This document shows, piece by piece, positions 1 to 64,000 of a stretch of 64,000 nt of DNA (positions are counted from its first letter, which is position 1; each line of letters starts with the position of its first letter). Below the pieces are notes generated by a model. The model saw only the letters and a program-made list of their open reading frames with translations, ran no database searches and had not been told where the DNA came from. The translations under genes and the position numbers were made by a program. This DNA is from Amycolatopsis roodepoortensis (lineage in GTDB: Bacteria > Actinomycetota > Actinomycetes > Mycobacteriales > Pseudonocardiaceae): positions 1-64,000 of the forward strand of contig NZ_JADBEJ010000002.1 of NCBI RefSeq assembly GCF_014873915.1. Direction: 5' to 3'.

Positions 1-59
1 AGCGAATACACTTCGAACGCGTGTCGCGCATGGCCCGAGAATGTACGTGCAAGGCACGA

Positions 60-371
60 TTAGAAATCTTTGTCATCTTCAGGCCAATCATTAGTGCAAA
101 GAGTCAGCCTCTTGTTGCATTCGTGCGCGAATGCAAGTGCATTTAAGGCCAAGCTGATCGCGAATTCTCTGGCTGCTTGCGCTTCATGTCGCCGCGCTCC
201 CGCCGTGAAAGTAACTTGCGTCAGGCCATCCGACAGCATCAGTCCTGGTAATGCCCGCCGGTAACGCGGGAGGCACTGTGACCACGTCAGGCCGTCCACT
301 GCGACCTCAAAACGGTCGCCCGGAGGCTCGTGGGTTGCCGCCTGACCCCCGAGTGCTTCAGCACTGCTCAC
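60..371 (-). CDS. hypothetical protein (103 aa)
   Basis: I do not recognise this protein. It is a soluble, mixed-composition product with no signal peptide, no membrane segment and no obvious motif. Its start overlaps the 3' end of the 65-aa gene upstream on the same strand by 14 bases, which suggests a two-gene transcript read leftwards, away from the regulator gene at 744. Base composition is less GC-rich than the chromosomal genes further right, fitting the accessory character of the first 2.8 kb. The coding call rests on the overlap arrangement and the lack of a better frame. Confidence 0.45.
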   Translation of the reverse strand: MSSAEALGGQAATHEPPGDRFEVAVDGLTWSQCLPRYRRALPGLMLSDGLTQVTFTAGARRHEAQAAREFAISLALNALAFAHECNKRLTLCTNDWPEDDKDF

Positions 372-555
372 GGCGCCGTCCCGCTTCCCACTCGCGAAGC
401 ATCCGAGCAGCGTCCGCCCAATCCTCGGGGGTCATGTCCGCGATCGTCGTGGCGTGCTTGCGGTTCGCGATGTCTATCTCGCCACCTACCCGATGGCCTC
501 GATTGTCGAACATGAAGCACAGCGGCCCGTCGGTCGCAGAACTCGCCTGAGTCAT
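358..555 (-). CDS. hypothetical small protein (65 aa)
   Basis: Short acidic, probably soluble protein of unknown function. The segment MTPEDWADAARMLREWEAG reads as an amphipathic helix. A strong ribosome binding site (AGGAGGGCGG) lies just upstream of the ATG on the minus strand, which supports this as a real gene. It is divergent from the XRE-type regulator at 744, and the shared gap contains two inverted repeats. The family often pairs such regulators with a small divergent partner, so a functional link is possible but not shown. Confidence 0.5.
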   Translation of the reverse strand: MTQASSATDGPLCFMFDNRGHRVGGEIDIANRKHATTIADMTPEDWADAARMLREWEAGRRREQC

Positions 556-633
556 CCTGTCCGCCCTCCTAAAGAGTTATCGGTCGAGCCGTACTTGCGT
601 CTACGAAACAGCAGGTCAGCGCGACAAGACACC

Positions 634-711
634 CCGTAGTACCGTGATCTTGTGGGACACTATGTCCCTGTTCAACCGGTACGTCTTGCAAGGGTGGACG
701 TGGTACTACGG
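634..711. promoter_or_regulatory. divergent regulatory region with nested inverted repeats
   Basis: The gap between the 65-aa gene (minus) and the XRE-type gene (plus) contains a 15-bp palindrome GGGACActaTGTCCC at 654-668. It also contains a 10-bp inverted repeat CCGTAGTACC (634-643) / GGTACTACGG (702-711). An AGGAG ribosome binding site follows at about 730. The tight palindrome is a plausible autoregulatory operator for the HTH protein at 744. Operator function is inferred; only the symmetry is seen. Confidence 0.5.
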
Positions 712-743
712 TCCATGTTCACAGGCGAGAGGAGACAGCCGTA

Positions 744-1127
744 ATGCCATCAGCTCTGCGAAGTCTGCGACAAGAGCAGCGAGAAGTGGTCGCCGCTCAA
801 CGTGCCGACCACAAAACGTGGGTCGAAATCGCCGCCATATTTTGTAGCCGCTATGGCGTTAACCTTAGGGCTGCGATGCGCATGGTTCACGATTGGAGTC
901 AACGCGATGCGGCCGATCAATGGAACGCCCGCTGGCCAGCAGACCCAAAGACTTTCAAGAATTTTTCATACTGGGAGCTGTGGCCTGGCTCAACCGGTCA
1001 TGCGCCATCCCTTGATGTTCTAGGGCGCCTCGCGGAACTTTATGAATGCAGTATATCCGACCTGCTCGGCGATTGTGCAAACTTCCGCTCAATGACTCAG
1101 CTTACAAAAGCAATGCAAATGGACTAG
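744..1127 (+). CDS. XRE-type helix-turn-helix regulator, N-terminal part of a split gene
   Basis: 127 aa. It carries an actinomycete-style XRE/lambda-repressor helix-turn-helix region (about residues 45-110), including KTFKNFSYWELWP and a C-terminal LDVLGRLAELYECSISDLL helix. These segments are typical of a large Pseudonocardiaceae/Streptomyces regulator family in which the same polypeptide continues into a hydrophobic Tat-like segment and a sensor-like beta domain. Here the frame stops at 1125-1127. The missing half follows in another frame, open from 1096 and continuing to 1803. The reading frames overlap at 1096-1124, so a single small indel there would rejoin them. The start follows AGGAG at a normal distance. 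DNA binding may survive, but the protein is probably a frameshifted remnant. Confidence 0.65.
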   Translation: MPSALRSLRQEQREVVAAQRADHKTWVEIAAIFCSRYGVNLRAAMRMVHDWSQRDAADQWNARWPADPKTFKNFSYWELWPGSTGHAPSLDVLGRLAELYECSISDLLGDCANFRSMTQLTKAMQMD

Positions 1128-1209
1128 TTCGCATTCCAAGGATTCCAAAGAAAGATGTCCATCGCTCGACAACGATGAAGCGCAAGACCTCGGAGAGCTA
1201 ATATCAACC

Positions 1210-1803
1210 TTGGAGCTGACCGACGTGAATGAATTGGCGCGCCTTGCTGCTGAATGGTCTAACACGCTCGGCGAATCATCTAATCGGCGGGCATTATTAC
1301 TGAAGCTGAGCGCCGGTCTATCCCTTGCCGCCGCTTCGCCCGCCCTGGCGGACGACGTAAAACCGGCCGATTCTTCGCTGGAATTATCTTCGCAAAGGGA
1401 AGGAATGACGGGAATTTGGCGTAGCCGGTATACATATCCCAGCAGTGGTCGTGGCAAGGATTTCGTGGGCGAACACTTTATTGTTATCCGCCAGCAGGGA
1501 AACAAGCTAGTAGGCCAGAGTCTTCCGCATTCCACTGGTTCTAGTCTTCGAATTGAACTTGTAGTTGACGACTCCGTGGCAACCGGAAGTTGGCGAGAAA
1601 CTACATCACCGCATGGCTACTACAAAGGAGCAACTTATCACGGCACCTTGCAACTATTTGTCGACCCGAGTGCGCAACGCATGAACGGCATGTGGCTTGG
1701 GTTCGGCCGGGAGTTTGTCATCAATAGCGGTCAGTGGTCGCTCAGCCTGGAAAGCTCTTCTATTGGGAAGAACGCTCAGCGGGAATATCGCAACAGAAAG
1801 TAG
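1210..1803 (+). CDS. C-terminal part of split XRE-family regulator (RRALLLKLSAGLSLAAASP / beta domain)
   Basis: 197 aa if the TTG at 1210 is used; the frame is open from 1096. It begins with WSNTLGESSNRRALLLKLSA, a twin-arginine-like hydrophobic segment. A beta-rich domain follows with FVGEHFIVIRQQGNKLVGQS and YYKGATYHGTLQLFVDPS. From knowledge of the family, this is the usual C-terminal half of the regulator whose HTH half lies at 744-1127. The full-length relatives run to about 290 residues in one frame. Free-standing translation would need a weak TTG start without an evident ribosome binding site, so a frameshifted pseudogene is the best reading. A sequencing error is the main alternative. 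Confidence 0.6.
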   Translation: MELTDVNELARLAAEWSNTLGESSNRRALLLKLSAGLSLAAASPALADDVKPADSSLELSSQREGMTGIWRSRYTYPSSGRGKDFVGEHFIVIRQQGNKLVGQSLPHSTGSSLRIELVVDDSVATGSWRETTSPHGYYKGATYHGTLQLFVDPSAQRMNGMWLGFGREFVINSGQWSLSLESSSIGKNAQREYRNRK

Positions 1804-1814
1804 CTTTATGGCAA

Positions 1815-2684
1815 CTAGGATATCAGGGCCACTATCGACGCTCCGGCTTTGAAGTGGTTGCGGTCGATTAGATCCATCAATCCGTACATCATCTTCGCCT
1901 CGTAAACCCAGTCTAATTTAAGACCAAGACGCGACTCGAAGTCGGCAATGAAAAGCCCTAATGTCTGATCCACTTTGGCGTACCCACCAAAGTGGTATCC
2001 CAGCTCGATTGACCAGCCGTCGCTACTGTACCCGAATGCCTGCTCTTGAAGTTCGCGAACGTTGTCTACCAGGAATCCTGCGCCTTTAAGTACCGCAAAC
2101 CCTATGGCTTGCTGATCTCTGCGCAATGCGCTAGCGATGCCAGCTAGAGTGCCGCCCGTGCCACATGCACAGCAAATAACGTCGAAATCGACCGCAATTT
2201 CTTCAATCAACTCCGCACAACCAGGTAGAGCGAGAGCGTTACTCCCGCCTTCTGGTATTAGATAGAATCGCCCAAACTCGGCATTCAGGCGCCCAATTAC
2301 ATCCGATTCATCTTTGTGCCTATAGGTCTCGCGGTCCATGTACGTCAGCGCCATTCCGCAATCGACGGCGTACTCTAGCGAGGAATTGAGCGGATTGTGT
2401 TCCTCGCCCCTTATGACACCAACGGTACTAAATCCAAAGTGTTTGCCCGCCGCCGCCACCGCTCGAACATGATTCGAGTAGGCGCCGCCGAAGGTCAAAA
2501 GTTTAGAGTGGCCATCCTTCGTTGCCCTATCCAGATTGTATTTCAACTTGCGCCATTTGTTGCCTGGAAACTCCGCATGAATAAGGTCATCGCGCTTGAG
2601 GTGAAGGCGAACGCCTTTGGCGTCCAAACGGCCGTCGTGGACCTCGATAAGGGGCGACGGTAGCCGCAAGTTCAAGCCGGTCAT
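1815..2684 (-). CDS. PLP-dependent D-cysteine desulfhydrase / ACC deaminase-like protein
   Basis: 289 aa from the ATG at 2684. It belongs to the tryptophan-synthase-beta fold, ACC deaminase/D-cysteine desulfhydrase family. The PLP lysine lies in FPGNKWRKLKYNL, followed by TFGGAYSNHVRAVAA, the substrate/phosphate-binding region YLIPEGGSNALALPGC and the Gly-rich loop CACGTGGTLAG. The expected reaction is breakdown of D-cysteine or a similar amino acid to an oxo acid and ammonia. The C-terminus is odd: relatives end in an I-V-A-L-H-T-G-G type motif, but here the frame ends at SIVALIS. The last conserved turn is therefore missing, and activity is uncertain. It converges on the split regulator, with 11 bases between the two stop codons. 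Confidence 0.75.
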   Translation of the reverse strand: MTGLNLRLPSPLIEVHDGRLDAKGVRLHLKRDDLIHAEFPGNKWRKLKYNLDRATKDGHSKLLTFGGAYSNHVRAVAAAGKHFGFSTVGVIRGEEHNPLNSSLEYAVDCGMALTYMDRETYRHKDESDVIGRLNAEFGRFYLIPEGGSNALALPGCAELIEEIAVDFDVICCACGTGGTLAGIASALRRDQQAIGFAVLKGAGFLVDNVRELQEQAFGYSSDGWSIELGYHFGGYAKVDQTLGLFIADFESRLGLKLDWVYEAKMMYGLMDLIDRNHFKAGASIVALIS

Positions 2685-3327
2685 AAAGACACATGCTATG
2701 GGACTCTTGCCGTCATGCCACGGTGCAGATGACCTGACGATCCGACCCGTGAGCCGGTTGCACGCCCCAGCGACGGCCGTAACGCACAGTGACAAGAATC
2801 ATCGTCATGATCACTCGAATGATCTATTGCGCATCAGATTTGATCATGGGAATACTGGAGGGTCCTAGGTTGCGTCGGCGAGTTGCCCGCGAGAGGACTG
2901 GAAGGAGCGTAGCAGGGTGACCGGGCTAGCGCGACCGGGCGTCACTTTGGTTGATCGGCCGGAATAGCTCCGGAGTAGAGATCCCAGTGGCGCGCAGCGT
3001 CCGATCTTGTCCACGTGCACGGCGGTACCCGCGCATATATCGGGGTTCCCGTTGCCGGATGGTTCCCTCCACGCTGCTGAACATGTCCCGCCGAACGGCG
3101 TTCTGCTGACCGATGTCCACGTCTGATGTGCGTGTGTTCCGGTCATCTTCTGCCGTGGTCGGCTGATCCCCTTTTGTGCCAAGCGAAACAGCTATCCCGC
3201 TGTTGTCGGCTTGCTGTACCCGCGCACTGTCGTGCGCTGGTTCGGCGTCGATACGGGCGGGGTTGCATCGTGCTGCGCCGCATTCTGCATGGCTGCAACG
3301 CGATGCCCTAAGAGGAGTTGATGCAGC
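2685..3327. other. gene-poor junction between low-GC accessory DNA and the mobile element
   Basis: About 640 bases with no convincing intact gene on either strand. Composition changes here from the lower-GC DNA on the left to very high-GC DNA on the right. The only coding-like trace is a possible transposase C-terminal fragment on the minus strand (2926-3125). The region is a candidate left border of the element that ends at the serine recombinase. I found no convincing direct repeat shared with 9464-9530. Confidence 0.4.
2926..3125 (-). pseudogene. possible decayed IS1182-like transposase C-terminal fragment
   Basis: The minus-strand frame contains SSVEGTIRQ followed by YRRARGQDRT. The family knowledge is that IS1182-type (DDE) transposases carry a C-terminal E-G-T-x-x-Q motif followed by an R-A-R-Y-R-G-x-x-K-T segment. 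The spacing and residues match only loosely and no start or catalytic core is present, so this would be a heavily eroded tail. The frame is part of a longer open frame running antisense to the next gene, and that part is not real. Confidence is low. Confidence 0.3.
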
Positions 3328-4635
3328 ATGTTCAAGACAGAACAGCAGTGGGACGCGTTTGCGCTGGCGGACCCGTGTACGGGGTCGCCATTGGCGCGGT
3401 TGGTGTGTGATCCCTCCGGCGAGTTCAACGCGTTCATGGCGTGGGTGTCCTACACCCTGTGGGCGTGGATCACGGTCTGGTGGCCGCTGCTCGTGGTGGG
3501 CGCCGTGCTGGCGTTGGTGGCGGGTGCGGTACTTGCCCAGGTGGTGCGGTTGCGCCGTGAGCGGGAGATGGCGGGAGCGCGGTTTTACGAGATCACTCCG
3601 CCGCATCGTCTGCCCGCTGACGGGGCGGTGCCGTTGTGGCGGCTGATGGCTTCGACGCTGGCCGGGGTGTCGGCACGAGCGCGGGTCGCGATGGTGTTGT
3701 GGGCCGATGATCCGGATGGCCGGGTTCGCGCGGGGATGTGGGTTCCGGGTGGTGGCCCGGCGCGGTCGGTGGCACGTGCGGTGGAGCACGCGTGGCCCGG
3801 TTGCGGGCTGGTCCCGACCGTGGCACCCCGGTTGCCTGCGGGCGTGCTCGGTGCGACGGAACTGGTGCCGAGTGAGGGGCCGTGGGCACCGTTGGTCGAT
3901 CACCTGCATCGCCCTGAACGCGGTGTGGTGGCAGTCGAGGACGAACCGTTGCGCGCCGTGCTGGAGGGGATTTCCGACCACGCGGTGGCGGGTCGTTTCG
4001 CGTCGGTTCAGGTCGTGATTTCCCCATCCCGCGGAAGTCGCCGGCGTGGCCGCGGGACGGGTCGCCGGCGGGGTCTGACCAACCTGATCGGCGCCGCTCT
4101 GCTCGCGGTCCCGCGCGGCGTGGTCGGCGCGGTGGAACTCATGTTGTCGTCGGCTTCGTCGCACGATTCTCGACGTGACACGCGGTCGTCCGCGCGGCGT
4201 GAGGATGACCCGGTGACCGTGGCGCGTCGGCGGGCGCGGGAGGCCAAGCAGAAGGCCGGGCCGCATCTGCGGACGACGGTCCGGTTGGTCGTCGCAGGCG
4301 AGGGCAACCCGCGCACGATGCGGCGCGCGTCCGGTGGGCTGGCCGCCGTGTTGGCGGCGTTGGCGACTGATGAACACGACACCGCGCGGCTTCGGGTGTG
4401 GCGTCCGGCGGGCAAGGTGGCGCGGTACGCGCACGGGCGCGGTTTCGTCGCGAGCGTGCGTGAGCTGGCGTCGGTGTGGCACCTGCCGCACCAGCCCGGT
4501 AGCCATGGCTTGCCCCACCCGGAGGCGCCGTTGCGGAAGGCCGACCGTGCCTTGCCTCGGCTCGACGGTGACCGCTACCGCCGCCCCGGACGGCGCGGGT
4601 TCGACGGGTTCGGCGGTGGTCGCAATGCGGCCTGA
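3328..4635 (+). CDS. membrane-anchored protein of actinobacterial conjugative/integrative element
   Basis: 435 aa, first gene of the element's plus-strand operon. Residues about 38-73 form one or two transmembrane segments (WWPLLVVGAVLALVAGAVL is the clearest). A long, Arg-rich, probably cytoplasmic region follows. There is no ATPase motif. Its stop codon lies inside the start of the next gene, a conjugation-type ATPase (11-base overlap), so the two are translationally coupled and probably work together at the membrane in DNA transfer. I do not know a named family. The C-terminal part is Arg/Gly-rich and low in complexity. The ATG at 3328 follows AGGAG (3311-3315). Confidence 0.7.
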   Translation: MFKTEQQWDAFALADPCTGSPLARLVCDPSGEFNAFMAWVSYTLWAWITVWWPLLVVGAVLALVAGAVLAQVVRLRREREMAGARFYEITPPHRLPADGAVPLWRLMASTLAGVSARARVAMVLWADDPDGRVRAGMWVPGGGPARSVARAVEHAWPGCGLVPTVAPRLPAGVLGATELVPSEGPWAPLVDHLHRPERGVVAVEDEPLRAVLEGISDHAVAGRFASVQVVISPSRGSRRRGRGTGRRRGLTNLIGAALLAVPRGVVGAVELMLSSASSHDSRRDTRSSARREDDPVTVARRRAREAKQKAGPHLRTTVRLVVAGEGNPRTMRRASGGLAAVLAALATDEHDTARLRVWRPAGKVARYAHGRGFVASVRELASVWHLPHQPGSHGLPHPEAPLRKADRALPRLDGDRYRRPGRRGFDGFGGGRNAA

Positions 4636-6058
4636 CACCACCCTCCACAGTGACGGCGGGAACGGTCGGCGCGGGCTCATCGTGTCGCGATGGGACGACC
4701 CGCGCCGCCAGTCACCGAAGCTGCTCGGTGCGACCACCACCGGGGTGTCAGAACTGGTCGGCGTGAGCGTTGCCGACGCCCGGCATCACCTTCACGTGCA
4801 AGGCGTGACCGGGGTGGGCAAGTCCACCTGGCTCGCCCATCACGTCCTCGGTGAAGCCGAAGCCGGACGCGGTGTGGTGCTGCTCGATCCGCAAGGCGAC
4901 CTCGCCTCGAACGTGATCGACCGGCTGCCCGCCGACTGCGGGGATCGGCTGGTGATCCTCGACCCGGACGAACGCGACGCCCCCGCCGCGTTCAACGTCC
5001 TCGACGCCACCGACCCCACGCAACGGGAACTGGTCGCGGACGGGGTGGTGTCGGTGTTCCGACGTCTCTACGCCGCGTCGTGGGGACCGCGCATGGATGA
5101 CCTGATGCGCGCCGCGTGCCTGACGCTGATCCGGCGTGAGGGTTCGACGCTGGCCGATATCCCGCCGCTGCTGCATCACGCGCCGTTCCGGCGCGCGGTG
5201 CTGGCGGAGGTCGGCGAACCGGACGGGCTGGAAGGGTTCTGGACGGCGTTCGATGAGGCCACCCCGGCACAGCGTGCCCAGTTGTGCGCGCCCGTCGTGT
5301 CACGGCTTCGCGGGGTGCTGACGCGACGGTTCGCCCGAACCCTGCTCGGCGCTGCACGGTCGAGTTTCACGCTGGCCGATGTGCTCGACGGCGGCATCCT
5401 GATAGCCCGTCTGCCGAAAGGGAACATCGGTGAGGACGCGTCGCGGTTGGTGGGGTCGCTGCTGATCGCCGGACTGTGGCAGGAGATCACCCGCCGTGCC
5501 GTCCGGTCGCCCGAGCGGCGGCCGGACGCGACGGTCGTGGTGGACGAGTGTCACAACTTCCTGCACCTCCCGATCGGCGTGGAAGACGCCTTGGCTGAGG
5601 CACGGGGATACCGGGTGTCACTGGTGCTGGCACACCAGCACCAAGCACAGTTACTGCCGGATGTGCGGGAAGGGATCGACGCCAACGCCCGCACCAAGGT
5701 GTACTTCACCGTGTCGCCGGACGACGCCCGCCGCCTGGTGCGGCACGTCGCCCCCGATATCGACGAACACGGCCTGCGGCGGCGCCCCGCGTTCCAGATC
5801 GTGGCCCGCGCCGTGGCGGGTGGCCGGGACACCCCGGCGTGCACGTTGGACACGCTCCCGATGCCGCCCGCCCCGCCCGGCCGTGGCGAGCTGGTGCGGC
5901 GTGCGGCGCGGGCTCGGACCGGGCTGTCACACCGGCTGCGGGACGGCAGCGCTTCGGCTCGCAGGCTCGACACCACGCCCGCCGCCAGCGGCGCGGCGCA
6001 AGCCCTGCGGCAGCACTGGAACAGCGATCACGACAACGCTTTCGGCGACAGCAACTGA
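4625..6058 (+). CDS. TraD/VirD4-like conjugative transfer ATPase
   Basis: 477 aa from the ATG at 4625, which overlaps the upstream stop. P-loop NTPase of the type IV coupling protein / HerA-like group. The Walker A motif is GVTGVGKST (residues about 60-68), followed by VVLLDPQGD. The Walker B region is ATVVVDECHNFL (around residue 300), followed by a sensor region RGYRVSLVLAHQHQAQL and a conserved late segment ANARTKVYFTVSPDDA. Such proteins pump DNA through a membrane channel during conjugation. No transmembrane segment is seen here; the preceding gene probably supplies the anchor. No relaxase gene was recognised in the element, so autonomous transfer is doubtful. Confidence 0.85.
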   Translation: MRPDTTLHSDGGNGRRGLIVSRWDDPRRQSPKLLGATTTGVSELVGVSVADARHHLHVQGVTGVGKSTWLAHHVLGEAEAGRGVVLLDPQGDLASNVIDRLPADCGDRLVILDPDERDAPAAFNVLDATDPTQRELVADGVVSVFRRLYAASWGPRMDDLMRAACLTLIRREGSTLADIPPLLHHAPFRRAVLAEVGEPDGLEGFWTAFDEATPAQRAQLCAPVVSRLRGVLTRRFARTLLGAARSSFTLADVLDGGILIARLPKGNIGEDASRLVGSLLIAGLWQEITRRAVRSPERRPDATVVVDECHNFLHLPIGVEDALAEARGYRVSLVLAHQHQAQLLPDVREGIDANARTKVYFTVSPDDARRLVRHVAPDIDEHGLRRRPAFQIVARAVAGGRDTPACTLDTLPMPPAPPGRGELVRRAARARTGLSHRLRDGSASARRLDTTPAASGAAQALRQHWNSDHDNAFGDSN

Positions 6059-6060
6059 GC

Positions 6061-6115
6061 AGGCAACTCGGTGGGCAATTCGGTGGGCCTCTTATGAGTT
6101 GCCTGCCGAGTTGCC
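6061..6115. repeat. short repeat cluster built on GAGTTGCC
   Basis: The 103-base gap after the transfer ATPase holds AGGCAACTC (6061-6069), with its inverse GAGTTGCCT at 6096-6104. An overlapping pair GGCAACTCGG (6062-6071) / CCGAGTTGCC (6106-6115) is also present, plus a near-direct repeat of TCGGTGGGC. Dense small repeats inside a mobile element can be protein-binding sites. No function is shown. Confidence 0.35.
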
Positions 6116-6161
6116 GCCCGAGGCGCCTTAAACCCCTGCGCACGTCCACTGTGGAGGACCC

Positions 6162-7070
6162 ATGCCCGCGCCCCTACTTCCTAGGAACACCAACCCCCAA
6201 CCCCCAAGGGTGCAACTACAGCCCGCCAGTACCGGTGAGGCGCTGGCCCGCTCACGCGGGCTCACCGACCGGGATCTGTACCTGATCGGCTACCTCGATC
6301 GGCACCGTGTGCTGACCGCACTTCAGATCACCCGATTGCTGTTCGGCTCGCCGCACCACGCCCGTCACCGGCTGGCCGCGCTGTATCACCGTGGCGTGCT
6401 CGCGCGGTTCCGGCGCGAAGTCTGGCCCGGCTCCCAGTCGTGGCGCTACACCCTCGGGCACGTCGGCGCGGCGGTGCACGCTGCCGCGACCGACGCGCCG
6501 CTACCGAAACCGTCGGCGGTCACGGAGAAGGTTCTCCGGCTGGCGCACTCGCCACACACCGAACACCTGCTCGGCGTGAACGAGTTCTTCACTGTCCTCG
6601 CCGGACACGCCCGCACCCGCCCCGGATGCGCCTTGCGGAAGTGGACGCCCGAAGCCGTCACCGCTGACGCGTGCGGCGGCATCGTCCGCCCGGACGGCTA
6701 CGGCGAATACAGCGACCCGCACGGAACCATCGGGTTCTTCTACGAACACGACACCGGAACCGAAACCCTCGACACCCTCACCGACAAGATCACCAAATAC
6801 GCCGAACTCGCCCGTTCCGGAATCCGTCGTCCTGTCCTGTTCGGACTTCCCAGCATTGCGCGCGAACGCAACCTTCACGACGCGTGGGCGCGCCGCTGGC
6901 CGACCGGGCCACCGGTCACCGTGGCCACCACCGCAACCGGCGATACGGCGGTCGCGACGGACGCGGTATGGCTGCCCGCAGGACACCAGCAACGCCGGAC
7001 CTTGACCCAGCTCGCACCCCGGCGCGCCACGTCCGCACGCCGTCACACACCGCGCCGGGAGGCGGCATGA
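6162..7070 (+). CDS. replication-relaxation family protein
   Basis: 302 aa, matching the actinobacterial replication-relaxation (Replic_Relax) family found on plasmids and integrative elements. An N-terminal winged-helix-like part contains LTDRDLYLIGYLDRHRVLTA and QITRLLFGSPHHARHRLAAL. The conserved core follows, with HTEHLLGVNEFF, a PDGYGEY segment, IGFFYEHDTGTE and KITKYAELARSG (about residues 130-225). The family is linked to plasmid replication or DNA processing, but its biochemistry is poorly defined. Its TGA overlaps the ATG of the next gene in an ATGA junction, so the module continues as one operon. Confidence 0.85.
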   Translation: MPAPLLPRNTNPQPPRVQLQPASTGEALARSRGLTDRDLYLIGYLDRHRVLTALQITRLLFGSPHHARHRLAALYHRGVLARFRREVWPGSQSWRYTLGHVGAAVHAAATDAPLPKPSAVTEKVLRLAHSPHTEHLLGVNEFFTVLAGHARTRPGCALRKWTPEAVTADACGGIVRPDGYGEYSDPHGTIGFFYEHDTGTETLDTLTDKITKYAELARSGIRRPVLFGLPSIARERNLHDAWARRWPTGPPVTVATTATGDTAVATDAVWLPAGHQQRRTLTQLAPRRATSARRHTPRREAA

Positions 7071-7750
7071 ACCAGCACACCCACAACCACGAGAGCACGA
7101 CCAGCACAGGCGGGTTGTCGGCGGCGCGGCTGGCCGCGATTGCCGACGCGCTGACCGTGCCGGACGGCGGGTTCACCGTCGATCCCGCGACCGGTGACGC
7201 CGCCCGCACCGGCTACGCCGTCGCCGTGCACCCCGAGTACGAACACATCTGCGACGGCCATGTCACCGCCGAAGATCTCGCCGACTACCTCATCCGCACC
7301 CGGCACGTCCTCGCGCTGCCGGGGCGGGTGTTCGGCGGATGGTGCGACCCCGGCACACGGCGGGTGTACCTCGACGTGTCCGCCGTCGTCGCCACACTGC
7401 ACGCCGCGCTGGAACTCGGCCGCGACGCCGGGCAACGCGCCGTGTTCGACCTCGACGCCGCCACGTCGATACCCGTACCTCCCGCACCGTTGCCCGTCGT
7501 AGGAAAGGAGCCGCCAGTCGACCCCACACCTCCGATTCCCGCACCACGCGCCGAGAGGACACCGCCGCCATGCCCACCCGGCAATCACGCCCGCACCGCC
7601 ACCTCAAGACCACCCAGCAAGCCACCCGCAGGAGGGAAACCTACGCCGAAGAACAGGCCCGGCTCGACGCCGAAGCGGTTGACCGGTGGGCCGCGAAAGT
7701 CGCCGACCTCCCGCCGCTCACCGAAGAACGGATCACCTCACTCGCGGTGA
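7067..7750 (+). CDS. hypothetical mobile-element protein (227 aa)
   Basis: It starts at the ATGA junction with the replication-relaxation gene. Residues about 15-135 look like a folded domain (LAAIADALTVPDGGFTV, YAVAVHPEYEHICDGHV, VFGGWCDPGTRRVYLDVSAV). I know this only as an uncharacterised protein in actinobacterial integrative elements. The last ~70 residues are Pro/Lys/Arg-rich and lie opposite a second gene in another frame (7570-7824). The tail may therefore be disordered, or the true coding end may differ. No membrane segment or signal peptide is visible. Confidence 0.65.
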   Translation: MNQHTHNHESTTSTGGLSAARLAAIADALTVPDGGFTVDPATGDAARTGYAVAVHPEYEHICDGHVTAEDLADYLIRTRHVLALPGRVFGGWCDPGTRRVYLDVSAVVATLHAALELGRDAGQRAVFDLDAATSIPVPPAPLPVVGKEPPVDPTPPIPAPRAERTPPPCPPGNHARTATSRPPSKPPAGGKPTPKNRPGSTPKRLTGGPRKSPTSRRSPKNGSPHSR

Positions 7751-7824
7751 TCCTGAACCGCATCGACAAACGCCGCCGCGCCGCCAACACTGAGAGGAAC
7801 GACGAAGGCCGCCGCGCGGCCTGA
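7570..7824 (+). CDS. hypothetical small protein (84 aa) nested over the end of the previous gene
   Basis: A basic N-terminus (MPTRQSRPHRHLK) is followed by a helical, well-composed C-terminal half (EEQARLDAEAVDRWAAKVAD, ITSLAVILNRIDKRRRA). This pattern is common in small proteins of actinobacterial plasmids and phages. It overlaps the preceding frame by 181 bases, which is unusual. The helical half lies partly beyond the upstream stop, so at least that part is free coding sequence. Function unknown. Confidence 0.6.
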   Translation: MPTRQSRPHRHLKTTQQATRRRETYAEEQARLDAEAVDRWAAKVADLPPLTEERITSLAVILNRIDKRRRAANTERNDEGRRAA

Positions 7825-7891
7825 CACACCGACGACCCGAGGACACACCCGCCCCGTTTCCGGGGTGGTGTGGCCTCGGGTCGTTGCTCTA

Positions 7892-9463
7892 TCAGGCCGC
7901 GTGCTGGCCGCGCGTACGGCGCTTGGGCTTGCGCGGGTCGATTCGCACCCGCTTCGGGTCGAACTGCCGTTTCCCGTTCTTGGCGGCAGGGTCCAGATAG
8001 AGGGTGTCGCCGCTGAGTGCGTCGGTAAGCATCGCGCGGCGTTCATCGAACTCGGCCGCGTCCCACTGCGCCGCCGCGTCCTCACGGCTCATCGCCTCGG
8101 TAGGACCGTCCGGGTTCCCGCCGGTCAGTTCGTCCCGCTCCGCTTCCAACCGCGCGCGTGTGGCCATCAGCGGTTCATTGGCCGCGTCATAGGCGTCCTC
8201 GGTCATCTTCCCCGCGCCGAGTTTCGCCGCGATCGACTTCAACAAGCGCTCACACTCACCGAGTTCCATGTGGATCTCGGCCAACCGTTCCGAGACACGC
8301 GCACGCGCGGCCCGGATCGCCGCCGCGTGCTTGGCGTCCGACAACCGCGAAATCACCAGCCCGCGCAATTCACGATCCACCCGCCGCATATCGGCGCCGA
8401 CCTTGCCGCACCCGCCCGAACTCTTCGAGCACCCGTACTGCCGTCGCCGCTCACCATCTGGGTAGTTCCCCGAATGCGGGCGCCCGCTCACACCTCGCCC
8501 ACATAACGGGCAGCGCAAGATCCCCGACCCCACGTAGACCCCGCTCGGATGCTGGCCCTGCGTCCGCCCCGCACACAACGCGCGCAGCTTGGTGAACGTC
8601 TCCGGTTTCACGATCGGCTCACCCGGCATCGTGCCCACCACCACGCCGTCATGCTCGATCAGACCAGCATTGATCGGCCTGAGCAGTACCTCCCCGACCT
8701 GGCGCGGCAGCCACCTCTTACCCGTGATCGTGAGCAGTCCCGCCGCGTTCCACTCATCCGCGATCGTGGATTGGAACACCCCCGCCAACACCGCATCCGT
8801 GGCGTCCCTCAACGCCCTGCGTTCGCGTTCCACCAACTCCGCCGGAACCGGCTTACGGGTGTCCTTCCCGTCCTCGTCAAGCCACTGTTCACGCGGCACC
8901 GTCCGGTCCAGACCGGGGAACCCGAACCGGCGCCCCTGGTGATGCGGGATACCGCGCTTGCGCAGCACCTCGAACCGCCGTGAGATCCGCTGAGACGCCT
9001 CATCGGAGTTGCGCTGATTGTGCGCGACCTCCTGCCGTAGCTGGTACCGGTCGTTGTAGTCGGTGAGGTCGTAGCGGCCGTGTGAGGACGCCACCGTGTA
9101 CGAGTCATAGCCCGTGCCCTCGATCAGCTTGAACAGGTCCTCAAGATCCTGCGACTGCCGCCAACCCCTGTCGGTGTTCCACAACACCACCCCATCCGAC
9201 GCCCGCGCCGCGACCCGTTTCATGATCCGTTCCCAGCCCGGACGATGCACCTTCGGGTTCCAGGCAGACAGCTTCGGGTCCGAGATCTCCTCACCCAGCA
9301 CGCCGCCCAACCGGTCGATCACATCCCGGTTGTCGGCGTGCTGGGTCTCGCACTTCTCCAGCTTCCCAGCCTGATTCCGCGACAGGCGCGCATACGAGTC
9401 CAACACCGGCTGACGCCCGCCCTGACCTGCACTAACCTGATGACTGAATCCCATGTGATCCAC
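7892..9463 (-). CDS. large serine site-specific recombinase (integrase)
   Basis: About 523 aa. The N-terminal resolvase-type catalytic domain has YARLS with the nucleophile near Ser28 and the DRGWRQSQDLEDL region near residue 100. A recombinase domain follows (IPHHQGRRFGFPG onward). The zinc ribbon is formed by CPLCG and two later Cys pairs (about residues 325-370), and a coiled-coil helix is rich in Arg/Glu (ARARVSERLAEIHMELGECE). Such enzymes integrate and excise phages and ICEs between short attP/attB sites. It is read toward the element's operon, with its 5' end facing the lipase gene, so the right attachment site should lie in 9464-9515. The start is GTG at 9463 or ATG at 9454; neither has a strong ribosome site. 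Confidence 0.92.
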   Translation of the reverse strand: MDHMGFSHQVSAGQGGRQPVLDSYARLSRNQAGKLEKCETQHADNRDVIDRLGGVLGEEISDPKLSAWNPKVHRPGWERIMKRVAARASDGVVLWNTDRGWRQSQDLEDLFKLIEGTGYDSYTVASSHGRYDLTDYNDRYQLRQEVAHNQRNSDEASQRISRRFEVLRKRGIPHHQGRRFGFPGLDRTVPREQWLDEDGKDTRKPVPAELVERERRALRDATDAVLAGVFQSTIADEWNAAGLLTITGKRWLPRQVGEVLLRPINAGLIEHDGVVVGTMPGEPIVKPETFTKLRALCAGRTQGQHPSGVYVGSGILRCPLCGRGVSGRPHSGNYPDGERRRQYGCSKSSGGCGKVGADMRRVDRELRGLVISRLSDAKHAAAIRAARARVSERLAEIHMELGECERLLKSIAAKLGAGKMTEDAYDAANEPLMATRARLEAERDELTGGNPDGPTEAMSREDAAAQWDAAEFDERRAMLTDALSGDTLYLDPAAKNGKRQFDPKRVRIDPRKPKRRTRGQHAA

Positions 9464-9515
9464 AGTAGGTACATAAGACAGGTTCAGCTAGAGCCGTCCT
9501 TACCACTCACGAGCC

Positions 9516-10742
9516 CTAGAACAGCCCGCAGTTCCCCACGGCCGGCAGCCCCGCGAAGCGTCCCTCAAGCCAAGCGAAAGCCTCCGGGAAGGCCCGGATC
9601 GCCCCGCCGACGTGCGTCGGGACCAGCGAAGTCGAGAACTGCACCTTCGCGCCCTTCGCACACCACGAGCGCGCCATTGTCCGCCCTTGCGCGTAGGGGA
9701 CGATGTCGTCGAGTGCACTGTGGACGACCAGCGTCGGCGCGCCCGGCTTCCGCGCTCCGATGAGCTGCTCGCCGACTCGCGTCTTGTACGGCTCTTCGCC
9801 GAGGTACGCGGTCAGCGGCCTGCCGTCCTTCGTCAGGTCCTTCGACTGCGTGAAGGCGTGTCCGAAGATCGCGTCCCCGGTGCACTCCTGCTTGACCTTC
9901 TCGAACGCTTCGACGCCCTTCGCGTTCAGCAGGGACGGGATGTTCAGCTCCGGGTACGCCGCGTCCATGCTGACCAGCGTGAATCCGAGGAACCCGAAGG
10001 CGTAGTGCCCGTCGATGTTCTTGCCGACCTCAGCCAGATCGGCCGGGACGGCGCCCGCGTACGAGCCCTTCAGCTTGAGCTCGGGCGCGTACGACGGCTG
10101 GAGTTCGGCGGCCGACGCCGACGCCCCGCCGCCTTGCGAGTAGCCCGCGGTCGCGACCGGGCCGTTGTCCGGCAGGTTCGCTTCGGGCAGGCGCTGCGCC
10201 GCGCGGATCGAGTCGAGGACGGCGTTGCCCTCGGCGACGCGGTTGACGTACGTGTGGACGCCCGGGGTGCCGAGGCCCTCGTAGTCGGTGACGACGACGC
10301 CGTAGCCGCGAAGCAGCAGCCCGGCGATGAAGGGCCCTTCGTACTCCATGCCCGCCGCGAGGGCTTTCGACGGCGCGCACTGGTCGCCGACACCCTGCGT
10401 CCCGGCCGCGTAGCCGATGACCGGCCGTTCGCCCGCGCCGGTCCACGCCTTCTTCGGGGTGAGGACGGTGCCGGTCACGGCGTTGGCCTTGCCGTGGGTG
10501 TCGGTGCTGCGGTACATGATCCGCCGCACGTCGGCGTCGGCCTTGATGAGTTTCACGGGATCGACGTAGAAGGTGGACGGTTCGTGCCGGATGATGTCGC
10601 CGGGAGCACCCGCGGGCAGTGGCGACGGGGGATCGTAGAAGGACGGGGCGGCCGTGGCCTGCGGTGCCCCGAAGGTCAGCAGGGCCGCGATGGTGGCCGC
10701 TGAGACGGCGGCGGACACTCCGCGCCGGGATCCTGGACGCAT
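9516..10742 (-). CDS. secreted lipase (secretory lipase / LIP family)
   Basis: 408 aa from the ATG at 10742. An Arg-containing signal peptide with hydrophobic core (VSAATIAALLTFGAPQATA) is followed by an alpha/beta-hydrolase. The nucleophile elbow is GYSQGG (Ser about 202), the acid is in VVHSALDDIVPY, and the histidine is in LVPTHVGGA. Cys residues in DQCAPS, QECTG, RSWCAKG and GNCGLF suggest disulfides, as in secreted enzymes. It should hydrolyse acylglycerols or esters outside the cell. It is divergent from the TetR gene at 10814, and a perfect 22-bp palindrome lies between them, so repression by that TetR is likely. The longer upstream frame lacks a signal and crosses the operator, so the internal ATG was chosen. 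Confidence 0.88.
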   Translation of the reverse strand: MRPGSRRGVSAAVSAATIAALLTFGAPQATAAPSFYDPPSPLPAGAPGDIIRHEPSTFYVDPVKLIKADADVRRIMYRSTDTHGKANAVTGTVLTPKKAWTGAGERPVIGYAAGTQGVGDQCAPSKALAAGMEYEGPFIAGLLLRGYGVVVTDYEGLGTPGVHTYVNRVAEGNAVLDSIRAAQRLPEANLPDNGPVATAGYSQGGGASASAAELQPSYAPELKLKGSYAGAVPADLAEVGKNIDGHYAFGFLGFTLVSMDAAYPELNIPSLLNAKGVEAFEKVKQECTGDAIFGHAFTQSKDLTKDGRPLTAYLGEEPYKTRVGEQLIGARKPGAPTLVVHSALDDIVPYAQGRTMARSWCAKGAKVQFSTSLVPTHVGGAIRAFPEAFAWLEGRFAGLPAVGNCGLF

Positions 10743-10767
10743 GCTTGCTCCTCGTTGAGCACGAACA

Positions 10768-10789
10768 TTTTCGACAGACGTGTCGAAAA
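10768..10789. promoter_or_regulatory. perfect 22-bp palindrome, probable TetR operator
   Basis: TTTTCGACA (10768-10776), spacer GACG, TGTCGAAAA (10781-10789). It sits 26 bases upstream of the lipase start and 25 bases upstream of the TetR start, where it can control both divergent promoters. The binding assignment is inferred from the position; the symmetry is exact. Confidence 0.75.
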
Positions 10790-10813
10790 AGAGAGTCAGT
10801 GAGGTGGCGCACA

Positions 10814-11458
10814 ATGTCAAGCCCGGCGCCGCGAGGGAGACCCCGCAAACTCCCGATCGGCGAGCAGCGCGCGCGGGTGCTGAGTTCGGCCGCCGGCGTC
10901 TTCGCGGTGCACGGCGCGCAGGCCGCGACGATCGAGCAGATCGCCCGGCGCGCGGGGGTCTCCCGCCAGGCCGTCTACGAGCAGTTCGGCGATCGCACGA
11001 CGTTGTTCACGCAGGTCGTCGCGGATATCGAGGAACGGGCCTTCGAGGCGATCGGCGCGCCCGCCCTGGATCTCTCGCAGCCCGAACTGCGGTCCTGGGC
11101 GCGCGCCAACTACGCCAACATGTTCGCCTTCGTCGCGGCGAATCCCGACGCCTTCCCGGTCCTGCGCGAGGCGGAGCGCATGGGCGACCCGGCCCTCACC
11201 CGCCTTCGCGAACGGCTCGCGGGCGTCTACACCGAGGCGAGCAGGCAACGCTGGGCGCGCCACGGGGTCGACTCCGGGCGCGCGGACAAGGCCCTGGTCA
11301 CGTTGTTCTTCGCGATGACCGAGGCGCTCGTCCAGGCGAGCTGGGACGGTGAGCCGCCCGACGCGGACGCGCTCATCGACCTGCTCACCGAATTCACCGT
11401 CGGCGGCGTCGTCCGGCTTCGGACCGCGGCCGCCGACGTGATGGAAAGACTGCGCTAA
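10814..11458 (+). CDS. TetR/AcrR family transcriptional regulator
   Basis: 214 aa. The N-terminal TetR HTH covers residues about 15-60 (VLSSAAGVFAVHGAQAATIE, IARRAGVSRQAVYEQFGDRT). The C-terminal ligand domain is helical (residues 75-205). It probably represses itself and the divergent secreted lipase through the 22-bp palindrome between them; a fatty acid or lipolysis product is a guess for the inducer. The start at 10814 gives the standard family length. Its stop codon overlaps that of the convergent GGDEF gene by two bases. Confidence 0.9.
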   Translation: MSSPAPRGRPRKLPIGEQRARVLSSAAGVFAVHGAQAATIEQIARRAGVSRQAVYEQFGDRTTLFTQVVADIEERAFEAIGAPALDLSQPELRSWARANYANMFAFVAANPDAFPVLREAERMGDPALTRLRERLAGVYTEASRQRWARHGVDSGRADKALVTLFFAMTEALVQASWDGEPPDADALIDLLTEFTVGGVVRLRTAAADVMERLR

Positions 11459-12789
11459 GCGGCGACGGGCTCCAGCGCTTCTTCGGTGACCGAAGCCAGG
11501 TCCGGTGACGAGACGACGCGGTTGCGGCCGTTGCGTTTGGCCGCGTAGACCGACGCGTCGGCCGAGGCCATGACCTCGTCGATGGTCCGGCCGTCCAGCG
11601 GGTACGTCGCGACGCCGACCGACGCCGTCCGCTGTTCGATGACCACGGGGTTGCCCTCGTTGTCCTGGGTCCTGATGACCATCTCGCTGATCCGCTGCCG
11701 GATACGCTCGGCGACCGCGACGGATTCGTGCTTCGACGACGAGGTCAGGAGCACGACGAACTCCTCGCCGCCGAACCGCCCGGCGAGGTCCTGCGTCCGC
11801 GTCTCGGCCTTCACCAGCGCCGCGACGCCCTTGAGCACGTCGTCGCCCGCGAGGTGGCCGTACGTGTCGTTGATGCTCTTGAAGTGGTCGAGGTCGATCA
11901 TCAGCGCGCCGAACTGGCCGTTCTCGCGCTCGGCGCGGGCGACCTCGCGGACGGCGCCCTGCTGCCAGGTCGTGGCGTTGAGCAGCTGGGTCTTCTGGTC
12001 GGTGGTCGCGAGCTCTTCCAGCTGCTTGATCAGCACCGAGCGCTGCAGCAGGTACAGCGGCAGGAAGACGAGCAGCACCAGCACCGGCTGATGCGGCAGG
12101 ACGGCGAGCACGAGCGCGCCGATGCAGACCGTCGAGGCCTCGAGGATGTTGTCGTCCCAGGAGCCGAGGAGCGTCTGGACGGTCGCCTTCTTGGGCGCCG
12201 CGAAGTACAGGCCGGTGCCGGTGAAGACGGCGTTCATCAGGAAGAAGACGAGGCTCGCGGCGCAGATCGACGTGACCGACGCCGTGTCCGCGCCGACGAC
12301 CTGGACGGCCGCCCAGGCGGCGAACGCGGTCAGCGTCATGGATGTGGCGTTCGCCACAGTTCGGTGGGGATTGACCGTGTGAAGGCCTGCCCAGCTGCGG
12401 TATCCGAGGTGAAGATAGATCACGGTCACGAGAAGCGCGGTCAACTGCGGCGGAAGTAGAATCGCGCCGGGCAGGACCCAGACCGAGGTCATGTTGATAT
12501 GCGGGGTGACGCTCATGCTGCGGCGCTGGCGCTCGATCCGGCGGGTCGCCTCGGTGTGCGCGATGGCGAGCCCGGCGAGCAGGAAACACAGCAGGACCTG
12601 CGAAGACGTGATGGCGATGGATGCGGCGAAGACCCCCGTCAGTGCCAGCATCGTCGCGACGGACAGCCCGGTGTAGGCGATCCAGTGCTTAGGCCGCTTC
12701 CACAGCTCCCACGCGCCTACCGTGAGAGCCGAACGATGTCCAGCACGTTCCTCCGATGTGATCATCTTTCCCCCTGACTCTTGCGTCAT
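11455..12789 (-). CDS. membrane diguanylate cyclase (GGDEF domain)
   Basis: 444 aa. Residues about 35-250 contain six or more hydrophobic segments (such as HWIAYTGLSVATMLALTGVF and VLVLLVFLPLYLLQRSVLI), a seven-transmembrane-like sensor region. The GGDEF domain occupies about 262-425 with an intact GGEEF at 340-344. An inhibitory RxxD site (R331-D334) lies exactly five residues ahead of it, so product feedback is likely. The enzyme should make c-di-GMP, which controls development in actinomycetes. No EAL domain is present. It lies tail to tail with the TetR gene. An alternative start at Met9 is possible. Confidence 0.92.
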   Translation of the reverse strand: MTQESGGKMITSEERAGHRSALTVGAWELWKRPKHWIAYTGLSVATMLALTGVFAASIAITSSQVLLCFLLAGLAIAHTEATRRIERQRRSMSVTPHINMTSVWVLPGAILLPPQLTALLVTVIYLHLGYRSWAGLHTVNPHRTVANATSMTLTAFAAWAAVQVVGADTASVTSICAASLVFFLMNAVFTGTGLYFAAPKKATVQTLLGSWDDNILEASTVCIGALVLAVLPHQPVLVLLVFLPLYLLQRSVLIKQLEELATTDQKTQLLNATTWQQGAVREVARAERENGQFGALMIDLDHFKSINDTYGHLAGDDVLKGVAALVKAETRTQDLAGRFGGEEFVVLLTSSSKHESVAVAERIRQRISEMVIRTQDNEGNPVVIEQRTASVGVATYPLDGRTIDEVMASADASVYAAKRNGRNRVVSSPDLASVTEEALEPVAA

Positions 12790-12967
12790 TCTCCGAAACC
12801 CCCTACTTACGGACAGCTTCTACCGACTTGCGGGCTGTCGACAAGCTCCCTAGGTGTGTACTTTTCTCTGAGAGGTCGAGGGAAAGGTGCCAGCGATGGC
12901 CGGTAGGGATCAGTGAACTGGGGCGCGCGCCAGACGTCCGCGCGATCGGGCCGGCGCGTGGAACACC

Positions 12968-14221
12968 TCAATGTTCTGCGCGCGCGGCGTCCTTTTCCTG
13001 CCACCGTTCCGGGTCGCGGCTGAGGGTCCGGAACCAGCTCAACGCGAGCGGGACGGTCAGCACCAATCCCGCAAGCCCGAAGACGCCGACGGTCGACTGA
13101 GGGCCGACCTGATCCGCCAGGATGCCGCCGATCAGGGGACTCACGCCCATCGTCGTGGTCAGTCCGGTGTTCGACAGCCCCATCACCTGTGCCCGGCTCT
13201 CGTCCGGCACGGCCAGCGTCAGCGACGCGGTCGCCTGCATCAGCGCCACCGTGCCGAAGGCGCCGCAGAGCACGAACAGCGCGATCGACGCCCACGGCCC
13301 CGGCTGCAGGAAGCACAGCAGCAGCGGGATCGCCGTCAGCGCGGAAAGCGGCCCGATCAGTTTCGGTCTGACGTGCGCCGGCACCCAGCGCGAATAGATG
13401 AACGCGCCGATCACGCTGCCGATCGGGTCGGCGGCCAGCAGCAGGCCGATGACCTCGGGGCCGCCGCCGGACGAGGCGACGTACGGCGCCGCGATGCCTT
13501 CGTAGACCGGCAGCAGGCCCATCAGCCAGGTGAACAGCAGCAGTGAGCGCAGCCCTGAGCTGGCGAAGACGATCTTCCCGCCCGAACCGATCGACGCGAA
13601 GAACGACTTGCGTTTCTCGCCGGTCGCCGCGGCCGGCCGCGACTTCAGCCCGAACCGGACGAACAGCGCCGAGATCACGAAGGTGACGGCGTCCAGCGCG
13701 AGGGCGATATGGGGTTCGAGCGCGGTCAGCAGGAGACCGCCGCCGGCGAATCCGGCCAGCTGTGCCGATTGGACGGTCATGCTGCGGATCGCCATGCCGA
13801 CGACGAACCGGTCGCCTTCGAGGATCTGCGGCAGCAGGGCCAGCTGGGCCGCCTTGAACGGCGGATTCAGCAGCGAGACCGCGCCGACGAGGACGCACAG
13901 GACCCAGAACGGCATCACCGGGATCGCGACCAGCGCGATCAGCAGTGCCCGTAACAGGTCGACGACCACCATCACGGTCCGCCGGGGGAACCGGTCCGCG
14001 AAGCCGGTGAGGAAGATGCCGCCGAGCAGCGAGGGGGCGTAGGTCAGCGCGTAGGTGAGACCGGTCAGGGTCGCGGAGCGGGTTTCGGTGAAGACGAGGA
14101 CGGAGAGGGCGACCCTGGCGAGCTGATCACCGAAGATCGAGAACAGCTCGGCGAACCAGAGCGAACGGAACTCGGCTACACCGAACACCTCTCGGTAAGT
14201 GACCCGTCCGGCCGAAGCCAT
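12968..14221 (-). CDS. MFS transporter, multidrug/macrolide-efflux type
   Basis: 417 aa from the ATG at 14221; the longer frame adds 27 residues without a better start. Twelve hydrophobic segments are seen, with the MFS loop motif GFADRFPRRTVMV between helices 2 and 3 and a second-half equivalent at IYSRWVPAHVRPK. The sequence style (FGVAEFRSLWFAELFSIFGD at the N-terminus) is that of the MFS_3-like exporters. The substrate is unknown. A 9-bp-arm palindrome upstream (14256-14284) is a candidate operator. The 178-base gap to the diguanylate cyclase gene shows nothing else that I can name. Confidence 0.85.
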   Translation of the reverse strand: MASAGRVTYREVFGVAEFRSLWFAELFSIFGDQLARVALSVLVFTETRSATLTGLTYALTYAPSLLGGIFLTGFADRFPRRTVMVVVDLLRALLIALVAIPVMPFWVLCVLVGAVSLLNPPFKAAQLALLPQILEGDRFVVGMAIRSMTVQSAQLAGFAGGGLLLTALEPHIALALDAVTFVISALFVRFGLKSRPAAATGEKRKSFFASIGSGGKIVFASSGLRSLLLFTWLMGLLPVYEGIAAPYVASSGGGPEVIGLLLAADPIGSVIGAFIYSRWVPAHVRPKLIGPLSALTAIPLLLCFLQPGPWASIALFVLCGAFGTVALMQATASLTLAVPDESRAQVMGLSNTGLTTTMGVSPLIGGILADQVGPQSTVGVFGLAGLVLTVPLALSWFRTLSRDPERWQEKDAARAEH

Positions 14222-14255
14222 GCTGCCCCCAATAGGGTCCTTATTACGCGACAAA

Positions 14256-14284
14256 CTCGTGACCGAGAGTAACGCGGTCACGAG
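14256..14284. promoter_or_regulatory. palindrome upstream of MFS gene
   Basis: CTCGTGACC (14256-14264), 11-base spacer, GGTCACGAG (14276-14284), all matching. It lies 35 bases upstream of the MFS start on its promoter side. A repressor site is plausible but no adjacent regulator gene is seen. The surrounding gap (14222-14656, 435 bases) otherwise holds only the hairpin at 14617. Confidence 0.45.
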
Positions 14285-14616
14285 CTCGTCACGAAGCGTC
14301 ATTCGTTCACGTAAGTGTCTCCTGACTGTTGGTGATTGGCTAGGTTCTTTCGCCGGGTTTCTGGAGTTGGAGATCTTTTTCGTGGATGAACGACCGGTCG
14401 CGAAGATGTCCCGGTGGCCGGTCCCTCGGCTCGGACCTGCGGCTTTCGGTGTTTTTGGGGTTTTCGCCGGGAAAACCCGCGCAACGACGCGTCACCCGGC
14501 CCGGGGATACGACGCGCCGTGCGTCCTCCGGGGCGGCAGTGTTCGCAGGGTGCGCGAACGCCTTTCGACTCCGCTCCGCGACCGTGAGGTCCAGCGGGCG
14601 GCATCGACGCGGTCCG

Positions 14617-14644
14617 CCGAATGGCTGACCGATACGCCATTCGG
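14617..14644 (-). terminator. hairpin downstream of flavin monooxygenase gene
   Basis: CCGAATGGC (14617-14625), 10-base loop, GCCATTCGG (14636-14644), starting 13 bases after the stop of the minus-strand monooxygenase gene. No T-run follows, as is usual for actinomycete terminators. The same symmetry could bind a protein. Confidence 0.5.
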
Positions 14645-14656
14645 TGGAGTGACGGC

Positions 14657-15778
14657 TCAGCCGTCGACCGCGAGCACTTCGCGGGCCGAAGCCGCGTCCC
14701 GTTTGGCGACCTCTTCGCGCACGATCGGAATGACGTGGCGGCCGAAGTCGATGGTGTCGCCGAGCATGTCGTAGCCGCGCGCGGAGAGGATGTCGACGCC
14801 GAGGTCGTAGTAGTCGAGCAAGGCCTGCGCGACGGTTTCGGGCGTGCCGACCAGCGCGTTGGAGTTTCCGGCGCCGCCGGTCGCGGCCGCCGTGGGGGTC
14901 CACAGTGCCCGGTCGAACCGTTCCCCTTCGGCGGCGACCGCGAGGAGCCGCTGCGAGCCGGTGTTCTCCGGGATCGTGAGCGAATGCCGCCGGGTCAGCT
15001 GCTTGCCCCCGCTCGTCCGCTTCTTGATGGCGTCGACCGTGCGATAGGCCTTCTCCCAGGCGAGTTCCTCGGTCGGCGCGATGATCGGGCGGAAGGCGAC
15101 CTGGATCCGCGGTACGTCGGTCCGCCCGGCGGCCTTCGCCGCGGCCTTGACGGACTCGATCTGCTCGGCCGTCTGCGCGAGAGGCTCGCCCCACAGGCAG
15201 AAGATGTCCGCTTCGGCCCCGCCCGCCGCGTACGCCGCCGGCGACGAGCCGCCGAACGAGACTCCTGGGCGCGGCTGCTGCACAGGGCGGACGTCGAGGA
15301 CGAAGTCGGCGAAGCGGTAATGCTCGCCTTCGTGGTCGAAGGGCTCTTCGGACGTCCAGGCCCGCTTCACGATCTGGATGTATTCGCGCGTGCGTGAGTA
15401 GCGCTCGTCCTTGGTGAGATAGTCGCCTTCGCGCTGCTGTTCATGGTCGCTGCCGCCGGTGATGAAGTGGACCGTGAGCCTTCCGTCGGAAAGCTGGTCC
15501 AGCGTGGCGAACGTCTTCGCCGCGAAGGTCGGGTACGAGACGTTCGGCCGGTGCGCCAGCAGGATCTGGAGCTTGTCGAGCTTCGACGCGACGTACGCGG
15601 CCGCCTGCGCCGGATCCGGTCCGCTGGAGCCGTACGCGAACAGCACCCGGTCCCAGCCGAAGTCCTCGTGCGCCCGCGCGAGGCGCAGCGTGTAGTCCTT
15701 GTCGAAGACGCCGCCCGATCGTGGATGCGTCTCCGAACCGTCGTTGGTGCCTCCGATACCCAGGAATTCGACCGGCAT
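14657..15778 (-). CDS. LLM-class flavin-dependent monooxygenase (alkanesulfonate monooxygenase-like)
   Basis: 373 aa from the ATG at 15778. Bacterial luciferase-like TIM barrel of the SsuD type. Signature segments are YTLRLARAHEDFGWDRVLFA, ILLAHRPNVSYPTFAAKTFA, DGRLTVHFITGGSDHEQQRE, the FMN/substrate loop DYLTKDERYSRTREY and SFGGSSPAAYAAG. The enzyme probably uses reduced FMN and oxygen to oxidise a small, perhaps sulfonated, substrate. No reductase or sulfonate transporter lies next to it, so the substrate cannot be fixed. It is divergent from the FAD/NAD(P)-binding protein gene across a 123-base gap. The longer open frame upstream covers that promoter region and was not used. Confidence 0.85.
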   Translation of the reverse strand: MPVEFLGIGGTNDGSETHPRSGGVFDKDYTLRLARAHEDFGWDRVLFAYGSSGPDPAQAAAYVASKLDKLQILLAHRPNVSYPTFAAKTFATLDQLSDGRLTVHFITGGSDHEQQREGDYLTKDERYSRTREYIQIVKRAWTSEEPFDHEGEHYRFADFVLDVRPVQQPRPGVSFGGSSPAAYAAGGAEADIFCLWGEPLAQTAEQIESVKAAAKAAGRTDVPRIQVAFRPIIAPTEELAWEKAYRTVDAIKKRTSGGKQLTRRHSLTIPENTGSQRLLAVAAEGERFDRALWTPTAAATGGAGNSNALVGTPETVAQALLDYYDLGVDILSARGYDMLGDTIDFGRHVIPIVREEVAKRDAASAREVLAVDG

Positions 15779-15901
15779 CGCGCGTTCCTCTCGTCCGTGT
15801 CCCCCTGCTCGACGAGTACGCGCCGGTTCTCCGCCGTGGCAACGGGTTCCGCTCCTTGAGAACCCGCACACCGCCCGGAATCCCGGCGTAGCTTCGGCTT
15901 C

Positions 15902-17800
15902 GTGGGTACCGCAGACCTTCCCTACGTGCTCGCGGTGGTCGGCGCCGGTCCACGTGGGGTGGGCGTGCTGGAACGGCTCGGCGCCAACGCCGCCGAACTG
16001 CTCGGCGGACGGCGGCTGGTGGTGCATCTCGTCGATCCCTTTCCCGCCGGGGCCGGGCGGGTCTGGCGGTACGAACAGTCACCGTTGCTGCGGATGAACT
16101 CCATGCCCGAGGACGTCACGGTGTTCACCGACGACACCGTGCGGATCGACGGCCCGGTCAGGCCGGGCCCGTCACTGATCGAGTGGGCGCGGCTGGTCCG
16201 TGACGGCAGGCTCGACGCCGAGATCGACGACAGTCTGCGCGCCGAACTGGAAGCACTGCAAAGCGATCACTTCCCCACGAGGCGGCTGCAGAGCGCGTAC
16301 CTCGCGTGGTTCCACCGCAAGGTACGCGCCGAACTTCCCGCCGGGATCGAGGTCGTCGAGCACCGGGCCCGCGCGGTGCGGCTCGAAGACGGCGAGCCGC
16401 AGTCGCTCTGGCTGGAAGGCCGCGCGGAACCCCTGGAGGTGGACGCCGTCCTGTTCACCGTCGGGCATCTCGACGCCGAACCGGACGAACGGGAGGCCGA
16501 ACTCGCGGATTTCGCCGCGCGTCACGGGCTCGCCTACTATCCGGCCGGTTACACGGCCGACGTCGACTATTCGGCGATCGAGCCGGGGGAAACCGTGCTG
16601 GTGCGCGGATTCGGCCTCGCCTTCGTCGATCTGATGCTGCTGCTGACCGAAGGCCGCGGTGGCCGGTTCGAGGAGCAGGCGTGCGGCGGGCTGAAGTATC
16701 ACCCGTCCGGCGCCGAGCCCGTATTGCACGTCGGGTCACGTCGCGGGGTGCCGTACCACGCGAAGATCGGCTACCGGCTACGCGGGAAACCGTTGCGGCT
16801 GCCCAAGTTCTTCGACGCCTACGCCATCGAAAAGCTGTGCGCCGTGCCCGGACGGATCGACTTCCGTCGTGACGTCTGGCCACTGATCTCGAAGGAGATC
16901 GCGTGGGCCTACTACAGCGAGCTGTTCACGGCTCATCCCGAGCGGGTGCGCATGGATTTCGCCGTCTTCGCCGACGCCTTCGCGGACGCCGGGCCCGGCG
17001 AGCTCGACGAGCTGGTGACGCGCGCGGTTCCCGCGGCGGACGACCGGCTCGATCTGGAGCACCTGGACCGTCCGATGGCGGGTGCCCGGTTCGGCAGCGC
17101 CGAAGAGTACGGCAAGGAGCTACGCGAGTACGTCGAAGCGGACTTGAGCCGGCGGGCGGACCCCGCGTACAGCGCGGATCTCGGCGCCTTCACGGCACTG
17201 TTGTCCGTGATGGGGCAGCTTCCCGCGCTGGTGCAGACCGGGCGGCTCGACGCGATCTCTCAACTGTCCAATTTGGACGGCTGGTTCCTCGGCTTCTTCT
17301 CCTATTTCGCCAGCGGCCCGCCTCCGCGACGGCTCGAAGAACTGCTCGCGCTCCAGGAAGCAGGACTGGTGTCCTTCCTTGGCGCGGAAACGCTGGTTTC
17401 GGCGGACGAGGAACGCCGGGCCTTCGTCGCTTCCGGTGCCAGTTTCCCCGGCGAGACCGAGGCACGCACGCTCGTCGAGGCACGGCTGCCCGAGCCGAGT
17501 ATCACCAGGGCGTCCGATGTCCTTTTGCGACAGTTGCACGCCAGTGGCGCGCTCGGTGAGGAGGCCGTCGTCGACACGGTGACCGGCGACAGGCTGCTCG
17601 CCGGCCGGATCCACACCCGCGTCTCCGACGGCCGGATGCTCGACGGTGCGGGCCGTCCGCATCCGCGCCGGTTCGCGCTCGGACCGCACACCTCGGCGCG
17701 GTCGGCCGGCGCGTTCACCCGCCCGAGGACGAACGCGCTCCCGTTCCGGCAGAACGACGTCGTGGCGCGGGAGATCCTGAAGCTGGTCGCGGAGGCGTAA
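15902..17800 (+). CDS. FAD/NAD(P)-binding protein
   Basis: 632 aa from a GTG start. The N-terminus has a Rossmann dinucleotide-binding motif (VVGAGPRGVGVLERL, residues about 12-26), followed by VHLVDPFPAGAGRVW and the conserved LLRMNSMPEDVTVFTDD. This is the pattern of the NAD_binding_9 family of large, poorly characterised actinobacterial flavoproteins. A second, smaller dinucleotide-type element (GETVLVRGFGLAFVDLMLLL) lies near residue 230. Function unknown; an oxidoreductase or N-hydroxylase-like role is possible. The divergent luciferase-like monooxygenase could be a partner. The last codons and stop lie inside the 21-bp repeat array. Confidence 0.8.
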   Translation: MGTADLPYVLAVVGAGPRGVGVLERLGANAAELLGGRRLVVHLVDPFPAGAGRVWRYEQSPLLRMNSMPEDVTVFTDDTVRIDGPVRPGPSLIEWARLVRDGRLDAEIDDSLRAELEALQSDHFPTRRLQSAYLAWFHRKVRAELPAGIEVVEHRARAVRLEDGEPQSLWLEGRAEPLEVDAVLFTVGHLDAEPDEREAELADFAARHGLAYYPAGYTADVDYSAIEPGETVLVRGFGLAFVDLMLLLTEGRGGRFEEQACGGLKYHPSGAEPVLHVGSRRGVPYHAKIGYRLRGKPLRLPKFFDAYAIEKLCAVPGRIDFRRDVWPLISKEIAWAYYSELFTAHPERVRMDFAVFADAFADAGPGELDELVTRAVPAADDRLDLEHLDRPMAGARFGSAEEYGKELREYVEADLSRRADPAYSADLGAFTALLSVMGQLPALVQTGRLDAISQLSNLDGWFLGFFSYFASGPPPRRLEELLALQEAGLVSFLGAETLVSADEERRAFVASGASFPGETEARTLVEARLPEPSITRASDVLLRQLHASGALGEEAVVDTVTGDRLLAGRIHTRVSDGRMLDGAGRPHPRRFALGPHTSARSAGAFTRPRTNALPFRQNDVVAREILKLVAEA

Positions 17801-17915
17801 CTCGCGTGATTGAAGGCAGAACTCGCGTGATTGAAGGCGTAACTCACGTGTGCGCCTCCGATCACGCGAGTTACGCCTCCAATCACGCGAGTTACGCGTC
17901 TGATCACGCGTGATC
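17795..17915. repeat. 21-bp repeat array, direct then inverted, between convergent genes
   Basis: Units built on AACTCGCGTGATTGAAGGC recur at about 17795, 17816 and (degenerate) 17837. The inverse form CCTCCAATCACGCGAGTTAC follows from about 17855 to 17897. The array closes with a perfect 14-bp palindrome GATCACGCGTGATC at 17902-17915. The stop codons of both flanking convergent genes fall inside it. It could fold into one large hairpin and act as a bidirectional terminator. Confidence 0.75.
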
Positions 17916-19010
17916 GGCGAACTCCTCCAGCCGCCGGACGACCTCCGGCGGCGCGGGCATGGCGGCGATCTCGTGCCGGGCCCTCGCCGCCACCTCGCGC
18001 ACGCGGGCGTCGTCGAGGAGGGTCTTGGCCCTCTCCTCGACGGCGTCCGCGGTCACCTCGTCCCCGGTCAGCGCCCGCCCGGCGTTGGCCGTCTCCAGCG
18101 TTTCCGCGTTGACGAACTGGTCCGCGCCCTGCGGCAGCACGAGCTGCGGCAGGCCCGCCGAAAGCGCGCCGAGCACGGTCCCGGTGCCGCCGTGGTGCAC
18201 CACCAGATCCGCGCGCGGAAGGACTTCGGACTGTGACACGAAGCCGGTGACGTGGACGTTCGACGGCAGATCGCCGAACTCGCCGGGGTCACCCGGGCCA
18301 CGCGCGACCAGGACGTCCACCGGCAGCCGCGAGAGGCCGTCGATCGCGGCGCGCAGCACGCCGGTGGCACCGAACGCGACGGTGCCCAGCGTCAGGTACA
18401 CGAGCGGCCGGTCGCGTCCGTCGAGCCACGACGGCACCGTGCCGGGTTCGTTCCACGGCACCGGCCGGAGCCGGAAGACCGTCGGCAGCGAGCTCGCCAC
18501 CGGGTCGCGGACGACATCCGGCCACACGTCGATCCCGGCGTCGCCCAGCATGAGGTCGGCAGGCGGGTTGCCGTCCCACAGCGGCGCGAACCGGTGCGCG
18601 GCGGCGGCCATCAGCTCGGCGGGCATCGACCGCCCGATCACGTGGGACACCACCGGGATCCCGGCCCGGCGGGCGGCGGCCGCCGCGCCGGCATCGCTCA
18701 TCTCGTAGACGACCAGATCCGGCCGGAGCGTGGGGAGCAGCGGGGTCAGGTCGGCGATCGTCGCCTGCGGCAGGATGTCGGCGAAGGCGGTGAAGATGGC
18801 CTCGAGCGCGTCCCCTTCGGCCTGGTCGACGGCGTCCTGGATCGAGATCCCGACCTTGTGCGCGTCGAAACCGAGCCCGCGGACCTTGTCCACGAACGCT
18901 TCGCCGGTCCCGAAGAGCACCTCGTGCCCGGCTGCGCGGGCGGCGAGCGCGAGCGGCATCAGCGGGTACAGGTGGCCGTAGGCGGGGCGGCACGTGAAGA
19001 GGATGCGCAC
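17904..19010 (-). CDS. glycosyltransferase, GT1/macrolide-type
   Basis: 368 aa from the GTG at 19010. It has a GT-B fold: the N-terminal VRILFTCRPAYGHLYPLMPL is typical of enzymes glycosylating natural products. In the C-terminal half, YLTLGTVAFG is followed by NVHVTGFVSQSEVLPRADL and the nucleotide-sugar motif VVHHGGTGTVLGALSAGLPQ. The enzyme should transfer sugar from an NDP-sugar to a small acceptor. It is the last gene of a six-gene operon, 13 bases after a flavin monooxygenase and downstream of an ABC importer, with no biosynthetic genes nearby. Modification or detoxification of an imported compound is one reading. The final residues come from the repeat array. Confidence 0.85.
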   Translation of the reverse strand: MRILFTCRPAYGHLYPLMPLALAARAAGHEVLFGTGEAFVDKVRGLGFDAHKVGISIQDAVDQAEGDALEAIFTAFADILPQATIADLTPLLPTLRPDLVVYEMSDAGAAAAARRAGIPVVSHVIGRSMPAELMAAAAHRFAPLWDGNPPADLMLGDAGIDVWPDVVRDPVASSLPTVFRLRPVPWNEPGTVPSWLDGRDRPLVYLTLGTVAFGATGVLRAAIDGLSRLPVDVLVARGPGDPGEFGDLPSNVHVTGFVSQSEVLPRADLVVHHGGTGTVLGALSAGLPQLVLPQGADQFVNAETLETANAGRALTGDEVTADAVEERAKTLLDDARVREVAARARHEIAAMPAPPEVVRRLEEFADHA

Positions 19011-19023
19011 CTCCTCGAAGTTA

Positions 19024-20061
19024 CTAGCTTTCCCAGACCCGCGAGGGCAGTTCCTTCCGCACGATCGGGACGACGTCGGAGGCGAAGAGCTCCAGGACGT
19101 CTCGCGCTTCGCCGGAGGTGAGCCCGTCGACGGACACCGCCTGCACCTCGTGCCCGAACGACGCGTGGTAGTCACCGATCTTGTCGATCACCTGCTCCGG
19201 GCTCCCCACCAGCGCGGAACCTCCGGTGATCTTGTCCTCCAACGTGGTGAACTCGGACTTGTTGTGCTGATACGCGGGTGTCTTCATCAGCGCCTCGAAG
19301 TACGGCCGGTAGCCGTCCAGCGCCTCTTGCGAGGTTTTGGCGACGTACAGCCCGCCCGCGCCCGAACCGACGAGCGCGTCCGCCGGATCGTGGCCGTACT
19401 CCGCCCATCGCCGCCGGTAGTGGTCGATCAGGTCGGCGTACTTCTTCTTGGGGTGGAAGCCGTTCGCGGTGAACAGCGGATCGCCGAACTTCGCCGCCAG
19501 CTCGGTCGACTCGGTGCTCGACGCGCTCCCGTGCCAGATCCGCGGCCGCGCGTGGAACGGCCGCGGCTGGGTCGTGACGTCGGTCAGCGGCGAGCGGAAC
19601 TCGCCCTCCCACGTCACTCCTTCCTCCAGGAACAGCCTGCGCAGCAGGGCGAACTTCTCCGCCTGGTACTCCCACTGCCGCTCCTCTTCGAGGCCGAACA
19701 GCGGGAAGTGCCGGGGATCGTTGCCCTTACCGATCATGAGCTCCAGCCGCCCGCCGGAAAGCTGGTCGAGCGTCGCGTAGTCCTCGGCGACACGCACCGG
19801 GTCGAGCACGCTGATCACGGTCAGCGTGGTCAGCAGCCGGACGCGCCGGGTGCGTTCGGCCACCGCGGCCAGGATCACCGGCGGCGCCGAGGAGAGAAAC
19901 GGCTCGCCGTGCCTTTCGCCGACGCCGTACGCGTCGAAGCCGAGTTCCTCGGCGAAGATCGCTTCGTCGACGACGTGGCGCAGGCGCTCATGCTGGGTCG
20001 GTGTCGCCCCGGTTTCGGGGTCGGGATGGTTGGCGACCAGGGAGAAGAGCCCGAACTTCAT
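19024..20061 (-). CDS. LLM-class FMN-dependent monooxygenase (CE1758-like)
   Basis: 345 aa. Luciferase-like TIM barrel beginning MKFGLFSLVANHPDPETGA, with EELGFDAYGVGERHG, LDQLSGGRLELMIGKGNDPR and VGSPEQVIDKI. I associate this style with the CE1758/KPN_01858 group of FMN-dependent luciferase-like monooxygenases, which recur beside peptide-type ABC importers. Such pairs are thought to scavenge an imported organic substrate, possibly as a nutrient source, but the substrate is not established. The ATG overlaps the stop of the ABC ATPase gene in an ATGA junction, so synthesis is coupled to the transporter. Confidence 0.85.
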   Translation of the reverse strand: MKFGLFSLVANHPDPETGATPTQHERLRHVVDEAIFAEELGFDAYGVGERHGEPFLSSAPPVILAAVAERTRRVRLLTTLTVISVLDPVRVAEDYATLDQLSGGRLELMIGKGNDPRHFPLFGLEEERQWEYQAEKFALLRRLFLEEGVTWEGEFRSPLTDVTTQPRPFHARPRIWHGSASSTESTELAAKFGDPLFTANGFHPKKKYADLIDHYRRRWAEYGHDPADALVGSGAGGLYVAKTSQEALDGYRPYFEALMKTPAYQHNKSEFTTLEDKITGGSALVGSPEQVIDKIGDYHASFGHEVQAVSVDGLTSGEARDVLELFASDVVPIVRKELPSRVWES

Positions 20062-21635
20062 CGTGTCTCCAGGGGTTTCCGGCCGGGGATGGCGGCGAGC
20101 AGCTCCCGGGTGTAGTCCGCGGACGGCCGTTCGAGGACGTCCTGAGCGGGGCCGAGTTCGACCAGCTCGCCGCCGCGCAGCACACCGACGGTGTCCGCGA
20201 TCTGCCGGACCACGGCGAGATCGTGCGAGATGAACAGGTACGTCAGGCCGAGTTCGTCCTGGAGATCGGCGAGGAGCCGGAGGATCTGCGCCTGCACCGA
20301 GACGTCCAGCGCGGACACGGGTTCGTCGGCGACGATCAGCTCCGGGCGCAGCGCGAGCGCCCGCGCGATGGCCGCGCGTTGACGTTGCCCGCCGGACAGT
20401 TCGGCGGGTTTGCGCTTCAGCACCGAAGACGGCAGGGCGACCTGGTCGACCAGCTCCGCCGCCCGCGCCCGGCGTTCCGCCTTCGTGCCGACGCCGAAGG
20501 CCCGCAGCGGCTCGGCGATGACGTCTTCGATGCTGAACTTCGGATTCAGCGACGCGTACGGGTTCTGGTACACGAGCTGGAATCGGCGCCGCAGCCGCCG
20601 CAGCTCCTCGCCACGCAGCGCGGTGATGTCCTCGCCATCGAACTCGACGACGCCGTCGGTCGGCGTCTCCAGCCGCAGGATCATCCGCGCGGTGGTCGAC
20701 TTGCCCGAACCGGACTCGCCGACCAGCGCGAGTGTCCGGCCGCGTGCAATAGCGAACGAGACGCCGTCGACGGCGCGGACGGCCCCGAAGGTCTTGCCGA
20801 GGTCGCGGACCGAAACCAGGACGTCGGCCGACGGCGGCTTCGGCGCCTGCAACGGGGTGTCGGACAGGCTCGGCGCGGCCGCGAGCAGATCCCGCGTGTA
20901 CCTCTGGGTGGGCGCGGCGAGGATCTCGCCGGTCGTGCCTTCCTCGACCACTTCGCCCTGGGACAGCACCACGATCCGCGACGCCCGGTCGGACGCGACG
21001 CCGAGATCGTGGGTGATCAGGAGGATGGCGGTGCCCGCGTCGGCGGCGAGTTCTTCGAGATGGTCGAGGATCTGCCGTTGCACGGTGACGTCGAGCGCGC
21101 TCGTCGGCTCGTCGGCGATGATGAGTTTCGGCCGTCCGGCGAGCGCGGCGGCGATCAGCGCTCGCTGGCGCAGCCCGCCGGACAACTCGTGCGGATACTG
21201 CCGCGCCCGCGCCTCCGGGTCCGCGATCCCGGCCTTGCGCAGCAGTTTCACCGCCTCCGCGCCGGCGCCGCGTTTGTCGGCGAGGCCGTGGATGAGCAGC
21301 ACTTCCGCGACCTGGTCGCCGATCCGGTGCACGGGGTTGAGCGACACCGTCGGATCCTGGGGGACCAGCGCGATCTCGCGGCCGCGCACCGAACGCCAGG
21401 CGCGGTCGGAGAGTTTCGTGAGGTCACGGCCGTCGAAGGTGATCTCGCCGCGGTCGATCCGCCCGCCGCGCGGCAGCAGCCCGATGGCCGCGTGCGCCGT
21501 CGTGCTCTTGCCGGATCCGGACTCGCCGACCACGGCGACGATCTGTCCCTTGTGGACGGAGAGTGAGACGCCGTCCACGGCGGGCACGTTCTTGTAGGAA
21601 ACCGCGAGATCGCGGATGGTCAGCAGTTCGCTCAC
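20058..21635 (-). CDS. fused dipeptide-type ABC transporter ATPase (two nucleotide-binding domains)
   Basis: 525 aa from the GTG at 21635. It contains two complete ABC ATPase domains in tandem. Domain 1 (residues about 1-255) has GESGSGKST and LSGGLRQRALIAAAL. Domain 2 (about 270-520) has GESGSGKST and LSGGQRQRAAIARALA. This equals a DppD-DppF fusion and would power the two permeases encoded just upstream. GTGA and ATGA junctions link it to the permease before it and the monooxygenase after it. A longer frame upstream runs into the permease gene and is not used. Confidence 0.93.
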   Translation of the reverse strand: MSELLTIRDLAVSYKNVPAVDGVSLSVHKGQIVAVVGESGSGKSTTAHAAIGLLPRGGRIDRGEITFDGRDLTKLSDRAWRSVRGREIALVPQDPTVSLNPVHRIGDQVAEVLLIHGLADKRGAGAEAVKLLRKAGIADPEARARQYPHELSGGLRQRALIAAALAGRPKLIIADEPTSALDVTVQRQILDHLEELAADAGTAILLITHDLGVASDRASRIVVLSQGEVVEEGTTGEILAAPTQRYTRDLLAAAPSLSDTPLQAPKPPSADVLVSVRDLGKTFGAVRAVDGVSFAIARGRTLALVGESGSGKSTTARMILRLETPTDGVVEFDGEDITALRGEELRRLRRRFQLVYQNPYASLNPKFSIEDVIAEPLRAFGVGTKAERRARAAELVDQVALPSSVLKRKPAELSGGQRQRAAIARALALRPELIVADEPVSALDVSVQAQILRLLADLQDELGLTYLFISHDLAVVRQIADTVGVLRGGELVELGPAQDVLERPSADYTRELLAAIPGRKPLETR

Positions 21636-22447
21636 CGCACGTCTCCTTCGATCGCTCTGGACAGCCGGTTCGCGGACAGCACCACGGCCGCGACGGTGAG
21701 CCCGGGGAAGGTCGTCATCCACCAGGCGGTGGCGAGGAAGCCGCGGCCGCCCGCCACCAGCGAGCCCCATTCCGGCGTCGGCGGGGTGGCGCCGTAGCCG
21801 AGGAAGCTCAGCGCGCTCACCTCCAGCACCGCCGTGCCGAAGGTGAGCGTCGCGAGCGCGAGCACCGGGCCGAGCGCGTTGGGCAGCACGTGCCGCCCGA
21901 GCACCCCGGTCCAGCGCACGCCTCCCGCGCGGGCGGCCTCGACGAACACGCCACTGCGGACACGCAGCACCTCGGCGCGCATCAGCCGGGCGAACTGCGC
22001 GAGGTTCGCGACCCCGACCGCGATCGCGACGTTGGTCGTGCCGAAACCGAGCGCGGTGACCAGTGCCAGCGACAGGAGAATCGACGGGATCGCCAGCAGG
22101 ACGTCGACGCAGCGCATGATCGCCGAATCGAGCGCACCGCCCCGGAATCCGGCGAGCAGGCCGAGGGCGGAACCGGCCGCGAGCGCGACGACGACGGCGA
22201 TCACGGTCGCCTGCAACGAAAGCGCGGCACCGTGCACCACCCGCGCGAAGATGTCGCGCCCGGTTTCGTCGGTGCCGAAAAGGTGTCCGAGCGATGGCCC
22301 TTGCATCTTCTCCGCGGGGACGCCGGCGAGCGGATCCTGCCCGGTGAAGAGGCCGGGGGCGACCGCCGCCAGCAGGGCGAACGCCAGGACGGCGATCGCG
22401 ATGATCAGGCCCGGCTTCCGCCGGGTGCGCACGAGAACGTCAGGCAT
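21632..22447 (-). CDS. peptide/nickel-type ABC transporter permease (DppC-like)
   Basis: 271 aa with about six transmembrane helices. The N-terminus has a helix (IIAIAVLAFALLAAVAPGLF) followed by the typical HLFGTDETGRDIFARVVHG segment of DppC-type permeases. The EAA-type loop is EVLRVRSGVFVEAARAGGVR (residues about 160-180). It pairs with the DppB-like permease, whose gene overlaps its start by eight bases. Confidence 0.92.
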   Translation of the reverse strand: MPDVLVRTRRKPGLIIAIAVLAFALLAAVAPGLFTGQDPLAGVPAEKMQGPSLGHLFGTDETGRDIFARVVHGAALSLQATVIAVVVALAAGSALGLLAGFRGGALDSAIMRCVDVLLAIPSILLSLALVTALGFGTTNVAIAVGVANLAQFARLMRAEVLRVRSGVFVEAARAGGVRWTGVLGRHVLPNALGPVLALATLTFGTAVLEVSALSFLGYGATPPTPEWGSLVAGGRGFLATAWWMTTFPGLTVAAVVLSANRLSRAIEGDVR

Positions 22448-23390
22448 CGGCGGTCTCCCGGTGTCGGATGCGCGGGTCCAGCAGGGGATAGACGAGGTCG
22501 ACGAGCAGGTTGATCACCACGAACACCAGCGCGGCGAGCACGATCACCGCCTGCACCACCGGGATGTCCTGCGCGGTGACCGCCGACGACGTCACCCGGC
22601 CGAGGCCGTCACGGGAGAACACCGTCTCGGTGATCACCGAACCCGCGATCAGGTTTCCCGCGACCACTCCTGCGATGGTCAGTGTCGGCACCGCCGCGTT
22701 GCGCAGCAAATGTCCGAAGTGGACTCTCGACCGGCTCGCTCCCTTCGCCAGCGCGATCTCGGCGTAGGGCTCCGCGAGTTGCGTGCGGAGGCTCTTCGCC
22801 AGCACCTGCCCGATGATCGCGCCGGTCGGGATGGCGAGCGTGATCGCGGGCAGGATCAGCGACTCGAAGCCGTTCGAACCCAGCGCGGGCAGCAGCTTGA
22901 GCTGGAAGGAGAAGAACTGGATGAGCAGCAGCCCGACCCAGAACGGCGGCAGCGAGATCCCCAACGGCGGCAACGCGAGCAGGAGATTGCCCAGCCAGCG
23001 GTGCCGCGTGAGGGTGCCGGCGAACGCGATCCCGCCGCCGAACAGGATCGCGAGTACCAGGGCGAAGCCGGTCACCGCGAGCGTCGGAGGCAGGGCTGAG
23101 ACGACCATGTTCGTGGCGTCGTCCCCCGTGGCGATCGAGCGGCCGAAGTCGCCCTGTACCGCCGCGACCAGCCGCTTTCCGTACTGCAGCGGCAACGGAT
23201 CGTCGAGTCCGTACTCCGCCTTCGCGGCGGCCAGCTGTTCGGGGGTGACCGAAAGGCCGGCCTCGCCTCCGCCGAGCTTCGCGCTGACCGCGTCACCCGG
23301 CAGGAGGTAGAGGATCACGAAGGAGACGGTGAACGCGGCCCAGAGGACGAAGACCGCCTGCAGGACCCGCCGGAGCAGATACCGCCTCAC
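22440..23390 (-). CDS. peptide/nickel-type ABC transporter permease (DppB-like)
   Basis: 316 aa with six transmembrane helices. Typical DppB features are the start RRVLQAVFVLWAAFTVSFVI and the EAA loop SLRTQLAEPYAEIALAKGAS. The late segments NLIAGSVITETVFSRDGLG and TAQDIPVVQAVIVLAALVFV complete the family pattern. The start overlaps the stop of the binding-protein gene in an ATGA junction. It forms the channel together with the DppC-like protein. Confidence 0.93.
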   Translation of the reverse strand: MRRYLLRRVLQAVFVLWAAFTVSFVILYLLPGDAVSAKLGGGEAGLSVTPEQLAAAKAEYGLDDPLPLQYGKRLVAAVQGDFGRSIATGDDATNMVVSALPPTLAVTGFALVLAILFGGGIAFAGTLTRHRWLGNLLLALPPLGISLPPFWVGLLLIQFFSFQLKLLPALGSNGFESLILPAITLAIPTGAIIGQVLAKSLRTQLAEPYAEIALAKGASRSRVHFGHLLRNAAVPTLTIAGVVAGNLIAGSVITETVFSRDGLGRVTSSAVTAQDIPVVQAVIVLAALVFVVINLLVDLVYPLLDPRIRHRETADA

Positions 23391-24994
23391 GAGCCGGACA
23401 CCCAGGCGTCGAACAGCTGAAGCCGGGACGACGCCTCGAAACCGATGCCGTGCGCGTTCGGCCCGTGCGCCAGCACCTGGGTCAGCTCGAACACCGGCGC
23501 CGAGTAGCCGTGCTCGATGATCGCGCGCTGCGCCTCCTCGGCGGCCGGCTTCCGTTTCGCCGGGTCCACAGTGGACGACTGCGCGTCGAGCGGCGCGTCG
23601 ACGGGGTTGCCCGCGGACAGCTTGCTGCGGTTGTTCGCCTTGGTGGAGAACAGGTTGCGCAGGATGTCCGGATCCGCGCGAGTGGTGTTGTACCAGAGGT
23701 ACTCGTAGTTCCCGCTTTGCGTGATCTGCACGCTTTCGGCCGTCGTGCGCTGCTCGATCTGGAGGTCGAAACCGATCTTGCGCAACTGCTGCTGGACGAG
23801 TTCGAGAACGCTCTTGTTCTGGTTGAACACCAGGGAGAAGACGACCTTCGCGGTCAGCCGCTGCCCGTTCTTGGTGCGGATGCCGTCGGGGCCGGGCAGC
23901 CAGCCCGCGCTTTCCAGCAGCGCCGTCGCGCCCGCCGGATCGTAGGCGAGCAGCGGGGAAAGGTCGGTGTAGAACGGCGTCGCCGAGCCGAGGATGCTGG
24001 TGGCGGGCTTGTAGTTCGGGGTCAGCACGGTGTTCGTGACCTCGGGCCGGTTGATGCCCTTGACCACCGCCTGGCGGACTTTCTCGTCGGTGAGCACGCC
24101 TTTGGTGACGTTGGCGTGCAGGTTGAACACGACGCCCGGATTCGGGCGGGTGGGCTCGGTGAAGCCGTTGCCGGTGAACTGCGGTTCGTCGACCGGCTGG
24201 ACATCGGTGATGGCGTCGAGCTGCGCGGACGCGAGGCTTCCGGTGCGCACACCGGGTTCCGGCACGATCTTGTAGGCGATCTTGTCGAGGTACGCCTCAC
24301 CCTGGTGCTTGAACAGCGACGAGCCCCAGTTGTAGCCCTTGCGTTTGGCGAGGACGATTTCCTGGTTCTGTTTCAGGCTCTCGAAAACGAACGGCCCGGA
24401 GCCGATCAGGCCGTCGCCCTGGCAGCGCTGGTCGGCCGTCTTCTTGTACGCGGCGGGCGCGAGGACGCCGAGCGACATCGTCGAGCTGGCCTGCAGGAAC
24501 TGGGCGCTGGGCACGGAGAACTCGATCTTCACCGTCTTCGGATCGACGACCGTCGTTCCCTTGTAGACGGCCAGATAGCCCGAGCCGAGCTGCGATTTCG
24601 GGCCGAGCGCCTTGATCGCGTCGAAGCTCGTCTTGACCGCGGCGGCGTCGACGGGGCTGCCGTCGGAGAAGGTCGCACCGTCGCGCAGGTGGAAGGTGAA
24701 CGCGGTCGAATCCGCGTTGCTCTCCCATTTTTCGGCCAGCCACGGCTTGATCTCGCCGGTGGCCGGGTCCTGGTCGGTCAGCGAATCGACCAGCTGGCGG
24801 CCGACGTTGAGCGAAGCGTTGGTGCCGACCTGTTGCGGATCGATGCAGTCCGGGCTGGACGAGATCCCGAGGCGCAACGTGCCACCGGGTTTGGGCGGCC
24901 CGGCGTCGGCGCCCGTCGAGCCGCCCGCGGAAGAGCAAGCGGTGGCGACAAGTGCCGTGAGGGCGAGTAAGGACGTGGCGGCGGTACGGGACAC
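23387..24994 (-). CDS. ABC transporter substrate-binding lipoprotein, family 5 (peptide/opine type)
   Basis: 535 aa. Lipoprotein signal with lipobox ending ALVATAC (Cys20). The mature domain carries the SBP_bac_5 signature region WESNADSTAFTFHLRDGATF and DGSPVDAAAVKTSFDAIKAL. It is the first gene of the six-gene minus-strand operon and so sets ligand specificity for the importer. The association with a luciferase-like monooxygenase resembles the KPN_01854-type binding proteins, by memory. The ligand is unknown. A GAAACGT/ACGTTTC inverted repeat at 25104-25120 lies about 110 bases upstream. Confidence 0.92.
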   Translation of the reverse strand: MSRTAATSLLALTALVATACSSAGGSTGADAGPPKPGGTLRLGISSSPDCIDPQQVGTNASLNVGRQLVDSLTDQDPATGEIKPWLAEKWESNADSTAFTFHLRDGATFSDGSPVDAAAVKTSFDAIKALGPKSQLGSGYLAVYKGTTVVDPKTVKIEFSVPSAQFLQASSTMSLGVLAPAAYKKTADQRCQGDGLIGSGPFVFESLKQNQEIVLAKRKGYNWGSSLFKHQGEAYLDKIAYKIVPEPGVRTGSLASAQLDAITDVQPVDEPQFTGNGFTEPTRPNPGVVFNLHANVTKGVLTDEKVRQAVVKGINRPEVTNTVLTPNYKPATSILGSATPFYTDLSPLLAYDPAGATALLESAGWLPGPDGIRTKNGQRLTAKVVFSLVFNQNKSVLELVQQQLRKIGFDLQIEQRTTAESVQITQSGNYEYLWYNTTRADPDILRNLFSTKANNRSKLSAGNPVDAPLDAQSSTVDPAKRKPAAEEAQRAIIEHGYSAPVFELTQVLAHGPNAHGIGFEASSRLQLFDAWVSGS

Positions 24995-25139
24995 CGGATG
25001 GCCTCCAGCGGGGAACGGGGCGCGCTTTCGTTTGCGCTGACCCGATTCACGCTAATCACGCCCTTGAGGCCCGCCCACATACTGAGCCCGGCTCCCAGCC
25101 CGCGAAACGTCCCACGTTTCCGCTTGACAGCGCCGATCG

Positions 25140-25192
25140 CGCGTGAAGGCCCCCTTCCCGCGGCTCAGCCGAGGGAAGGGGGCCTTCACGCG
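25140..25192. repeat. palindrome family A (GTGAAGGCCCCCTTC), copy 1
   Basis: Hairpin with 26-base arms (25140-25165 and 25167-25192), one mismatch and a one-base centre. Each arm contains its own small palindrome GAAGGCCCCCTTC. It lies 10 bases after the HNH nuclease stop (minus strand) and ahead of the ABC operon, so it can serve as the nuclease terminator. The core matches the copy at 50678 almost exactly. Confidence 0.85.
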
Positions 25193-25201
25193 GAAACCGG
25201 T

Positions 25202-25840
25202 CTAGCAGCGGTTGAGCATGTCCGTCAGCGCGGTCTTCTCCGCGGACTTGATGCTCAGCTTGTACTTGTACTTCACCGTGGTCCACATCTTCGCGTAGGT
25301 GCACCAGTAGCCGACCGTCGGCGGCTTCCAGGCGTCCGGCGACTTGTCGCCCTTCTCCTGGTTGACGTTGTCGGTGACGGCGATCAGCTGCGGCGAGCTG
25401 AGGTCGTTCGCGAACGCCTGCCGCTGCGCGGTGGTCCACGACGACGCGCCGGTGCGCCACGCGGCGGCCAGCGGGACGACGTGGTCGATGTCCACATCGG
25501 ACGCCGCGCGCCAGGTGGCGCCGTCGTACGGGCTGAACCAGCTGCCGGAGACGGCGGCGCAACTGCTGTCCTGCTGGACGTTCGTCCCGTCCCGCTTCAG
25601 CACGACCTCACGGGTGTTGCAGCTGTTGCCCTGGTCGGACCAGTGCGGGAACTTGTCGCGGCTGTACCCGGTCGACGAGCCGTCCGGCTTGACGGTCAGC
25701 GAGGCGAGCTGGGACTTGGCGGTGTCCGCCGACGGGATACCCGGGGGCGTCGCTTCGGCGACGCCGACCACACCCGCCGAGACGATCGCCGAGACGGCGA
25801 GAACGGTGAAGGAGCGACGAACAGCAAGCGCAGTTGGCAT
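25202..25840 (-). CDS. secreted HNH endonuclease family protein (DUF1524-like)
   Basis: 212 aa. A Sec-type signal peptide (FTVLAVSAIVSAGVVGVAEA, cleavage near residue 30) precedes an exported nuclease domain. The catalytic motif is DVDIDHVVPLAAAW (His120 region), with a supporting NQEKGDKSPDAW segment. Four cysteines could form disulfides. Secreted proteins of this type are common in actinomycetes and probably degrade extracellular DNA. The upstream 185 bases to the next gene hold nothing I can name. Confidence 0.88.
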   Translation of the reverse strand: MPTALAVRRSFTVLAVSAIVSAGVVGVAEATPPGIPSADTAKSQLASLTVKPDGSSTGYSRDKFPHWSDQGNSCNTREVVLKRDGTNVQQDSSCAAVSGSWFSPYDGATWRAASDVDIDHVVPLAAAWRTGASSWTTAQRQAFANDLSSPQLIAVTDNVNQEKGDKSPDAWKPPTVGYWCTYAKMWTTVKYKYKLSIKSAEKTALTDMLNRC

Positions 25841-26025
25841 ATTGCTGCCTCCGTGTCAGGTTTGGGGACCTGGTCACCTTGCGGTACGGATATGGCCCAC
25901 GCAACACCATCGGATGACACTCTGCTGGCTATTCGTGAACGGAGGGTGTCACGAGCAGGTCGGACAGGGTGCCCGCGGCCGAAAAATCTTCGGAAAGTCC
26001 AGCTGAAGGTTCTGAGCCGAACGGG

Positions 26026-28047
<2,022 letters not shown>

Positions 28048-28049
28048 CC

Positions 28050-28093
28050 TCGTGAGTGGCCAGGACGGTTCTAACCGTCCTGGCCACTCACGA
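28050..28093. terminator. perfect hairpin downstream of purA (palindrome family C)
   Basis: 21-base arms (28050-28070 and 28073-28093) around the two bases CT. The outer part TCGTGAGTGGC and the centre GGTTctAACC recur in the copy at 54970, while the middle of the arms differs. It lies between purA (plus) and the osmC remnant (minus), so it may terminate from both sides. Confidence 0.8.
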
Positions 28094-28094
28094 C

Positions 28095-28412
28095 TCAGGT
28101 GAGCGAGGTCTTCACCGGCGTCGGGTTCCGGGCGCACATCGCCGAAACCCGGCCGGGTCTCCGAGAACCCGAAGAAGCCGTGCAGGTCGATGTCTCCGTC
28201 CACGGTCACTTTCACGCCGGGTTCGCCGCGGTGTCGGTGCCGCCGAGTGCGGCGGGCTCGTCCACCCCGAACGAGTGATCGCGAACCCGCACGTCGACCT
28301 GCGTCGCGGTGCCGGGGTTCAGCGCGTTGGCGACGCTGAACGAGACGGCGGCGTTGCGCGGGTCGGCGTCGACGGCGGTCTTGGTTCCTTCGATGACATC
28401 GGTCAGCGACAT
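28095..28412 (-). pseudogene. decayed OsmC-family peroxiredoxin-like gene
   Basis: Three pieces of an OsmC protein can be read on the minus strand in different frames. The first is an N-terminal part from 28412 containing VDEPAALGGTDTAANP, then a stop. A middle part starts KVTVDGDIDLHGFFGF. A C-terminal tail RNPTPVKTSLT has its stop at 28095-28097. The segment with the first catalytic Cys (the usual A-L-G-S-C region) is missing, as is the stretch around the second. I infer at least two internal deletions and loss of function. OsmC proteins reduce organic hydroperoxides. Confidence 0.75.
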
Positions 28413-28533
28413 CGGGTCACTCCAGGTCGAGGGGTCGGACGCCGCCAAGGGTGTGCCAGCGGCGGAAACCGCGCGCGTGATCTCATCTGGTGAACGGCGA
28501 AATATCCGTTGGCCGGCGCGGTTGCCGTTGAAC

Positions 28534-29469
28534 ATGACCATCGGAGTGGCACTCCCGTCCGGGGACACCGCGGACGCCGTCAACATCGTCGACGAACTCA
28601 TCACGCAGACCCGGCAGGCCGCGGACGCGGGCCTGACGTCCGTCTGGTTCTCCCAGCAGATGGAGCACGACGCGATCACCGTCGCCGCCCTCGCGGGCCG
28701 CGCCGTCCCGGGGATCACCGTCGGGACCGGCGTCGTCCCGATCTACCCACGGCATCCCTTGCTCATCACCGGTCTCGCGCAGACGGCGCAGGCGGCCACC
28801 GGGGGCCGGTTCGTCCTCGGTCTCGGAACCGGCGCGAAGAACTGGCTCGAACCGGCGTACGGCGTCGAGTACCCGTCACCGATCAAGCACCTTCGCGAGT
28901 ACCTCACGATCCTTCGGCAGGTGTTCGACGGCGGCGAAGTCGACTTCCAGGGCGAGACGGTCCAGGCGCACGCCGAGGGTTTCGCGGCTTCGCTGTCCGT
29001 CGCGGGTTCTTCGGACATCCCGGTGATCATCGCGGCGATGGGACGGCAGGCGCTGCGCGTCACCGGCGAACTCGCCGACGGCACGATCCCGTTCCTCGCC
29101 GGGCCGAAGGCCCTTTCCGGGCTGATCGTCCCGGAGATCACCAAGGCCGCCGCCGGCCGTCCGGCGCCGCGGATCATCGCGATGGCGCCGGTCGTCGTGA
29201 CCGGCGATCCCGATGCCGTCCGCGCCCAGGTCGACCGGCAGTACGCGTTCTTCCGCGACATCCCGTCCTATCGCGCGGTCTTCGACCACCAGGGCGTGGA
29301 CTCCGCCGGTGAACTGGTGATCGCCGGTGACGAGGAGACCATCGCGGCCGAGATCCGGCGGTACTTCGACGCCGGCGCGACCGAGGTCGTCGCGACGCAG
29401 AGCGGCATCCGGAACAGCGAAGAGCGGCTTCGCACCTGGAGCGTCCTCGGAGACCTCGCCAAGCGCTGA
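28534..29469 (+). CDS. F420-dependent-type LLM oxidoreductase (MSMEG_4879-like)
   Basis: 311 aa from the ATG at 28534. Luciferase-like barrel with MTIGVALPSGDTADAVNIVD and QTRQAADAGLTSVWFSQQME. These are followed by VGTGVVPIYPRHPLLITGLA and GGRFVLGLGTGAKNW. The pattern matches the actinobacterial family named after MSMEG_4879, thought to use coenzyme F420. The reaction is unknown. The frame is open 75 codons upstream, but that part lies opposite the osmC remnant. A hairpin follows the stop. Confidence 0.82.
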   Translation: MTIGVALPSGDTADAVNIVDELITQTRQAADAGLTSVWFSQQMEHDAITVAALAGRAVPGITVGTGVVPIYPRHPLLITGLAQTAQAATGGRFVLGLGTGAKNWLEPAYGVEYPSPIKHLREYLTILRQVFDGGEVDFQGETVQAHAEGFAASLSVAGSSDIPVIIAAMGRQALRVTGELADGTIPFLAGPKALSGLIVPEITKAAAGRPAPRIIAMAPVVVTGDPDAVRAQVDRQYAFFRDIPSYRAVFDHQGVDSAGELVIAGDEETIAAEIRRYFDAGATEVVATQSGIRNSEERLRTWSVLGDLAKR

Positions 29470-29485
29470 CTCCACGTGTCGTGAG

Positions 29486-29522
29486 AGGGGCGTTCGGGAC
29501 ATTCAGCGTCCTGAACGCCCCT
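29486..29522 (+). terminator. hairpin after LLM oxidoreductase gene
   Basis: AGGGGCGTTCGGGAC (29486-29500), 7-base loop, GTCCTGAACGCCCCT (29508-29522), one G/A difference, then TTAATG. It starts 17 bases after the stop. The arm composition resembles the other intergenic palindromes but is a separate family. Confidence 0.7.
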
Positions 29523-29611
29523 TTAATGACTTTGACAGGCCCAGTGGCCTTGCTCACAGCGTTCGTATTGTGCATACTCGTGCGCATTGCGAACACAGCT
29601 GGAGGTCTTCA

Positions 29612-30832
29612 ATGTCCACTGCCGCGGCCCGTTCGTGGGTGGTCCCACTCGCCTGGACGGCGGTCCTGCTCGACGGATTCGACCTGGTCGTCCTGGGTAC
29701 CGTGCTGCCGTCGCTGCTCCGTGACCACGTCTGGGGCCTGACCCCCGGCACGGCGTCGGTGATCTCGACGTTCGGCCTGATCGGCATGATGATCGGCGCG
29801 ATGGCGATCGGCACGATCACCGACGTCATCGGCCGCCGTAAGGCGTTGATCATCGCGGTCACGGCCTTCTCCGCGTTCACCGCGCTCTGCGCGATCTCGC
29901 CGTCGGCATTCGTCTTCGGTCTGCTGCGTTTCCTCGCCGGGCTGGGCCTCGGCGGCTGTCTGCCGACGGCGATCGCGCTGGTCACCGAGTACGCCCGCAA
30001 GGGCAAGGGCGGCAGCGCGACCACCACGGTGATGACCGGCTACCACGTCGGCGCGGTGCTCACGGCCCTGCTCGGTATCTGGCTGATCCAGCCGCTCGGC
30101 TGGCGCGCGATGTTCGTGGCCGGTGCGCTGCCGGCGCTCGTGCTGGTGCCGCTGATGATCAAGTACCTGCCGGAATCCGAGTCCTTCGAGCGGGCGCGGG
30201 AGACGCAGGAGAAGTCGGCGACACAGGTCGTCGGAGGGCTGTTCCGCGGCGGGCTCCTGCGCGCCACCATCGCCTTCTGGGTGACGTCGTTCATGGGGCT
30301 GCTGCTGGTCTACGGGCTCAACACCTGGCTGCCGGAGATCATGCGCCAGGCCGGGTACCCGCTGGGCGCGGCGCTCGGGCTGCTGCTCACGCTGAACCTC
30401 GGCGGCGTGGTCGGCCTGCTCGTCGCGGGCCGGGTGGCGGACAAGGCCGGCGTGCGGCCCGCGGTGATCTCCTGGTTCCTCGGGGCGGCGGTGTTCCTCG
30501 CCCTGCTGAGCGTGAAGCTGCCCGCTGTCGGCCTGTACGTGGCCGTGTTCCTCACCGGCGGTTTCGTGTTCAGCGCGCAGGTGCTCGTGTACGCCTACAT
30601 CGGCAAGACCTACCCGGATGTCATGCGTGCCACCGGGATCGGCTGGGCGGCGGGTGTCGGCCGCGTCGGCGCGATCTGCGGCCCGATCCTCGGCGGCGCG
30701 CTGCTGAGCGCCGGAATCGCGTACCCGTGGGGTTTCTACGCCTTCGCCGGAGTCGGGGCGCTGGGAGCGGCCGCGGTGACCGTGGTCCGGGCCGGCCGCT
30801 CCCAGGAAAACGCCGCTACCCCAGTTCCTTGA
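29612..30832 (+). CDS. MFS transporter, aromatic acid:H+ symporter type
   Basis: 406 aa from the ATG at 29612. Twelve transmembrane segments. Helix 1 carries LDGFDLVVLGTVLPSLL, the D-G-(F/Y)-D motif of the AAHS family (PcaK/BenK type). The loop 2-3 motif is GTITDVIGRRKALI, and loop 8-9 has VADKAGVRP. Proton-coupled uptake of a benzoate- or hydroxybenzoate-like acid is expected, though no ring-cleavage genes are nearby. Its 3' end overlaps the convergent amino-acid permease gene by 17 bases. Confidence 0.87.
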   Translation: MSTAAARSWVVPLAWTAVLLDGFDLVVLGTVLPSLLRDHVWGLTPGTASVISTFGLIGMMIGAMAIGTITDVIGRRKALIIAVTAFSAFTALCAISPSAFVFGLLRFLAGLGLGGCLPTAIALVTEYARKGKGGSATTTVMTGYHVGAVLTALLGIWLIQPLGWRAMFVAGALPALVLVPLMIKYLPESESFERARETQEKSATQVVGGLFRGGLLRATIAFWVTSFMGLLLVYGLNTWLPEIMRQAGYPLGAALGLLLTLNLGGVVGLLVAGRVADKAGVRPAVISWFLGAAVFLALLSVKLPAVGLYVAVFLTGGFVFSAQVLVYAYIGKTYPDVMRATGIGWAAGVGRVGAICGPILGGALLSAGIAYPWGFYAFAGVGALGAAAVTVVRAGRSQENAATPVP

Positions 30833-32354
30833 GTTCCCTTTCCACCGCGGCGAGTTCTTCCTCGGAACCCTGCACCTTCGGGCCGGTGAACCACTTGCGT
30901 GCCGAGGCGAACCACCACACCGCCGCACCGCCGAGTACGACGAGGAAGGCGATGGGCGTGTAGTTGAAACTGTCGATGGTGACCGGTGATCCTTGCGGGA
31001 GCATGAAAAGCACGAAGATGAAGCACACCCACACGGTCGCGATGGTCCCGACGAGCTTGCCCCAGCGGCCGAGATTCCACGGTCCTGGTTCGAAATCGTC
31101 GCCCTTGCGCACCCGCAGGAACACCGGGATCACGTAGGCCACGTAAAGGCCGACGACGGCGATCGAGGTCACCGCCGCGTACGCGGTCGCGCTCCACAAG
31201 TACGGCAGGGCGAGCAGGAGCGCGCCGCCCGCGGCCAGCCACACCGCGTTGGTCGGCGTCTGGGTGCGCTTGTTGATGCGGTGCCAGAACTTCGAACCCG
31301 GGATCGCGCCGTCGCGGGCGAAGGCGTAGATCATCCGGGAGTTCGCGGTCACCGACGCCATCCCGCAGAACAACTGTGCGCCGATGCAGATCAGCAGCAG
31401 GAACTTGCCGGTCGTCGCGCCGGTCGCGTCGATGAAGATCTGCGCGGGCGGCACCCCGGTTTCGGAGCCGGCGGCGCCTTCGTAGTCCTGGATGGCGAAC
31501 GTGAGGCCGATCAGCAGGATCCAGCCGGCGACCAGCGAGACGAGGATCGAGTTGATGATCCCGCGCGGCCCGGCCTTCGCCGCGTTCTTGGTCTCCTCGG
31601 TCATATGGGCCGAGGCGTCGTAGCCGGTGAGTGTGTACTGCGCGAGCAGGAGGCCCAGTAAGAAGACGTAGACCGGCGACGCCCAGCCTGTGTTGTTGAC
31701 GAACTCGCCGAAGACGAACGACGCGTCCTGGTGCTTCTCGGGAACGATGATCAGCACCCCGACGATGACCAGCACACCCGCCAGATGCCACCACACGCTG
31801 ATGCTGTTCAGCAGCGCGACGATCTTGACGCCGAAGGTGTTCAGGAGTCCGTGGATCACCAGGATGATCGCCAGCAACAGGATCGTGTTGCCCGGTGTCG
31901 CCTCGAAGCCGAACTGCAGATCGAGGAAGGCGTTGAGGAACAGCGCCGCGCCGAAGTCGATCCCCGCGGTGACGGCGATCTGCCCGATGAGGTTGAACCA
32001 GCCGGTGAACCACGACCACGCCGCGCCGTTGCGCGGGGCGAGCTTCGCCGCCCAGTAGTAGAGGCCGCCCGCGGTCGGGTAGCTGGAGCAGACCTCGGCC
32101 ATGCCCAGCCCGACCAGGATGACGAACAGGCCGACCAGCGGCCAGCCCCAGATCATCGCGGCGGGCCCGCCGGTCTTCATGCCGAACCCGTAGAGGGTCA
32201 GGCAGCCGGAGAGGATCGAGATGATCGTGAAGGAGACGGCGAAGTTGGAGAAGGCCGACATCGTGCGCCGGAGTTCCTGCGCGTAGCCGAGTTGGTGGAG
32301 CCGGGCACTGTCTTCGTCGGCGGGTTCTGCGGCCTGCTTGTCAGAGACATCCAT
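30816..32354 (-). CDS. APC-family amino acid permease (GABA permease-like)
   Basis: 512 aa with about 12 transmembrane helices. Typical eukaryote-like APC features are RRTMSAFSNFAVSFTIISIL, SSYPTAGGLYYWAAKLAPRN, YDASAHMTEETKNAAKAGPR and ANSRMIYAFARDGAIPGSKF. Members take up GABA, choline or other amino acids; the substrate here is not fixed. The gene converges on the AAHS carrier. The gap upstream (32355-32643) carries the hairpin at 32508 and no recognisable gene. Confidence 0.9.
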   Translation of the reverse strand: MDVSDKQAAEPADEDSARLHQLGYAQELRRTMSAFSNFAVSFTIISILSGCLTLYGFGMKTGGPAAMIWGWPLVGLFVILVGLGMAEVCSSYPTAGGLYYWAAKLAPRNGAAWSWFTGWFNLIGQIAVTAGIDFGAALFLNAFLDLQFGFEATPGNTILLLAIILVIHGLLNTFGVKIVALLNSISVWWHLAGVLVIVGVLIIVPEKHQDASFVFGEFVNNTGWASPVYVFLLGLLLAQYTLTGYDASAHMTEETKNAAKAGPRGIINSILVSLVAGWILLIGLTFAIQDYEGAAGSETGVPPAQIFIDATGATTGKFLLLICIGAQLFCGMASVTANSRMIYAFARDGAIPGSKFWHRINKRTQTPTNAVWLAAGGALLLALPYLWSATAYAAVTSIAVVGLYVAYVIPVFLRVRKGDDFEPGPWNLGRWGKLVGTIATVWVCFIFVLFMLPQGSPVTIDSFNYTPIAFLVVLGGAAVWWFASARKWFTGPKVQGSEEELAAVERELKELG

Positions 32355-32507
32355 CGGGCACCCACTTCAAAGGTATGCGGACAGACCATTGAGATCCGCC
32401 GAAATTAGGCCCGCCGACCTGCGCATGTCAAGGTCCCGTCAAGACCTCGCCCCCTCCGGACGCAAGGAATAGCTCGCCCGGCGCGGTGCGAGTGTCACCG
32501 TGGGTGA

Positions 32508-32555
32508 GGGGTGTGTGGAAATAGGGACGTTGAACGTCTCTATCTCCACACACCC
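32508..32555. repeat. 48-bp imperfect palindrome
   Basis: The left arm begins GGGTGTGTGG and the right arm ends CCACACACCC, with a GACGTT/AACGTC centre and two arm differences. It lies between the permease promoter and the glpQ terminator region, about 150 bases upstream of the permease start. It could be an operator or an inert repeat. Confidence 0.6.
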
Positions 32556-32643
32556 GTCACGTCTCAGGCGATCTGGCCGCGGTGACCAGACCTGTCACAC
32601 GGTCGGCGCCCCACCTGGGCCAACCGAACCGGCGCTCTCGAAA

Positions 32644-32696
32644 TACGTGAAGGCCCCCTTCACTGCGCTAGACGCAGTGAAGGGGGCCTTCACGTA
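32644..32696. repeat. palindrome family A, copy 2
   Basis: Perfect 24-base arms (32644-32667, 32673-32696) with loop CTAGA. The arms carry the nested GAAGGCCCCCTTC. It ends 9 bases after the stop of the minus-strand glycerophosphodiesterase gene and can act as its terminator. Confidence 0.85.
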
Positions 32697-32705
32697 CTGC
32701 GGAGG

Positions 32706-33824
32706 TCAGCGCCCCTGGAACGCCTTCACGGCCTCCAGTGCGGTGTCCGGGTGGTCCGAGAAGTACCCGTCGACACCCGCCTTGAGGAACGCCTCCTGCT
32801 CGGCGAACGTGTTGCCGTACTCGGCGAGGTTCGCCGACGAGCGCAGGCTCTGCGGGAGGAAGTTGTTCTCGTTGCGGAACGTGTACGGCCCGACCTTCAG
32901 CCCGGCCTGGTGCGCGTCGGCGACGAGCCTGGTCGGCTGCCCCAGCGCGCCGTTCACCACCGGGATGACCTGCGCCTTCTCCGGGCCCAGGTAGTCCGCG
33001 TACTTCGAGATCTCCTTCAGGCCCGCCGGCGTCACGAGGTCGGCGTACGTCCGCGGGTCACCCTTCGCGACGAAGTCGGCCGGAGCGCCGGTCGCCGAGG
33101 TCAGCTGCAGCAGCGGCACCCGCACCTGCCGCGAGAGCGCGATCAGGTTCGACACCTCGAACGACTGGATGATCACTGGCGCCTTCGGGTGGTTGAGCCC
33201 GTTGCGCTTGATCAGCTCGACCAGCTTCGGCTCGGTCGGGTTCTTGATCGACGAGAAGTAGGTCGAGTGCTTGATCTCCGGGTACGTCCCCAGCTCACGG
33301 CGCAGCTCGCGGCCGAGACGGCGCGTCAGGTCGAGCACCTCCTGGTAGGTGGCGATCTGGTAGCGGCCGTCGTAGATCTTGTTGTTCGGGCGCAGCTGCG
33401 GGATCCGCTCGGTCGCGCGCAGGGTCTTCAGCTCGGCGAGCGTGAAGTCCTCGGTGAACCAGCCGGTGTACGACGTGCCGTCGATGACCTTCGTCGTCTT
33501 CCGGTTCGCGAACTCGGGGTGCTTCGCGACGTCGGTGGTCCCGCCGATCTCGTTCTCGTGCCGGGCGACGAGCTGGCCGTCCTTGGTGGGCACGAGGTCG
33601 ACGTCGACCCAGTCGACGCCCTGGCGGTAGGCGAGCTCATACGAGGCGAGCGTGTGCTCCGGCCGGTAGCCGGGGGCGCCGCGGTGTCCGACGATCACCG
33701 GACCATCGTGACCCTTCGCCAGCGCCGACACATCTTGGGCGCTCGGCTCGGCGGCGCCGGCCAGCCCGGTGACGCTGAGTACGGCGAGTCCGGACAGGGC
33801 GAGCACGCCCAGGCGCTTTCGCAT
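32706..33824 (-). CDS. glpQ: secreted glycerophosphodiester phosphodiesterase
   Basis: 372 aa. Signal peptide VLALSGLAVLSVTGLAGAA with a basic N-terminus. The GDPD domain has the catalytic HRGAPGYRPEHTLASY near residue 45, VDLVPTKDGQLVARHE for the metal site, and EIKHSTYF in mid-domain. The closing segment is KAGVDGYFSDHPDTALEAVK. It splits glycerophosphodiesters to glycerol-3-phosphate and an alcohol outside the cell, for phosphate or carbon supply. It is divergent from purD across 176 bases in which I see no clear operator. Confidence 0.93.
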   Translation of the reverse strand: MRKRLGVLALSGLAVLSVTGLAGAAEPSAQDVSALAKGHDGPVIVGHRGAPGYRPEHTLASYELAYRQGVDWVDVDLVPTKDGQLVARHENEIGGTTDVAKHPEFANRKTTKVIDGTSYTGWFTEDFTLAELKTLRATERIPQLRPNNKIYDGRYQIATYQEVLDLTRRLGRELRRELGTYPEIKHSTYFSSIKNPTEPKLVELIKRNGLNHPKAPVIIQSFEVSNLIALSRQVRVPLLQLTSATGAPADFVAKGDPRTYADLVTPAGLKEISKYADYLGPEKAQVIPVVNGALGQPTRLVADAHQAGLKVGPYTFRNENNFLPQSLRSSANLAEYGNTFAEQEAFLKAGVDGYFSDHPDTALEAVKAFQGR

Positions 33825-34000
33825 GGTGGGGAACCTCTTTCGCTTGAACTCGGGGTACCGCGCAACCCTTGACGCAGGAGGCGTCCGGACGGCGAAGACG
33901 GACCGGCGGAGCGCTGACCGCCGGGTGAACGCCGGATGGAACCACCCGCTCGAGGACGGCGACGTCTCTGTAGCTCACCGGCCCGGTTACCCTGTGCGTC

Positions 34001-35263
34001 GTGCGCGTACTGGTAATCGGGTCCGGCGCCCGTGAGCATGCACTCGTCCTCGCGGTCGCGGAAGACCCTTCCGTCACCGCACTGGCCTGTGCCCCGGGCA
34101 ACGCCGGCACCGCAGCGGTGGCCGAGCAACTCGGCGTGGACGCGGCCGACCCCGAGTCCGTGTCCGCCCTCGCCAAGCAGTGGCAGGCGGATCTGGTGGT
34201 GGTCGGTCCCGAGGTCCCGCTGGTGGCCGGTGTCGCCGACGCGGTCCGGAAGGCGGGCATCGCCTGCTTCGGCCCGTCCGCGTCCGCGGCGAGGATCGAG
34301 GGCTCGAAGGCGTTCGCGAAGGACGTCATGGCGGCCGCGAAGGTGCCGACGGCGCACTGCGAGGTCGTCGACAACCCGGCCCGGCTCGACGCCGCGCTCG
34401 GCCGTTTCGGCCCCACCTGGGTGGTCAAGGACGACGGTCTCGCCGCGGGCAAGGGCGTCGTGGTCACCACGGACGTCGACGTCGCGCGCAAGCACGCCCT
34501 GATGCTGCTCGACGGCGGCCACCCGGTGCTCCTGGAGTCCTTCCTCGACGGCCCTGAGGCCTCTCTCTTCTGCTTCGTCGACGGCCGCACGGTCGTGCCG
34601 TTGCTGCCCGCGCAGGACTTCAAGCGTGTCGGCGACGGCGACGCGGGCCCGAACACCGGCGGCATGGGTGCGTACGCGCCGTTGCCGTGGGCGCCGAAGG
34701 ACCTGGTCGACGACGTCGTCGCCCGCATCGTGCAGCCCGTGGTCGACGAGCTCGACAACCGCGGCGCCACCTTCTCCGGCCTGCTCTACGCCGGTCTCGC
34801 GCTGACTTCCGAGGGCCCGCAGGTCATCGAGTTCAACTGCCGGTTCGGCGACCCGGAGACCCAGGTCGTCCTGGCGCTGCTGCGCAGCCCGCTCGGCAAG
34901 GTCCTGCACGCGACGGCGACCGGCAAGCTCGCCGAACTGCCGCCGCTGGAGTGGGACTCCGGCGCGGCGGTCACCGTCGTGCTCGCCGCGGACGGCTACC
35001 CCGGCAAGCCGAGGACCGGCGACGTCATCACCGGTGGCGAGCTCGAAGGCGTGCTCCACGCCGGCACCCGCCGCCGCGACGACGGCGCCGTGGTCTCCTC
35101 CGGCGGCCGGGTGCTGTCGGTCGTCGGCACCGGCAAGAACCTGAAGGCCGCCCGCAAGGACGCCTACGCGACGGTCGAGAAGGTCCACCTGGCCGGCTCC
35201 CACCACCGCACCGACATCGCCCTGCTCGCCGCCAAGGGAGAGATCGCCACCCCGGTCTCGTGA
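34001..35263 (+). CDS. purD: phosphoribosylamine-glycine ligase (GARS)
   Basis: 420 aa from a GTG start, the usual size. ATP-grasp enzyme that joins glycine to phosphoribosylamine. Motifs are [19 protein letters not shown] at the N-terminus, [19 protein letters not shown] and [14 protein letters not shown]. The family signature lies in [10 protein letters not shown] and [20 protein letters not shown]. The other purine genes purA, purB and purC lie within 23 kb but in separate units. Confidence 0.97.
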
Positions 35264-35397
35264 ATCCCGGACGGAACCGCCCGGGCGACCGCTGCGTCTA
35301 ACCCGGTATTTCCTGAGAAGCTTAGGCGCTCGATACATCGGCGTTGGTAGCCTCGACAGGGCGAACGGTCACCGTGCGTGTTTCCAAGGGGTGGGGA

Positions 35398-35784
35398 ATG
35401 GCAGCATCGAGCAAGATCCAGGACCTCACGTCGGCGGTCCCGACGCCACCGTCGGTGGCCGACATCAGAGTCGATCCGTCGAAGCTGCTCGAAGTCGCGA
35501 AGATCGTCGAAGAGCAGGTCGACGCGTTGCAGGACAAGCTCATGACGCGGCTGGACCAGCTGCGTATCGACACACCGGCCAACGACACCGTGAGCGTGCA
35601 CGCGACCAGCGTCTGGAACGAGCTCGTGGCCGACGGCGACCAGTCGTACGCCGCGCAGGTCCGCGCCTACGTTGCCGGTCTCCGTGGCCTGGTCGGCCAG
35701 CTCCGCACGGCGGCCAAGGAGTACAAGACCAGTGATGCGGACAAGGCCGCCGCGTTCGGGGACCGTGGTGTACACCGGGCGTAG
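35398..35784 (+). CDS. EspC/WXG100-like ESX secretion-associated protein
   Basis: 128 aa from the ATG at 35398. Small helical protein with IRVDPSKLLEVAKIVEEQVD and a second helix pair RAYVAGLRGLVGQLRTAAKE, the two-helix-hairpin style of type VII secretion substrates and EspC-like proteins. The central SVWNELV contains the Trp. It is the first gene of a tightly packed ESX-type locus and overlaps the lipoprotein gene that follows. Export through an ESX system is inferred. Confidence 0.7.
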   Translation: MAASSKIQDLTSAVPTPPSVADIRVDPSKLLEVAKIVEEQVDALQDKLMTRLDQLRIDTPANDTVSVHATSVWNELVADGDQSYAAQVRAYVAGLRGLVGQLRTAAKEYKTSDADKAAAFGDRGVHRA

Positions 35785-36376
35785 GCCTCGTGTGCTGGTG
35801 ACCGGCGGGGTGCTCACCCTCGCGCTGGCCGGATGCGCCACGGACACGGGCGGGCAGGCGTTCCCCGACGAACCGGCGCTGGCCTCGGTCACGCAGGGCG
35901 CCAAGGCGTCGGCGCTGCCCGCCAGGCCCGCCGAACTGAGCCTCCAGGGTGTCGACCCGTGCGCGCTGCTCACCGATCCGCAGCTCGACCAGCTCAAGAT
36001 CAACAGCAAACCGCGCGCGGCCGCGGAACCGATCGACGGCCCCACCTGTGTCCTCGACGCGGACGCCGCGCAGCCCTTCCACAGCTATTACGTCCGCACG
36101 ATCACCGCGGACGTCGAAGAATGGTTCACCGGCAAGCGCCGCAAGAACAGCATGACGACGGAACCGACGGCGGTCGGCGGGTTCCCCGCCATCAGGAACC
36201 ACCGTGACGCCGGCACACCGGGCGACTGCGAAACGCTCGTCGGGGTCGCTCAGGGACAGACGCTGGCGGTGCGGGCGGTCACCGTCACCGCCGGCGCGTT
36301 CACCATGCCGCAGCTGTGCGAGATGTCCGCACAGGCGGCCGATTCGGCTTTGCAGACCTTGAAAGCACGCAACTAG
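35768..36376 (+). CDS. DUF3558-family lipoprotein
   Basis: 202 aa from the GTG at 35768, chosen because GGGGA lies six bases upstream; GTG at 35765 is the alternative. The lipobox LTLALAGC places the lipid-modified Cys at about residue 22. The mature part has GVDPCALLTDPQLDQLKI and later paired Cys (TCVLD, GDCET, LCEMS), typical of DUF3558 lipoproteins of Pseudonocardiaceae and mycobacteria. The function of the family is unknown. It sits between ESX-type genes, so a cell-envelope role in that locus is plausible. Confidence 0.8.
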   Translation: MYTGRRPRVLVTGGVLTLALAGCATDTGGQAFPDEPALASVTQGAKASALPARPAELSLQGVDPCALLTDPQLDQLKINSKPRAAAEPIDGPTCVLDADAAQPFHSYYVRTITADVEEWFTGKRRKNSMTTEPTAVGGFPAIRNHRDAGTPGDCETLVGVAQGQTLAVRAVTVTAGAFTMPQLCEMSAQAADSALQTLKARN

Positions 36377-36386
36377 GGAGGGCGGC

Positions 36387-38054
36387 GTGAACGTTTCCGA
36401 CCTCGCGGGCAGGCTCCGCGATCTTCGGTTCGACGGCTACACCGACACCGGGATCGCGACCGAGATCGAACGCTTCCGCAGCGGTGACGGCACCGGAAGC
36501 ATCGGTATCGCCGTCGACGCGTTGAAATCCGTCGCGGGCGCGCTCGCCGACACCGACAAGACGCTGCGTGACGAGCTGGGCAAGCTCGGCGTGGAATGGC
36601 AAAGCGAGGCCGGCGGTGCCGCCGGTCAGGTGTTCACCGAGCAGGCGGGTTTCTCCCAGGACGCGAACTCGAAGGTCTCGCACTCCGCGGAGATGATCTT
36701 CGCCCAGGGTGAGGCCTTCAACCGGACGCTGCACAAGCTCCCGGATCCGGAGGTGGTCCGGAAGGGCGCCGGCGGCCTGACCGTCGGTGACGTCCTGCTG
36801 AGCCTGATCGGGTTCGAGACCGACCACGCCAAAACCGTCAGCGCCGCGAACAACGCGCGGGCGCAGGCGCAGGAGGCGTTGAACGACTACGCCAAGACGA
36901 GCGGCGAGAACCTGCTGTCGACCGGCACGCTGGCCGACCCGCAGGCGATGAACCTGACCCAGACCACGACGGCCGCCGGAGCGGGCGGTGGTTCCGCCAC
37001 GCTCGATCTGGCGGGCACGGCCACGGATCTGACCCCGGACGGCAGCGTGCGGCCCGCGTCGGCCGCCGTCGAATCGAAGTACGTGCCGCCGGTCGCGCAG
37101 CCCGTCAGCAACCCGAAGGCGCCGTCCTACGACGCGCCGACCCCGGCCTACGGCGTCGCCATGGGCGGCGGGACGGCCCGCAAGACCGGCGCGTCGGTGC
37201 CGAACGCCGGGGCCACGGCGCCCGCGGCCGCCGCTCCGACCACGCCCTCCGGCACGTCGAAGCCCGCCCCCGCACCAGGTGCCGGCTGGGTGACGCCGAA
37301 CCGGCCGTCCCCGCAGCCCGAACAGGGCAGGCCGTCGTACCCGGTCACCGGCTCGCCGACCTCGCCGCCGTTCGCTCCGCCGGGCGCGCCGAACATCCCG
37401 AACACCCCGAACGTGCCGCCGGGCCAGTCCACCGGCAGCGCGCCGCCGAACAGCACCACCTCGGCGCAGCCGGTCGGCAAGTCGTTCGGCACCGGCCCCG
37501 GTCTCGACAGCGCCGTCGGCAAGGGTCCCGGCTCCAGCTCGGGCCCTGGTGTCTTCGGCAACGTCGGCGGTGGCGCGGGTGGCGACCAGGCGCTCGGCAA
37601 GGGCCGCTCCGTCGGCTCCGGACCGCAGGCGCCGATGGCCCCAGGCAACGAATCCGGCCGCGGTTTCCCAGCCGTCCCGAAGATCGCCGGCCCGGCCGCG
37701 GGCGACCTGGGCGCCGGTGCCGCGGCGCTCGGCGCCGGTGTCGCCGGTGGCGCGCTCAGTGGCGACCGGGAACGCGACCGCCGTCCCCGTCAGGAAGGCG
37801 GCGGCGTGAAGCCGACCCGCCAGCTCCCGATCGGTGAGCTTCCCGAAGAGGAGGCCATGCGGCGCTCGGAGAAGATCGGCGCGAAGCAGCCGAAGCCCGA
37901 GTCGAAGTTCATGGAGCGTGCGGCCACCCAGGACGTCGAAGAGGACGCGGAGCACATCAGGCGTTACGGCGTCGACGACAAGGACCTGTTCACCGACGAG
38001 CGGCTGGTGTCCCCGGACGTCATCGGTGACCACGGCAACCGGGAAGCGCGCTGA
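36387..38054 (+). CDS. PPE-like ESX substrate with long Pro/Gly-rich region
   Basis: 555 aa from a GTG. The N-terminal ~180 residues form an all-helical PPE/WXG-like domain (VDALKSVAGALADTDKTLRD, LGVEWQSEAGGAAGQVFTEQ). A long low-complexity section rich in Pro, Gly, Ser and Ala follows (about 190-440). The charged C-terminus runs ERDRRPRQEGGGVKPTRQLP. This layout matches large ESX-exported proteins of actinomycetes. The next gene encodes an EspG-type chaperone, which in mycobacteria binds PE/PPE substrates, so the two are probably cognate. Confidence 0.7.
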   Translation: MNVSDLAGRLRDLRFDGYTDTGIATEIERFRSGDGTGSIGIAVDALKSVAGALADTDKTLRDELGKLGVEWQSEAGGAAGQVFTEQAGFSQDANSKVSHSAEMIFAQGEAFNRTLHKLPDPEVVRKGAGGLTVGDVLLSLIGFETDHAKTVSAANNARAQAQEALNDYAKTSGENLLSTGTLADPQAMNLTQTTTAAGAGGGSATLDLAGTATDLTPDGSVRPASAAVESKYVPPVAQPVSNPKAPSYDAPTPAYGVAMGGGTARKTGASVPNAGATAPAAAAPTTPSGTSKPAPAPGAGWVTPNRPSPQPEQGRPSYPVTGSPTSPPFAPPGAPNIPNTPNVPPGQSTGSAPPNSTTSAQPVGKSFGTGPGLDSAVGKGPGSSSGPGVFGNVGGGAGGDQALGKGRSVGSGPQAPMAPGNESGRGFPAVPKIAGPAAGDLGAGAAALGAGVAGGALSGDRERDRRPRQEGGGVKPTRQLPIGELPEEEAMRRSEKIGAKQPKPESKFMERAATQDVEEDAEHIRRYGVDDKDLFTDERLVSPDVIGDHGNREAR

Positions 38055-38058
38055 ACCT

Positions 38059-38829
38059 GTGCCGAACGACAACGGCAGCCTGGTGCTGTCCGCACTCGAG
38101 TTCGAAATGCTCTGGGAAGCCGAACGGCTGCCCCGCCGTCATGCCGCACTCGACGTGCCGAGCCCCGGAACGACCCATACGGAGCGGGCGGCGCTGATCG
38201 AAGAAGCCTGGGAATCCCTGCGCGCGCGAGGTCTCGCGCGGGGACACCAGGCGTCGGGCGAGCTGGTCGACATGCTGAACCTGTTCGCGCACCCCCGGAT
38301 CGCGATCGACGTCTGGGTGTGGACCGACCGCGAGATCAAGGGCCAGGCGGTGAGCGTCGGCAACCAGGCGTTGCTCGGCGTGATCGACTCCGGCCAGGTG
38401 TGGCTGATCCCCGCCAGGGAGAGCTCCCTCGCCGAAGCCGCGGTCTCGGTCGCGGGTGATCTCGGCCCCGGCGTCGGCCAGTCGATCAGCGTCCCGCACG
38501 ACGTCCTCGTCCAGGCCGACGCCGCCGCCCGCGGCGACGCGAAGGCTCTGGTCACCGCACTGGAAGACCTGGACGTGCCCCTCTGGCAGGCCCAGGAGGT
38601 GGCGGGCATGCTGCTCGGCCAGGAGGCACGCGGCCAGTTCGGTGTCGAACGCGCGGGCCGCGACGGCCGGCCCCGGCGCGCGGACAGGGTGGTCGCCTTC
38701 TACGACACGGACGCGGGGCGGTACCTGTTCCAGGTCGCGCGGAACCGGGACGGGCGGGATTGGGCGACCATCACCCCGGCCGACAACCAGTTGCTGGCGA
38801 CCAGGATCCGGGAAGTCACCGATTTCTGA
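38059..38829 (+). CDS. EspG-family ESX secretion chaperone
   Basis: 256 aa from the GTG at 38059, four bases after the previous stop. It has the EspG profile: N-terminal LVLSALEFEMLWEAERLPRR, ARGLARGHQASGELVDMLNL, and a C-terminal VAFYDTDAGRYLFQVARNRD followed by TITPADNQLLATRIREV. EspG proteins are cytosolic and hold PE/PPE-type substrates soluble for delivery to the ESX machine. The likely partner is the PPE-like protein encoded just upstream. Confidence 0.85.
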   Translation: MPNDNGSLVLSALEFEMLWEAERLPRRHAALDVPSPGTTHTERAALIEEAWESLRARGLARGHQASGELVDMLNLFAHPRIAIDVWVWTDREIKGQAVSVGNQALLGVIDSGQVWLIPARESSLAEAAVSVAGDLGPGVGQSISVPHDVLVQADAAARGDAKALVTALEDLDVPLWQAQEVAGMLLGQEARGQFGVERAGRDGRPRRADRVVAFYDTDAGRYLFQVARNRDGRDWATITPADNQLLATRIREVTDF

Positions 38830-38977
38830 TTCGCCCGATTATCGGCGGGGTGGAAGTTGGCGTGGATACGCGCACGGCCAACTCCGGAGGTCTTAAAGTA
38901 GGCGCCGGGAACCGTCCTGACCGGCCGCGCGTCTGATCGGGCGGATACGAGTTTTTCCGTGAAGGGGATGACGAACC

Positions 38978-39289
38978 GTGCCTGTGTACGACCCGGATTC
39001 CATGGGGATCGCCGCCGGTCAGGTGGAGAAGCTCAAGGACGAGTTCGAGAAGACGAAAAAAGGCGTCACCGGGATGGATGACGAGAAGGAATCCCCCTTC
39101 GGCGGAGTGGACGAGCACGGCGACGCGCACGGCGCGGTCGGCAAGTTCAAACAGGGCGTCCACAACGAATTCGATTCGGCCGGTCAGCTGATGGAGGCCA
39201 CGGCCTTCGTGCTGCGAAAGGCGGCGGGGTTGATCAAGGAGACCGAAGCGGTCCACGTGGACAACCTGAAGGTGCACGGGGAACTGTGA
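38978..39289 (+). CDS. small WXG100-like/ESX-associated protein (103 aa)
   Basis: Helical protein starting at a GTG, with MGIAAGQVEKLKDEFEKTKK and QLMEATAFVLRKAAGLIKET as two main helices and an acidic, His-containing loop between. No Trp-x-Gly is present, so it is a variant of the small two-helix substrates. It follows EspG after 148 bases and precedes the transglycosylase fusion by 44 bases, so it could be the dimer partner of one of the larger substrates. Confidence 0.65.
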   Translation: MPVYDPDSMGIAAGQVEKLKDEFEKTKKGVTGMDDEKESPFGGVDEHGDAHGAVGKFKQGVHNEFDSAGQLMEATAFVLRKAAGLIKETEAVHVDNLKVHGEL

Positions 39290-39333
39290 CGACTCGCCAG
39301 GCCTGGGGGCCGCGGACCAAGGGGGCTTGAGCA

Positions 39334-40455
39334 GTGGCTTTGAACGGTGTCGGCGCCGGCACGCCGGACGGCTGGGACGGACTGACCCAGAAGGCCGAGC
39401 AGATCAGCAAGGTCAACCTCGCCGCCATTCAGAACGCGTCGAGGCAGTTCAAGACGGCGGCCGACAACGCGGGTGACCACAGCGCGGCGTTGAAAACGTC
39501 GACCGAAGCGTTGAACGGCGGCGTCTGGGCCGGACCCGCCGCGGAGGCCTTCTTCGAGTACGTCAAGTCGATCACGAGCGCCGGGAAGAACGTCGAGGAG
39601 CAGCTCGGCAAGGTCGTCGACGACCTCGATCGCGTCCACACCGATCTCGGCAACATCAAGATGCAGGTGAAGGGCGTCTACGAAGACGCCGAAGCCGCGG
39701 TCAACAAAAGGAACACCCAGGCGGAGGCGGACAAGAACGCCGCGATCACGGCCGCCGCGCAGGCGGAGAAGGATCACAAGCCGGCGCCGAGCCCTTCGGC
39801 CGACGAGATCATCCAAAAGGCCAAGACCGACATCAACGCGATCGCCAAGGACGCCGACGGCCGGGTCAAGGGACTGCTCGACCAGGCCAACCAGATGATC
39901 CAGAAGTCCCAAGAACTGATGAAGAAGGACATCCAGGGCGGTTACTCCACCGTCCCGATGCCCGGCAAGGACGGCTCCGTCCCGAAGCGCACCGGCGGTC
40001 TCCACGCCGGTGGCGGCGGTGGTGGAGGCGGTGGCGGTGGTGGCGGTGGGGGCGGCGGCCTCGGTCCGAGCGGCGGCCCGCCCTCGACGACACCGCCGGG
40101 CAACGTCCAGCAATGGATCCAAGAGGCCATCAAGATCCTGCAGGCCAACGGGATCCCGGTGACCGAGGCGGATATCCAGAAGATCTGGACGATCATCGAG
40201 AAGGAGTCCGGCGGCAACCCCAACGCCATCAACAACTGGGACTCCAACGCGGCGAAGGGCACGCCGTCCAAGGGGCTGATGCAGTGCATCGACCCGACCT
40301 TCAACGCGCACAAGCTTCCCGGGCACGACGACATCTACAACCCGGTGGACAACATCATCGCGGGCGTCCGGTACACGTTCTCGCGGTACGGCGGCTTCGA
40401 GGGCCACCCGGGCCTGAAGTCCATGGCCGGTGGCGGCGGTTACCAGGGCTACTAG
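39334..40455 (+). CDS. WXG100-type protein fused to a C-terminal lytic transglycosylase domain
   Basis: 373 aa from a GTG. Residues 1-120 are a WXG100-like helical hairpin with WAG at 65-67 (NGGVWAGPAAEAFF). A Lys/Ala-rich coiled region and a run of 17 Gly (226-242) follow. Residues about 258-373 form an SLT-type lytic transglycosylase domain with the probable catalytic Glu291 in IEKESGGNPNAIN, GLMQCIDPTFNAHKL and NPVDNIIAGVRYTFSRYGG. I infer an ESX-exported peptidoglycan-cleaving enzyme. It ends the ESX-type locus. A family A palindrome follows 45 bases after the stop. Confidence 0.88.
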   Translation: MALNGVGAGTPDGWDGLTQKAEQISKVNLAAIQNASRQFKTAADNAGDHSAALKTSTEALNGGVWAGPAAEAFFEYVKSITSAGKNVEEQLGKVVDDLDRVHTDLGNIKMQVKGVYEDAEAAVNKRNTQAEADKNAAITAAAQAEKDHKPAPSPSADEIIQKAKTDINAIAKDADGRVKGLLDQANQMIQKSQELMKKDIQGGYSTVPMPGKDGSVPKRTGGLHAGGGGGGGGGGGGGGGGGLGPSGGPPSTTPPGNVQQWIQEAIKILQANGIPVTEADIQKIWTIIEKESGGNPNAINNWDSNAAKGTPSKGLMQCIDPTFNAHKLPGHDDIYNPVDNIIAGVRYTFSRYGGFEGHPGLKSMAGGGGYQGY

Positions 40456-40500
40456 CGAGATTGACCGGCTCGGTGCCAGCGTCTTGGCCCGTCCGAAGTC

Positions 40501-40549
40501 CGTGAAGGCCCCCTTCACTGCGCTAGACGCAATGAAGGGGGCCTTCACG
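40501..40549. repeat. palindrome family A, copy 3
   Basis: 22-base arms (40501-40522, 40528-40549), one mismatch, loop CTAGA as in copy 2. It is located 45 bases downstream of the transglycosylase gene stop. Confidence 0.85.
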
Positions 40550-40574
40550 CGCCGGAACTGGGTTCAGGTCGCCC

Positions 40575-40805
40575 ATCTGGACGGACGACACGCGTGATCC
40601 GATGGACGTCACGCGTGATCAGACGGACGACACGCGTGATCCGATGGACGACACGCGTGACTGGATGGCCACCACGCTCGCGGCCGTATCGCGTCGCGCG
40701 TCGTCCGTCTGGACACGCGTGTCGTCCGTCTGGACACGCGTGTCGTCCGTCTGGACACGCGTGTCGGCCATTCCGTCACGGGTGTCGTCCCTCCAATCAC
40801 GCGAG
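40575..40805. repeat. 21-bp tandem units in two inverted blocks
   Basis: The left block (about 40575-40667) has four units of the type GGACGACACGCGTGATCCGAT with variation. The right block (about 40700-40805) has three near-identical units of GTCGTCCGTCTGGACACGCG type and degenerate ones, ending in CCAATCACGCGAGT. The blocks are roughly inverse to each other and share the CGCGTGAT core with the array at 17795. No gene is visible here; the whole gap 40456-40903 consists of repeats. Confidence 0.75.
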
Positions 40806-40817
40806 TCCCTGGCCCTC

Positions 40818-40874
40818 GTGTCGCGAAAGCCACTTTCGGGACATCTAGCGTCGCGAAAGTGGCTTTCGCGACAC
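40818..40874. repeat. palindrome family B (CGCGAAAGCCACTTTCG), copy 1
   Basis: 25-base arms (40818-40842, 40850-40874) with one mismatch and loop ATCTAGC. Each arm contains an inner palindrome CGAAAGCCACTTTCG. Read on the opposite strand, this 57-mer is identical to the one at 60265-60321. It lies downstream of the minus-strand FAD monooxygenase gene, 30 bases after its stop. Confidence 0.9.
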
Positions 40875-40903
40875 GCCTTCGGGACCCGAGGCTCCCGAGC
40901 GCT

Positions 40904-42088
40904 TCAGTAATCCTTGAGCACCAAGGCGTTCGCCGCCTCCGTCAGCGGCCGCATGGCCGCCTTCATCACCCGGTCGCGGAACGGCAGATAGGGCAGCAGC
41001 CGCATCGACTGGATCTGCTTCCACTGCCGGAACCGCGTCTGCTTCTTCTGGTTCAGCGAAGCCAGCGCTTGGTTCCGAAGAATGAACGGCCGCATTTCCC
41101 TTTCGTACGAAGCGAAAGCGGCACGGTGGTCAGAAGAAGCAGCCAGTGAGCCGGCGAGCACATAGGCGCCGACGAGCGCCAAACTGGTGCCCTGCCCCGA
41201 AAGTGGCGAAGGCCCGTACCCCGCATCACCGACCAACGCGACGCGGCCGTCGGTGAACCGGTCCATCCGGATCTGCGTCATGGAATCGAAGTACAGCTCG
41301 CTCGACGCCATTTCCCGAAGCAGCCGCGGGATTTCCCAGCCCTGCCCCGGAAATCGGTCCGCGATCAGCTTCCGTTGCTGCTCGACGTCGTGGCGGTCGA
41401 AGTCGAGTTCCGGCGACTGGAAGCCGAGCATCGCCCGAGCCTCGGTGTTCTTTCGCGCGCTGTACAGCCCGGCCAGCTTTCCCGGGGTCATGTGGAAGAC
41501 CTGCCAGCGGTCGAGATCGAGGAAGTTCGGCACGGTGAACACCGCGAGATAGGTGTCCAGGTAGTGCGAAAACTGTTTCTCCGCCCCGAAAACCAGCGAT
41601 CGCACGGCCGAGTGCTGGCCGTCCGCGCCGACGACGAGGTCGAAGTCCCGCGCCTCGCCGCGAGCGAAGGTGACCCGGACACCGTCGGTCTGCTGCGCGA
41701 TTCCGGTGATCCAGTCCCCGTAGACGTACTCGACACCCTCCTGGGCGACCGAGGCCAGCGTGTCGGTGAGGTCGTCCCGCAGGATCTCGACGTCCTCGCT
41801 GTCGGTGAGCCCGCCGGTCAGCGTGTGGTCGGTGACCTTCACGAGCGTTTTCCCCTCGCCGTTCACGAACGACATCCCGCGCATGTCCGTGCTCAGCTCC
41901 CGGAGCCGCCCGAGCACCCCCATCCGGTCGACGACGCCGAGCGCCGTGCCCCGGATGTCGACCGCGTGCCCGCCGACGCGGGGCGCGGGGGCCCGCTCGA
42001 CGACCGTCGGCGCAAAACCGTGCCGACGCAGCCAGTACGCCAGCGTCGTACCGGCTATTCCCGCTCCCGAAATCAGGACCTTCCGCAT
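40904..42088 (-). CDS. FAD-dependent monooxygenase (TetX/aromatic hydroxylase type)
   Basis: 394 aa from the ATG at 42088. Class A flavoprotein hydroxylase. The Rossmann motif is VLISGAGIAGTTLAYWLRRH. The DG-type segment is LVVGADGQHSAVRSLVFG, and the second FAD motif is GRVALVGDAGYGPSPLSGQG. VERAPAPRVGGHAVDIRGTA fits the TetX/PgaE group. NADPH-driven hydroxylation of a phenolic or polyketide compound is expected, perhaps as resistance. It is divergent from a GntR-TetR hybrid regulator, which probably controls it. Confidence 0.9.
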   Translation of the reverse strand: MRKVLISGAGIAGTTLAYWLRRHGFAPTVVERAPAPRVGGHAVDIRGTALGVVDRMGVLGRLRELSTDMRGMSFVNGEGKTLVKVTDHTLTGGLTDSEDVEILRDDLTDTLASVAQEGVEYVYGDWITGIAQQTDGVRVTFARGEARDFDLVVGADGQHSAVRSLVFGAEKQFSHYLDTYLAVFTVPNFLDLDRWQVFHMTPGKLAGLYSARKNTEARAMLGFQSPELDFDRHDVEQQRKLIADRFPGQGWEIPRLLREMASSELYFDSMTQIRMDRFTDGRVALVGDAGYGPSPLSGQGTSLALVGAYVLAGSLAASSDHRAAFASYEREMRPFILRNQALASLNQKKQTRFRQWKQIQSMRLLPYLPFRDRVMKAAMRPLTEAANALVLKDY

Positions 42089-42180
42089 GCCCACTCCCTG
42101 TGTACGGTGTTTTGAAGCACTGCGTACAACGTATGGACACCGCGTCAAAACCCCAGGAAAAGTCGCAGAAAATCCCCAGT

Positions 42181-42190
42181 GCACTAGTGC
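42181..42190. promoter_or_regulatory. palindromic site in divergent promoter region
   Basis: GCACTAGTGC is a perfect 10-bp palindrome. A related half (CTAGTGCGC) lies at 42198-42206 and GTGCACTA recurs near 42226-42233, just ahead of the regulator start. This clustering suggests an operator for the divergent FAD monooxygenase and GntR-TetR hybrid genes. Function is inferred. Confidence 0.5.
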
Positions 42191-42248
42191 GGTCGAGCTA
42201 GTGCGCCCGATAAGGTGCCGTCAGGTGCACTATGGCAAGGAGCCGACC

Positions 42249-43151
42249 ATGACCGAGCCGCCCTACCTGCGGATCGCCGCCGAGATCCGCCGCCGGATCA
42301 CCTCCGGTGAGCTGCGCGAGGGCGACAAGGTCCCGTCGACGCGCCGGATCATCGCCGAATGGGGCGTCGCGATGGCGACCGCGACGAAGGTGCTCGCCAC
42401 GCTGAAACGGGACGGCCTGGTCGTCGCCAAACCCGGCGCGGGCACGGTCGTCGCGAGCCGCAACCGGAAGCCCGCGCCGAGGACCGAGGCGGAGCTGTCA
42501 CGCGAGCGGGTGGTCAAGGCGGCGATCCGGATCGCCGACGCCGAGGGCATCCGCGCGCTCTCGATGCGCCGCGTCGCCTCCGGCCTCGGCGTCGCGACGA
42601 TGGCGCTTTATCGCCATGTCACCGCGAAGGAGGAGCTGATCCTCGAAATGGCGGACCTGGCGCTCGGCGAGATCCGCTTCCCGCCCGAGCCGCCGCCCGG
42701 CTGGCGGGCGCAGCTGGAGCTGATGGCGAGGGCGCAATGGGCCCTGTTCCGGCGGCATCCGTGGCTCGCGCAGGCGCTCTCGATCACCCGCCCGCAGCCG
42801 CTGCCGAACCTGCTCGCCCACGCGGACTGGGCGACCCGCGCGCTCGACGGCCACGGCCTCCCGCCGTCGACGATCATGTACGCGCACATCACGATCTTCA
42901 ACCACGTCCGCGGGATCGCCCTCAGCTTCGAGGCCGAAGCCGACACCGAATCCGGGACGGCGGTCTCGGCCGACGCCTGGCTGGCGGAGCACGAGCCGAT
43001 CCTCTGGGATCTGGTCTCCGGCGGTCGTTTCCCGAACTTCGCCGGTGTCGTCTCGCGCGCCCCGTTCGACTACGACCTCGACACGCTCTTCGAGTTCGGG
43101 CTCCAACGACTCCTCGACGGCTACGCGGCCCTCCTCGCGAAGGCGAGTTAG
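42249..43151 (+). CDS. GntR-TetR hybrid transcriptional regulator
   Basis: 300 aa with two different DNA-binding modules. Residues 5-72 are a GntR winged helix (YLRIAAEIRRRITSGELREG, VPSTRRIIAEWGVAMATATK). Residues about 85-135 are a TetR HTH (VVKAAIRIADAEGIRALSMR, LGVATMALYRHVTAKEEL), followed by a TetR C-terminal helical domain. Such hybrids are known in actinobacteria. It is divergent from the FAD monooxygenase gene, the obvious target. Eleven bases separate it from the aminotransferase gene downstream. Confidence 0.88.
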   Translation: MTEPPYLRIAAEIRRRITSGELREGDKVPSTRRIIAEWGVAMATATKVLATLKRDGLVVAKPGAGTVVASRNRKPAPRTEAELSRERVVKAAIRIADAEGIRALSMRRVASGLGVATMALYRHVTAKEELILEMADLALGEIRFPPEPPPGWRAQLELMARAQWALFRRHPWLAQALSITRPQPLPNLLAHADWATRALDGHGLPPSTIMYAHITIFNHVRGIALSFEAEADTESGTAVSADAWLAEHEPILWDLVSGGRFPNFAGVVSRAPFDYDLDTLFEFGLQRLLDGYAALLAKAS

Positions 43152-43161
43152 CCTCACCCGC

Positions 43162-44325
43162 ATGTCCTTCCCCGGTCCCGCCGCACGTTCCGCCGTCCCG
43201 CCGTTCCATGTCATGGACGTCCTTTCGGCCGCGCAGGCGCGCCAACGCAGCCACGGGGACCTGGTCCCGCTGCTCGCCGGCCAGCCGTCCGCGCCGGCGC
43301 CGCGACCGGTCCTCGAAGCCGCGCAGCGGGCGCTGAAGGACCACAACCTCGGCTACACCGAGCAGCTCGGCATCCCCGAACTGCGCGAGGCCGTCGCGGA
43401 GCACTACAGCCGCACGTACCCGGTCGACGTGAGCCCCCAGGACGTCATCATGACGACCGGTTCCTCCGGCGGCTTCCTGCTCTCGTTCCTCAGCGCCTTC
43501 GAGGCGGGAGACCGGGTCGCGATGGCGCGTCCCGGCTATCCGGCCTACCGGAACCTGCTGAAGGTGCTCGGCTGCGAGGTCGTCGAGTTCGCCACCGGGC
43601 CCGAGACGAACTTCCAGCCCACCGTCGCCCGGCTGGACGAGCTGGGGCCCATCAAGGGACTCATCGTGGCCAGCCCGAGCAATCCGACCGGCACCGTCCT
43701 GCCACCGGGTGAACTCGCGGCGATCAGCGGCTGGTGCGCGTCACACGGCGTGCAGCTGATCAGCGACGAGATCTACCACGGGATCTCCTACGGCGCCGGG
43801 CTCGACTGCGCCTGGCAGTACGGCGACGAGGCGCTCGTCCTCGGCTCGTTCTCGAAGTACTTCGCCATGACCGGCTGGCGGCTCGGCTGGATGCTCGCGC
43901 CCCAGCGGCTGCATCGCGCGATCGACGTCCTGACCGGCAACTTCACCATCTGCCCGCCCGCGGTCTCCCAGCACGCCGCGGTCGCCGCGTTCACCCCGGA
44001 GGCGTACGCGGAGGCCGACGGCCACGTCGAGCGCTACCGGGCGAACCGCGACGTGCTCTTCGCCGGCCTCAAGGGCATCGGCATCGACAAGCTCGCGCCG
44101 GCCGAAGGCGCCTTCTACGCCTACGCCGATGTCTCCGCGTACACGAACGACAGCCTCAGCTGGTGCCAGCGGCTCCTCGCCGACACCGGGGTCGCGATCG
44201 CACCCGGGATCGACTTCGACCCGGTCGACGGCGGAAGGTTCGTGCGGTTCTCCTTCGCGGGATCGCGCGAGGACATCGACGAAGGGGTCCGCAGGCTCGG
44301 CGACTGGCTCGCTCAGCGTCCATAG
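43162..44325 (+). CDS. class I/II pyridoxal-phosphate aminotransferase
   Basis: 387 aa. Fold type I aminotransferase with LGYTEQLGIPELREAVAEHY, TTGSSGGFLL, VASPSNPTGTV and SDEIYHGISYG. The Schiff-base lysine is in LGSFSKYFAMTGWRLGW. The C-terminal EGAFYAYADVSAYTNDS matches aspartate/aromatic-type enzymes. The amino donor is unknown. Just 11 bases from the regulator gene, so probably co-transcribed. The gap 44326-44547 holds a small inverted repeat only. Confidence 0.88.
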   Translation: MSFPGPAARSAVPPFHVMDVLSAAQARQRSHGDLVPLLAGQPSAPAPRPVLEAAQRALKDHNLGYTEQLGIPELREAVAEHYSRTYPVDVSPQDVIMTTGSSGGFLLSFLSAFEAGDRVAMARPGYPAYRNLLKVLGCEVVEFATGPETNFQPTVARLDELGPIKGLIVASPSNPTGTVLPPGELAAISGWCASHGVQLISDEIYHGISYGAGLDCAWQYGDEALVLGSFSKYFAMTGWRLGWMLAPQRLHRAIDVLTGNFTICPPAVSQHAAVAAFTPEAYAEADGHVERYRANRDVLFAGLKGIGIDKLAPAEGAFYAYADVSAYTNDSLSWCQRLLADTGVAIAPGIDFDPVDGGRFVRFSFAGSREDIDEGVRRLGDWLAQRP

Positions 44326-44460
44326 GTGAACCCACGTCGCCAGGGCGCTTCCGAGGCCTTCTCGCGTCGTGTGGGCAGGCGCCCTGCCGCCGTGATAGCG
44401 GGGCCTTCGGCCGAGGCGGGTCCACCGGTCAGGGGGAACCCGGAAATCACCCTGAACGTT

Positions 44461-44492
44461 AGGCGGAACGAAGGCGCTCGCGAGTTCCGCCT
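44461..44492. promoter_or_regulatory. inverted repeat upstream of small membrane protein gene
   Basis: AGGCGGAAC (44461-44469), 14-base spacer, GTTCCGCCT (44484-44492), perfect arms. It lies 55 bases ahead of the 61-aa membrane protein gene and 135 bases after the aminotransferase stop. It could be a terminator or an operator. Confidence 0.45.
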
Positions 44493-44547
44493 GACAACCT
44501 GGACTCACCGGGTCCGCATGGGCACGGCGAGGCAATCGGAGGATGCC

Positions 44548-44733
44548 ATGTTCTGGAAGATCGTCGGCGGGCTGATCCTGGCTTGGGTGGCCTTCATGGT
44601 GCTCGGATCCGTGCTCGGTTTTCTCGTGAAGGCCGTCTTTTGGATCGCCGTCATCGGCGGTGCGGTCTTCCTCGGCACGGCCGCGTATGGCGCCATCAAG
44701 GGCAAGGGCACCCCGAAGCAGCTGCGCCGCTAA
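44548..44733 (+). CDS. small membrane protein (61 aa)
   Basis: Two closely spaced hydrophobic helices (IVGGLILAWVAFMVLGSVLG, AVFWIAVIGGAVFLGTAAYG) and a basic C-terminal tail. Many actinomycetes encode such short bitopic or hairpin proteins of unknown role. CGGAGG lies five bases before the ATG. The stop overlaps that of the convergent methyltransferase gene by four bases. Confidence 0.65.
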   Translation: MFWKIVGGLILAWVAFMVLGSVLGFLVKAVFWIAVIGGAVFLGTAAYGAIKGKGTPKQLRR

Positions 44734-45557
44734 GGCTTACGCGCCACCCCGCCGAGCGACGTGAAGTTCACGGGCGAAAGCGGGGTGAAGCGCGGGCCGT
44801 CCGGCCACCACAGGTGCGGATATGTCAGTCCCGGCTCCATGAGATCGAGTCCCTCGAAGAAGGACTCGATCTCTTCGCGCGTCCGGTACAGCGTGTCCAG
44901 CCCAGTGCCGTTGAAGCGCTTTTCGAGTGACGTCGCGACGTCGGCCGCTTCGGTGCCGTCGGCGGGATTGTGCTGGTGCAGCAGCGCGACGAACGAGCCC
45001 GGCGCCAGCGCGTCGACGTAGGCGCGGACGATCTTCCGCGCCTCGTCGAGATCCTGGATGTGGTGGACGATCGCGCACAGGATCAGCCCGACCGGCCGGT
45101 CGAATTCCAGCCGGTGAGTACGGGCGAGTTCCTCGATGACCTCGGCCGGTTCGGTCAGGTCCGCGGCCGCCATATGCGCGAAGTCGTTGGCCGCCAGCAG
45201 CGCGCGACCGTGTGCCTGGACCACCGGATCGTGGTCGACGTAGACGACCTGCGCCTCGGGGTTGTACCGCTGCGCGACCTGGTGCGTGTTGTCCATGGTC
45301 GGGAAGCCGGAGCCGAGGTCGAGGAACTGGTCGATGCCTTCGCGGTCGGTCAGGTAGCGCACGGTCCGGACCAGCCAGTGCCGGACCTCCTTGGCCATGG
45401 CCCGCGCGTCCGGCGAGATCTCCAGGATCTGGCGCAGCGCCACCCGGTCGGCCTCGTAGTTGTCCTGGCCGCCCATCAGCGCGTCGAAGACCCGCGCGAT
45501 GCTCGGCCGGTCGAAATCGACGGGCACGAACGGGCGTCGGTCCACGGACATGGGCAC
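44730..45557 (-). CDS. SAM-dependent methyltransferase (Methyltransf_19 / DUF574 type)
   Basis: 275 aa. N-terminal VDFDRPSIARVFDALMGGQDNYEADR is the hallmark of the actinobacterial DUF574 family. The SAM-binding motif is QFLDLGSGFPT, followed by VVYVDHDPVVQAHGRALL. These proteins occur in very many copies in Streptomyces and relatives; substrates are unknown. Start is at 45557 or at the Met two codons inside. Confidence 0.88.
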   Translation of the reverse strand: MPMSVDRRPFVPVDFDRPSIARVFDALMGGQDNYEADRVALRQILEISPDARAMAKEVRHWLVRTVRYLTDREGIDQFLDLGSGFPTMDNTHQVAQRYNPEAQVVYVDHDPVVQAHGRALLAANDFAHMAAADLTEPAEVIEELARTHRLEFDRPVGLILCAIVHHIQDLDEARKIVRAYVDALAPGSFVALLHQHNPADGTEAADVATSLEKRFNGTGLDTLYRTREEIESFFEGLDLMEPGLTYPHLWWPDGPRFTPLSPVNFTSLGGVARKP

Positions 45558-45640
45558 CTACCGGGGGTGAATCGGTTCGGACTGGTTCAGCGTAGGTCAT
45601 CCGCTTCACCGCGCGTAAGCGGATGAGCGACGAGGGTGAA

Positions 45641-46231
45641 TTATTCCTCCGAAGAGCCGAAGCCGGATTTCGCCGTGGTCACGCCGACCCAGCGTTCCGC
45701 CCGCATCCCGACCGCCCGCGCACCGTCCACATTGGACTGACGGTCGTCGAAGAACAGGCAGTCGGCCGGTTCGGCGCCGAGTTCGGCGAGCAGGATCCGG
45801 TAGATCTTCGCGTCGGGCTTCATGCAGCCGAGGTCACCGGAAAAGAGCTTCACGCGGAACAGCTTCGCCCATTCCTGCTCGCGCACCCAGCGGCCGAAGG
45901 TGGACGACGCGTTCGAGAGCAGCGCGAGCGCCGCGCCCGCTTCGTGCAGCCCTTCCAGCAGTTCGATGACGTCCGGTTCGAGGTGCGTCCAGCCCTCGAC
46001 GTCGATGCGGGTCAGCTCGTCGGAGAACGCCTTGTCGACCGGGACGTCCAGCGCGCGGCCGATGCTTTGCCAGTACTCGAGGTCCGTGCCGCCGGAGTCG
46101 TACCGGATCCGCTCGGCCCAGTAGTGCGGCTCGAAGTCGGCGACTTCGAGCCCGAAGTTCTTGGCCAAGGTCGGCAGCGCGTCGGTGTGCTCGCTGATGA
46201 CGTCGCCGTAGTCGAAGACGATCCAGTTCAC
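45641..46231 (-). CDS. HAD-family hydrolase
   Basis: 196 aa from the GTG at 46231, three bases after the stop of the threonine aldolase gene on the same strand. HAD subfamily IA: motif I is VFDYGDV (nucleophilic Asp), motif II ALLSNAS, motif III Lys in GCMKPDAKIYR, motif IV CLFFDDRQSNVDGARAVGM. A phosphatase acting on a small metabolite is expected. It is probably co-transcribed with the aldolase. A much longer upstream frame is antisense or out-of-frame to the aldolase gene and is rejected. Confidence 0.87.
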   Translation of the reverse strand: MNWIVFDYGDVISEHTDALPTLAKNFGLEVADFEPHYWAERIRYDSGGTDLEYWQSIGRALDVPVDKAFSDELTRIDVEGWTHLEPDVIELLEGLHEAGAALALLSNASSTFGRWVREQEWAKLFRVKLFSGDLGCMKPDAKIYRILLAELGAEPADCLFFDDRQSNVDGARAVGMRAERWVGVTTAKSGFGSSEE

Positions 46232-46233
46232 GT

Positions 46234-47262
46234 TCAGCCCCCGGTCTTGATGCGTTGAAGGGTTTCTTCGATGTCCGCCGCGGAAAGGTCCCGGTGTGCC
46301 ACGAACCGGATCCGGCCCGAGCTCGGCAGGGTCAGGATCCCGAGGTCGGCCAGCCACGCCAGCCGTCCTTGGAGGTCGGGCGCGCCGACCTGCACGATGT
46401 TGGTCTCGGGAGCGTTGACCTCCCAGCCGTGCTCCGCGAGCCCGGCCGCGAGCCTGGTCGCGTTCTCGTGTGTCTCGGCGAGGTCGTCGATGCGGTCCAG
46501 AGCGACCATGCAGGCCGCGGCCAGCACGCCGCCCTGCCGGACACCGCCGCCGAGCATCTGGCGCATCCGCCGAGCCTTCTCGACGAACTCCTCGCTGCCC
46601 GCCACGACTGAGCCGACAGGTGCGCCGAGCCCCTTCGAGAAGCAAGCCGAAACGGTGTCGACGCCGACCGTCAGCGCCGCGGGCGGGATTCCCAGCGCGA
46701 CCGACGCGTGCCAGATGCGGGCGCCGTCGAGGTGCACGGTCAGCCCGGCCTCCTTCGCCACCGCGACCAGCTGCGCGTGCTCGTCGGGCGGGGTGACCGC
46801 GCCGCCGGCCGTGTTGTGCGTGTTCTCCAGGCACAACAGCGGGGTGCGCAGCGCGTAGTACGGCCCGCGCGGGACGCCGATCGCGGCCGAAAGCGTTTCC
46901 GGCGTCGGACGGCCCGGTCCGGCGTCGTGTTCCAGCGGCTCCGGCATGCCGCCCGCGAGCCAGGCGGCGGACCCGAGTTCGTCGGTGATCACGTGCGAGC
47001 CGCGCGGCGCGAGGAACCGGTCCCCGCGCTGGAGATGGATGCTCAGCGCGATCAGGTTCGCCATGGTCCCGCTCGGCGTCCAGAGCGCGGCGGGCATGCC
47101 GAGGAGTTTCGCGGCGCGCTGTTCGAGCGCGCCGACGGTCGGATCACCGTCGAGGACGTTGTCGCCGACCTCGGCCTTCGCCATGGCCTGGCGCATGACG
47201 TCGTCCGGCCGGGTCACGGTGTCGGAGCGGAAATCGATCTGCGGAAGCGAGCGCGAGGTCAC
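46234..47262 (-). CDS. low-specificity threonine aldolase (beta-eliminating lyase family)
   Basis: 342 aa. PLP enzyme with IDFRSDTVTRPDDVMRQAMA, VGDNVLDGDPTVGALEQRAA, LENTHNTAGGAV, VHLDGARIWHAS and the PLP lysine in SACFSKGLGAPVGS. It cleaves L-threonine or L-allo-threonine to glycine and acetaldehyde. It is divergent from the sigma factor gene across 135 bases and followed by a HAD hydrolase. Confidence 0.92.
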   Translation of the reverse strand: MTSRSLPQIDFRSDTVTRPDDVMRQAMAKAEVGDNVLDGDPTVGALEQRAAKLLGMPAALWTPSGTMANLIALSIHLQRGDRFLAPRGSHVITDELGSAAWLAGGMPEPLEHDAGPGRPTPETLSAAIGVPRGPYYALRTPLLCLENTHNTAGGAVTPPDEHAQLVAVAKEAGLTVHLDGARIWHASVALGIPPAALTVGVDTVSACFSKGLGAPVGSVVAGSEEFVEKARRMRQMLGGGVRQGGVLAAACMVALDRIDDLAETHENATRLAAGLAEHGWEVNAPETNIVQVGAPDLQGRLAWLADLGILTLPSSGRIRFVAHRDLSAADIEETLQRIKTGG

Positions 47263-47397
47263 GGTACGATCACATCACATCGACGGGCCCGCGGTGAATC
47301 TCCTCCCCGGCTGGTCCGCCGCGCCCGCTCATGCAACCGTGGACGCCCCCGGTTCCGTCCTACCCACCGACGAGGCAAGAGCGGAGACAAAACCCGC

Positions 47398-47916
47398 GTG
47401 AACCAGCGCGACGAACAAGAGTTCGCGGAGTACTTCGCCGCGAAGAGGGACTCCGTGCGCAGGACCGCGTACATGCTCTGCGGTGACTGGCATCGTGCGG
47501 ACGACCTCGCGCAGACGGCGTTCGTCGCGCTGCACCGGAGGTGGAAGAAGATCAGAGAACGGGCGGCGACCGACGCCTACGTGCGGAAGACGCTGGTCAG
47601 GGCGGCCATCGACGAGTCGAGGCGGCCGTGGCGGCGGGAGTGGCAGACCGAGGAGCTGCCCGAACCGCCGCAGGACGGCTTCGACCTCGGCGAACAGGTC
47701 GTCACCAGGGAGGACCTGCTGGCCGCGTTGCGCGAAGTGCCCCCGAAGCAGCGGGCCGTGCTGGTGCTCAGGTTCTTCGAGGGCCTGGACGTCGGTGCGG
47801 CGGCGAAGGCGCTCGGATGCAGCGAGGGGAACGTGAAGAGCCAGACCGCGCGCGGGCTGGCGAACCTCAGGCAGGTCATGGAGAAGGAGGAGGTGGCACG
47901 GGATGGACGAGAATGA
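47398..47916 (+). CDS. ECF RNA polymerase sigma factor, SigE/SigM-like family
   Basis: 172 aa from a GTG. Region 2 contains FAAKRDSVRRTAYMLCGDWH and ADDLAQTAFVALHRRW; region 4 contains LREVPPKQRAVLVLRFFEGL and AAKALGCSEGNVKSQTARGL. It matches the short SigE-family (TIGR02983-like) ECF factors of actinomycetes. The next gene overlaps its end by 14 bases and encodes a one-helix membrane protein, the usual place for an anti-sigma factor. Confidence 0.9.
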   Translation: MNQRDEQEFAEYFAAKRDSVRRTAYMLCGDWHRADDLAQTAFVALHRRWKKIRERAATDAYVRKTLVRAAIDESRRPWRREWQTEELPEPPQDGFDLGEQVVTREDLLAALREVPPKQRAVLVLRFFEGLDVGAAAKALGCSEGNVKSQTARGLANLRQVMEKEEVARDGRE

Positions 47917-48607
47917 CCTGAAGGCGTTGTTCCGTGACGCCCCCGGCGACGCGCCGTCGCCGACCTTCGACACCGCCGACGTGGTCCGCGCCTCGAAACG
48001 CGCCACCGCTCGACGCCGAAACGGTATCGCGGTGGCCTGTAGTGCGGTGGTTTTGGTCTTGGCCGGAGTGGGCATGTTCGGCGTGCTCGGCGGAACCGAG
48101 CTCCAGACGGGAAGCGCGGCCAAATCCGAGAACGAAGCGGCCTCCGCGGGGCAACCCGGGGCGGAGTCCGTACGTCCTCTTGACAGCGGGGACCCCTCGA
48201 ACTTCTCGAACCCGCCGCCTCAGCAGGGGGGCGACGGGCCAGAGAGGACCGGCCAGATGACGGCCGAAGGCACCTACGGGTGCGACCAGGTGGACCGGGA
48301 GCTCGCCACCGCCCTCGCTGGCGAGCTCCCGGTCCCCGTGGATGTCGCCAAGTCGACGCCCGGCGACCTCTGTACGACGGGAGCCAGGTCCGCGGGGTTC
48401 CAGGTGCCGGGCGGCACGGTGTCCGCCGCGGTCTTCCCGGCCGGTTCGGCCGTCCCGCCGGTGCCCACTGGGGCTGCTGAAGCGCGCCGGACCACCGCCA
48501 AGGGGTCGCTCGTGGTCGTGGTGAGCCTCGGTGACGGCTCGGGCAGGCCGGCGCTCCCGGAGTCCGACGTCGACAGGCTGGTCGGCGTCCTCGCCGCCCG
48601 CTACTGA
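47903..48607 (+). CDS. single-pass membrane protein, probable anti-sigma partner
   Basis: 234 aa. A short cytosolic N-terminus (about 40 residues, MDENDLKALFRDAPGDAPSP) is followed by one transmembrane helix (GIAVACSAVVLVLAGVGMFG). The extracytoplasmic region is Gly/Pro/Ser-rich with two cysteines (YGCDQ, LCTTG). The topology and the 14-base overlap with the sigma gene point to a regulator of that sigma factor. No zinc-binding HxxxCxxC anti-sigma motif is visible, so the role is inferred from context. Confidence 0.7.
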   Translation: MDENDLKALFRDAPGDAPSPTFDTADVVRASKRATARRRNGIAVACSAVVLVLAGVGMFGVLGGTELQTGSAAKSENEAASAGQPGAESVRPLDSGDPSNFSNPPPQQGGDGPERTGQMTAEGTYGCDQVDRELATALAGELPVPVDVAKSTPGDLCTTGARSAGFQVPGGTVSAAVFPAGSAVPPVPTGAAEARRTTAKGSLVVVVSLGDGSGRPALPESDVDRLVGVLAARY

Positions 48608-48630
48608 CCGAGCTGGCAAAATAGCCCGTC

Positions 48631-49224
48631 ATGACCGCCGCAGCGACCACGCCGAAGGGTGAGCGACGCCGTGCCGAGCTCATCGAGGCCGCCGCGTCGC
48701 TGCTGGCCGAGGGCGGTTTCGACGCCGTGCGGCATCGTGCGGTCGCCGAACGCGCGGGGCTGCCGCTGGCGTCGACGACGTACTACTTCGACTCGCTCGA
48801 AGAGCTGGTCACCGCCGCGGTGGAGCATCACGCGAAGGTGGAGTTGGAGACCGGGCGGCGACGCCTCGACGAGCTGGCGACCCGCAACCGCGGTGTCGAG
48901 GCCACCGTCGACCTGGTGCTCGACATGCTCCTCGGCCCGCTTCGCCCGGATCGTGAGGCAGACGCCGAAGCGGTCCTCCTGCGCTACGAACGACTCGTCG
49001 GGACGGGCCGCCGTCCGTACCTTCGGCCGCTGATGCGGACGCTGTCCGCGCAGCTGTACGAACTGCTCCACGAGATCTTCGCGCGCTCCGGCACGCCTGT
49101 GGACGGCACCGAACTGGAGCGGTTGGTCGCCCTGGTCGACGGCGCCGTGGTCAACGCGCTGATCGAGGTCGACCCGGAGCCGCGGGCCGCCGCCGCCCGG
49201 ATGCTGCAGGCCGCCCTCGCCTAG
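48631..49224 (+). CDS. TetR/AcrR family transcriptional regulator
   Basis: 197 aa. HTH at residues about 14-58 (ELIEAAASLLAEGGFDAVRH, AERAGLPLASTTYYFDSLEE), followed by a helical ligand domain. It starts 23 bases after the anti-sigma-like gene and ends 20 bases ahead of purB, so it may share a transcript with either. Its target is not evident from the sequence. Confidence 0.88.
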   Translation: MTAAATTPKGERRRAELIEAAASLLAEGGFDAVRHRAVAERAGLPLASTTYYFDSLEELVTAAVEHHAKVELETGRRRLDELATRNRGVEATVDLVLDMLLGPLRPDREADAEAVLLRYERLVGTGRRPYLRPLMRTLSAQLYELLHEIFARSGTPVDGTELERLVALVDGAVVNALIEVDPEPRAAAARMLQAALA

Positions 49225-49244
49225 CGCCCGGTTAGTCTGGCCGC

Positions 49245-50675
49245 GTGACGGACAAGCCCCGCATCCCCAACGTGCTCGCCGGCCGCTACGCCTCGCCTGA
49301 GCTGGTCGAACTCTGGTCCCCGGAACGCAAGGTCGTGCTGGAGCGCGAGCTCTGGCTCGCCGTGCTCCGCGCGCAGGCCGACCTCGGTGTCGAGGTGGGC
49401 GAAGGTGTCGTCGCCGACTACGAACGCGTGCTGGAGCAGGTCGATCTCGACTCGATCGCCGCGCGCGAGCGCGTCACCCGGCACGACGTGAAGGCCCGCA
49501 TCGAGGAGTTCAACGCGCTCGCCGGGCACGAGCACGTCCACAAGGGCATGACGTCGCGGGACCTCACCGAGAACGTCGAGCAGCTGCAGGTGCTCCGTTC
49601 CCTGGAGCTGATGCGGAGCCGTGTCGGCGCGGTGCTCGCCCGGCTCGCCGCGATCGCGGTCGAACACTCCGACACGGTGATGGCCGGCCGTTCGCACAAC
49701 GTCGCCGCGCAGGCCACGACGCTGGGCAAGCGCTTCGCCACCGCCGCCGACGAACTGCTGGTCGCCTTCGACCGGCTCGAAAACCTCATCGGCCGCTACC
49801 CGCTGCGCGGGATCAAGGGCCCGGTCGGCACCGCGCAGGACATGCTCGACCTGCTCGGCGACGAGTCCACTTTGGACGAATTGGAGTCGCGGGTCGCGGC
49901 CCACCTCGGTTTCGAGAACGTGTTCACCAGCGTCGGCCAGGTGTACCCGCGTTCGCTCGACTTCGACGTGCTGTCCACCGTCGTCCAGCTGGCGGCCGCC
50001 CCGTCGAGCCTGGCGAAGACGATCCGCCTGATGGCCGGCCACGAGCTGGTCACCGAAGGCTTCAAGCCGGGACAGGTCGGCTCGTCGGCCATGCCGCACA
50101 AGATGAACACCCGTTCGTGCGAGCGCGTCAACGGGCTCGCCGTCGTGCTGCGCGGCTACCTGTCGATGGTCGGCGAGCTCGCCGGCGACCAGTGGAACGA
50201 AGGCGACGTGTCCGACTCCGTCGTCCGACGGGTCGCGCTGCCCGACGCGTTCTTCGCGCTCGACGGCCTGCTGGAGACCTTCCTCACGGTGCTGGCCGAG
50301 TTCGGCGCGTTCCCGGCGGTCATCGGACGTGAGCTCGATCGCTATCTGCCGTTCCTCGCGACCACCAAGGTGCTCATGGCGTCGGTCCGCGCGGGTGTCG
50401 GGCGTGAAACCGCTCACGAGGCGATCAAGGAGAACGCCGTCGGCGTCGCGCTCGCGATGCGGGAGCAGGGGCTGGCGGAGAACGACCTCCTCGACCGGCT
50501 CGCCGCCGACGAGCGCATCCCGCTCGACCGCGGTGAGCTGGACAAACTCCTCGCCGACCGCATCTCGTTCACCGGTGTCGCGCCGCGTCAGGTGGCCGCG
50601 ATCGCGTCCCGCGTCGAGGCCATTCTGGAGCGTTTCCCGGAGGCTGCGAGCTACTCGCCGGCACCGATTCTCTGA
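49245..50675 (+). CDS. purB: adenylosuccinate lyase
   Basis: 476 aa from a GTG. Fumarase/aspartase superfamily lyase that cleaves SAICAR and adenylosuccinate. Visible segments are NVLAGRYASPELVELWSPER, HVHKGMTSRDLTENVEQLQV, the catalytic His region AGRSHNVAAQATTLGKRFA and the signature loop GSSAMPHKMNTRSCERVNGL. A perfect 57-bp hairpin follows the stop immediately. Confidence 0.97.
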   Translation: MTDKPRIPNVLAGRYASPELVELWSPERKVVLERELWLAVLRAQADLGVEVGEGVVADYERVLEQVDLDSIAARERVTRHDVKARIEEFNALAGHEHVHKGMTSRDLTENVEQLQVLRSLELMRSRVGAVLARLAAIAVEHSDTVMAGRSHNVAAQATTLGKRFATAADELLVAFDRLENLIGRYPLRGIKGPVGTAQDMLDLLGDESTLDELESRVAAHLGFENVFTSVGQVYPRSLDFDVLSTVVQLAAAPSSLAKTIRLMAGHELVTEGFKPGQVGSSAMPHKMNTRSCERVNGLAVVLRGYLSMVGELAGDQWNEGDVSDSVVRRVALPDAFFALDGLLETFLTVLAEFGAFPAVIGRELDRYLPFLATTKVLMASVRAGVGRETAHEAIKENAVGVALAMREQGLAENDLLDRLAADERIPLDRGELDKLLADRISFTGVAPRQVAAIASRVEAILERFPEAASYSPAPIL

Positions 50676-50677
50676 CC

Positions 50678-50734
50678 GCGCGTGAAGGCCCCCTTCCCTC
50701 GGCTCAGCCGAGGGAAGGGGGCCTTCACGCGCGT
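50678..50734. repeat. palindrome family A, copy 4 (purB terminator)
   Basis: Perfect 28-base arms (50678-50705, 50707-50734) around a single C. It begins two bases after the purB stop and contains the nested GAAGGCCCCCTTC. It is the longest exact member of the family in the window and a strong candidate terminator. Confidence 0.9.
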
Positions 50735-50780
50735 TGTGAGCAGCCCCACCACGGGGCGTTCACAGAGTGAGACGAAGTTA

Positions 50781-50852
50781 CTCGATCGGGCGAAATGCCT
50801 AATCTCGATCGCTGAACCCGGAGCGCCAGGCCGCCCATGAGGCGGCCTGGCG
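50781..50852 (+). promoter_or_regulatory. promoter/leader region of the ABC operon with attenuator-like hairpin
   Basis: CTCGATCG occurs at 50781-50788 and again at 50804-50811, flanking a possible -10 box TAATCT (50800-50805). Downstream is a perfect hairpin CGCCAGGCCGCC / GGCGGCCTGGCG (50824-50835, 50841-50852; loop CATGA) followed by TGTTTGTA. The hairpin lies in the presumed 5' leader, about 44 bases ahead of the first binding-protein gene. It could be an attenuator; no known riboswitch was recognised. Confidence 0.5.
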
Positions 50853-50895
50853 TGTTTGTATCGCGCCTTGCGCGCCGACACCCACGGAAGAAGCG

Positions 50896-51723
50896 ATGAG
50901 ATCCACGCTGTCGAAGATCGTCGCCGTTGTCACGGCCGGAGCGGCCACCCTCGCCCTCGCCGCCTGCGGCTCCGGTGACGCGAGCACGACCGGCCAGAAG
51001 CTGCGGGTCGGCACCCTGACCGACGCGCCGCCGTCCATCTACCTGGAGAACGGCAACTTCACCGGCTACGACAACGAACTGCTGCGCGACATCGCGAAGC
51101 GCGAGGGCTTCGAGGTCGAGTTCGTCGGCACCGAATTCGCCGGTCTGCTCGCCGCCGTCGCCACCAACAAGTTCGACATCGGCAGCTCCACGATCTCCAC
51201 CACCGAGGCCCGCAAGAAGACCGTCGCCTTCAGCAACGGCTACAGCACCGGGTTCACCTCGATCATCACCAAGAAGGGCGCGGGTCTCAAGGACGTCGGC
51301 GCCTTCAACGGCAAGCGGCTCGGCGTCGTGCAGGCGTCGGTCCAGGACGACTTCGCGACCGGCAAGGTGCCCGGCGCCAATGTCGTCCGCTTCCCCGACT
51401 ACAACGCCGGTTTCGCGCAGCTGAAGGGCGGCAGCCTCGACGGCTGGGTCGTGCCGAAGGACATCGGGCAGAAGTACATCGACCAGAACCCGGATCTGCA
51501 GCTGGAGTTCGGCTACACCGTCGAGACCAAGGACACGCCGTCCGCGTTCGCCGTCCGCAAGGACAACAAGGAACTGCTGAAGAAGCTCAACGACGGCCTC
51601 GCGAAGGCCGTGGCGGACGGCACCGTCGCCCGTCTGCACGCTCAGTTCTTCAAGACCGAGCCGCTGCCCAAGGAACTCGAACAGGGCGGCCCCGGCCTGC
51701 CCGTCCAGAACGCGGGGGTCTGA
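50896..51723 (+). CDS. polar amino-acid ABC transporter substrate-binding lipoprotein 1
   Basis: 275 aa. Lipobox ending LALAAC (Cys24). Family 3 solute-binding protein with KLRVGTLTDAPPSIYLENGN, FTGYDNELLRDIAKREG and NKFDIGSSTISTTEARKKTV. It is the first of three tandem paralogues that precede one permease and one ATPase gene. It is the most divergent of the three, with a longer C-terminal tail. It should deliver a polar amino acid or similar solute to the shared importer. Confidence 0.92.
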   Translation: MRSTLSKIVAVVTAGAATLALAACGSGDASTTGQKLRVGTLTDAPPSIYLENGNFTGYDNELLRDIAKREGFEVEFVGTEFAGLLAAVATNKFDIGSSTISTTEARKKTVAFSNGYSTGFTSIITKKGAGLKDVGAFNGKRLGVVQASVQDDFATGKVPGANVVRFPDYNAGFAQLKGGSLDGWVVPKDIGQKYIDQNPDLQLEFGYTVETKDTPSAFAVRKDNKELLKKLNDGLAKAVADGTVARLHAQFFKTEPLPKELEQGGPGLPVQNAGV

Positions 51724-51726
51724 AAC

Positions 51727-52500
51727 ATGAAGAAAACCTTGCTCGCCACGTTGGCCGCCGGCCTCGTCGCCGTGCTCGCCGCGTGCGGTGGTGGTGAGTC
51801 CGCCACCGAGAAGACCCTGCGCGTCGGGACGCTGAGTGACGCGCCGCCGAACATCTACGTCGAGAACGGCAACTACACCGGCTTCGACAACGAGCTGCTG
51901 AAGGCCATCGCCGCCAAGCAGAACCTGAAGCTCGAGTTCGCGTCGACCGACTTCTCGTCGCTGCTGGGCCAGGTCGCGAACAACCAGTTCGACATCGGCA
52001 GCTCGGCCATCGCGCAGACCGACGAGCGCAAGAAGAACGTCGACTTCTCCAGCCCGTACAACTTCGAGGTCATGAGCATCCAGACCAAGGACGGCTCGCC
52101 GATCACCGAGGAGAAGGGCTTGTCCGGCAAGCGGGTCGCGGTCATCCAGGCGACCGTCGGCGACAAGTGGCTCACCTCGACGGTGCCCGACGCGCAGGCC
52201 GTGCGCTTCCCGGGGTACGCCCCGGCGCTGGCCGCGCTGAAGAGCGGCGCGGTCGACGCCTACATCCTCGACCAGGCGATCGCCGAGACGAACGTCAAGG
52301 AGAGCACCGACGCGAAGCTCAAGGTCGTCAAGTCCTTCACCACCGACGTGCCCCACGGCTTCGCGGTGAAGAAGGGCAATGCGGAGCTGCTCACCAAGAT
52401 CAACGAGGGCCTGAAACAGGTCATCGCCGACGGCACCTGGGTCAAGCTGCACGAGAAGTTCCTGCCGACGGCCCCGGTCCCGGACCAGTTCAAGGCGTGA
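51727..52500 (+). CDS. polar amino-acid ABC transporter substrate-binding lipoprotein 2
   Basis: 257 aa, starting three bases after the previous stop. Lipobox LVAVLAAC (Cys20). Family 3 features are [40 protein letters not shown] and NNQFDIGSSAIAQTDERKKN, with [20 protein letters not shown] at the C-terminus. It is closest to the third paralogue. The gene pair probably arose by duplication. Confidence 0.92.
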   Translation: MKKTLLATLAAGLVAVLAACGGGESATEKTLRVGTLSDAPPNIYVENGNYTGFDNELLKAIAAKQNLKLEFASTDFSSLLGQVANNQFDIGSSAIAQTDERKKNVDFSSPYNFEVMSIQTKDGSPITEEKGLSGKRVAVIQATVGDKWLTSTVPDAQAVRFPGYAPALAALKSGAVDAYILDQAIAETNVKESTDAKLKVVKSFTTDVPHGFAVKKGNAELLTKINEGLKQVIADGTWVKLHEKFLPTAPVPDQFKA

Positions 52501-52508
52501 GGATCACG

Positions 52509-53291
52509 ATGAAGAAGTCACTCGCCGCCGTCGTCGGCGCCGCCCTCGTGGCGGTGCTGGCGGCGTGCGGTGGCGGTGATGGCGCGAGCGGCGACACGCT
52601 GCGCGTCGGCACGCTCAGCGACTCGAAACCCAACGCCTATCAGGAAAACGGCGTGTTCACCGGGTTCGACAACGAGCTGCTGAAGGCCATCGCCGCGCAC
52701 CAGAACCTGAAACTCGAGTTCGTCTCCACGGAGTTCTCGACCCTGCTGAGCCAGGTCGCGAACGGCAAGTTCGACATCGGCAGTTCGGGGATCTCGCAGA
52801 CCGACGAACGCCGCAAGACCGTCGACTTCTCGGCGCCGTACAACTACCAGTCGCTCGGTATCGAGACCCGCGAAGGAGTCGGCATCACCGACGAGAACTC
52901 CTTGGCGGGCAAGCGGGTCGGGGTCGTACAGGGCACGGTGTCGGACAGCTGGCTGGCGGCCAACGCGCCCACCGCGCAGGCCGTGAGGTTCCCGCAGGAC
53001 GCCGCCGCGCTCGCCGCGCTCAAATCGGGCGCGATCGACGGCGCGATCTTCGACCAGGCGACCGCCGAGGATTACGCGGCGAAGAACCCGGACGCGAAGC
53101 TCAAGGTGGTCAAGGCGATCACCACGACCATCCCGCACGGCTTCGCGGTCAAGAAGGGCAACACCGAGCTGGCGGGCAAGATCAACGCCGGGCTCAAGGC
53201 GGTCATCGCCGACGGAACGTGGGAAAAGGTGCACCAGCGGTTCGAGCCGAACGCGCCGGTGCCCGCGGAGTTCAAGGCCGGGCAGAAGTAA
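52509..53291 (+). CDS. polar amino-acid ABC transporter substrate-binding lipoprotein 3
   Basis: 260 aa. Lipobox LVAVLAAC (Cys20), then [60 protein letters not shown] and [20 protein letters not shown]. These segments are near-parallel to paralogue 2 but ligand-pocket residues differ, so specificity may have shifted. The permease gene starts at the very next base after the stop. Confidence 0.92.
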
Positions 53292-54050
53292 GTGGACGAT
53301 TTCCTCAACACCTTCCTGAACTGGGAGTACATCTGGGAGGTCTTCCCGGACCTTCTCGGGACCGGCCTGCTGAACACGCTGATCCTGTCGGTGTTCTCGG
53401 CGCTGATCGGCACCGTGCTCGGCATGCTGCTGGCCACCATGGGCCTGTCCAGCAAGGCATGGCTGCGCTGGCCCGCCCGGGTGTACACGGACATCTTCCG
53501 CGGCCTGCCCGCGATCCTGACCATCCTGGTGATCGGGCAGGGCGGCGGGATCCTCATCCCGTCGCTGTCGCGGAATCCGTACCCGCTGGGCATTCTCGCG
53601 CTGAGCCTGATCGCCGCCGCCTACATCGGCGAGATCTTCCGCGCCGGTATCCAGAGTGTCGAAAAAGGACAGATGGAGGCCAGCCGCGCGCTGGGCATGA
53701 GCTACACCAAGGCGATGACGCTCGTCGTCATCCCGCAGGGTGTGCGGCGCGTGCTGCCCGCGCTGGTGAACCAGTTCATCGCGCTGGTCAAGGACTCCAG
53801 CCTGGTGTACTTCCTCGGCTTCCTCGCCGAGCAGCGCGACCTGTTCCGCATCGGGCAGGACCTCGCGGCGAACACCGGGAACCTGTCGCCGCTGGTCGCG
53901 GCGGGCGCGGTGTACCTGGTGATCACCGTGCCGCTGACGCATCTGGTGAACTACATCGACAAGAAGCTGCGCACCGGCAAGAAGATCCGGGTCGACGACG
54001 AGGGCGGCGAGCCGGAACTCCTGAACACCGGAAAGGTGCCGATGCCATGA
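53292..54050 (+). CDS. polar amino-acid ABC transporter permease
   Basis: 252 aa from a GTG. HisM/GlnP-type permease with five or so helices. The first is [20 protein letters not shown]. The binding-protein-dependent transport motif is [20 protein letters not shown], with [20 protein letters not shown] and [19 protein letters not shown]. It presumably forms a homodimer because only one permease gene is present. ATGA junction with the ATPase gene. Confidence 0.94.
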
Positions 54051-54787
54051 CCGCCGCCGTACGTTCATCGAGCGTCGAACTCCGCGACATCCACGTCTCC
54101 TTCGGCACCCTCGAAGTGCTGAAGGGCGTGAACCTCAAGGTCGAGAAGGGCCGCACCACCTGCATCATCGGCCCGTCCGGCTCCGGCAAGTCGACGCTGC
54201 TGCGCTGCGTGAACCGTCTCCAGGAGCCCGATTCGGGCGACCTGTTGCTGGGCGGCGAGAGCGTCATCTCGTCCGACCCGGACGCGCTGCGCCAGCGGGT
54301 CGGGATGGTGTTCCAGCATTTCAACCTGTTCGGGCACCGCAGCGTGCTGGACAACATCACGCTGCCGCTGCGCAGCGTCCGCAAGCTCGGCAAGGAGGAG
54401 GCGGCGGAGATCGCGCACGCCCGGCTCGCCGAGGTCGGCCTCGCCGACAAGGCGCCGTACCGGCCGAGCGCGCTCTCGGGCGGGCAGCAGCAGCGGGTCG
54501 CGATCGCGCGGGCGCTCGCCATGGAACCCGAGGTCATGCTGTTCGACGAGGCGACCAGCGCGCTGGACCCGGAGCTGGTCAAGGGCGTCCTCACGCTGAT
54601 GGCGGGGCTGGCCGAACGCGGCCTGACGCTGCTCGTGGTCACCCACGAGATGGGTTTCGCGCGCGGCGTCGCCGACGAGGTCGCGTTTATGGACGACGGG
54701 AAGATCGTCGAACAGGGCGCGCCGGAGGCGATCTTCGACGCTCCGCGGAGCGAGCGGCTGCAGCGGTTCTTGTCGCAGGTGTTGTAG
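54047..54787 (+). CDS. polar amino-acid ABC transporter ATPase
   Basis: 246 aa. GlnQ/HisP-type ABC ATPase: Walker [17 protein letters not shown]-loop [10 protein letters not shown], signature [19 protein letters not shown], Walker [17 protein letters not shown]-loop [16 protein letters not shown]. It closes the five-gene operon of three binding lipoproteins, one permease and this ATPase. A family B palindrome lies 54 bases downstream. Confidence 0.96.
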
Positions 54788-54841
54788 GGCGCCGCCGTTG
54801 CCCCGGGCCCGATCTGTGGGGTCTGTGGGGCCTGGAGCCGG

Positions 54842-54896
54842 TGTCGCGAAAGCCACTTTCGGGACATCAGAGGTCGCGAAAGTGGCTTTCGCGACA
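54842..54896. repeat. palindrome family B, copy 2
   Basis: Arms TGTCGCGAAAGCCACTTTCG.. and its inverse (54842-54865, 54873-54896), one mismatch, 7-base loop ATCAGAG. It has the same inner CGAAAGCCACTTTCG self-palindrome as the other copies; only the loop region differs from copy 1. It lies after the ABC ATPase gene. Confidence 0.85.
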
Positions 54897-54969
54897 TGAT
54901 CACCAGGCCTGGCCACGGCCAACCCCCGGCCAAGCCTGAGCACCCGGCGGTACCGAGCGCCTCGGGTTC

Positions 54970-55013
54970 TCGTGAGTGGCGATTCGGGTTCTAACCCGAA
55001 TCGCCACTCACGA
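54970..55013. repeat. palindrome family C, copy 2
   Basis: Perfect 21-base arms (54970-54990, 54993-55013) around CT. The outer TCGTGAGTGGC and the central GGTTctAACC match the hairpin after purA. The arm interior differs, with the change compensated on the other side. It lies 47 bases upstream of the MOSC gene start, the only family copy here that is clearly in front of a gene. Confidence 0.85.
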
Positions 55014-55059
55014 CCACCTGTACCGACCGACTCCCGGCCAGACTCGTTAACCTGCGGTC

Positions 55060-55947
55060 ATGGCGAGAGTGGCGAAACTGGTCTATTACCCGGTCAAAGG
55101 CTGTGCCGGGACGGCGGTCGAAACGGCCGACGTCACCCCGGCTGGGCTGAGGTTCGACCGTGCCTGGATGGTCGTCTCCCCGGAGGGCGAGTTCCGCAGC
55201 CAGCGCAAGCATCCGGTGATGGCCGCCATCCGGGCCGAGGTGCTCGACGACGGCGCCCGCCTGCGGCTCGCCGCTCCCGGCGTCGAAGATCTCCTGGTCG
55301 AGACGGTCACGGACGGCCCGCGGCATCCTGCCGCGACGTTCACCTGGCAGGGCAAGGGCGTCCACCAGGGTGACGAGGCCGCTGACTGGTTCTCCACCGT
55401 GCTGGGCCTCCCGTCGGTCTTCGTCGGGCTCGCGCCGGAGCACGAGCGCGTCACCAACGGCGAGGTCCCCGGCACCGCCGCCTTCGCCGACGCGCACGCG
55501 ATCCTGCTGACCTCGGAGTCCTCTTTGGACGGTCTGAACGAGCGGATCGCGTCGCGCGGCGCCGAGGCCGTGCCGATGGATCGCTTCCGGCCCAACATCG
55601 TCGTCGCGGGCTGGCCGGAGCCGCACCGCGAGGACGACGTCCGCTCGCTCACCGCCGGTGGCCTCGAACTCGGGTACGCCAAGGTCTGCATCCGCTGCAC
55701 GGTGCCGATGGTCGACCAGGAGACCGGCCGGAAGGCTGGCCCCGAGCCGATCCGGTCGCTCGCCTACTACCGCCGCGAGCCCGAGGGCGGCGTCTCGTTC
55801 GGGATCAAGATGGCCGTGACCGGCCCGGGTCAGGTGTCCGTCGGCGACGAGGTGATCGTGCACTCCTGGGCGGGCCCCAGCCTGAGCACCTCCGACGCCG
55901 AACCGCCGTTCACCGCGACCGCGAGCCGTCCCGCGGAATCGGTGTAG
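55060..55947 (+). CDS. MOSC domain-containing protein
   Basis: 295 aa. The N-terminal MOSC beta-barrel part (KLVYYPVKGCAGTAVETADV, GLRFDRAWMVVSPEGEF) is followed by the MOSC domain, with DRFRPNIVVAGWPEP and the conserved CIRCTVPMVDQETGRK (the molybdenum-ligating Cys is one of these two). It resembles YcbX/mARC proteins, which reduce N-hydroxylated compounds with a sulfurated molybdenum cofactor. The electron donor is not encoded nearby. Its 3' end overlaps the convergent SAM-dependent enzyme gene by 118 bases. Confidence 0.9.
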   Translation: MARVAKLVYYPVKGCAGTAVETADVTPAGLRFDRAWMVVSPEGEFRSQRKHPVMAAIRAEVLDDGARLRLAAPGVEDLLVETVTDGPRHPAATFTWQGKGVHQGDEAADWFSTVLGLPSVFVGLAPEHERVTNGEVPGTAAFADAHAILLTSESSLDGLNERIASRGAEAVPMDRFRPNIVVAGWPEPHREDDVRSLTAGGLELGYAKVCIRCTVPMVDQETGRKAGPEPIRSLAYYRREPEGGVSFGIKMAVTGPGQVSVGDEVIVHSWAGPSLSTSDAEPPFTATASRPAESV

Positions 55948-56636
55948 AGCACGTTCCGGCCCGGCGGCACCGTGCCGAAGGTGTCGCCGACCAGCGCTTT
56001 CACCAGGACGTGCTCGCTGCTGACGGAGACCGTGCCGGACAGCCCCGCCAGTTCGAGGTCGGCGTGGCTCGCGGCGAGCTGGACGTTGCCGAAGTGGTCG
56101 ACCGTGAGCACCTCGGCCACCAGCTTGCCGGGGAACACCGCCACGAACGGGTCCGGCAGGCGCACGAGGTCGTCGACGGGCGGCCCGAACCGTTCGGGGG
56201 CGACGCCGAGCGCGAGATGCGCCGCCGCGGGGGCGAAGACGTCGCGTCCGTGGAAGGTCGACGACGTCACCGGAAGGCGGTATTCCGGCGCCGCGAGTTC
56301 GTACGCGGCTATCACCCCGCTGAGTGTTTCGGCGGCCGGAATGAGGAGCCCGTTGTCCGGGCCGACGAGCATTCCGCGCTCGGTGACCACCACGACACCG
56401 CGCCGAGCGGTGCCGACGCCGGGGTCCACGACGGCGAGATGGACCGACTCCGGCAGATACGGCACGGTCTGGGCGAGTACCTCGGCGCCGGTCCTGACCT
56501 GCTGCGGAGGGATCTCGTGGCTCACGTCGATCACCCGTACGGACGGCGCGATCCGCGCGATCACACCGTGGCACGCGGCCACGAAACCGTCTCTCAGCCC
56601 GTAGTCGGTCGTGAACGAAACGCAGTGGATCGGCAT
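55830..56636 (-). CDS. SAM hydroxide adenosyltransferase family protein (DUF62)
   Basis: 268 aa. Family motifs are SFTTDYGLRDGFVAACHGVI, IDVSHEIPPQQV, VDPGVGTARRG, VGPDNGLLIPAAE, STFHGRDVFAPAAAHLA and DHFGNVQLAA. Members hydrolyse S-adenosylmethionine to adenosine and methionine, and relatives include fluorinase and chlorinase. No halogenase-type insertion was judged from sequence alone. It overlaps the MOSC gene tail to tail by 118 bases and is divergent from purC across 35 bases. Confidence 0.92.
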   Translation of the reverse strand: MPIHCVSFTTDYGLRDGFVAACHGVIARIAPSVRVIDVSHEIPPQQVRTGAEVLAQTVPYLPESVHLAVVDPGVGTARRGVVVVTERGMLVGPDNGLLIPAAETLSGVIAAYELAAPEYRLPVTSSTFHGRDVFAPAAAHLALGVAPERFGPPVDDLVRLPDPFVAVFPGKLVAEVLTVDHFGNVQLAASHADLELAGLSGTVSVSSEHVLVKALVGDTFGTVPPGRNVLYTDSAGRLAVAVNGGSASEVLRLGPAQECTITSSPTDT

Positions 56637-56671
56637 GATCAGCCATCATCCTTGATCGCTAGGGTGCAGCC

Positions 56672-57553
56672 GTGACGACGCTCGAATACCCGAAGATCGC
56701 CGCCGGCAAGGTCCGTGAGCTCTACGCCGTCGATGACGAGCATCTGCTGCTCGTCGCTTCGGATCGGATCTCCGCCTACGACGTCGTCTTCGACACGCCC
56801 ATCCCGGACAAGGGTCGGGTGCTCACCGCGATGAGCGTGTTCTGGTTCTCCCTGCTCTCCGATGTCCTCCCCAACCACCTGGTCTCCTACGAAGACGAAC
56901 GCATCCCCGCCGAGGTCCGCGGCCGGGCGCTGCTGGTGCGCCGGCTGGCGATGCTGCCGCTCGAAGCCGTCGCCCGCGGATATCTCACCGGTACCGGTCT
57001 CGCCGATTATCGCGCGCGCGGCACGGTTTGCGGCGTCGAACTTCCGCCGGGCCTGACCGACTCGTCCCGGCTCCCCGAACCCATCTTCACTCCCGCGACC
57101 AAGGCCGACCGCGGCTCGCACGACCAGAACATCGCCTTCGACGACGTCGTCGGGCAACTCGGCCGCGAACGGGCCGAGGAGGTCCGCGAGGCGACGCTGG
57201 CGGTGTACCGCCGCGGCGCGGAGTTCGCCGCCGAACGCGGCATCCTGCTCGCGGACACGAAGCTCGAATTCGGCATCGACCGCCAGGGGAACCTCGTGCT
57301 GGCCGACGAGGTCCTGACGCCGGATTCCTCGCGCTACTGGCCCGCCGGCGGTTACGCGCCCGACAGCCCGCAGCCGTCGTTCGACAAGCAGCCGCTGCGG
57401 GACTGGCTCACCAGCCCGGCGTCCGGCTGGCACCGCCGGGACAGACCGGAGTCGCCACCCCTGCCCGAGGACATCGTCGCCGCCACGCGGGCGAGGTACA
57501 TCGAGTCCTACGAACGCATCACCGGCCGGTCGCTGCAGGATTGGCCCGCCTGA
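56672..57553 (+). CDS. purC: phosphoribosylaminoimidazole-succinocarboxamide synthase (SAICAR synthetase)
   Basis: 293 aa from a GTG, the longer actinobacterial form. It ligates aspartate to CAIR. Motifs are [51 protein letters not shown], the signature [24 protein letters not shown] and [10 protein letters not shown]. It shares a 35-base divergent promoter gap with the SAM-dependent enzyme gene. Confidence 0.97.
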
Positions 57554-57580
57554 CCTGCGGAGTTCACTCCGACGTCAGGC
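57548..57580 (+). terminator. compound hairpin at purC stop
   Basis: GCCTGAC (57548-57554) pairs with GTCAGGC (57574-57580), and inside it CGGAGT (57558-57563) pairs with ACTCCG (57566-57571). The purC stop codon lies in the outer left arm. It is followed by the DUF2334 gene on the same strand. Confidence 0.5.
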
Positions 57581-57611
57581 GAGCGCAAGCCCGGGCTGGC
57601 TCACTGGTGGG

Positions 57612-58319
57612 GTGGATGCACGTTTGCTGGTTTCCCTGTCCGGCGTGACCACCCGGACGTTGCACCGCTGTGCCGATCTCGCGGCCGAACTCGACCGGCG
57701 CAGGGTCCCGCTGTCGGTGCTCTACGCCGCTCGCACCGGCGAGGGCCCCGTGACCGAGTGGGTCAGGACGCGCCGCACCAACGGCGATTCCGTCCTCCTG
57801 CACGGCTACGACCACCAGGTCCCGCCCACCCATCGCGCCGTCTACCTGGGCAAACGCGCCGAGTTCGCGGCACTTCCCGCGCACGAGGCGCGGCTGCGGC
57901 TGATCGCGGCGAAGGCCGCGCTCGACGCCAACGGCATGGCCGTCGACGGTTTCGCGCCGCCGCGCTGGATCGCGTCGGAGGGCACCGTGCAGGCCCTGCG
58001 TGAGCACGGCTTCACCCTGTGCGCGGACCTGGTCTCGGTGCGGGATCTGGTGTCCGGCCAGGTCCAGCGCGCCAGGGTCCAGGAGTTCGGCGGGCCGTCG
58101 CACCGCACGGAGACCGTCCGCTGTTTCGCGCTGGTGTTGGCCGCCGCCAGGGCCGCCCGCCGCGGCGGGCTCGTCCGGCTCGGCATCGACGCCGCGGACC
58201 TCGCCCGGCCGGGGCTGCGGCAGGCGTTCCTCGACGCCGTCGACGTCTCGCTGGAGAACCGCGCTTTCGGAACCACGTACGGCTCGCTCTCGCGAACGCG
58301 GGTTAAATTGTCGGGATGA
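57612..58319 (+). CDS. DUF2334 / polysaccharide deacetylase-like protein
   Basis: 235 aa from a GTG. LLVSLSGVTTRTLHRCADLA starts a deacetylase-like barrel; GDSVLLHGYDH holds the metal-type His-x-x-x-x-x-His/Asp region, with FAPPRWIASEGTVQALREHG later. It fits the DUF2334 group of NodB-like proteins, which is not well characterised. No signal peptide is present, so a cytosolic role is likely. The ATGA overlap with the TetR gene links them in one transcript. Confidence 0.78.
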   Translation: MDARLLVSLSGVTTRTLHRCADLAAELDRRRVPLSVLYAARTGEGPVTEWVRTRRTNGDSVLLHGYDHQVPPTHRAVYLGKRAEFAALPAHEARLRLIAAKAALDANGMAVDGFAPPRWIASEGTVQALREHGFTLCADLVSVRDLVSGQVQRARVQEFGGPSHRTETVRCFALVLAAARAARRGGLVRLGIDAADLARPGLRQAFLDAVDVSLENRAFGTTYGSLSRTRVKLSG

Positions 58320-59047
58320 CCGACGAGGGTGGCGCACCGGCGACGCTGATGCGGCTCTGGCGGCAGGCGGAGCGCCCGACGCGCGGCAGGCCGTCCGTGC
58401 TCGACATCGACAGTGTCGTGGCGGCCGCGGTGGATCTCGCCGATCGCGAAGGCGTCGTGAACGTGACGCTGGCGAGCGTGGCGAAGGACCTCGGCGTCAC
58501 GAAGATGTCCCTGTACCGCCACATCGGTTCGAAGGCGGAACTGCTGGAGCTGATGGCCGATTTCGCCATCGGTGATCCGCCGCGCGTGGAGCCGGCCGGT
58601 GACTGGCGGACCGAGCTGACCACGCTGGCCGAGGCCAACCGCGATGTCCTGATGAAGCACCCGTGGCTGGTCGAGCTGCCGCTCACCGGCCCTCCGGCCG
58701 GACCGCACGCGGTCGCGTGGATGGACGCGATCCTGCGGACGCTGCGCGACACCGGCCTCGACTGGGGCACCAAGGGCGGGGTCCTGGTGCTGATCGGCGG
58801 CTATGTCCGCCTCGCCTGCGCGCAGGCCATCCAGCTCGCCGAGGGCAGGAAGGGCAGCGAGCTGAGCCAGGCTCAGGCCGAACGGGCCTACGGCAAAGGC
58901 CTCGCCGAGCTGATCGACCCCGAGCGTTTCCCCGATGCCGCGGGCTTCCTGACCTCAGGGCTCGGAGACTCCGAACAGGACTCCGATTTCGACTTCGGTC
59001 TCGGCGTCGTGCTCGACGGCATCGCCGCTCTCGTCGACGCCGGCTGA
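58316..59047 (+). CDS. TetR/AcrR family transcriptional regulator
   Basis: 243 aa. HTH at residues about 40-85 (DSVVAAAVDLADREGVVNVT, AKDLGVTKMSLYRHIGSKAE) with a TetR C-terminal domain. It lies directly before the DUF418 membrane protein gene, and a 12-bp-arm inverted repeat in the 71-base gap is a likely target. It is translationally coupled to the DUF2334 gene. Confidence 0.88.
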   Translation: MTDEGGAPATLMRLWRQAERPTRGRPSVLDIDSVVAAAVDLADREGVVNVTLASVAKDLGVTKMSLYRHIGSKAELLELMADFAIGDPPRVEPAGDWRTELTTLAEANRDVLMKHPWLVELPLTGPPAGPHAVAWMDAILRTLRDTGLDWGTKGGVLVLIGGYVRLACAQAIQLAEGRKGSELSQAQAERAYGKGLAELIDPERFPDAAGFLTSGLGDSEQDSDFDFGLGVVLDGIAALVDAG

Positions 59048-59063
59048 CAAGTACCCGCCTCCT

Positions 59064-59111
59064 CCTTTAGTATCCGCCGGACATTAATTAGTGTACGTTG
59101 GATACTAAAGG
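59064..59111 (+). promoter_or_regulatory. inverted repeat operator ahead of DUF418 gene
   Basis: CCTTTAGTATCC (59064-59075) and GGATACTAAAGG (59100-59111) are perfect arms. The AT-rich centre ACATTAATTAGTGT is itself near-palindromic. The whole lies just upstream of the DUF418 start in otherwise GC-rich DNA. Binding by the TetR protein encoded immediately upstream is inferred. Confidence 0.65.
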
Positions 59112-59118
59112 GGGCTTC

Positions 59119-60294
59119 ATGACATCGACACCGACGAGCGAGCGGGTGCTCGCTCCGGATCTGGCCAGGGGTTTCGCGCTCCTGCTCGTCGCGCTGGCGC
59201 ATACCGCCAGCATCTTCCTTGGGAACACGCCGGGCGTCGATCAGACGCCGGAAGGCCTGGAACGGCCGTACTTCGTGCTGCTGTTCGTGTTCGTCCACGC
59301 GTGCGCGCTGCCGCTGTTCGGCATGATGCTCGGCTACGGCATCGTGCAGTTCGCCAACCGTCAGGAGGCGCTGGGACAGCCGTGGCCGCGCACGCGCGGC
59401 ATCCTGCTTCGCCGTCACGCGTGGCTGCTGGTCTTCGGCGCCGTTGACGGGGTGCTGTTCTTCTCCGGCGACGTGCTCGGCGCGTACGGCGTGATAGGCG
59501 TGGTGTTCACCCTGCTGCTTTTGAGGCGTGGCAAGGGTTTCTACCGGATTCCAGTGCTGTACCTCGGGTTCGGCGTCTGCTATCTGGCCGTGCTGATGTA
59601 CCTGGTGCTCACCGGTGGTTCCGGGAACGCGCCGGTCCCGTCCGTCGAGGACGTGTCATCCCTGGCGCCGACGTATGGCGACGCCGTGCGCGAGCGGCTC
59701 ACGGAATGGCCGATGAGCACGGCGATCCTGCTGTCGTCGATCCTCTTCGTCTGGGTGGGTGCCTGGGCCGCGAAGAAGCGCGTCCTGGAGGAGCCGAATC
59801 GGAAACTGCTCCTCTTCGGTGTGTTCGGCGGTTTCGGCGTCGCGATCGCGGGTGCGTTGCCGATGGGGCTTTTCGCCGGTGACTACGTCGGATTCGACGA
59901 AGGGACCGCCGGGCTCGTCAAGCTGATGTACGAGGGAGCGGGCCTGTTCGGCGCGATCGGTTACATCAGCTTGTTCGGGCTCATCGGTATGGCGGTCGGC
60001 GAGAAGCGCCGCGGCGTCGTGGTCACCGCGATCTCGGCGCTCGGCCAGCGCACGCTGAGCGCGTACCTGTTCCAGTCGGTGGCGTGGCTGATCCTGGCGC
60101 CGCCGTTCATGCTGGGGCTGAGCGGCAGCACGTTCGTCGCGGCGGCGTGCGGGCTCGGCGTGTGGCTGCTGACGGTCGTCGTCGCGTACCTGATGCACCG
60201 GCGGGGGTATCGGGGACCGGCGGAGATCCTGGTGCGGAAACTGGCCTATTGGGCCCCGGAGACTGTGTCGCGAAAGCCACTTTCGCGACGCTAG
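59119..60294 (+). CDS. DUF418-type multi-pass membrane protein
   Basis: 391 aa from the ATG at 59119. About ten hydrophobic segments. It begins VLAPDLARGFALLLVALAHT, the D-x-x-R-G-F-A motif of the DUF418/YeiB group, followed by LPLFGMMLGYGIVQFA and, near the C-terminus, ALGQRTLSAYLFQSVAWLIL. The function of the family is unknown. Transport or acyl-transfer roles have been suggested for relatives. The last nine or so residues (SRKPLSRR) and the stop are encoded by a family B palindrome, so the natural C-terminus seems to have been replaced. Confidence 0.82.
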   Translation: MTSTPTSERVLAPDLARGFALLLVALAHTASIFLGNTPGVDQTPEGLERPYFVLLFVFVHACALPLFGMMLGYGIVQFANRQEALGQPWPRTRGILLRRHAWLLVFGAVDGVLFFSGDVLGAYGVIGVVFTLLLLRRGKGFYRIPVLYLGFGVCYLAVLMYLVLTGGSGNAPVPSVEDVSSLAPTYGDAVRERLTEWPMSTAILLSSILFVWVGAWAAKKRVLEEPNRKLLLFGVFGGFGVAIAGALPMGLFAGDYVGFDEGTAGLVKLMYEGAGLFGAIGYISLFGLIGMAVGEKRRGVVVTAISALGQRTLSAYLFQSVAWLILAPPFMLGLSGSTFVAAACGLGVWLLTVVVAYLMHRRGYRGPAEILVRKLAYWAPETVSRKPLSRR

Positions 60295-60321
60295 ATGTCC
60301 CGAAAGTGGCTTTCGCGACAC
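60265..60321. repeat. palindrome family B, copy 3 (inside 3' end of DUF418 gene)
   Basis: 25-base arms (60265-60289, 60297-60321) with loop GCTAGAT. The 57-mer is the exact reverse complement of the one at 40818-40874. It encodes the end of the DUF418 protein and the TAG stop (60292-60294) in its loop. Confidence 0.9.
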
Positions 60322-60356
60322 TGGCGGCCAACCGCTCCGGCGACCGGACGGCAAGA

Positions 60357-60415
60357 GGCGTTGCGAAAGCCACTTTCGCAACCTTCAACGTTGCGAAAGC
60401 GGCTTTCGCAACGCC
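60357..60415. repeat. palindrome family B variant, copy 4
   Basis: 26-base arms (60357-60382, 60390-60415), one mismatch, loop CTTCAAC. The core GCGAAAGCCACTTTCGC is kept but the flanks changed from GTCGCG to GTTGCG on both sides. It lies 35 bases after copy 3, and between the DUF418 gene and the convergent metallo-hydrolase gene. Confidence 0.85.
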
Positions 60416-60441
60416 ATCGGGGGCGGCGCGGCGTACCGGAG

Positions 60442-61077
60442 CTAGAGCTTCACCGGTTCCCCGACATCCAGCACCTTCACCTCGGTGCCTTCCGGCGCGA
60501 GATTCGTGAACAGGCCGTAGTGCATCTGCGGCCGCGCGAGGACGGCTTCGTGGATCGGGACGGCGAGGCGCGGCGACACCGCACGCAGGTAGTCGACCGC
60601 CTCGCCGGCCTTCAGCCACGGGGCGCCGGTGGGCAGGCCGAGCACGTCGATCTTCTGTTCCGGCACGAAGAACGAGTCGCCGGGGTGGTAGAACGCGCCG
60701 TGGTCGACGACGTAGCCGACGTTCGGGATCACCGGGATCTCCTCGTGGATCACCGCGTGCTCACCACCGACCACGTCAACGCTGCTGGAGCCGATTTCGA
60801 GGGCGTCGCCGGGGTTCGCGATCTGGAACTCGGCGCCGATCTTCCCCACCGCTTCGGCGGAACCCGGGTCGACGATCAGCCGCACGCCGGGGTTGGCCTC
60901 CAGCAGCGAGGGCAGCCTGTCCGCGTCGAGGTGGTCGAAATGCTGGTGCGTGATCAGGATGGCGTCCAGCTCACGCTCGCCCTCGAAGCCCGCCGAGAAG
61001 GTGCCGGGGTCGATCAGGATCCGCGCGCCCTCGGTCTCCAGAAGGGTGCAAGCGTGTCCAAAGTGGACAATACGCAT
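60442..61077 (-). CDS. MBL-fold metallo-hydrolase
   Basis: 211 aa. Metallo-beta-lactamase fold with the zinc motif THQHFDHLD (His44, His46, Asp48, His49). The N-terminal MRIVHFGHACTLLETEGARI is typical of the UlaG-like/beta-lactamase_2 group. LIDPGTFS and a later IHEAV His complete the site. Hydrolysis of a small lactone, ester or phosphodiester is possible. It is 33 bases downstream of the ArsR-type regulator on the same strand, so probably co-transcribed with it. Confidence 0.87.
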   Translation of the reverse strand: MRIVHFGHACTLLETEGARILIDPGTFSAGFEGERELDAILITHQHFDHLDADRLPSLLEANPGVRLIVDPGSAEAVGKIGAEFQIANPGDALEIGSSSVDVVGGEHAVIHEEIPVIPNVGYVVDHGAFYHPGDSFFVPEQKIDVLGLPTGAPWLKAGEAVDYLRAVSPRLAVPIHEAVLARPQMHYGLFTNLAPEGTEVKVLDVGEPVKL

Positions 61078-61110
61078 CGGTCTTCTCCTTCGCGGTAGCT
61101 CGATTCCAGC

Positions 61111-62055
61111 CTATGCCCGCAGCAGGGCGTCGCCAAGTTCGGTGCGCCGATAACGGACTTCGCGGCCGCGCCGCCGGGTTTCGAGCAGGCCGGCCGCGCG
61201 CATCGCGGTCAGATGCTGCGAGACCGTCGGCGCCGAGAAGCCGAGCCGTCGTGCCAGCTCGGTGGTGCTCGCGGGCTCGTTGAGCGTCGTGAGCAGCGCG
61301 GCCTTCGTCCGGCCGAGTACTCCGGCGAGGGCGCCGGGCGGACTTTCGGGATCCGACCAGAGTTCGGCCACCCCGCGAGCCGGGTACAGCAGCGAGGGCT
61401 GCCACGGCTCCATCGTGATCACCCCGACCGAAGGCCAGGCGAAGACGCCGGGGATCAGCAACAATCCGCGTCGGTCGAGGTGGACGCGGCCGCGTTCCTT
61501 CATTTCGATCACCAGGACGTCGTCGACGAGCCGCACCCGCGGGTGGATGTCCTCGAGCACCAGCGCGATACCGCCGGCGGCCAGGCGTCGCGAGCGTTCC
61601 TCGATGTCGGCGACCAGGAACCGGCGCATCCGGGGCCAGTGCGGCTCGACCAGTTCGGTCCAGGCGATCTCCATCTGGCTCGCTAGCAGATCCCTTGCCT
61701 CGGCGGGATCTTCCGGCAGGCCGCTCAGGTCCGCGTCCACTTTGGACAGCTCGTGGGCGACCTGCTCCGGTGTCGTGCGACGGATCTCGGCGAGCTGGGC
61801 GGACGCCGTGGTCTCCGGGCCGCTCGGCGGCGGGCTGAGGAAATCGGTGATGTAGTGCCGCGCGCTCATCACCTTGGCGAAGCCGTCGATGGGCAGGTCC
61901 GGCAGTTTCGCGGCGGCCTCGCGCAGCCACGGCAGGTGGCTCGGGTGCCCGCGCCGTCCGAGCAGCGTCTGCATCGCGCCCATGGTCTCGTCGAGCGGGG
62001 AGATGCCGAAGCGGACGCGGTTCGCGCTCTCGGCGGTCAGGACCAGCTCGATCAT
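61111..62055 (-). CDS. ArsR-type winged-helix regulator with N-terminal DUF5937-like domain
   Basis: 314 aa. The long N-terminal region (MIELVLTAESANRVRFGISP) is typical of actinobacterial ArsR proteins of the DUF5937 type. The C-terminal winged helix (about 245-314) has TKAALLTTLNEPASTTELAR, GFSAPTVSQHLTAMRAAGLL and GREVRYRRT. It is divergent from an MFS gene, with a perfect 20-bp palindrome next to its start. Repression of itself, the metallo-hydrolase and the MFS gene is likely. Confidence 0.87.
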   Translation of the reverse strand: MIELVLTAESANRVRFGISPLDETMGAMQTLLGRRGHPSHLPWLREAAAKLPDLPIDGFAKVMSARHYITDFLSPPPSGPETTASAQLAEIRRTTPEQVAHELSKVDADLSGLPEDPAEARDLLASQMEIAWTELVEPHWPRMRRFLVADIEERSRRLAAGGIALVLEDIHPRVRLVDDVLVIEMKERGRVHLDRRGLLLIPGVFAWPSVGVITMEPWQPSLLYPARGVAELWSDPESPPGALAGVLGRTKAALLTTLNEPASTTELARRLGFSAPTVSQHLTAMRAAGLLETRRRGREVRYRRTELGDALLRA

Positions 62056-62057
62056 CG

Positions 62058-62077
62058 GATTAGGCTATGTCCTAATC
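62058..62077. promoter_or_regulatory. perfect palindrome, probable ArsR operator
   Basis: GATTAGG (62058-62064), CTATGT, CCTAATC (62071-62077). It lies two bases from the ArsR-type gene start and 40 bases from the MFS start, an ideal place to control both divergent genes. Confidence 0.7.
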
Positions 62078-62116
62078 AATGGTCCTGGCCAGCCCGGGTT
62101 CGACAGTGTTCGTGGC

Positions 62117-63259
62117 ATGACGTTGCTGCGTAATTCCGGGTATTGGCGCTGGTCGGCGGGGGTGCAGCTGAACCGGCTGCCCGGCATGATGGCGCCGTTG
62201 GCCTTCACCGTGCTGACCACCGCGACGACCGGTTCGTACCGGCTCGGCGGGATCATGATGGCCGTTTTCGTCGCCGCCGAGATGGTCGGCGCCGTGCCGA
62301 CGGGACGGCTGCTCGACCGCGTCGGCCCCGCGCGCGGGCTCGTCGTGCTGCTCCCGCTGGTCGCCGCCGGACTGTTCCTGCTGGCCGCGGTCGCTTCCGC
62401 CGGAGCCCCGGACTGGGTGCTGCTCGCGCTGGCGATCCCGCCGGGGCTGGTCGCGGGCGGGCTGAACGGCGGTTTCCGGACGTTGCTCGCCGCGACGGTG
62501 ACCGAAGAGGAGCTGCCGAGGGCGGTTTCGGTGGACGCGATGATCCTCGAAGGCGTCATCGTCGGCGGGCCGCTGCTGGTGGCGCTCCTGGCGACGTCCG
62601 GCCCGGTCGTCCCGATTCTCGCGATGGCCGTCGTCGCCCTGCTCGCGGCGCTGCTCGTACCGCGGCGGACCGTTCCGCGAGATCCACAAAGGACGGTCGA
62701 GCGCCAGTCGATCCCGGTCGCCGCGTGTGTGCCCTGGCTGGCGGGGTTGTTCACCGTCGGGCTCCTGCTGTCGACCATCGAGGTCGGGCTGCTGCCGCTC
62801 GTCCTGCGCCTCGGCGCGCCCGAATCGGCGACGGCCATCGTCATCGTCGTGCTGTGCGGGGCCAGTATCGCCGGGAGCGCGCTGTACGCGATGCGGGGGA
62901 AGGCCGGCGATCCGAGGCTGTTCCTGGCCGGTTTCGTGGTCGGCGGGATCGTGGTTTCGGCGGGCTTCGGCTGGGACGGGCTGCTCGGCGGGGTCGCGCT
63001 GATCGGGCTCTGCACCGGCCCGCTGATGGCCGTCTCGTCGGTCAACCTGCAGAAGCTGCTGCCGGAACGCCGCCGGTCGGAGGGGTTCTCACTGGCCTTC
63101 ACCGTGCAGGCTTCGGGCTTCGGGCTGGGTTCGCTGGCGATCGGCGTGCTGCCGGTCTGGCTGTGCCCGCTGCTCGGTGTCCTTGCGGCCCTCGTCTCCT
63201 GTGCGATGCTGGTGGCACGCCCCAGGCGAGCTATTGGCACGCCGTCAGTAACGTCGTAG
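62117..63259 (+). CDS. MFS transporter
   Basis: 380 aa from the ATG at 62117. Twelve hydrophobic segments; the loop motif GRLLDRVGPARGLVVL is between helices 2 and 3. The sequence resembles actinobacterial drug-efflux type MFS proteins encoded opposite ArsR regulators. The substrate is unknown. The open frame extends 81 codons upstream through the operator region into the regulator and was not used. Confidence 0.85.
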   Translation: MTLLRNSGYWRWSAGVQLNRLPGMMAPLAFTVLTTATTGSYRLGGIMMAVFVAAEMVGAVPTGRLLDRVGPARGLVVLLPLVAAGLFLLAAVASAGAPDWVLLALAIPPGLVAGGLNGGFRTLLAATVTEEELPRAVSVDAMILEGVIVGGPLLVALLATSGPVVPILAMAVVALLAALLVPRRTVPRDPQRTVERQSIPVAACVPWLAGLFTVGLLLSTIEVGLLPLVLRLGAPESATAIVIVVLCGASIAGSALYAMRGKAGDPRLFLAGFVVGGIVVSAGFGWDGLLGGVALIGLCTGPLMAVSSVNLQKLLPERRRSEGFSLAFTVQASGFGLGSLAIGVLPVWLCPLLGVLAALVSCAMLVARPRRAIGTPSVTS

Positions 63260-63292
63260 CCTGGGCTTTGAGCCGAGACACGGGAGAAGTCG

Positions 63293-64000
63293 ATGACCGC
63301 AGTCCAGCCGAAGCCGACCGCGCACAGCGTGGGGGAGACCTTCGATTCCCTCAGCCCGGCGACCGACGAGGTCGTCGGTACCTACCCGGTGCACAGCAAG
63401 GAGGACGTCCGCGCCGCCATCGCCCGCGCGAAGGACGCCGCCGAATGGTGGGCCGGGCTCGGCTACGACGGTCGCGCCGAACGCCTGCGCCGCTGGAAGG
63501 GCGTCATCACCCGCAGGCTGCCGCAGCTGTGCCAGGTCGTGCGCGACGAGACCGGGAAACCGATCGCCGACGCGCAGCTGGAGAGCGTCCTCGCCATCGA
63601 GCACATCGCGTGGGCGGGCAAGCACGCGCGCAAGATCCTCGGCAAGCAGCGCCGCGCGGCCGGGCTGATGATGTCGAACCAGGCGGCGACGGTCGAGTAC
63701 CAGCCGCTCGGCGTCGTGGGCGTGATCGGCCCGTGGAACTACCCCGTCTTCACTCCGCTCGGCTCCATCGCGTACGCCCTCGCCGCCGGCAACACCGTCG
63801 TCTTCAAGCCGAGCGAGTACACGCCCGGCGTCGGGAAATGGCTGGTCGACGCCTTCAACGAGGTCGTCCCGGAGTGGCCGGTGCTGCAGCTGATCACCGG
63901 CTTCGGCGAGACCGGCGCCGCGCTCGTCACGGGCGGCGTCGACAAGATCGCCTTCACCGGCTCGACCGGCACGGGCAAGAAGATCATGGCCGCGGCCGCC
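63293..64000 (+). CDS. aldehyde dehydrogenase (partial, runs off the window)
   Basis: The first 236 residues are present from the ATG at 63293 (GGGAGAAG ribosome site). The NAD(P)-dependent aldehyde dehydrogenase pattern is clear: FDSLSPATDEVVGTYPVHSK, VGVIGPWNYPVFTPLG, GNTVVFKPSEYTPGVG, LQLITGFGETGAALV and DKIAFTGSTGTGKKI. The catalytic Cys and Glu lie beyond the window end. The form resembles the enzymes acting on aliphatic or aromatic aldehydes. Frame checked by hand, because the gene has no stop in the window. Confidence 0.92.
   Translation, partial: MTAVQPKPTAHSVGETFDSLSPATDEVVGTYPVHSKEDVRAAIARAKDAAEWWAGLGYDGRAERLRRWKGVITRRLPQLCQVVRDETGKPIADAQLESVLAIEHIAWAGKHARKILGKQRRAAGLMMSNQAATVEYQPLGVVGVIGPWNYPVFTPLGSIAYALAAGNTVVFKPSEYTPGVGKWLVDAFNEVVPEWPVLQLITGFGETGAALVTGGVDKIAFTGSTGTGKKIMAAAA

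Follow-up and report, generated by a model that had tools for sequence, protein, structure and literature searches.

A hairpin repeat family at gene ends in Amycolatopsis as a candidate REPIN-like mobile element

Two identical 57-bp palindromes lie 19 kb apart, in opposite orientation, in a 64,000-nucleotide stretch of Amycolatopsis roodepoortensis DNA (contig NZ_JADBEJ010000002.1, positions 1 to 64,000; referred to here as the window), which raises the question of how the same sequence came to occupy unlinked sites. The original prediction, made from the letters alone, assigned both palindromes and two variants to one family (here, family B) and suggested either a mobile REP- or MITE-like element or active gene conversion, with a recent local duplication as the outcome that would speak against mobility.

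Anatomy and copy number of the family B hairpin

The following features are used throughout.

40818..40874, forward strand: B1 hairpin, 57 bp, rare loop ATCTAGC, convergent genes on both sides
60265..60321, reverse strand: B1 hairpin, exact reverse complement of 40818-40874
60357..60415, forward strand: B2 (GTTG..CAAC) hairpin, 35 bp from the 60265-60321 element
54842..54896, forward strand: B1 hairpin downstream of a gene that, by eye, resembles an ABC-transporter ATPase
60249..60430, no strand: 182-bp segment present here; G014, G020, and others lack it, with flanks abutting
59098..60294, forward strand: reading frame whose 3' end enters the 60265 element and stops inside its loop
60442..61077, reverse strand: gene, convergent neighbor of the 60.3-kb pair
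54047..54787, forward strand: gene upstream of the 54842 element
40904..42094, reverse strand: gene, convergent neighbor of the 40818 element; a longer form is also read
25140..25192, no strand: family A hairpin; different A kinds at the same site in relatives
50677..50733, no strand: family A perfect 57-bp palindrome; G020 and G014 cleanly lack it
54970..55013, no strand: family C hairpin adjoining the 54842 element

The 57-mers are exact reverse complements over all 57 bases, with identity breaking off directly at both edges, and their loop, ATCTAGC, occurs in 2 of 76 GAC-N7-GTC hairpins in the sequence examined, namely these two copies. The variants at 54842-54896 and 60357-60415 were borne out, as was the inner palindrome predicted for each arm: CGAAAG-NNN-CTTTCG is present in 8 of 8 arms of the four window copies, with CGG in the second arm at 60357-60415. 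In B1 and B2, the stem is 10 bp with a 3-nt center, and arm centers are 30 bp apart. When folded as RNA on both strands with ViennaRNA, 4 of 4 window copies formed one long hairpin (-39.3 to -50.7 kcal/mol). The compensated flank changes noted earlier at 60357-60415 are present but are not private to that copy, as they mark the GTTG..CAAC subfamily, which is common in this and other genomes. Between positions 40400 and 61000, no Rfam match reached the gathering score (six fell far below it, all microRNA-precursor families), and a known RNA family was rejected as the identity of the element.

B subfamilies keep their pairing through coordinated changes, and the long hairpin is better kept than the two short ones. 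Of 672 cells in the variable columns, 584 paired as the long hairpin requires (mean of 471 and maximum of 500 in shuffles) and 525 as two arm hairpins require (mean of 456 and maximum of 486), measured against a shuffle control that takes no account of relatedness among copies. Because the search patterns fix the core, its invariance is a product of sample selection. In five B3 copies (four A. xylanica loci and one from G070), the long hairpin fits, twice with one inner mismatch; the arm hairpins do not fit beyond the core. Pairing beyond the unit gave 50 of 103 at distance 5 (42.2 expected), 53 at distance 6 (53.9 expected), and 45 at distance 12 (36.0 expected), with p values of 0.03 to 0.05 at two of the eight distances tested (5 and 12). 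Since this excess is not consistent, a complementary target or flank pairing outside the unit was rejected.

The genome-wide count proposed alongside the original prediction returned 232 two-armed B elements, of which 226 are CCA..TGG dyads, with an arm spacer of 15 in all among the matches listed. Exact B arms number 273 + 272; because the reversed control pattern gave 0 and one shuffle of each of 127 contig 2 intergenic regions gave 0 palindromes scoring at least 14, neither arms nor palindromes can be put down to chance. Outside the 226 exact dyads lie 93 of 545 arms (singlet:doublet, ~0.41), a ratio based on exact matches only, whereas the published REPIN criterion (a ratio below 2, i.e., doublets prevail) allowed two substitutions. 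The exact form was found in 20 of 80 genomes of the genus, with a copy range of 0 to 226, and in 0 of 310 genomes from the other 45 genera of the family. Two relatives whose identity at one locus is 93% and 91% hold 73 and 3 copies, respectively. Among sister genomes, B-rich ones have 226, 110, and 73 copies and B-poor ones 3, 1, and 0.

The repeated unit is the hairpin alone (53 to 57 bp), with sharp edges in 61 B1 and 71 B2 copies. Within this genome, a 40-bp flank is shared at ≥75% by a single B1 pair out of 351 and by none of 136 B2 pairs. In many of 21 close pairs, a B1 and a B2 unit are no more than 200 bp apart. A larger composite unit was rejected: although by eye some linkers are similar, the flanks overall are not conserved. 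In BIMEs of enterobacteria, several palindromic units and their linkers form mosaics at gene 3' ends; B likewise comprises several palindromic units at gene 3' ends, with different sequences.

Because 232 copies exist, the objection from local duplication fails. Duplication or gene conversion of one locus could still be invoked for the identical pair itself, as both copies carry a loop found nowhere else in the sequence examined and a fixed site in a sister family shows conversion (see below). As a full explanation, it is refuted by the 232 dispersed copies, their unrelated flanks, and the closure of the 60.25-kb site in relatives, and we give it next to no chance.

Occupied and closed sites in relatives

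A search for empty sites, also called for at the outset, found closed or hairpin-free junctions in relatives at two places. The 60.25-kb junction (60,249-60,430) is closed in 9 of 13 mapped relatives, where by eye the frame's stop overlaps the opposite gene's stop; here, the upstream frame terminates at TAG (60292-60294) in the loop of the 60265-60321 element. At 54.8 kb, 7 of 18 mapped relatives have no palindrome (spacer, 25 to 43 bp), and 11 of 18 carry palindromes of various families. Since these two sites lack the hairpin in many close relatives, it likely copies itself around the chromosome. A B element occupies the 40.8-kb junction in 2 of 14 mapped relatives (G026 and G024); given this count, the frequent closure at 60.25 kb, and the restriction of ATCTAGC to both copies, 40818 may have been the donor of 60265. 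Some B copies are common to relatives, such as that at 108,883, shared with G020, and the two elements that G049 and A. keratiniphila carry at an orthologous locus.

The clean insertions expected by the original prediction were found only in part. One sister-family site (50,677, family A) is clean and without target duplication, but inserted segments often contain filler DNA outside the unit, as at 60.25 kb, where the insert measures 182 bp against 57 + 59 bp of hairpin. Duplications of ~8 to 14 bp were seen there by eye in G024, G052, and G060 and are poor in A. roodepoortensis. The fixed-length target site duplication that defines a MITE was not observed, with lengths running from 0 to ~14 bp at few sites, judged by eye.

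Several hairpin families, unrelated to one another, occupy the same gene-end niche, B among them. The suggestion of gene conversion found support in sister family A at 25.1 kb, where subfamily labels were assigned by eye and G002 appears mixed. The in-place replacement of family A hairpins shows that conversion, not insertion alone, alters these sites. Sites were scored as "same" on one shared 12-mer, which covers differing family A kinds. In G020, one hairpin was swapped for another at four sites between flanks 91 to 99% identical. The hairpins of G014 are the least certain, because N gaps and adapter-like letters lie within them. Separately, some family hairpins are conserved across species (in G020, all 55 bases match at 108,792 and 40 of 41 at 109,131), and several hairpins present as single copies, T-runs being seen in at least one, remain in place between species.

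Several of these features would also follow if a structure-specific nuclease cut hairpins and end joining captured the fragments at other breaks, blind to sequence and by a route shared among families: unrelated families occupy one niche, unit edges coincide with hairpin edges, fillers and variable duplications occur, and hairpins are exchanged between conserved flanks. The CCA..TGG form of 226 of 232 elements and the small number of subfamilies argue instead for descent from few masters, making such capture quite improbable.

Position relative to genes

Sampled B elements lie mostly behind stop codons, as the check on position revealed. With both neighbors called by a home-made, unvalidated codon-usage caller, 76 elements comprised 45 in convergent gaps, 30 in co-directional gaps, 1 in a divergent gap, and 0 within genes (87 were sampled from 80 of at least 85 genome stretches, and 11 at locus edges were left out). 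A. roodepoortensis alone gave 27 convergent, 15 co-directional, 1 divergent, 0 within genes, and 1 at an edge (44 elements). Palindromes in gaps of 40 to 1,000 bp follow the same pattern: on contig 2, whose gaps were not picked for B, they occupy 19/24 convergent, 18/69 co-directional, and 0/34 divergent gaps; in G020, 29/38, 36/115, and 0/65; in G014, 19/40, 22/125, and 3/66. With contig 1 stretches, which were picked around B elements, the counts are 45/58, 37/159, and 2/92. The median distance to the nearest stop is 18 bp, and 91 of 115 co-directional palindromes are nearer the upstream stop.

This enrichment and stop-codon proximity, together with the family hairpins conserved between species, favor reading B elements as functional bidirectional, U-tract-less (I-shaped) terminators, selected at convergent gene ends, whose structure is kept even as the sequence drifts or is copied. 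U-lacking hairpin ends have been reported in Streptomyces clavuligerus (PMC8269248). As described there, such I-shaped ends resemble B in their strong hairpin, missing U-tract, and 3' location; they are defined by transcript ends, whereas B is a repeat family known from DNA sequence. The consensus flanks of 61 B1 and 71 B2 copies contain no T-run directly behind the hairpin, and B therefore lacks the U-tract of an intrinsic terminator. Set against this reading are the many empty junctions: counting compact ones, convergent junctions without a palindrome amount to 17/36 on contig 2, 51/96 with contig 1, 48/67 in G014, and 38/67 in G020. In three genomes, the number of palindromes at each convergent junction appears Poisson-like on inspection, in keeping with random insertion; orthologous junctions without any hairpin exist, and the hairpins that stay put between species include several single-copy ones. 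We consider terminator function unlikely as the origin of the pattern. B hairpins are likely transcribed as 3'-end hairpins, in which case a copy would form a strong predicted hairpin without a U-tract on either strand; for that reason, it may additionally terminate or protect the transcripts of its two neighbors.

Candidate mobilizers and closest known systems

REPINs are paired REP sequences that form hairpins (Bertels and Rainey 2011, PMC3116915). As described in that paper, they resemble B in being inverted palindromic doublets that can form either a single long hairpin or a pair of short ones, with compensatory changes, and in being extragenic, with doublets outnumbering singlets, hundreds of copies, and no gene of their own. 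B elements are likewise inverted doublets of a conserved palindromic unit folding as one hairpin, with 0 of 76 sampled copies in called genes and 232 copies in the genome. They differ in spacing (in GI REPINs, the first residues of the 16-mers are 71 bp apart), in host, and in that B1 and B2 units are often near each other. Moreover, REPINs are tied to RAYT transposases, whereas the REP-associated tyrosine transposase that the original prediction led us to look for was not detected, as PF01797 matched 0 of 80 genus genomes (5 of 14 controls); a RAYT-driven REPIN was rejected as regards the mobilizer, with the Y1/RAYT domain absent from 80 of 80 genomes. CGTC-tagged REPs (PMC3733652) are similar in their short palindromes, mostly opposite dimers, co-directional or convergent gaps, and lack of a dedicated transposase, but their stems are 8 to 9 bp with 4- to 5-nt centers, and neither the unpaired CGTC tag nor the CCA-like tail was recognized in the B1 and B2 consensus, whose ends (TGTCGCG/GTTGCG) are paired. 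Membership of B in this class was rejected on these grounds. The main text of that paper does not contain the words actinobacteri-, Streptomyces, or Frankia. Our literature search found no published description of B repeats, although most subscription papers were outside its scope and absence from print is unproven.

No recurrent gene family was found beside B elements (the largest cluster holds 5 of 210 adjacent genes, and common families, ABC ATPases among them, appear at most 5 times), and a partner gene was rejected, since no family recurs as a partner transposase would. One of the 210 adjacent genes is flanked by B on both sides, at the only place in the loci examined where two B dyads lie 500 to 3,000 bp apart. 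This locus is orthologous in A. keratiniphila (L166), G049 (L316), and A. decaplanina (L165, one B element only). The gene has no transposase match in Pfam or NCBIfam, and its sole match, AbiEi_4, is subthreshold; from its sequence, this AbiEi_4-like gene is a lead, not a demonstrated mobilizer. Neither an excised nor a circular intermediate was found. Movement as a classical MITE, by a DDE transposase that recognizes terminal inverted repeats, would explain the palindromic ends and high copy number, and IS30-like genes (named by eye) adjoin two B elements; with no fixed target duplication, no recurrent linked transposase, and a single B-flanked gene of the kind just described, we find it very hard to credit.

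In all, we think it probable that B is a 53- to 57-bp hairpin repeat spreading as a nonautonomous, REPIN-like mobile element, which an enzyme is predicted to move in folded, single-stranded form. From the mobile REP-like reading, copy number, the sharp unit, placement behind stop codons, and closed sites stand; the tyrosine transposase and uniformly clean insertions do not. Counting against mobility are the lack of any mobilizer or intermediate found, filler DNA, inconsistent duplications, some shared copies, and family A conversion. The folded hairpin would be the moving intermediate, purifying selection would restrict copies to gene 3' ends, and conversion between dispersed copies may later rewrite them. 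More tentatively, and with considerable doubt, one machinery that reads the folded shape and not the sequence might copy, insert, and swap many unrelated hairpin families at gene 3' ends without a transposase; if so, gene ends would be quickly changing hairpin slots in one Amycolatopsis clade.

Competing families at gene ends, beside stationary single-copy hairpins, offer a clean contrast between selfish insertion and terminator function. Because turnover is visible between species ~93% identical, it should be measurable in laboratory strains. REPIN anatomy, niche, and fast turnover, in a genus without a detected RAYT domain, ask what moves such repeats.

Copy number, unit and fold of family B

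The original prediction described two exactly reverse-complementary 57-mers and two variants, and the sequence bears out the coordinates of all four family B hairpins (dyads, when two arms are present):

40818-40874, subfamily B1, first 57-mer
54842-54896, B1, variant
60265-60321, B1, reverse complement of the first 57-mer
60357-60415, subfamily B2, variant

Across this genome (9.11 Mb in 8 contigs, with the window at the start of contig 2), exact B arms occur 273 times forward and 272 times in reverse, compared to 0 matches for a reversed control pattern. The two 57-mers belong to a large family: 232 two-armed elements were counted, 226 of them of the form CCA..TGG, and the arm-to-arm spacer is 15 bases in all copies listed. 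The exact dyad is present in 20 of the 80 genomes of the genus (1 to 226 copies per positive genome) and in 0 of the remaining 310 genomes of the taxonomic family (45 genera); at least 85 named stretches carry B, and Amycolatopsis is the source of every one among the matches listed. Copy number shifts quickly between close relatives, and genomes holding 73, 110, 50, 50, 3, and 17 copies have 93 to 90% identity to this genome at one window locus.

When 61 B1 and 71 B2 copies were aligned by their core, conservation dropped to background where the outer end of the hairpin is reached, indicating that the repeated unit is the hairpin itself (TGTCGCG..CGCGACA for B1; GTTGCG..CGCAAC(A) for B2). A third subfamily, B3, found in five copies (four at A. 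xylanica loci, the fifth in genome G070), has AGCC..GGCT outer and TCAG..CTGA inner. Among the variable cells of 84 distinct copies, 584 of 672 are paired in the long hairpin (shuffles, ≤500) versus 525 in the arm hairpins (shuffles, ≤486), which makes the long fold the better preserved. B3 fits the long hairpin, with one inner mismatch in 2 of 5 copies, and does not fit the arm hairpins beyond the core. B1 often keeps a near-loop mismatch (C in one half, G in the opposite half; 25 of 40 scored copies), which gives the element a direction. Of the 21 close pairs found within 610,634 bp, many combine a B1 element with a B2 element near it. At L118:6089-6191 (A. decaplanina), a B element carries a tandem third arm (a duplicated 30-base unit). 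The B2 element at contig 2, 108883-108937, is common to the relative G020, and three bases at its arm tip are inverted between the two genomes (first arm centre TGG here and CCA in G020).

Hairpin families at gene ends

For gene position, we sampled 87 distinct B elements from 80 named loci and contig 2, leaving out 11 at locus edges. The 76 placed comprise 45 convergent, 30 co-directional, and 1 divergent (∼20 divergent expected from intergenic bases, 25,250 of 97,877 bp), with 0 within genes and the nearest stop codon at a median of 50 bp. Of the 44 dyads examined in this genome, 27 lie between convergent and 15 between co-directional genes, 1 is divergent, 1 is at a locus edge, and none is inside a gene (median, 62.5 bp to the nearest stop). 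The frame 59098-60294 runs into the 60265 element and ends at a TAG in the hairpin loop, the element supplying this gene with a new C-terminal tail and stop codon. In relatives where this site is closed, the upstream frame's stop overlaps that of the opposite gene, as judged by eye.

A search for palindromes of any sequence (score ≥14) in stretches of this genome, G014, and G020, with contig 1 stretches picked around B elements, retrieved 247 (126 convergent, 115 co-directional, and 6 divergent). On contig 2, palindromes occupy 19/24 convergent, 18/69 co-directional, and 0/34 divergent gaps; shuffled contig 2 gaps gave 0 of this score, and gene segments gave 0/48 (this genome), 0/94 (G014), and 1/94 (G020). 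Ten clusters of at least three members took in 202 of the 247, several small clusters being a single orthologous site in three genomes. Unrelated families share this niche, including A (21/80 genomes; 181 copies here) and C (70/80 genomes; 115 copies here). In 22 distinct C copies, whose ends are fixed by the search pattern, the middle varies, and 136 of its 176 cells are paired (shuffles, ≤105). The apex GGAC..GTCC can be common to unlike stems. At 32504-32560 and in the stretches L011, L015, and L198, unlike stems carry one apex, GGAC-RTTCARY-GTCC, as though the two parts could be swapped as modules. Family D consists of inverted arrays of ∼21-base tandem repeats (CACGCGTGATC.. type), which form imperfect hairpins of 100 bases where convergent genes end; arrays of this sort occur at other places in relatives:

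17775-17938, family D array
40578-40807, family D array

At a score of ≥18, palindromes lie in 39/58 convergent gaps here and 26/38 in G020; other B-bearing genomes gave 4/7 (G070) and only 1/6 (G076), and six genomes (G003, G053, G061, G080, G086, and G138; distant members of the genus plus three further genera) gave 4/35 combined. Some long hairpins in G014 (L047-L066) contain N runs and adapter-like letters, which suggests that hairpins of this kind interfere with sequencing.

Closed sites and exchanged hairpins

The original prediction proposed a mobile element or active gene conversion. Empty sites exist: at 60.25 kb, where two-sided mapping was achieved for 13 of 29 relatives, the two genes abut in 9/13, and 4/13 have other insertions. 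By eye, duplications of about 8 to 14 bp flank insertions at this site in G024, G052, and G060, and none flank the family A insertion at 50,677. At 54.8 kb, 7/18 relatives have a 25- to 43-bp spacer with no palindrome, and 11/18 have palindromes of families A, B, C, D, or E (by motif) in differing combinations. At 40.8 kb, 2/14 mapped relatives (G026 and G024) have a B element. Since the loop ATCTAGC occurs only in the two 57-mers among 76 GAC-N7-GTC hairpins examined, the 60265 copy was probably derived from 40818.

Hairpins also differ in kind at shared places. Of 45 palindromes mapped from this genome, G020 gave 12 unmapped, 17 same, 10 other palindrome, 4 empty, and 2 without, and G014 gave 22, 5, 11, 4, and 3, respectively, where "same" means one 12-mer in common and "empty" took in orthologous hairpins by short length (two G020-to-own and one G020-to-G014). 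At 25140, 80527, 99550, and 173364, G020 has a different hairpin between tight flanks (91 to 99% identical). At 25.1 kb (18 genomes asked; two-sided mapping failed in 3), all 15 mapped relatives hold a family A hairpin in the identical place, with flanks at 82 to 98%. By eye, these hairpins sort into three kinds (in 3, 4, and 8 genomes) that do not obviously follow relatedness, a pattern, in family A rather than B, which points to conversion between dispersed copies over insertion.

Candidate mobilizers, possible terminator role and probable spread

REPINs, inverted pairs of REP units, are ascribed to REP-associated tyrosine transposases (RAYTs) (PMC3116915). The RAYT domain, PF01797, was found in 0 of the 80 genomes of the genus. 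CGTC REPs are described as likewise lacking a dedicated transposase, and the B consensus does not match their tag as given there (PMC3733652). E. coli REPINs are reported even where the genome lacks a RAYT gene, at fewer copies (PMC8049555). By analogy, it is thinkable that B is a decaying family after RAYT loss; the closed sites in relatives and the top copy number in this genome, which lacks the domain, favour recent spread over decay.

Just one gene, of about 312 codons, was found to have a B dyad on each side; it is orthologous in A. keratiniphila and G049 and has a sub-threshold AbiEi_4 Pfam match:

L166:4777-5925, AbiEi-like gene locus, B2 dyads 1104 bp apart
L316:5042-6189, AbiEi-like gene locus, B2 dyads 1103 bp apart

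In G049, both dyads share one rare loop, and A. decaplanina (L165) has only one of the two. The C-terminal half, judged by eye, may be nuclease-like. The likeness to a RAYT with REP flanks is in layout only. At two places, B elements adjoin genes that we take by motif to be IS30-family-like transposases (L184:9849-10658 and L185:9555-10610); IS30 favours palindromic targets.

The position of the hairpins suits a terminator, and hairpin transcript ends without a U-tract have been reported in Streptomyces (PMC8269248). Some family hairpins are kept between species, as at 108,792, where 55/55 bases are conserved in G020. An ordinary bidirectional terminator with T-runs lies at contig 2, 114841-114887, conserved in this genome, G014, and G020. 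Contig 2 convergent junctions with 0, 1, 2, and 3 palindromes number 17, 15, 3, and 1 versus 18.5, 12.3, 4.1, and 0.9 expected; occupancy looks Poisson-like in three genomes, as judged without a formal test, and G020 has two convergent junctions with at least four. Because of this Poisson-like occupancy, because half or more of convergent junctions have no palindrome, and because several single-copy hairpins (e.g., 106017 and 206590) keep their place between species, we rank selfish spread first and see a terminator effect as a by-product, tolerated or useful.
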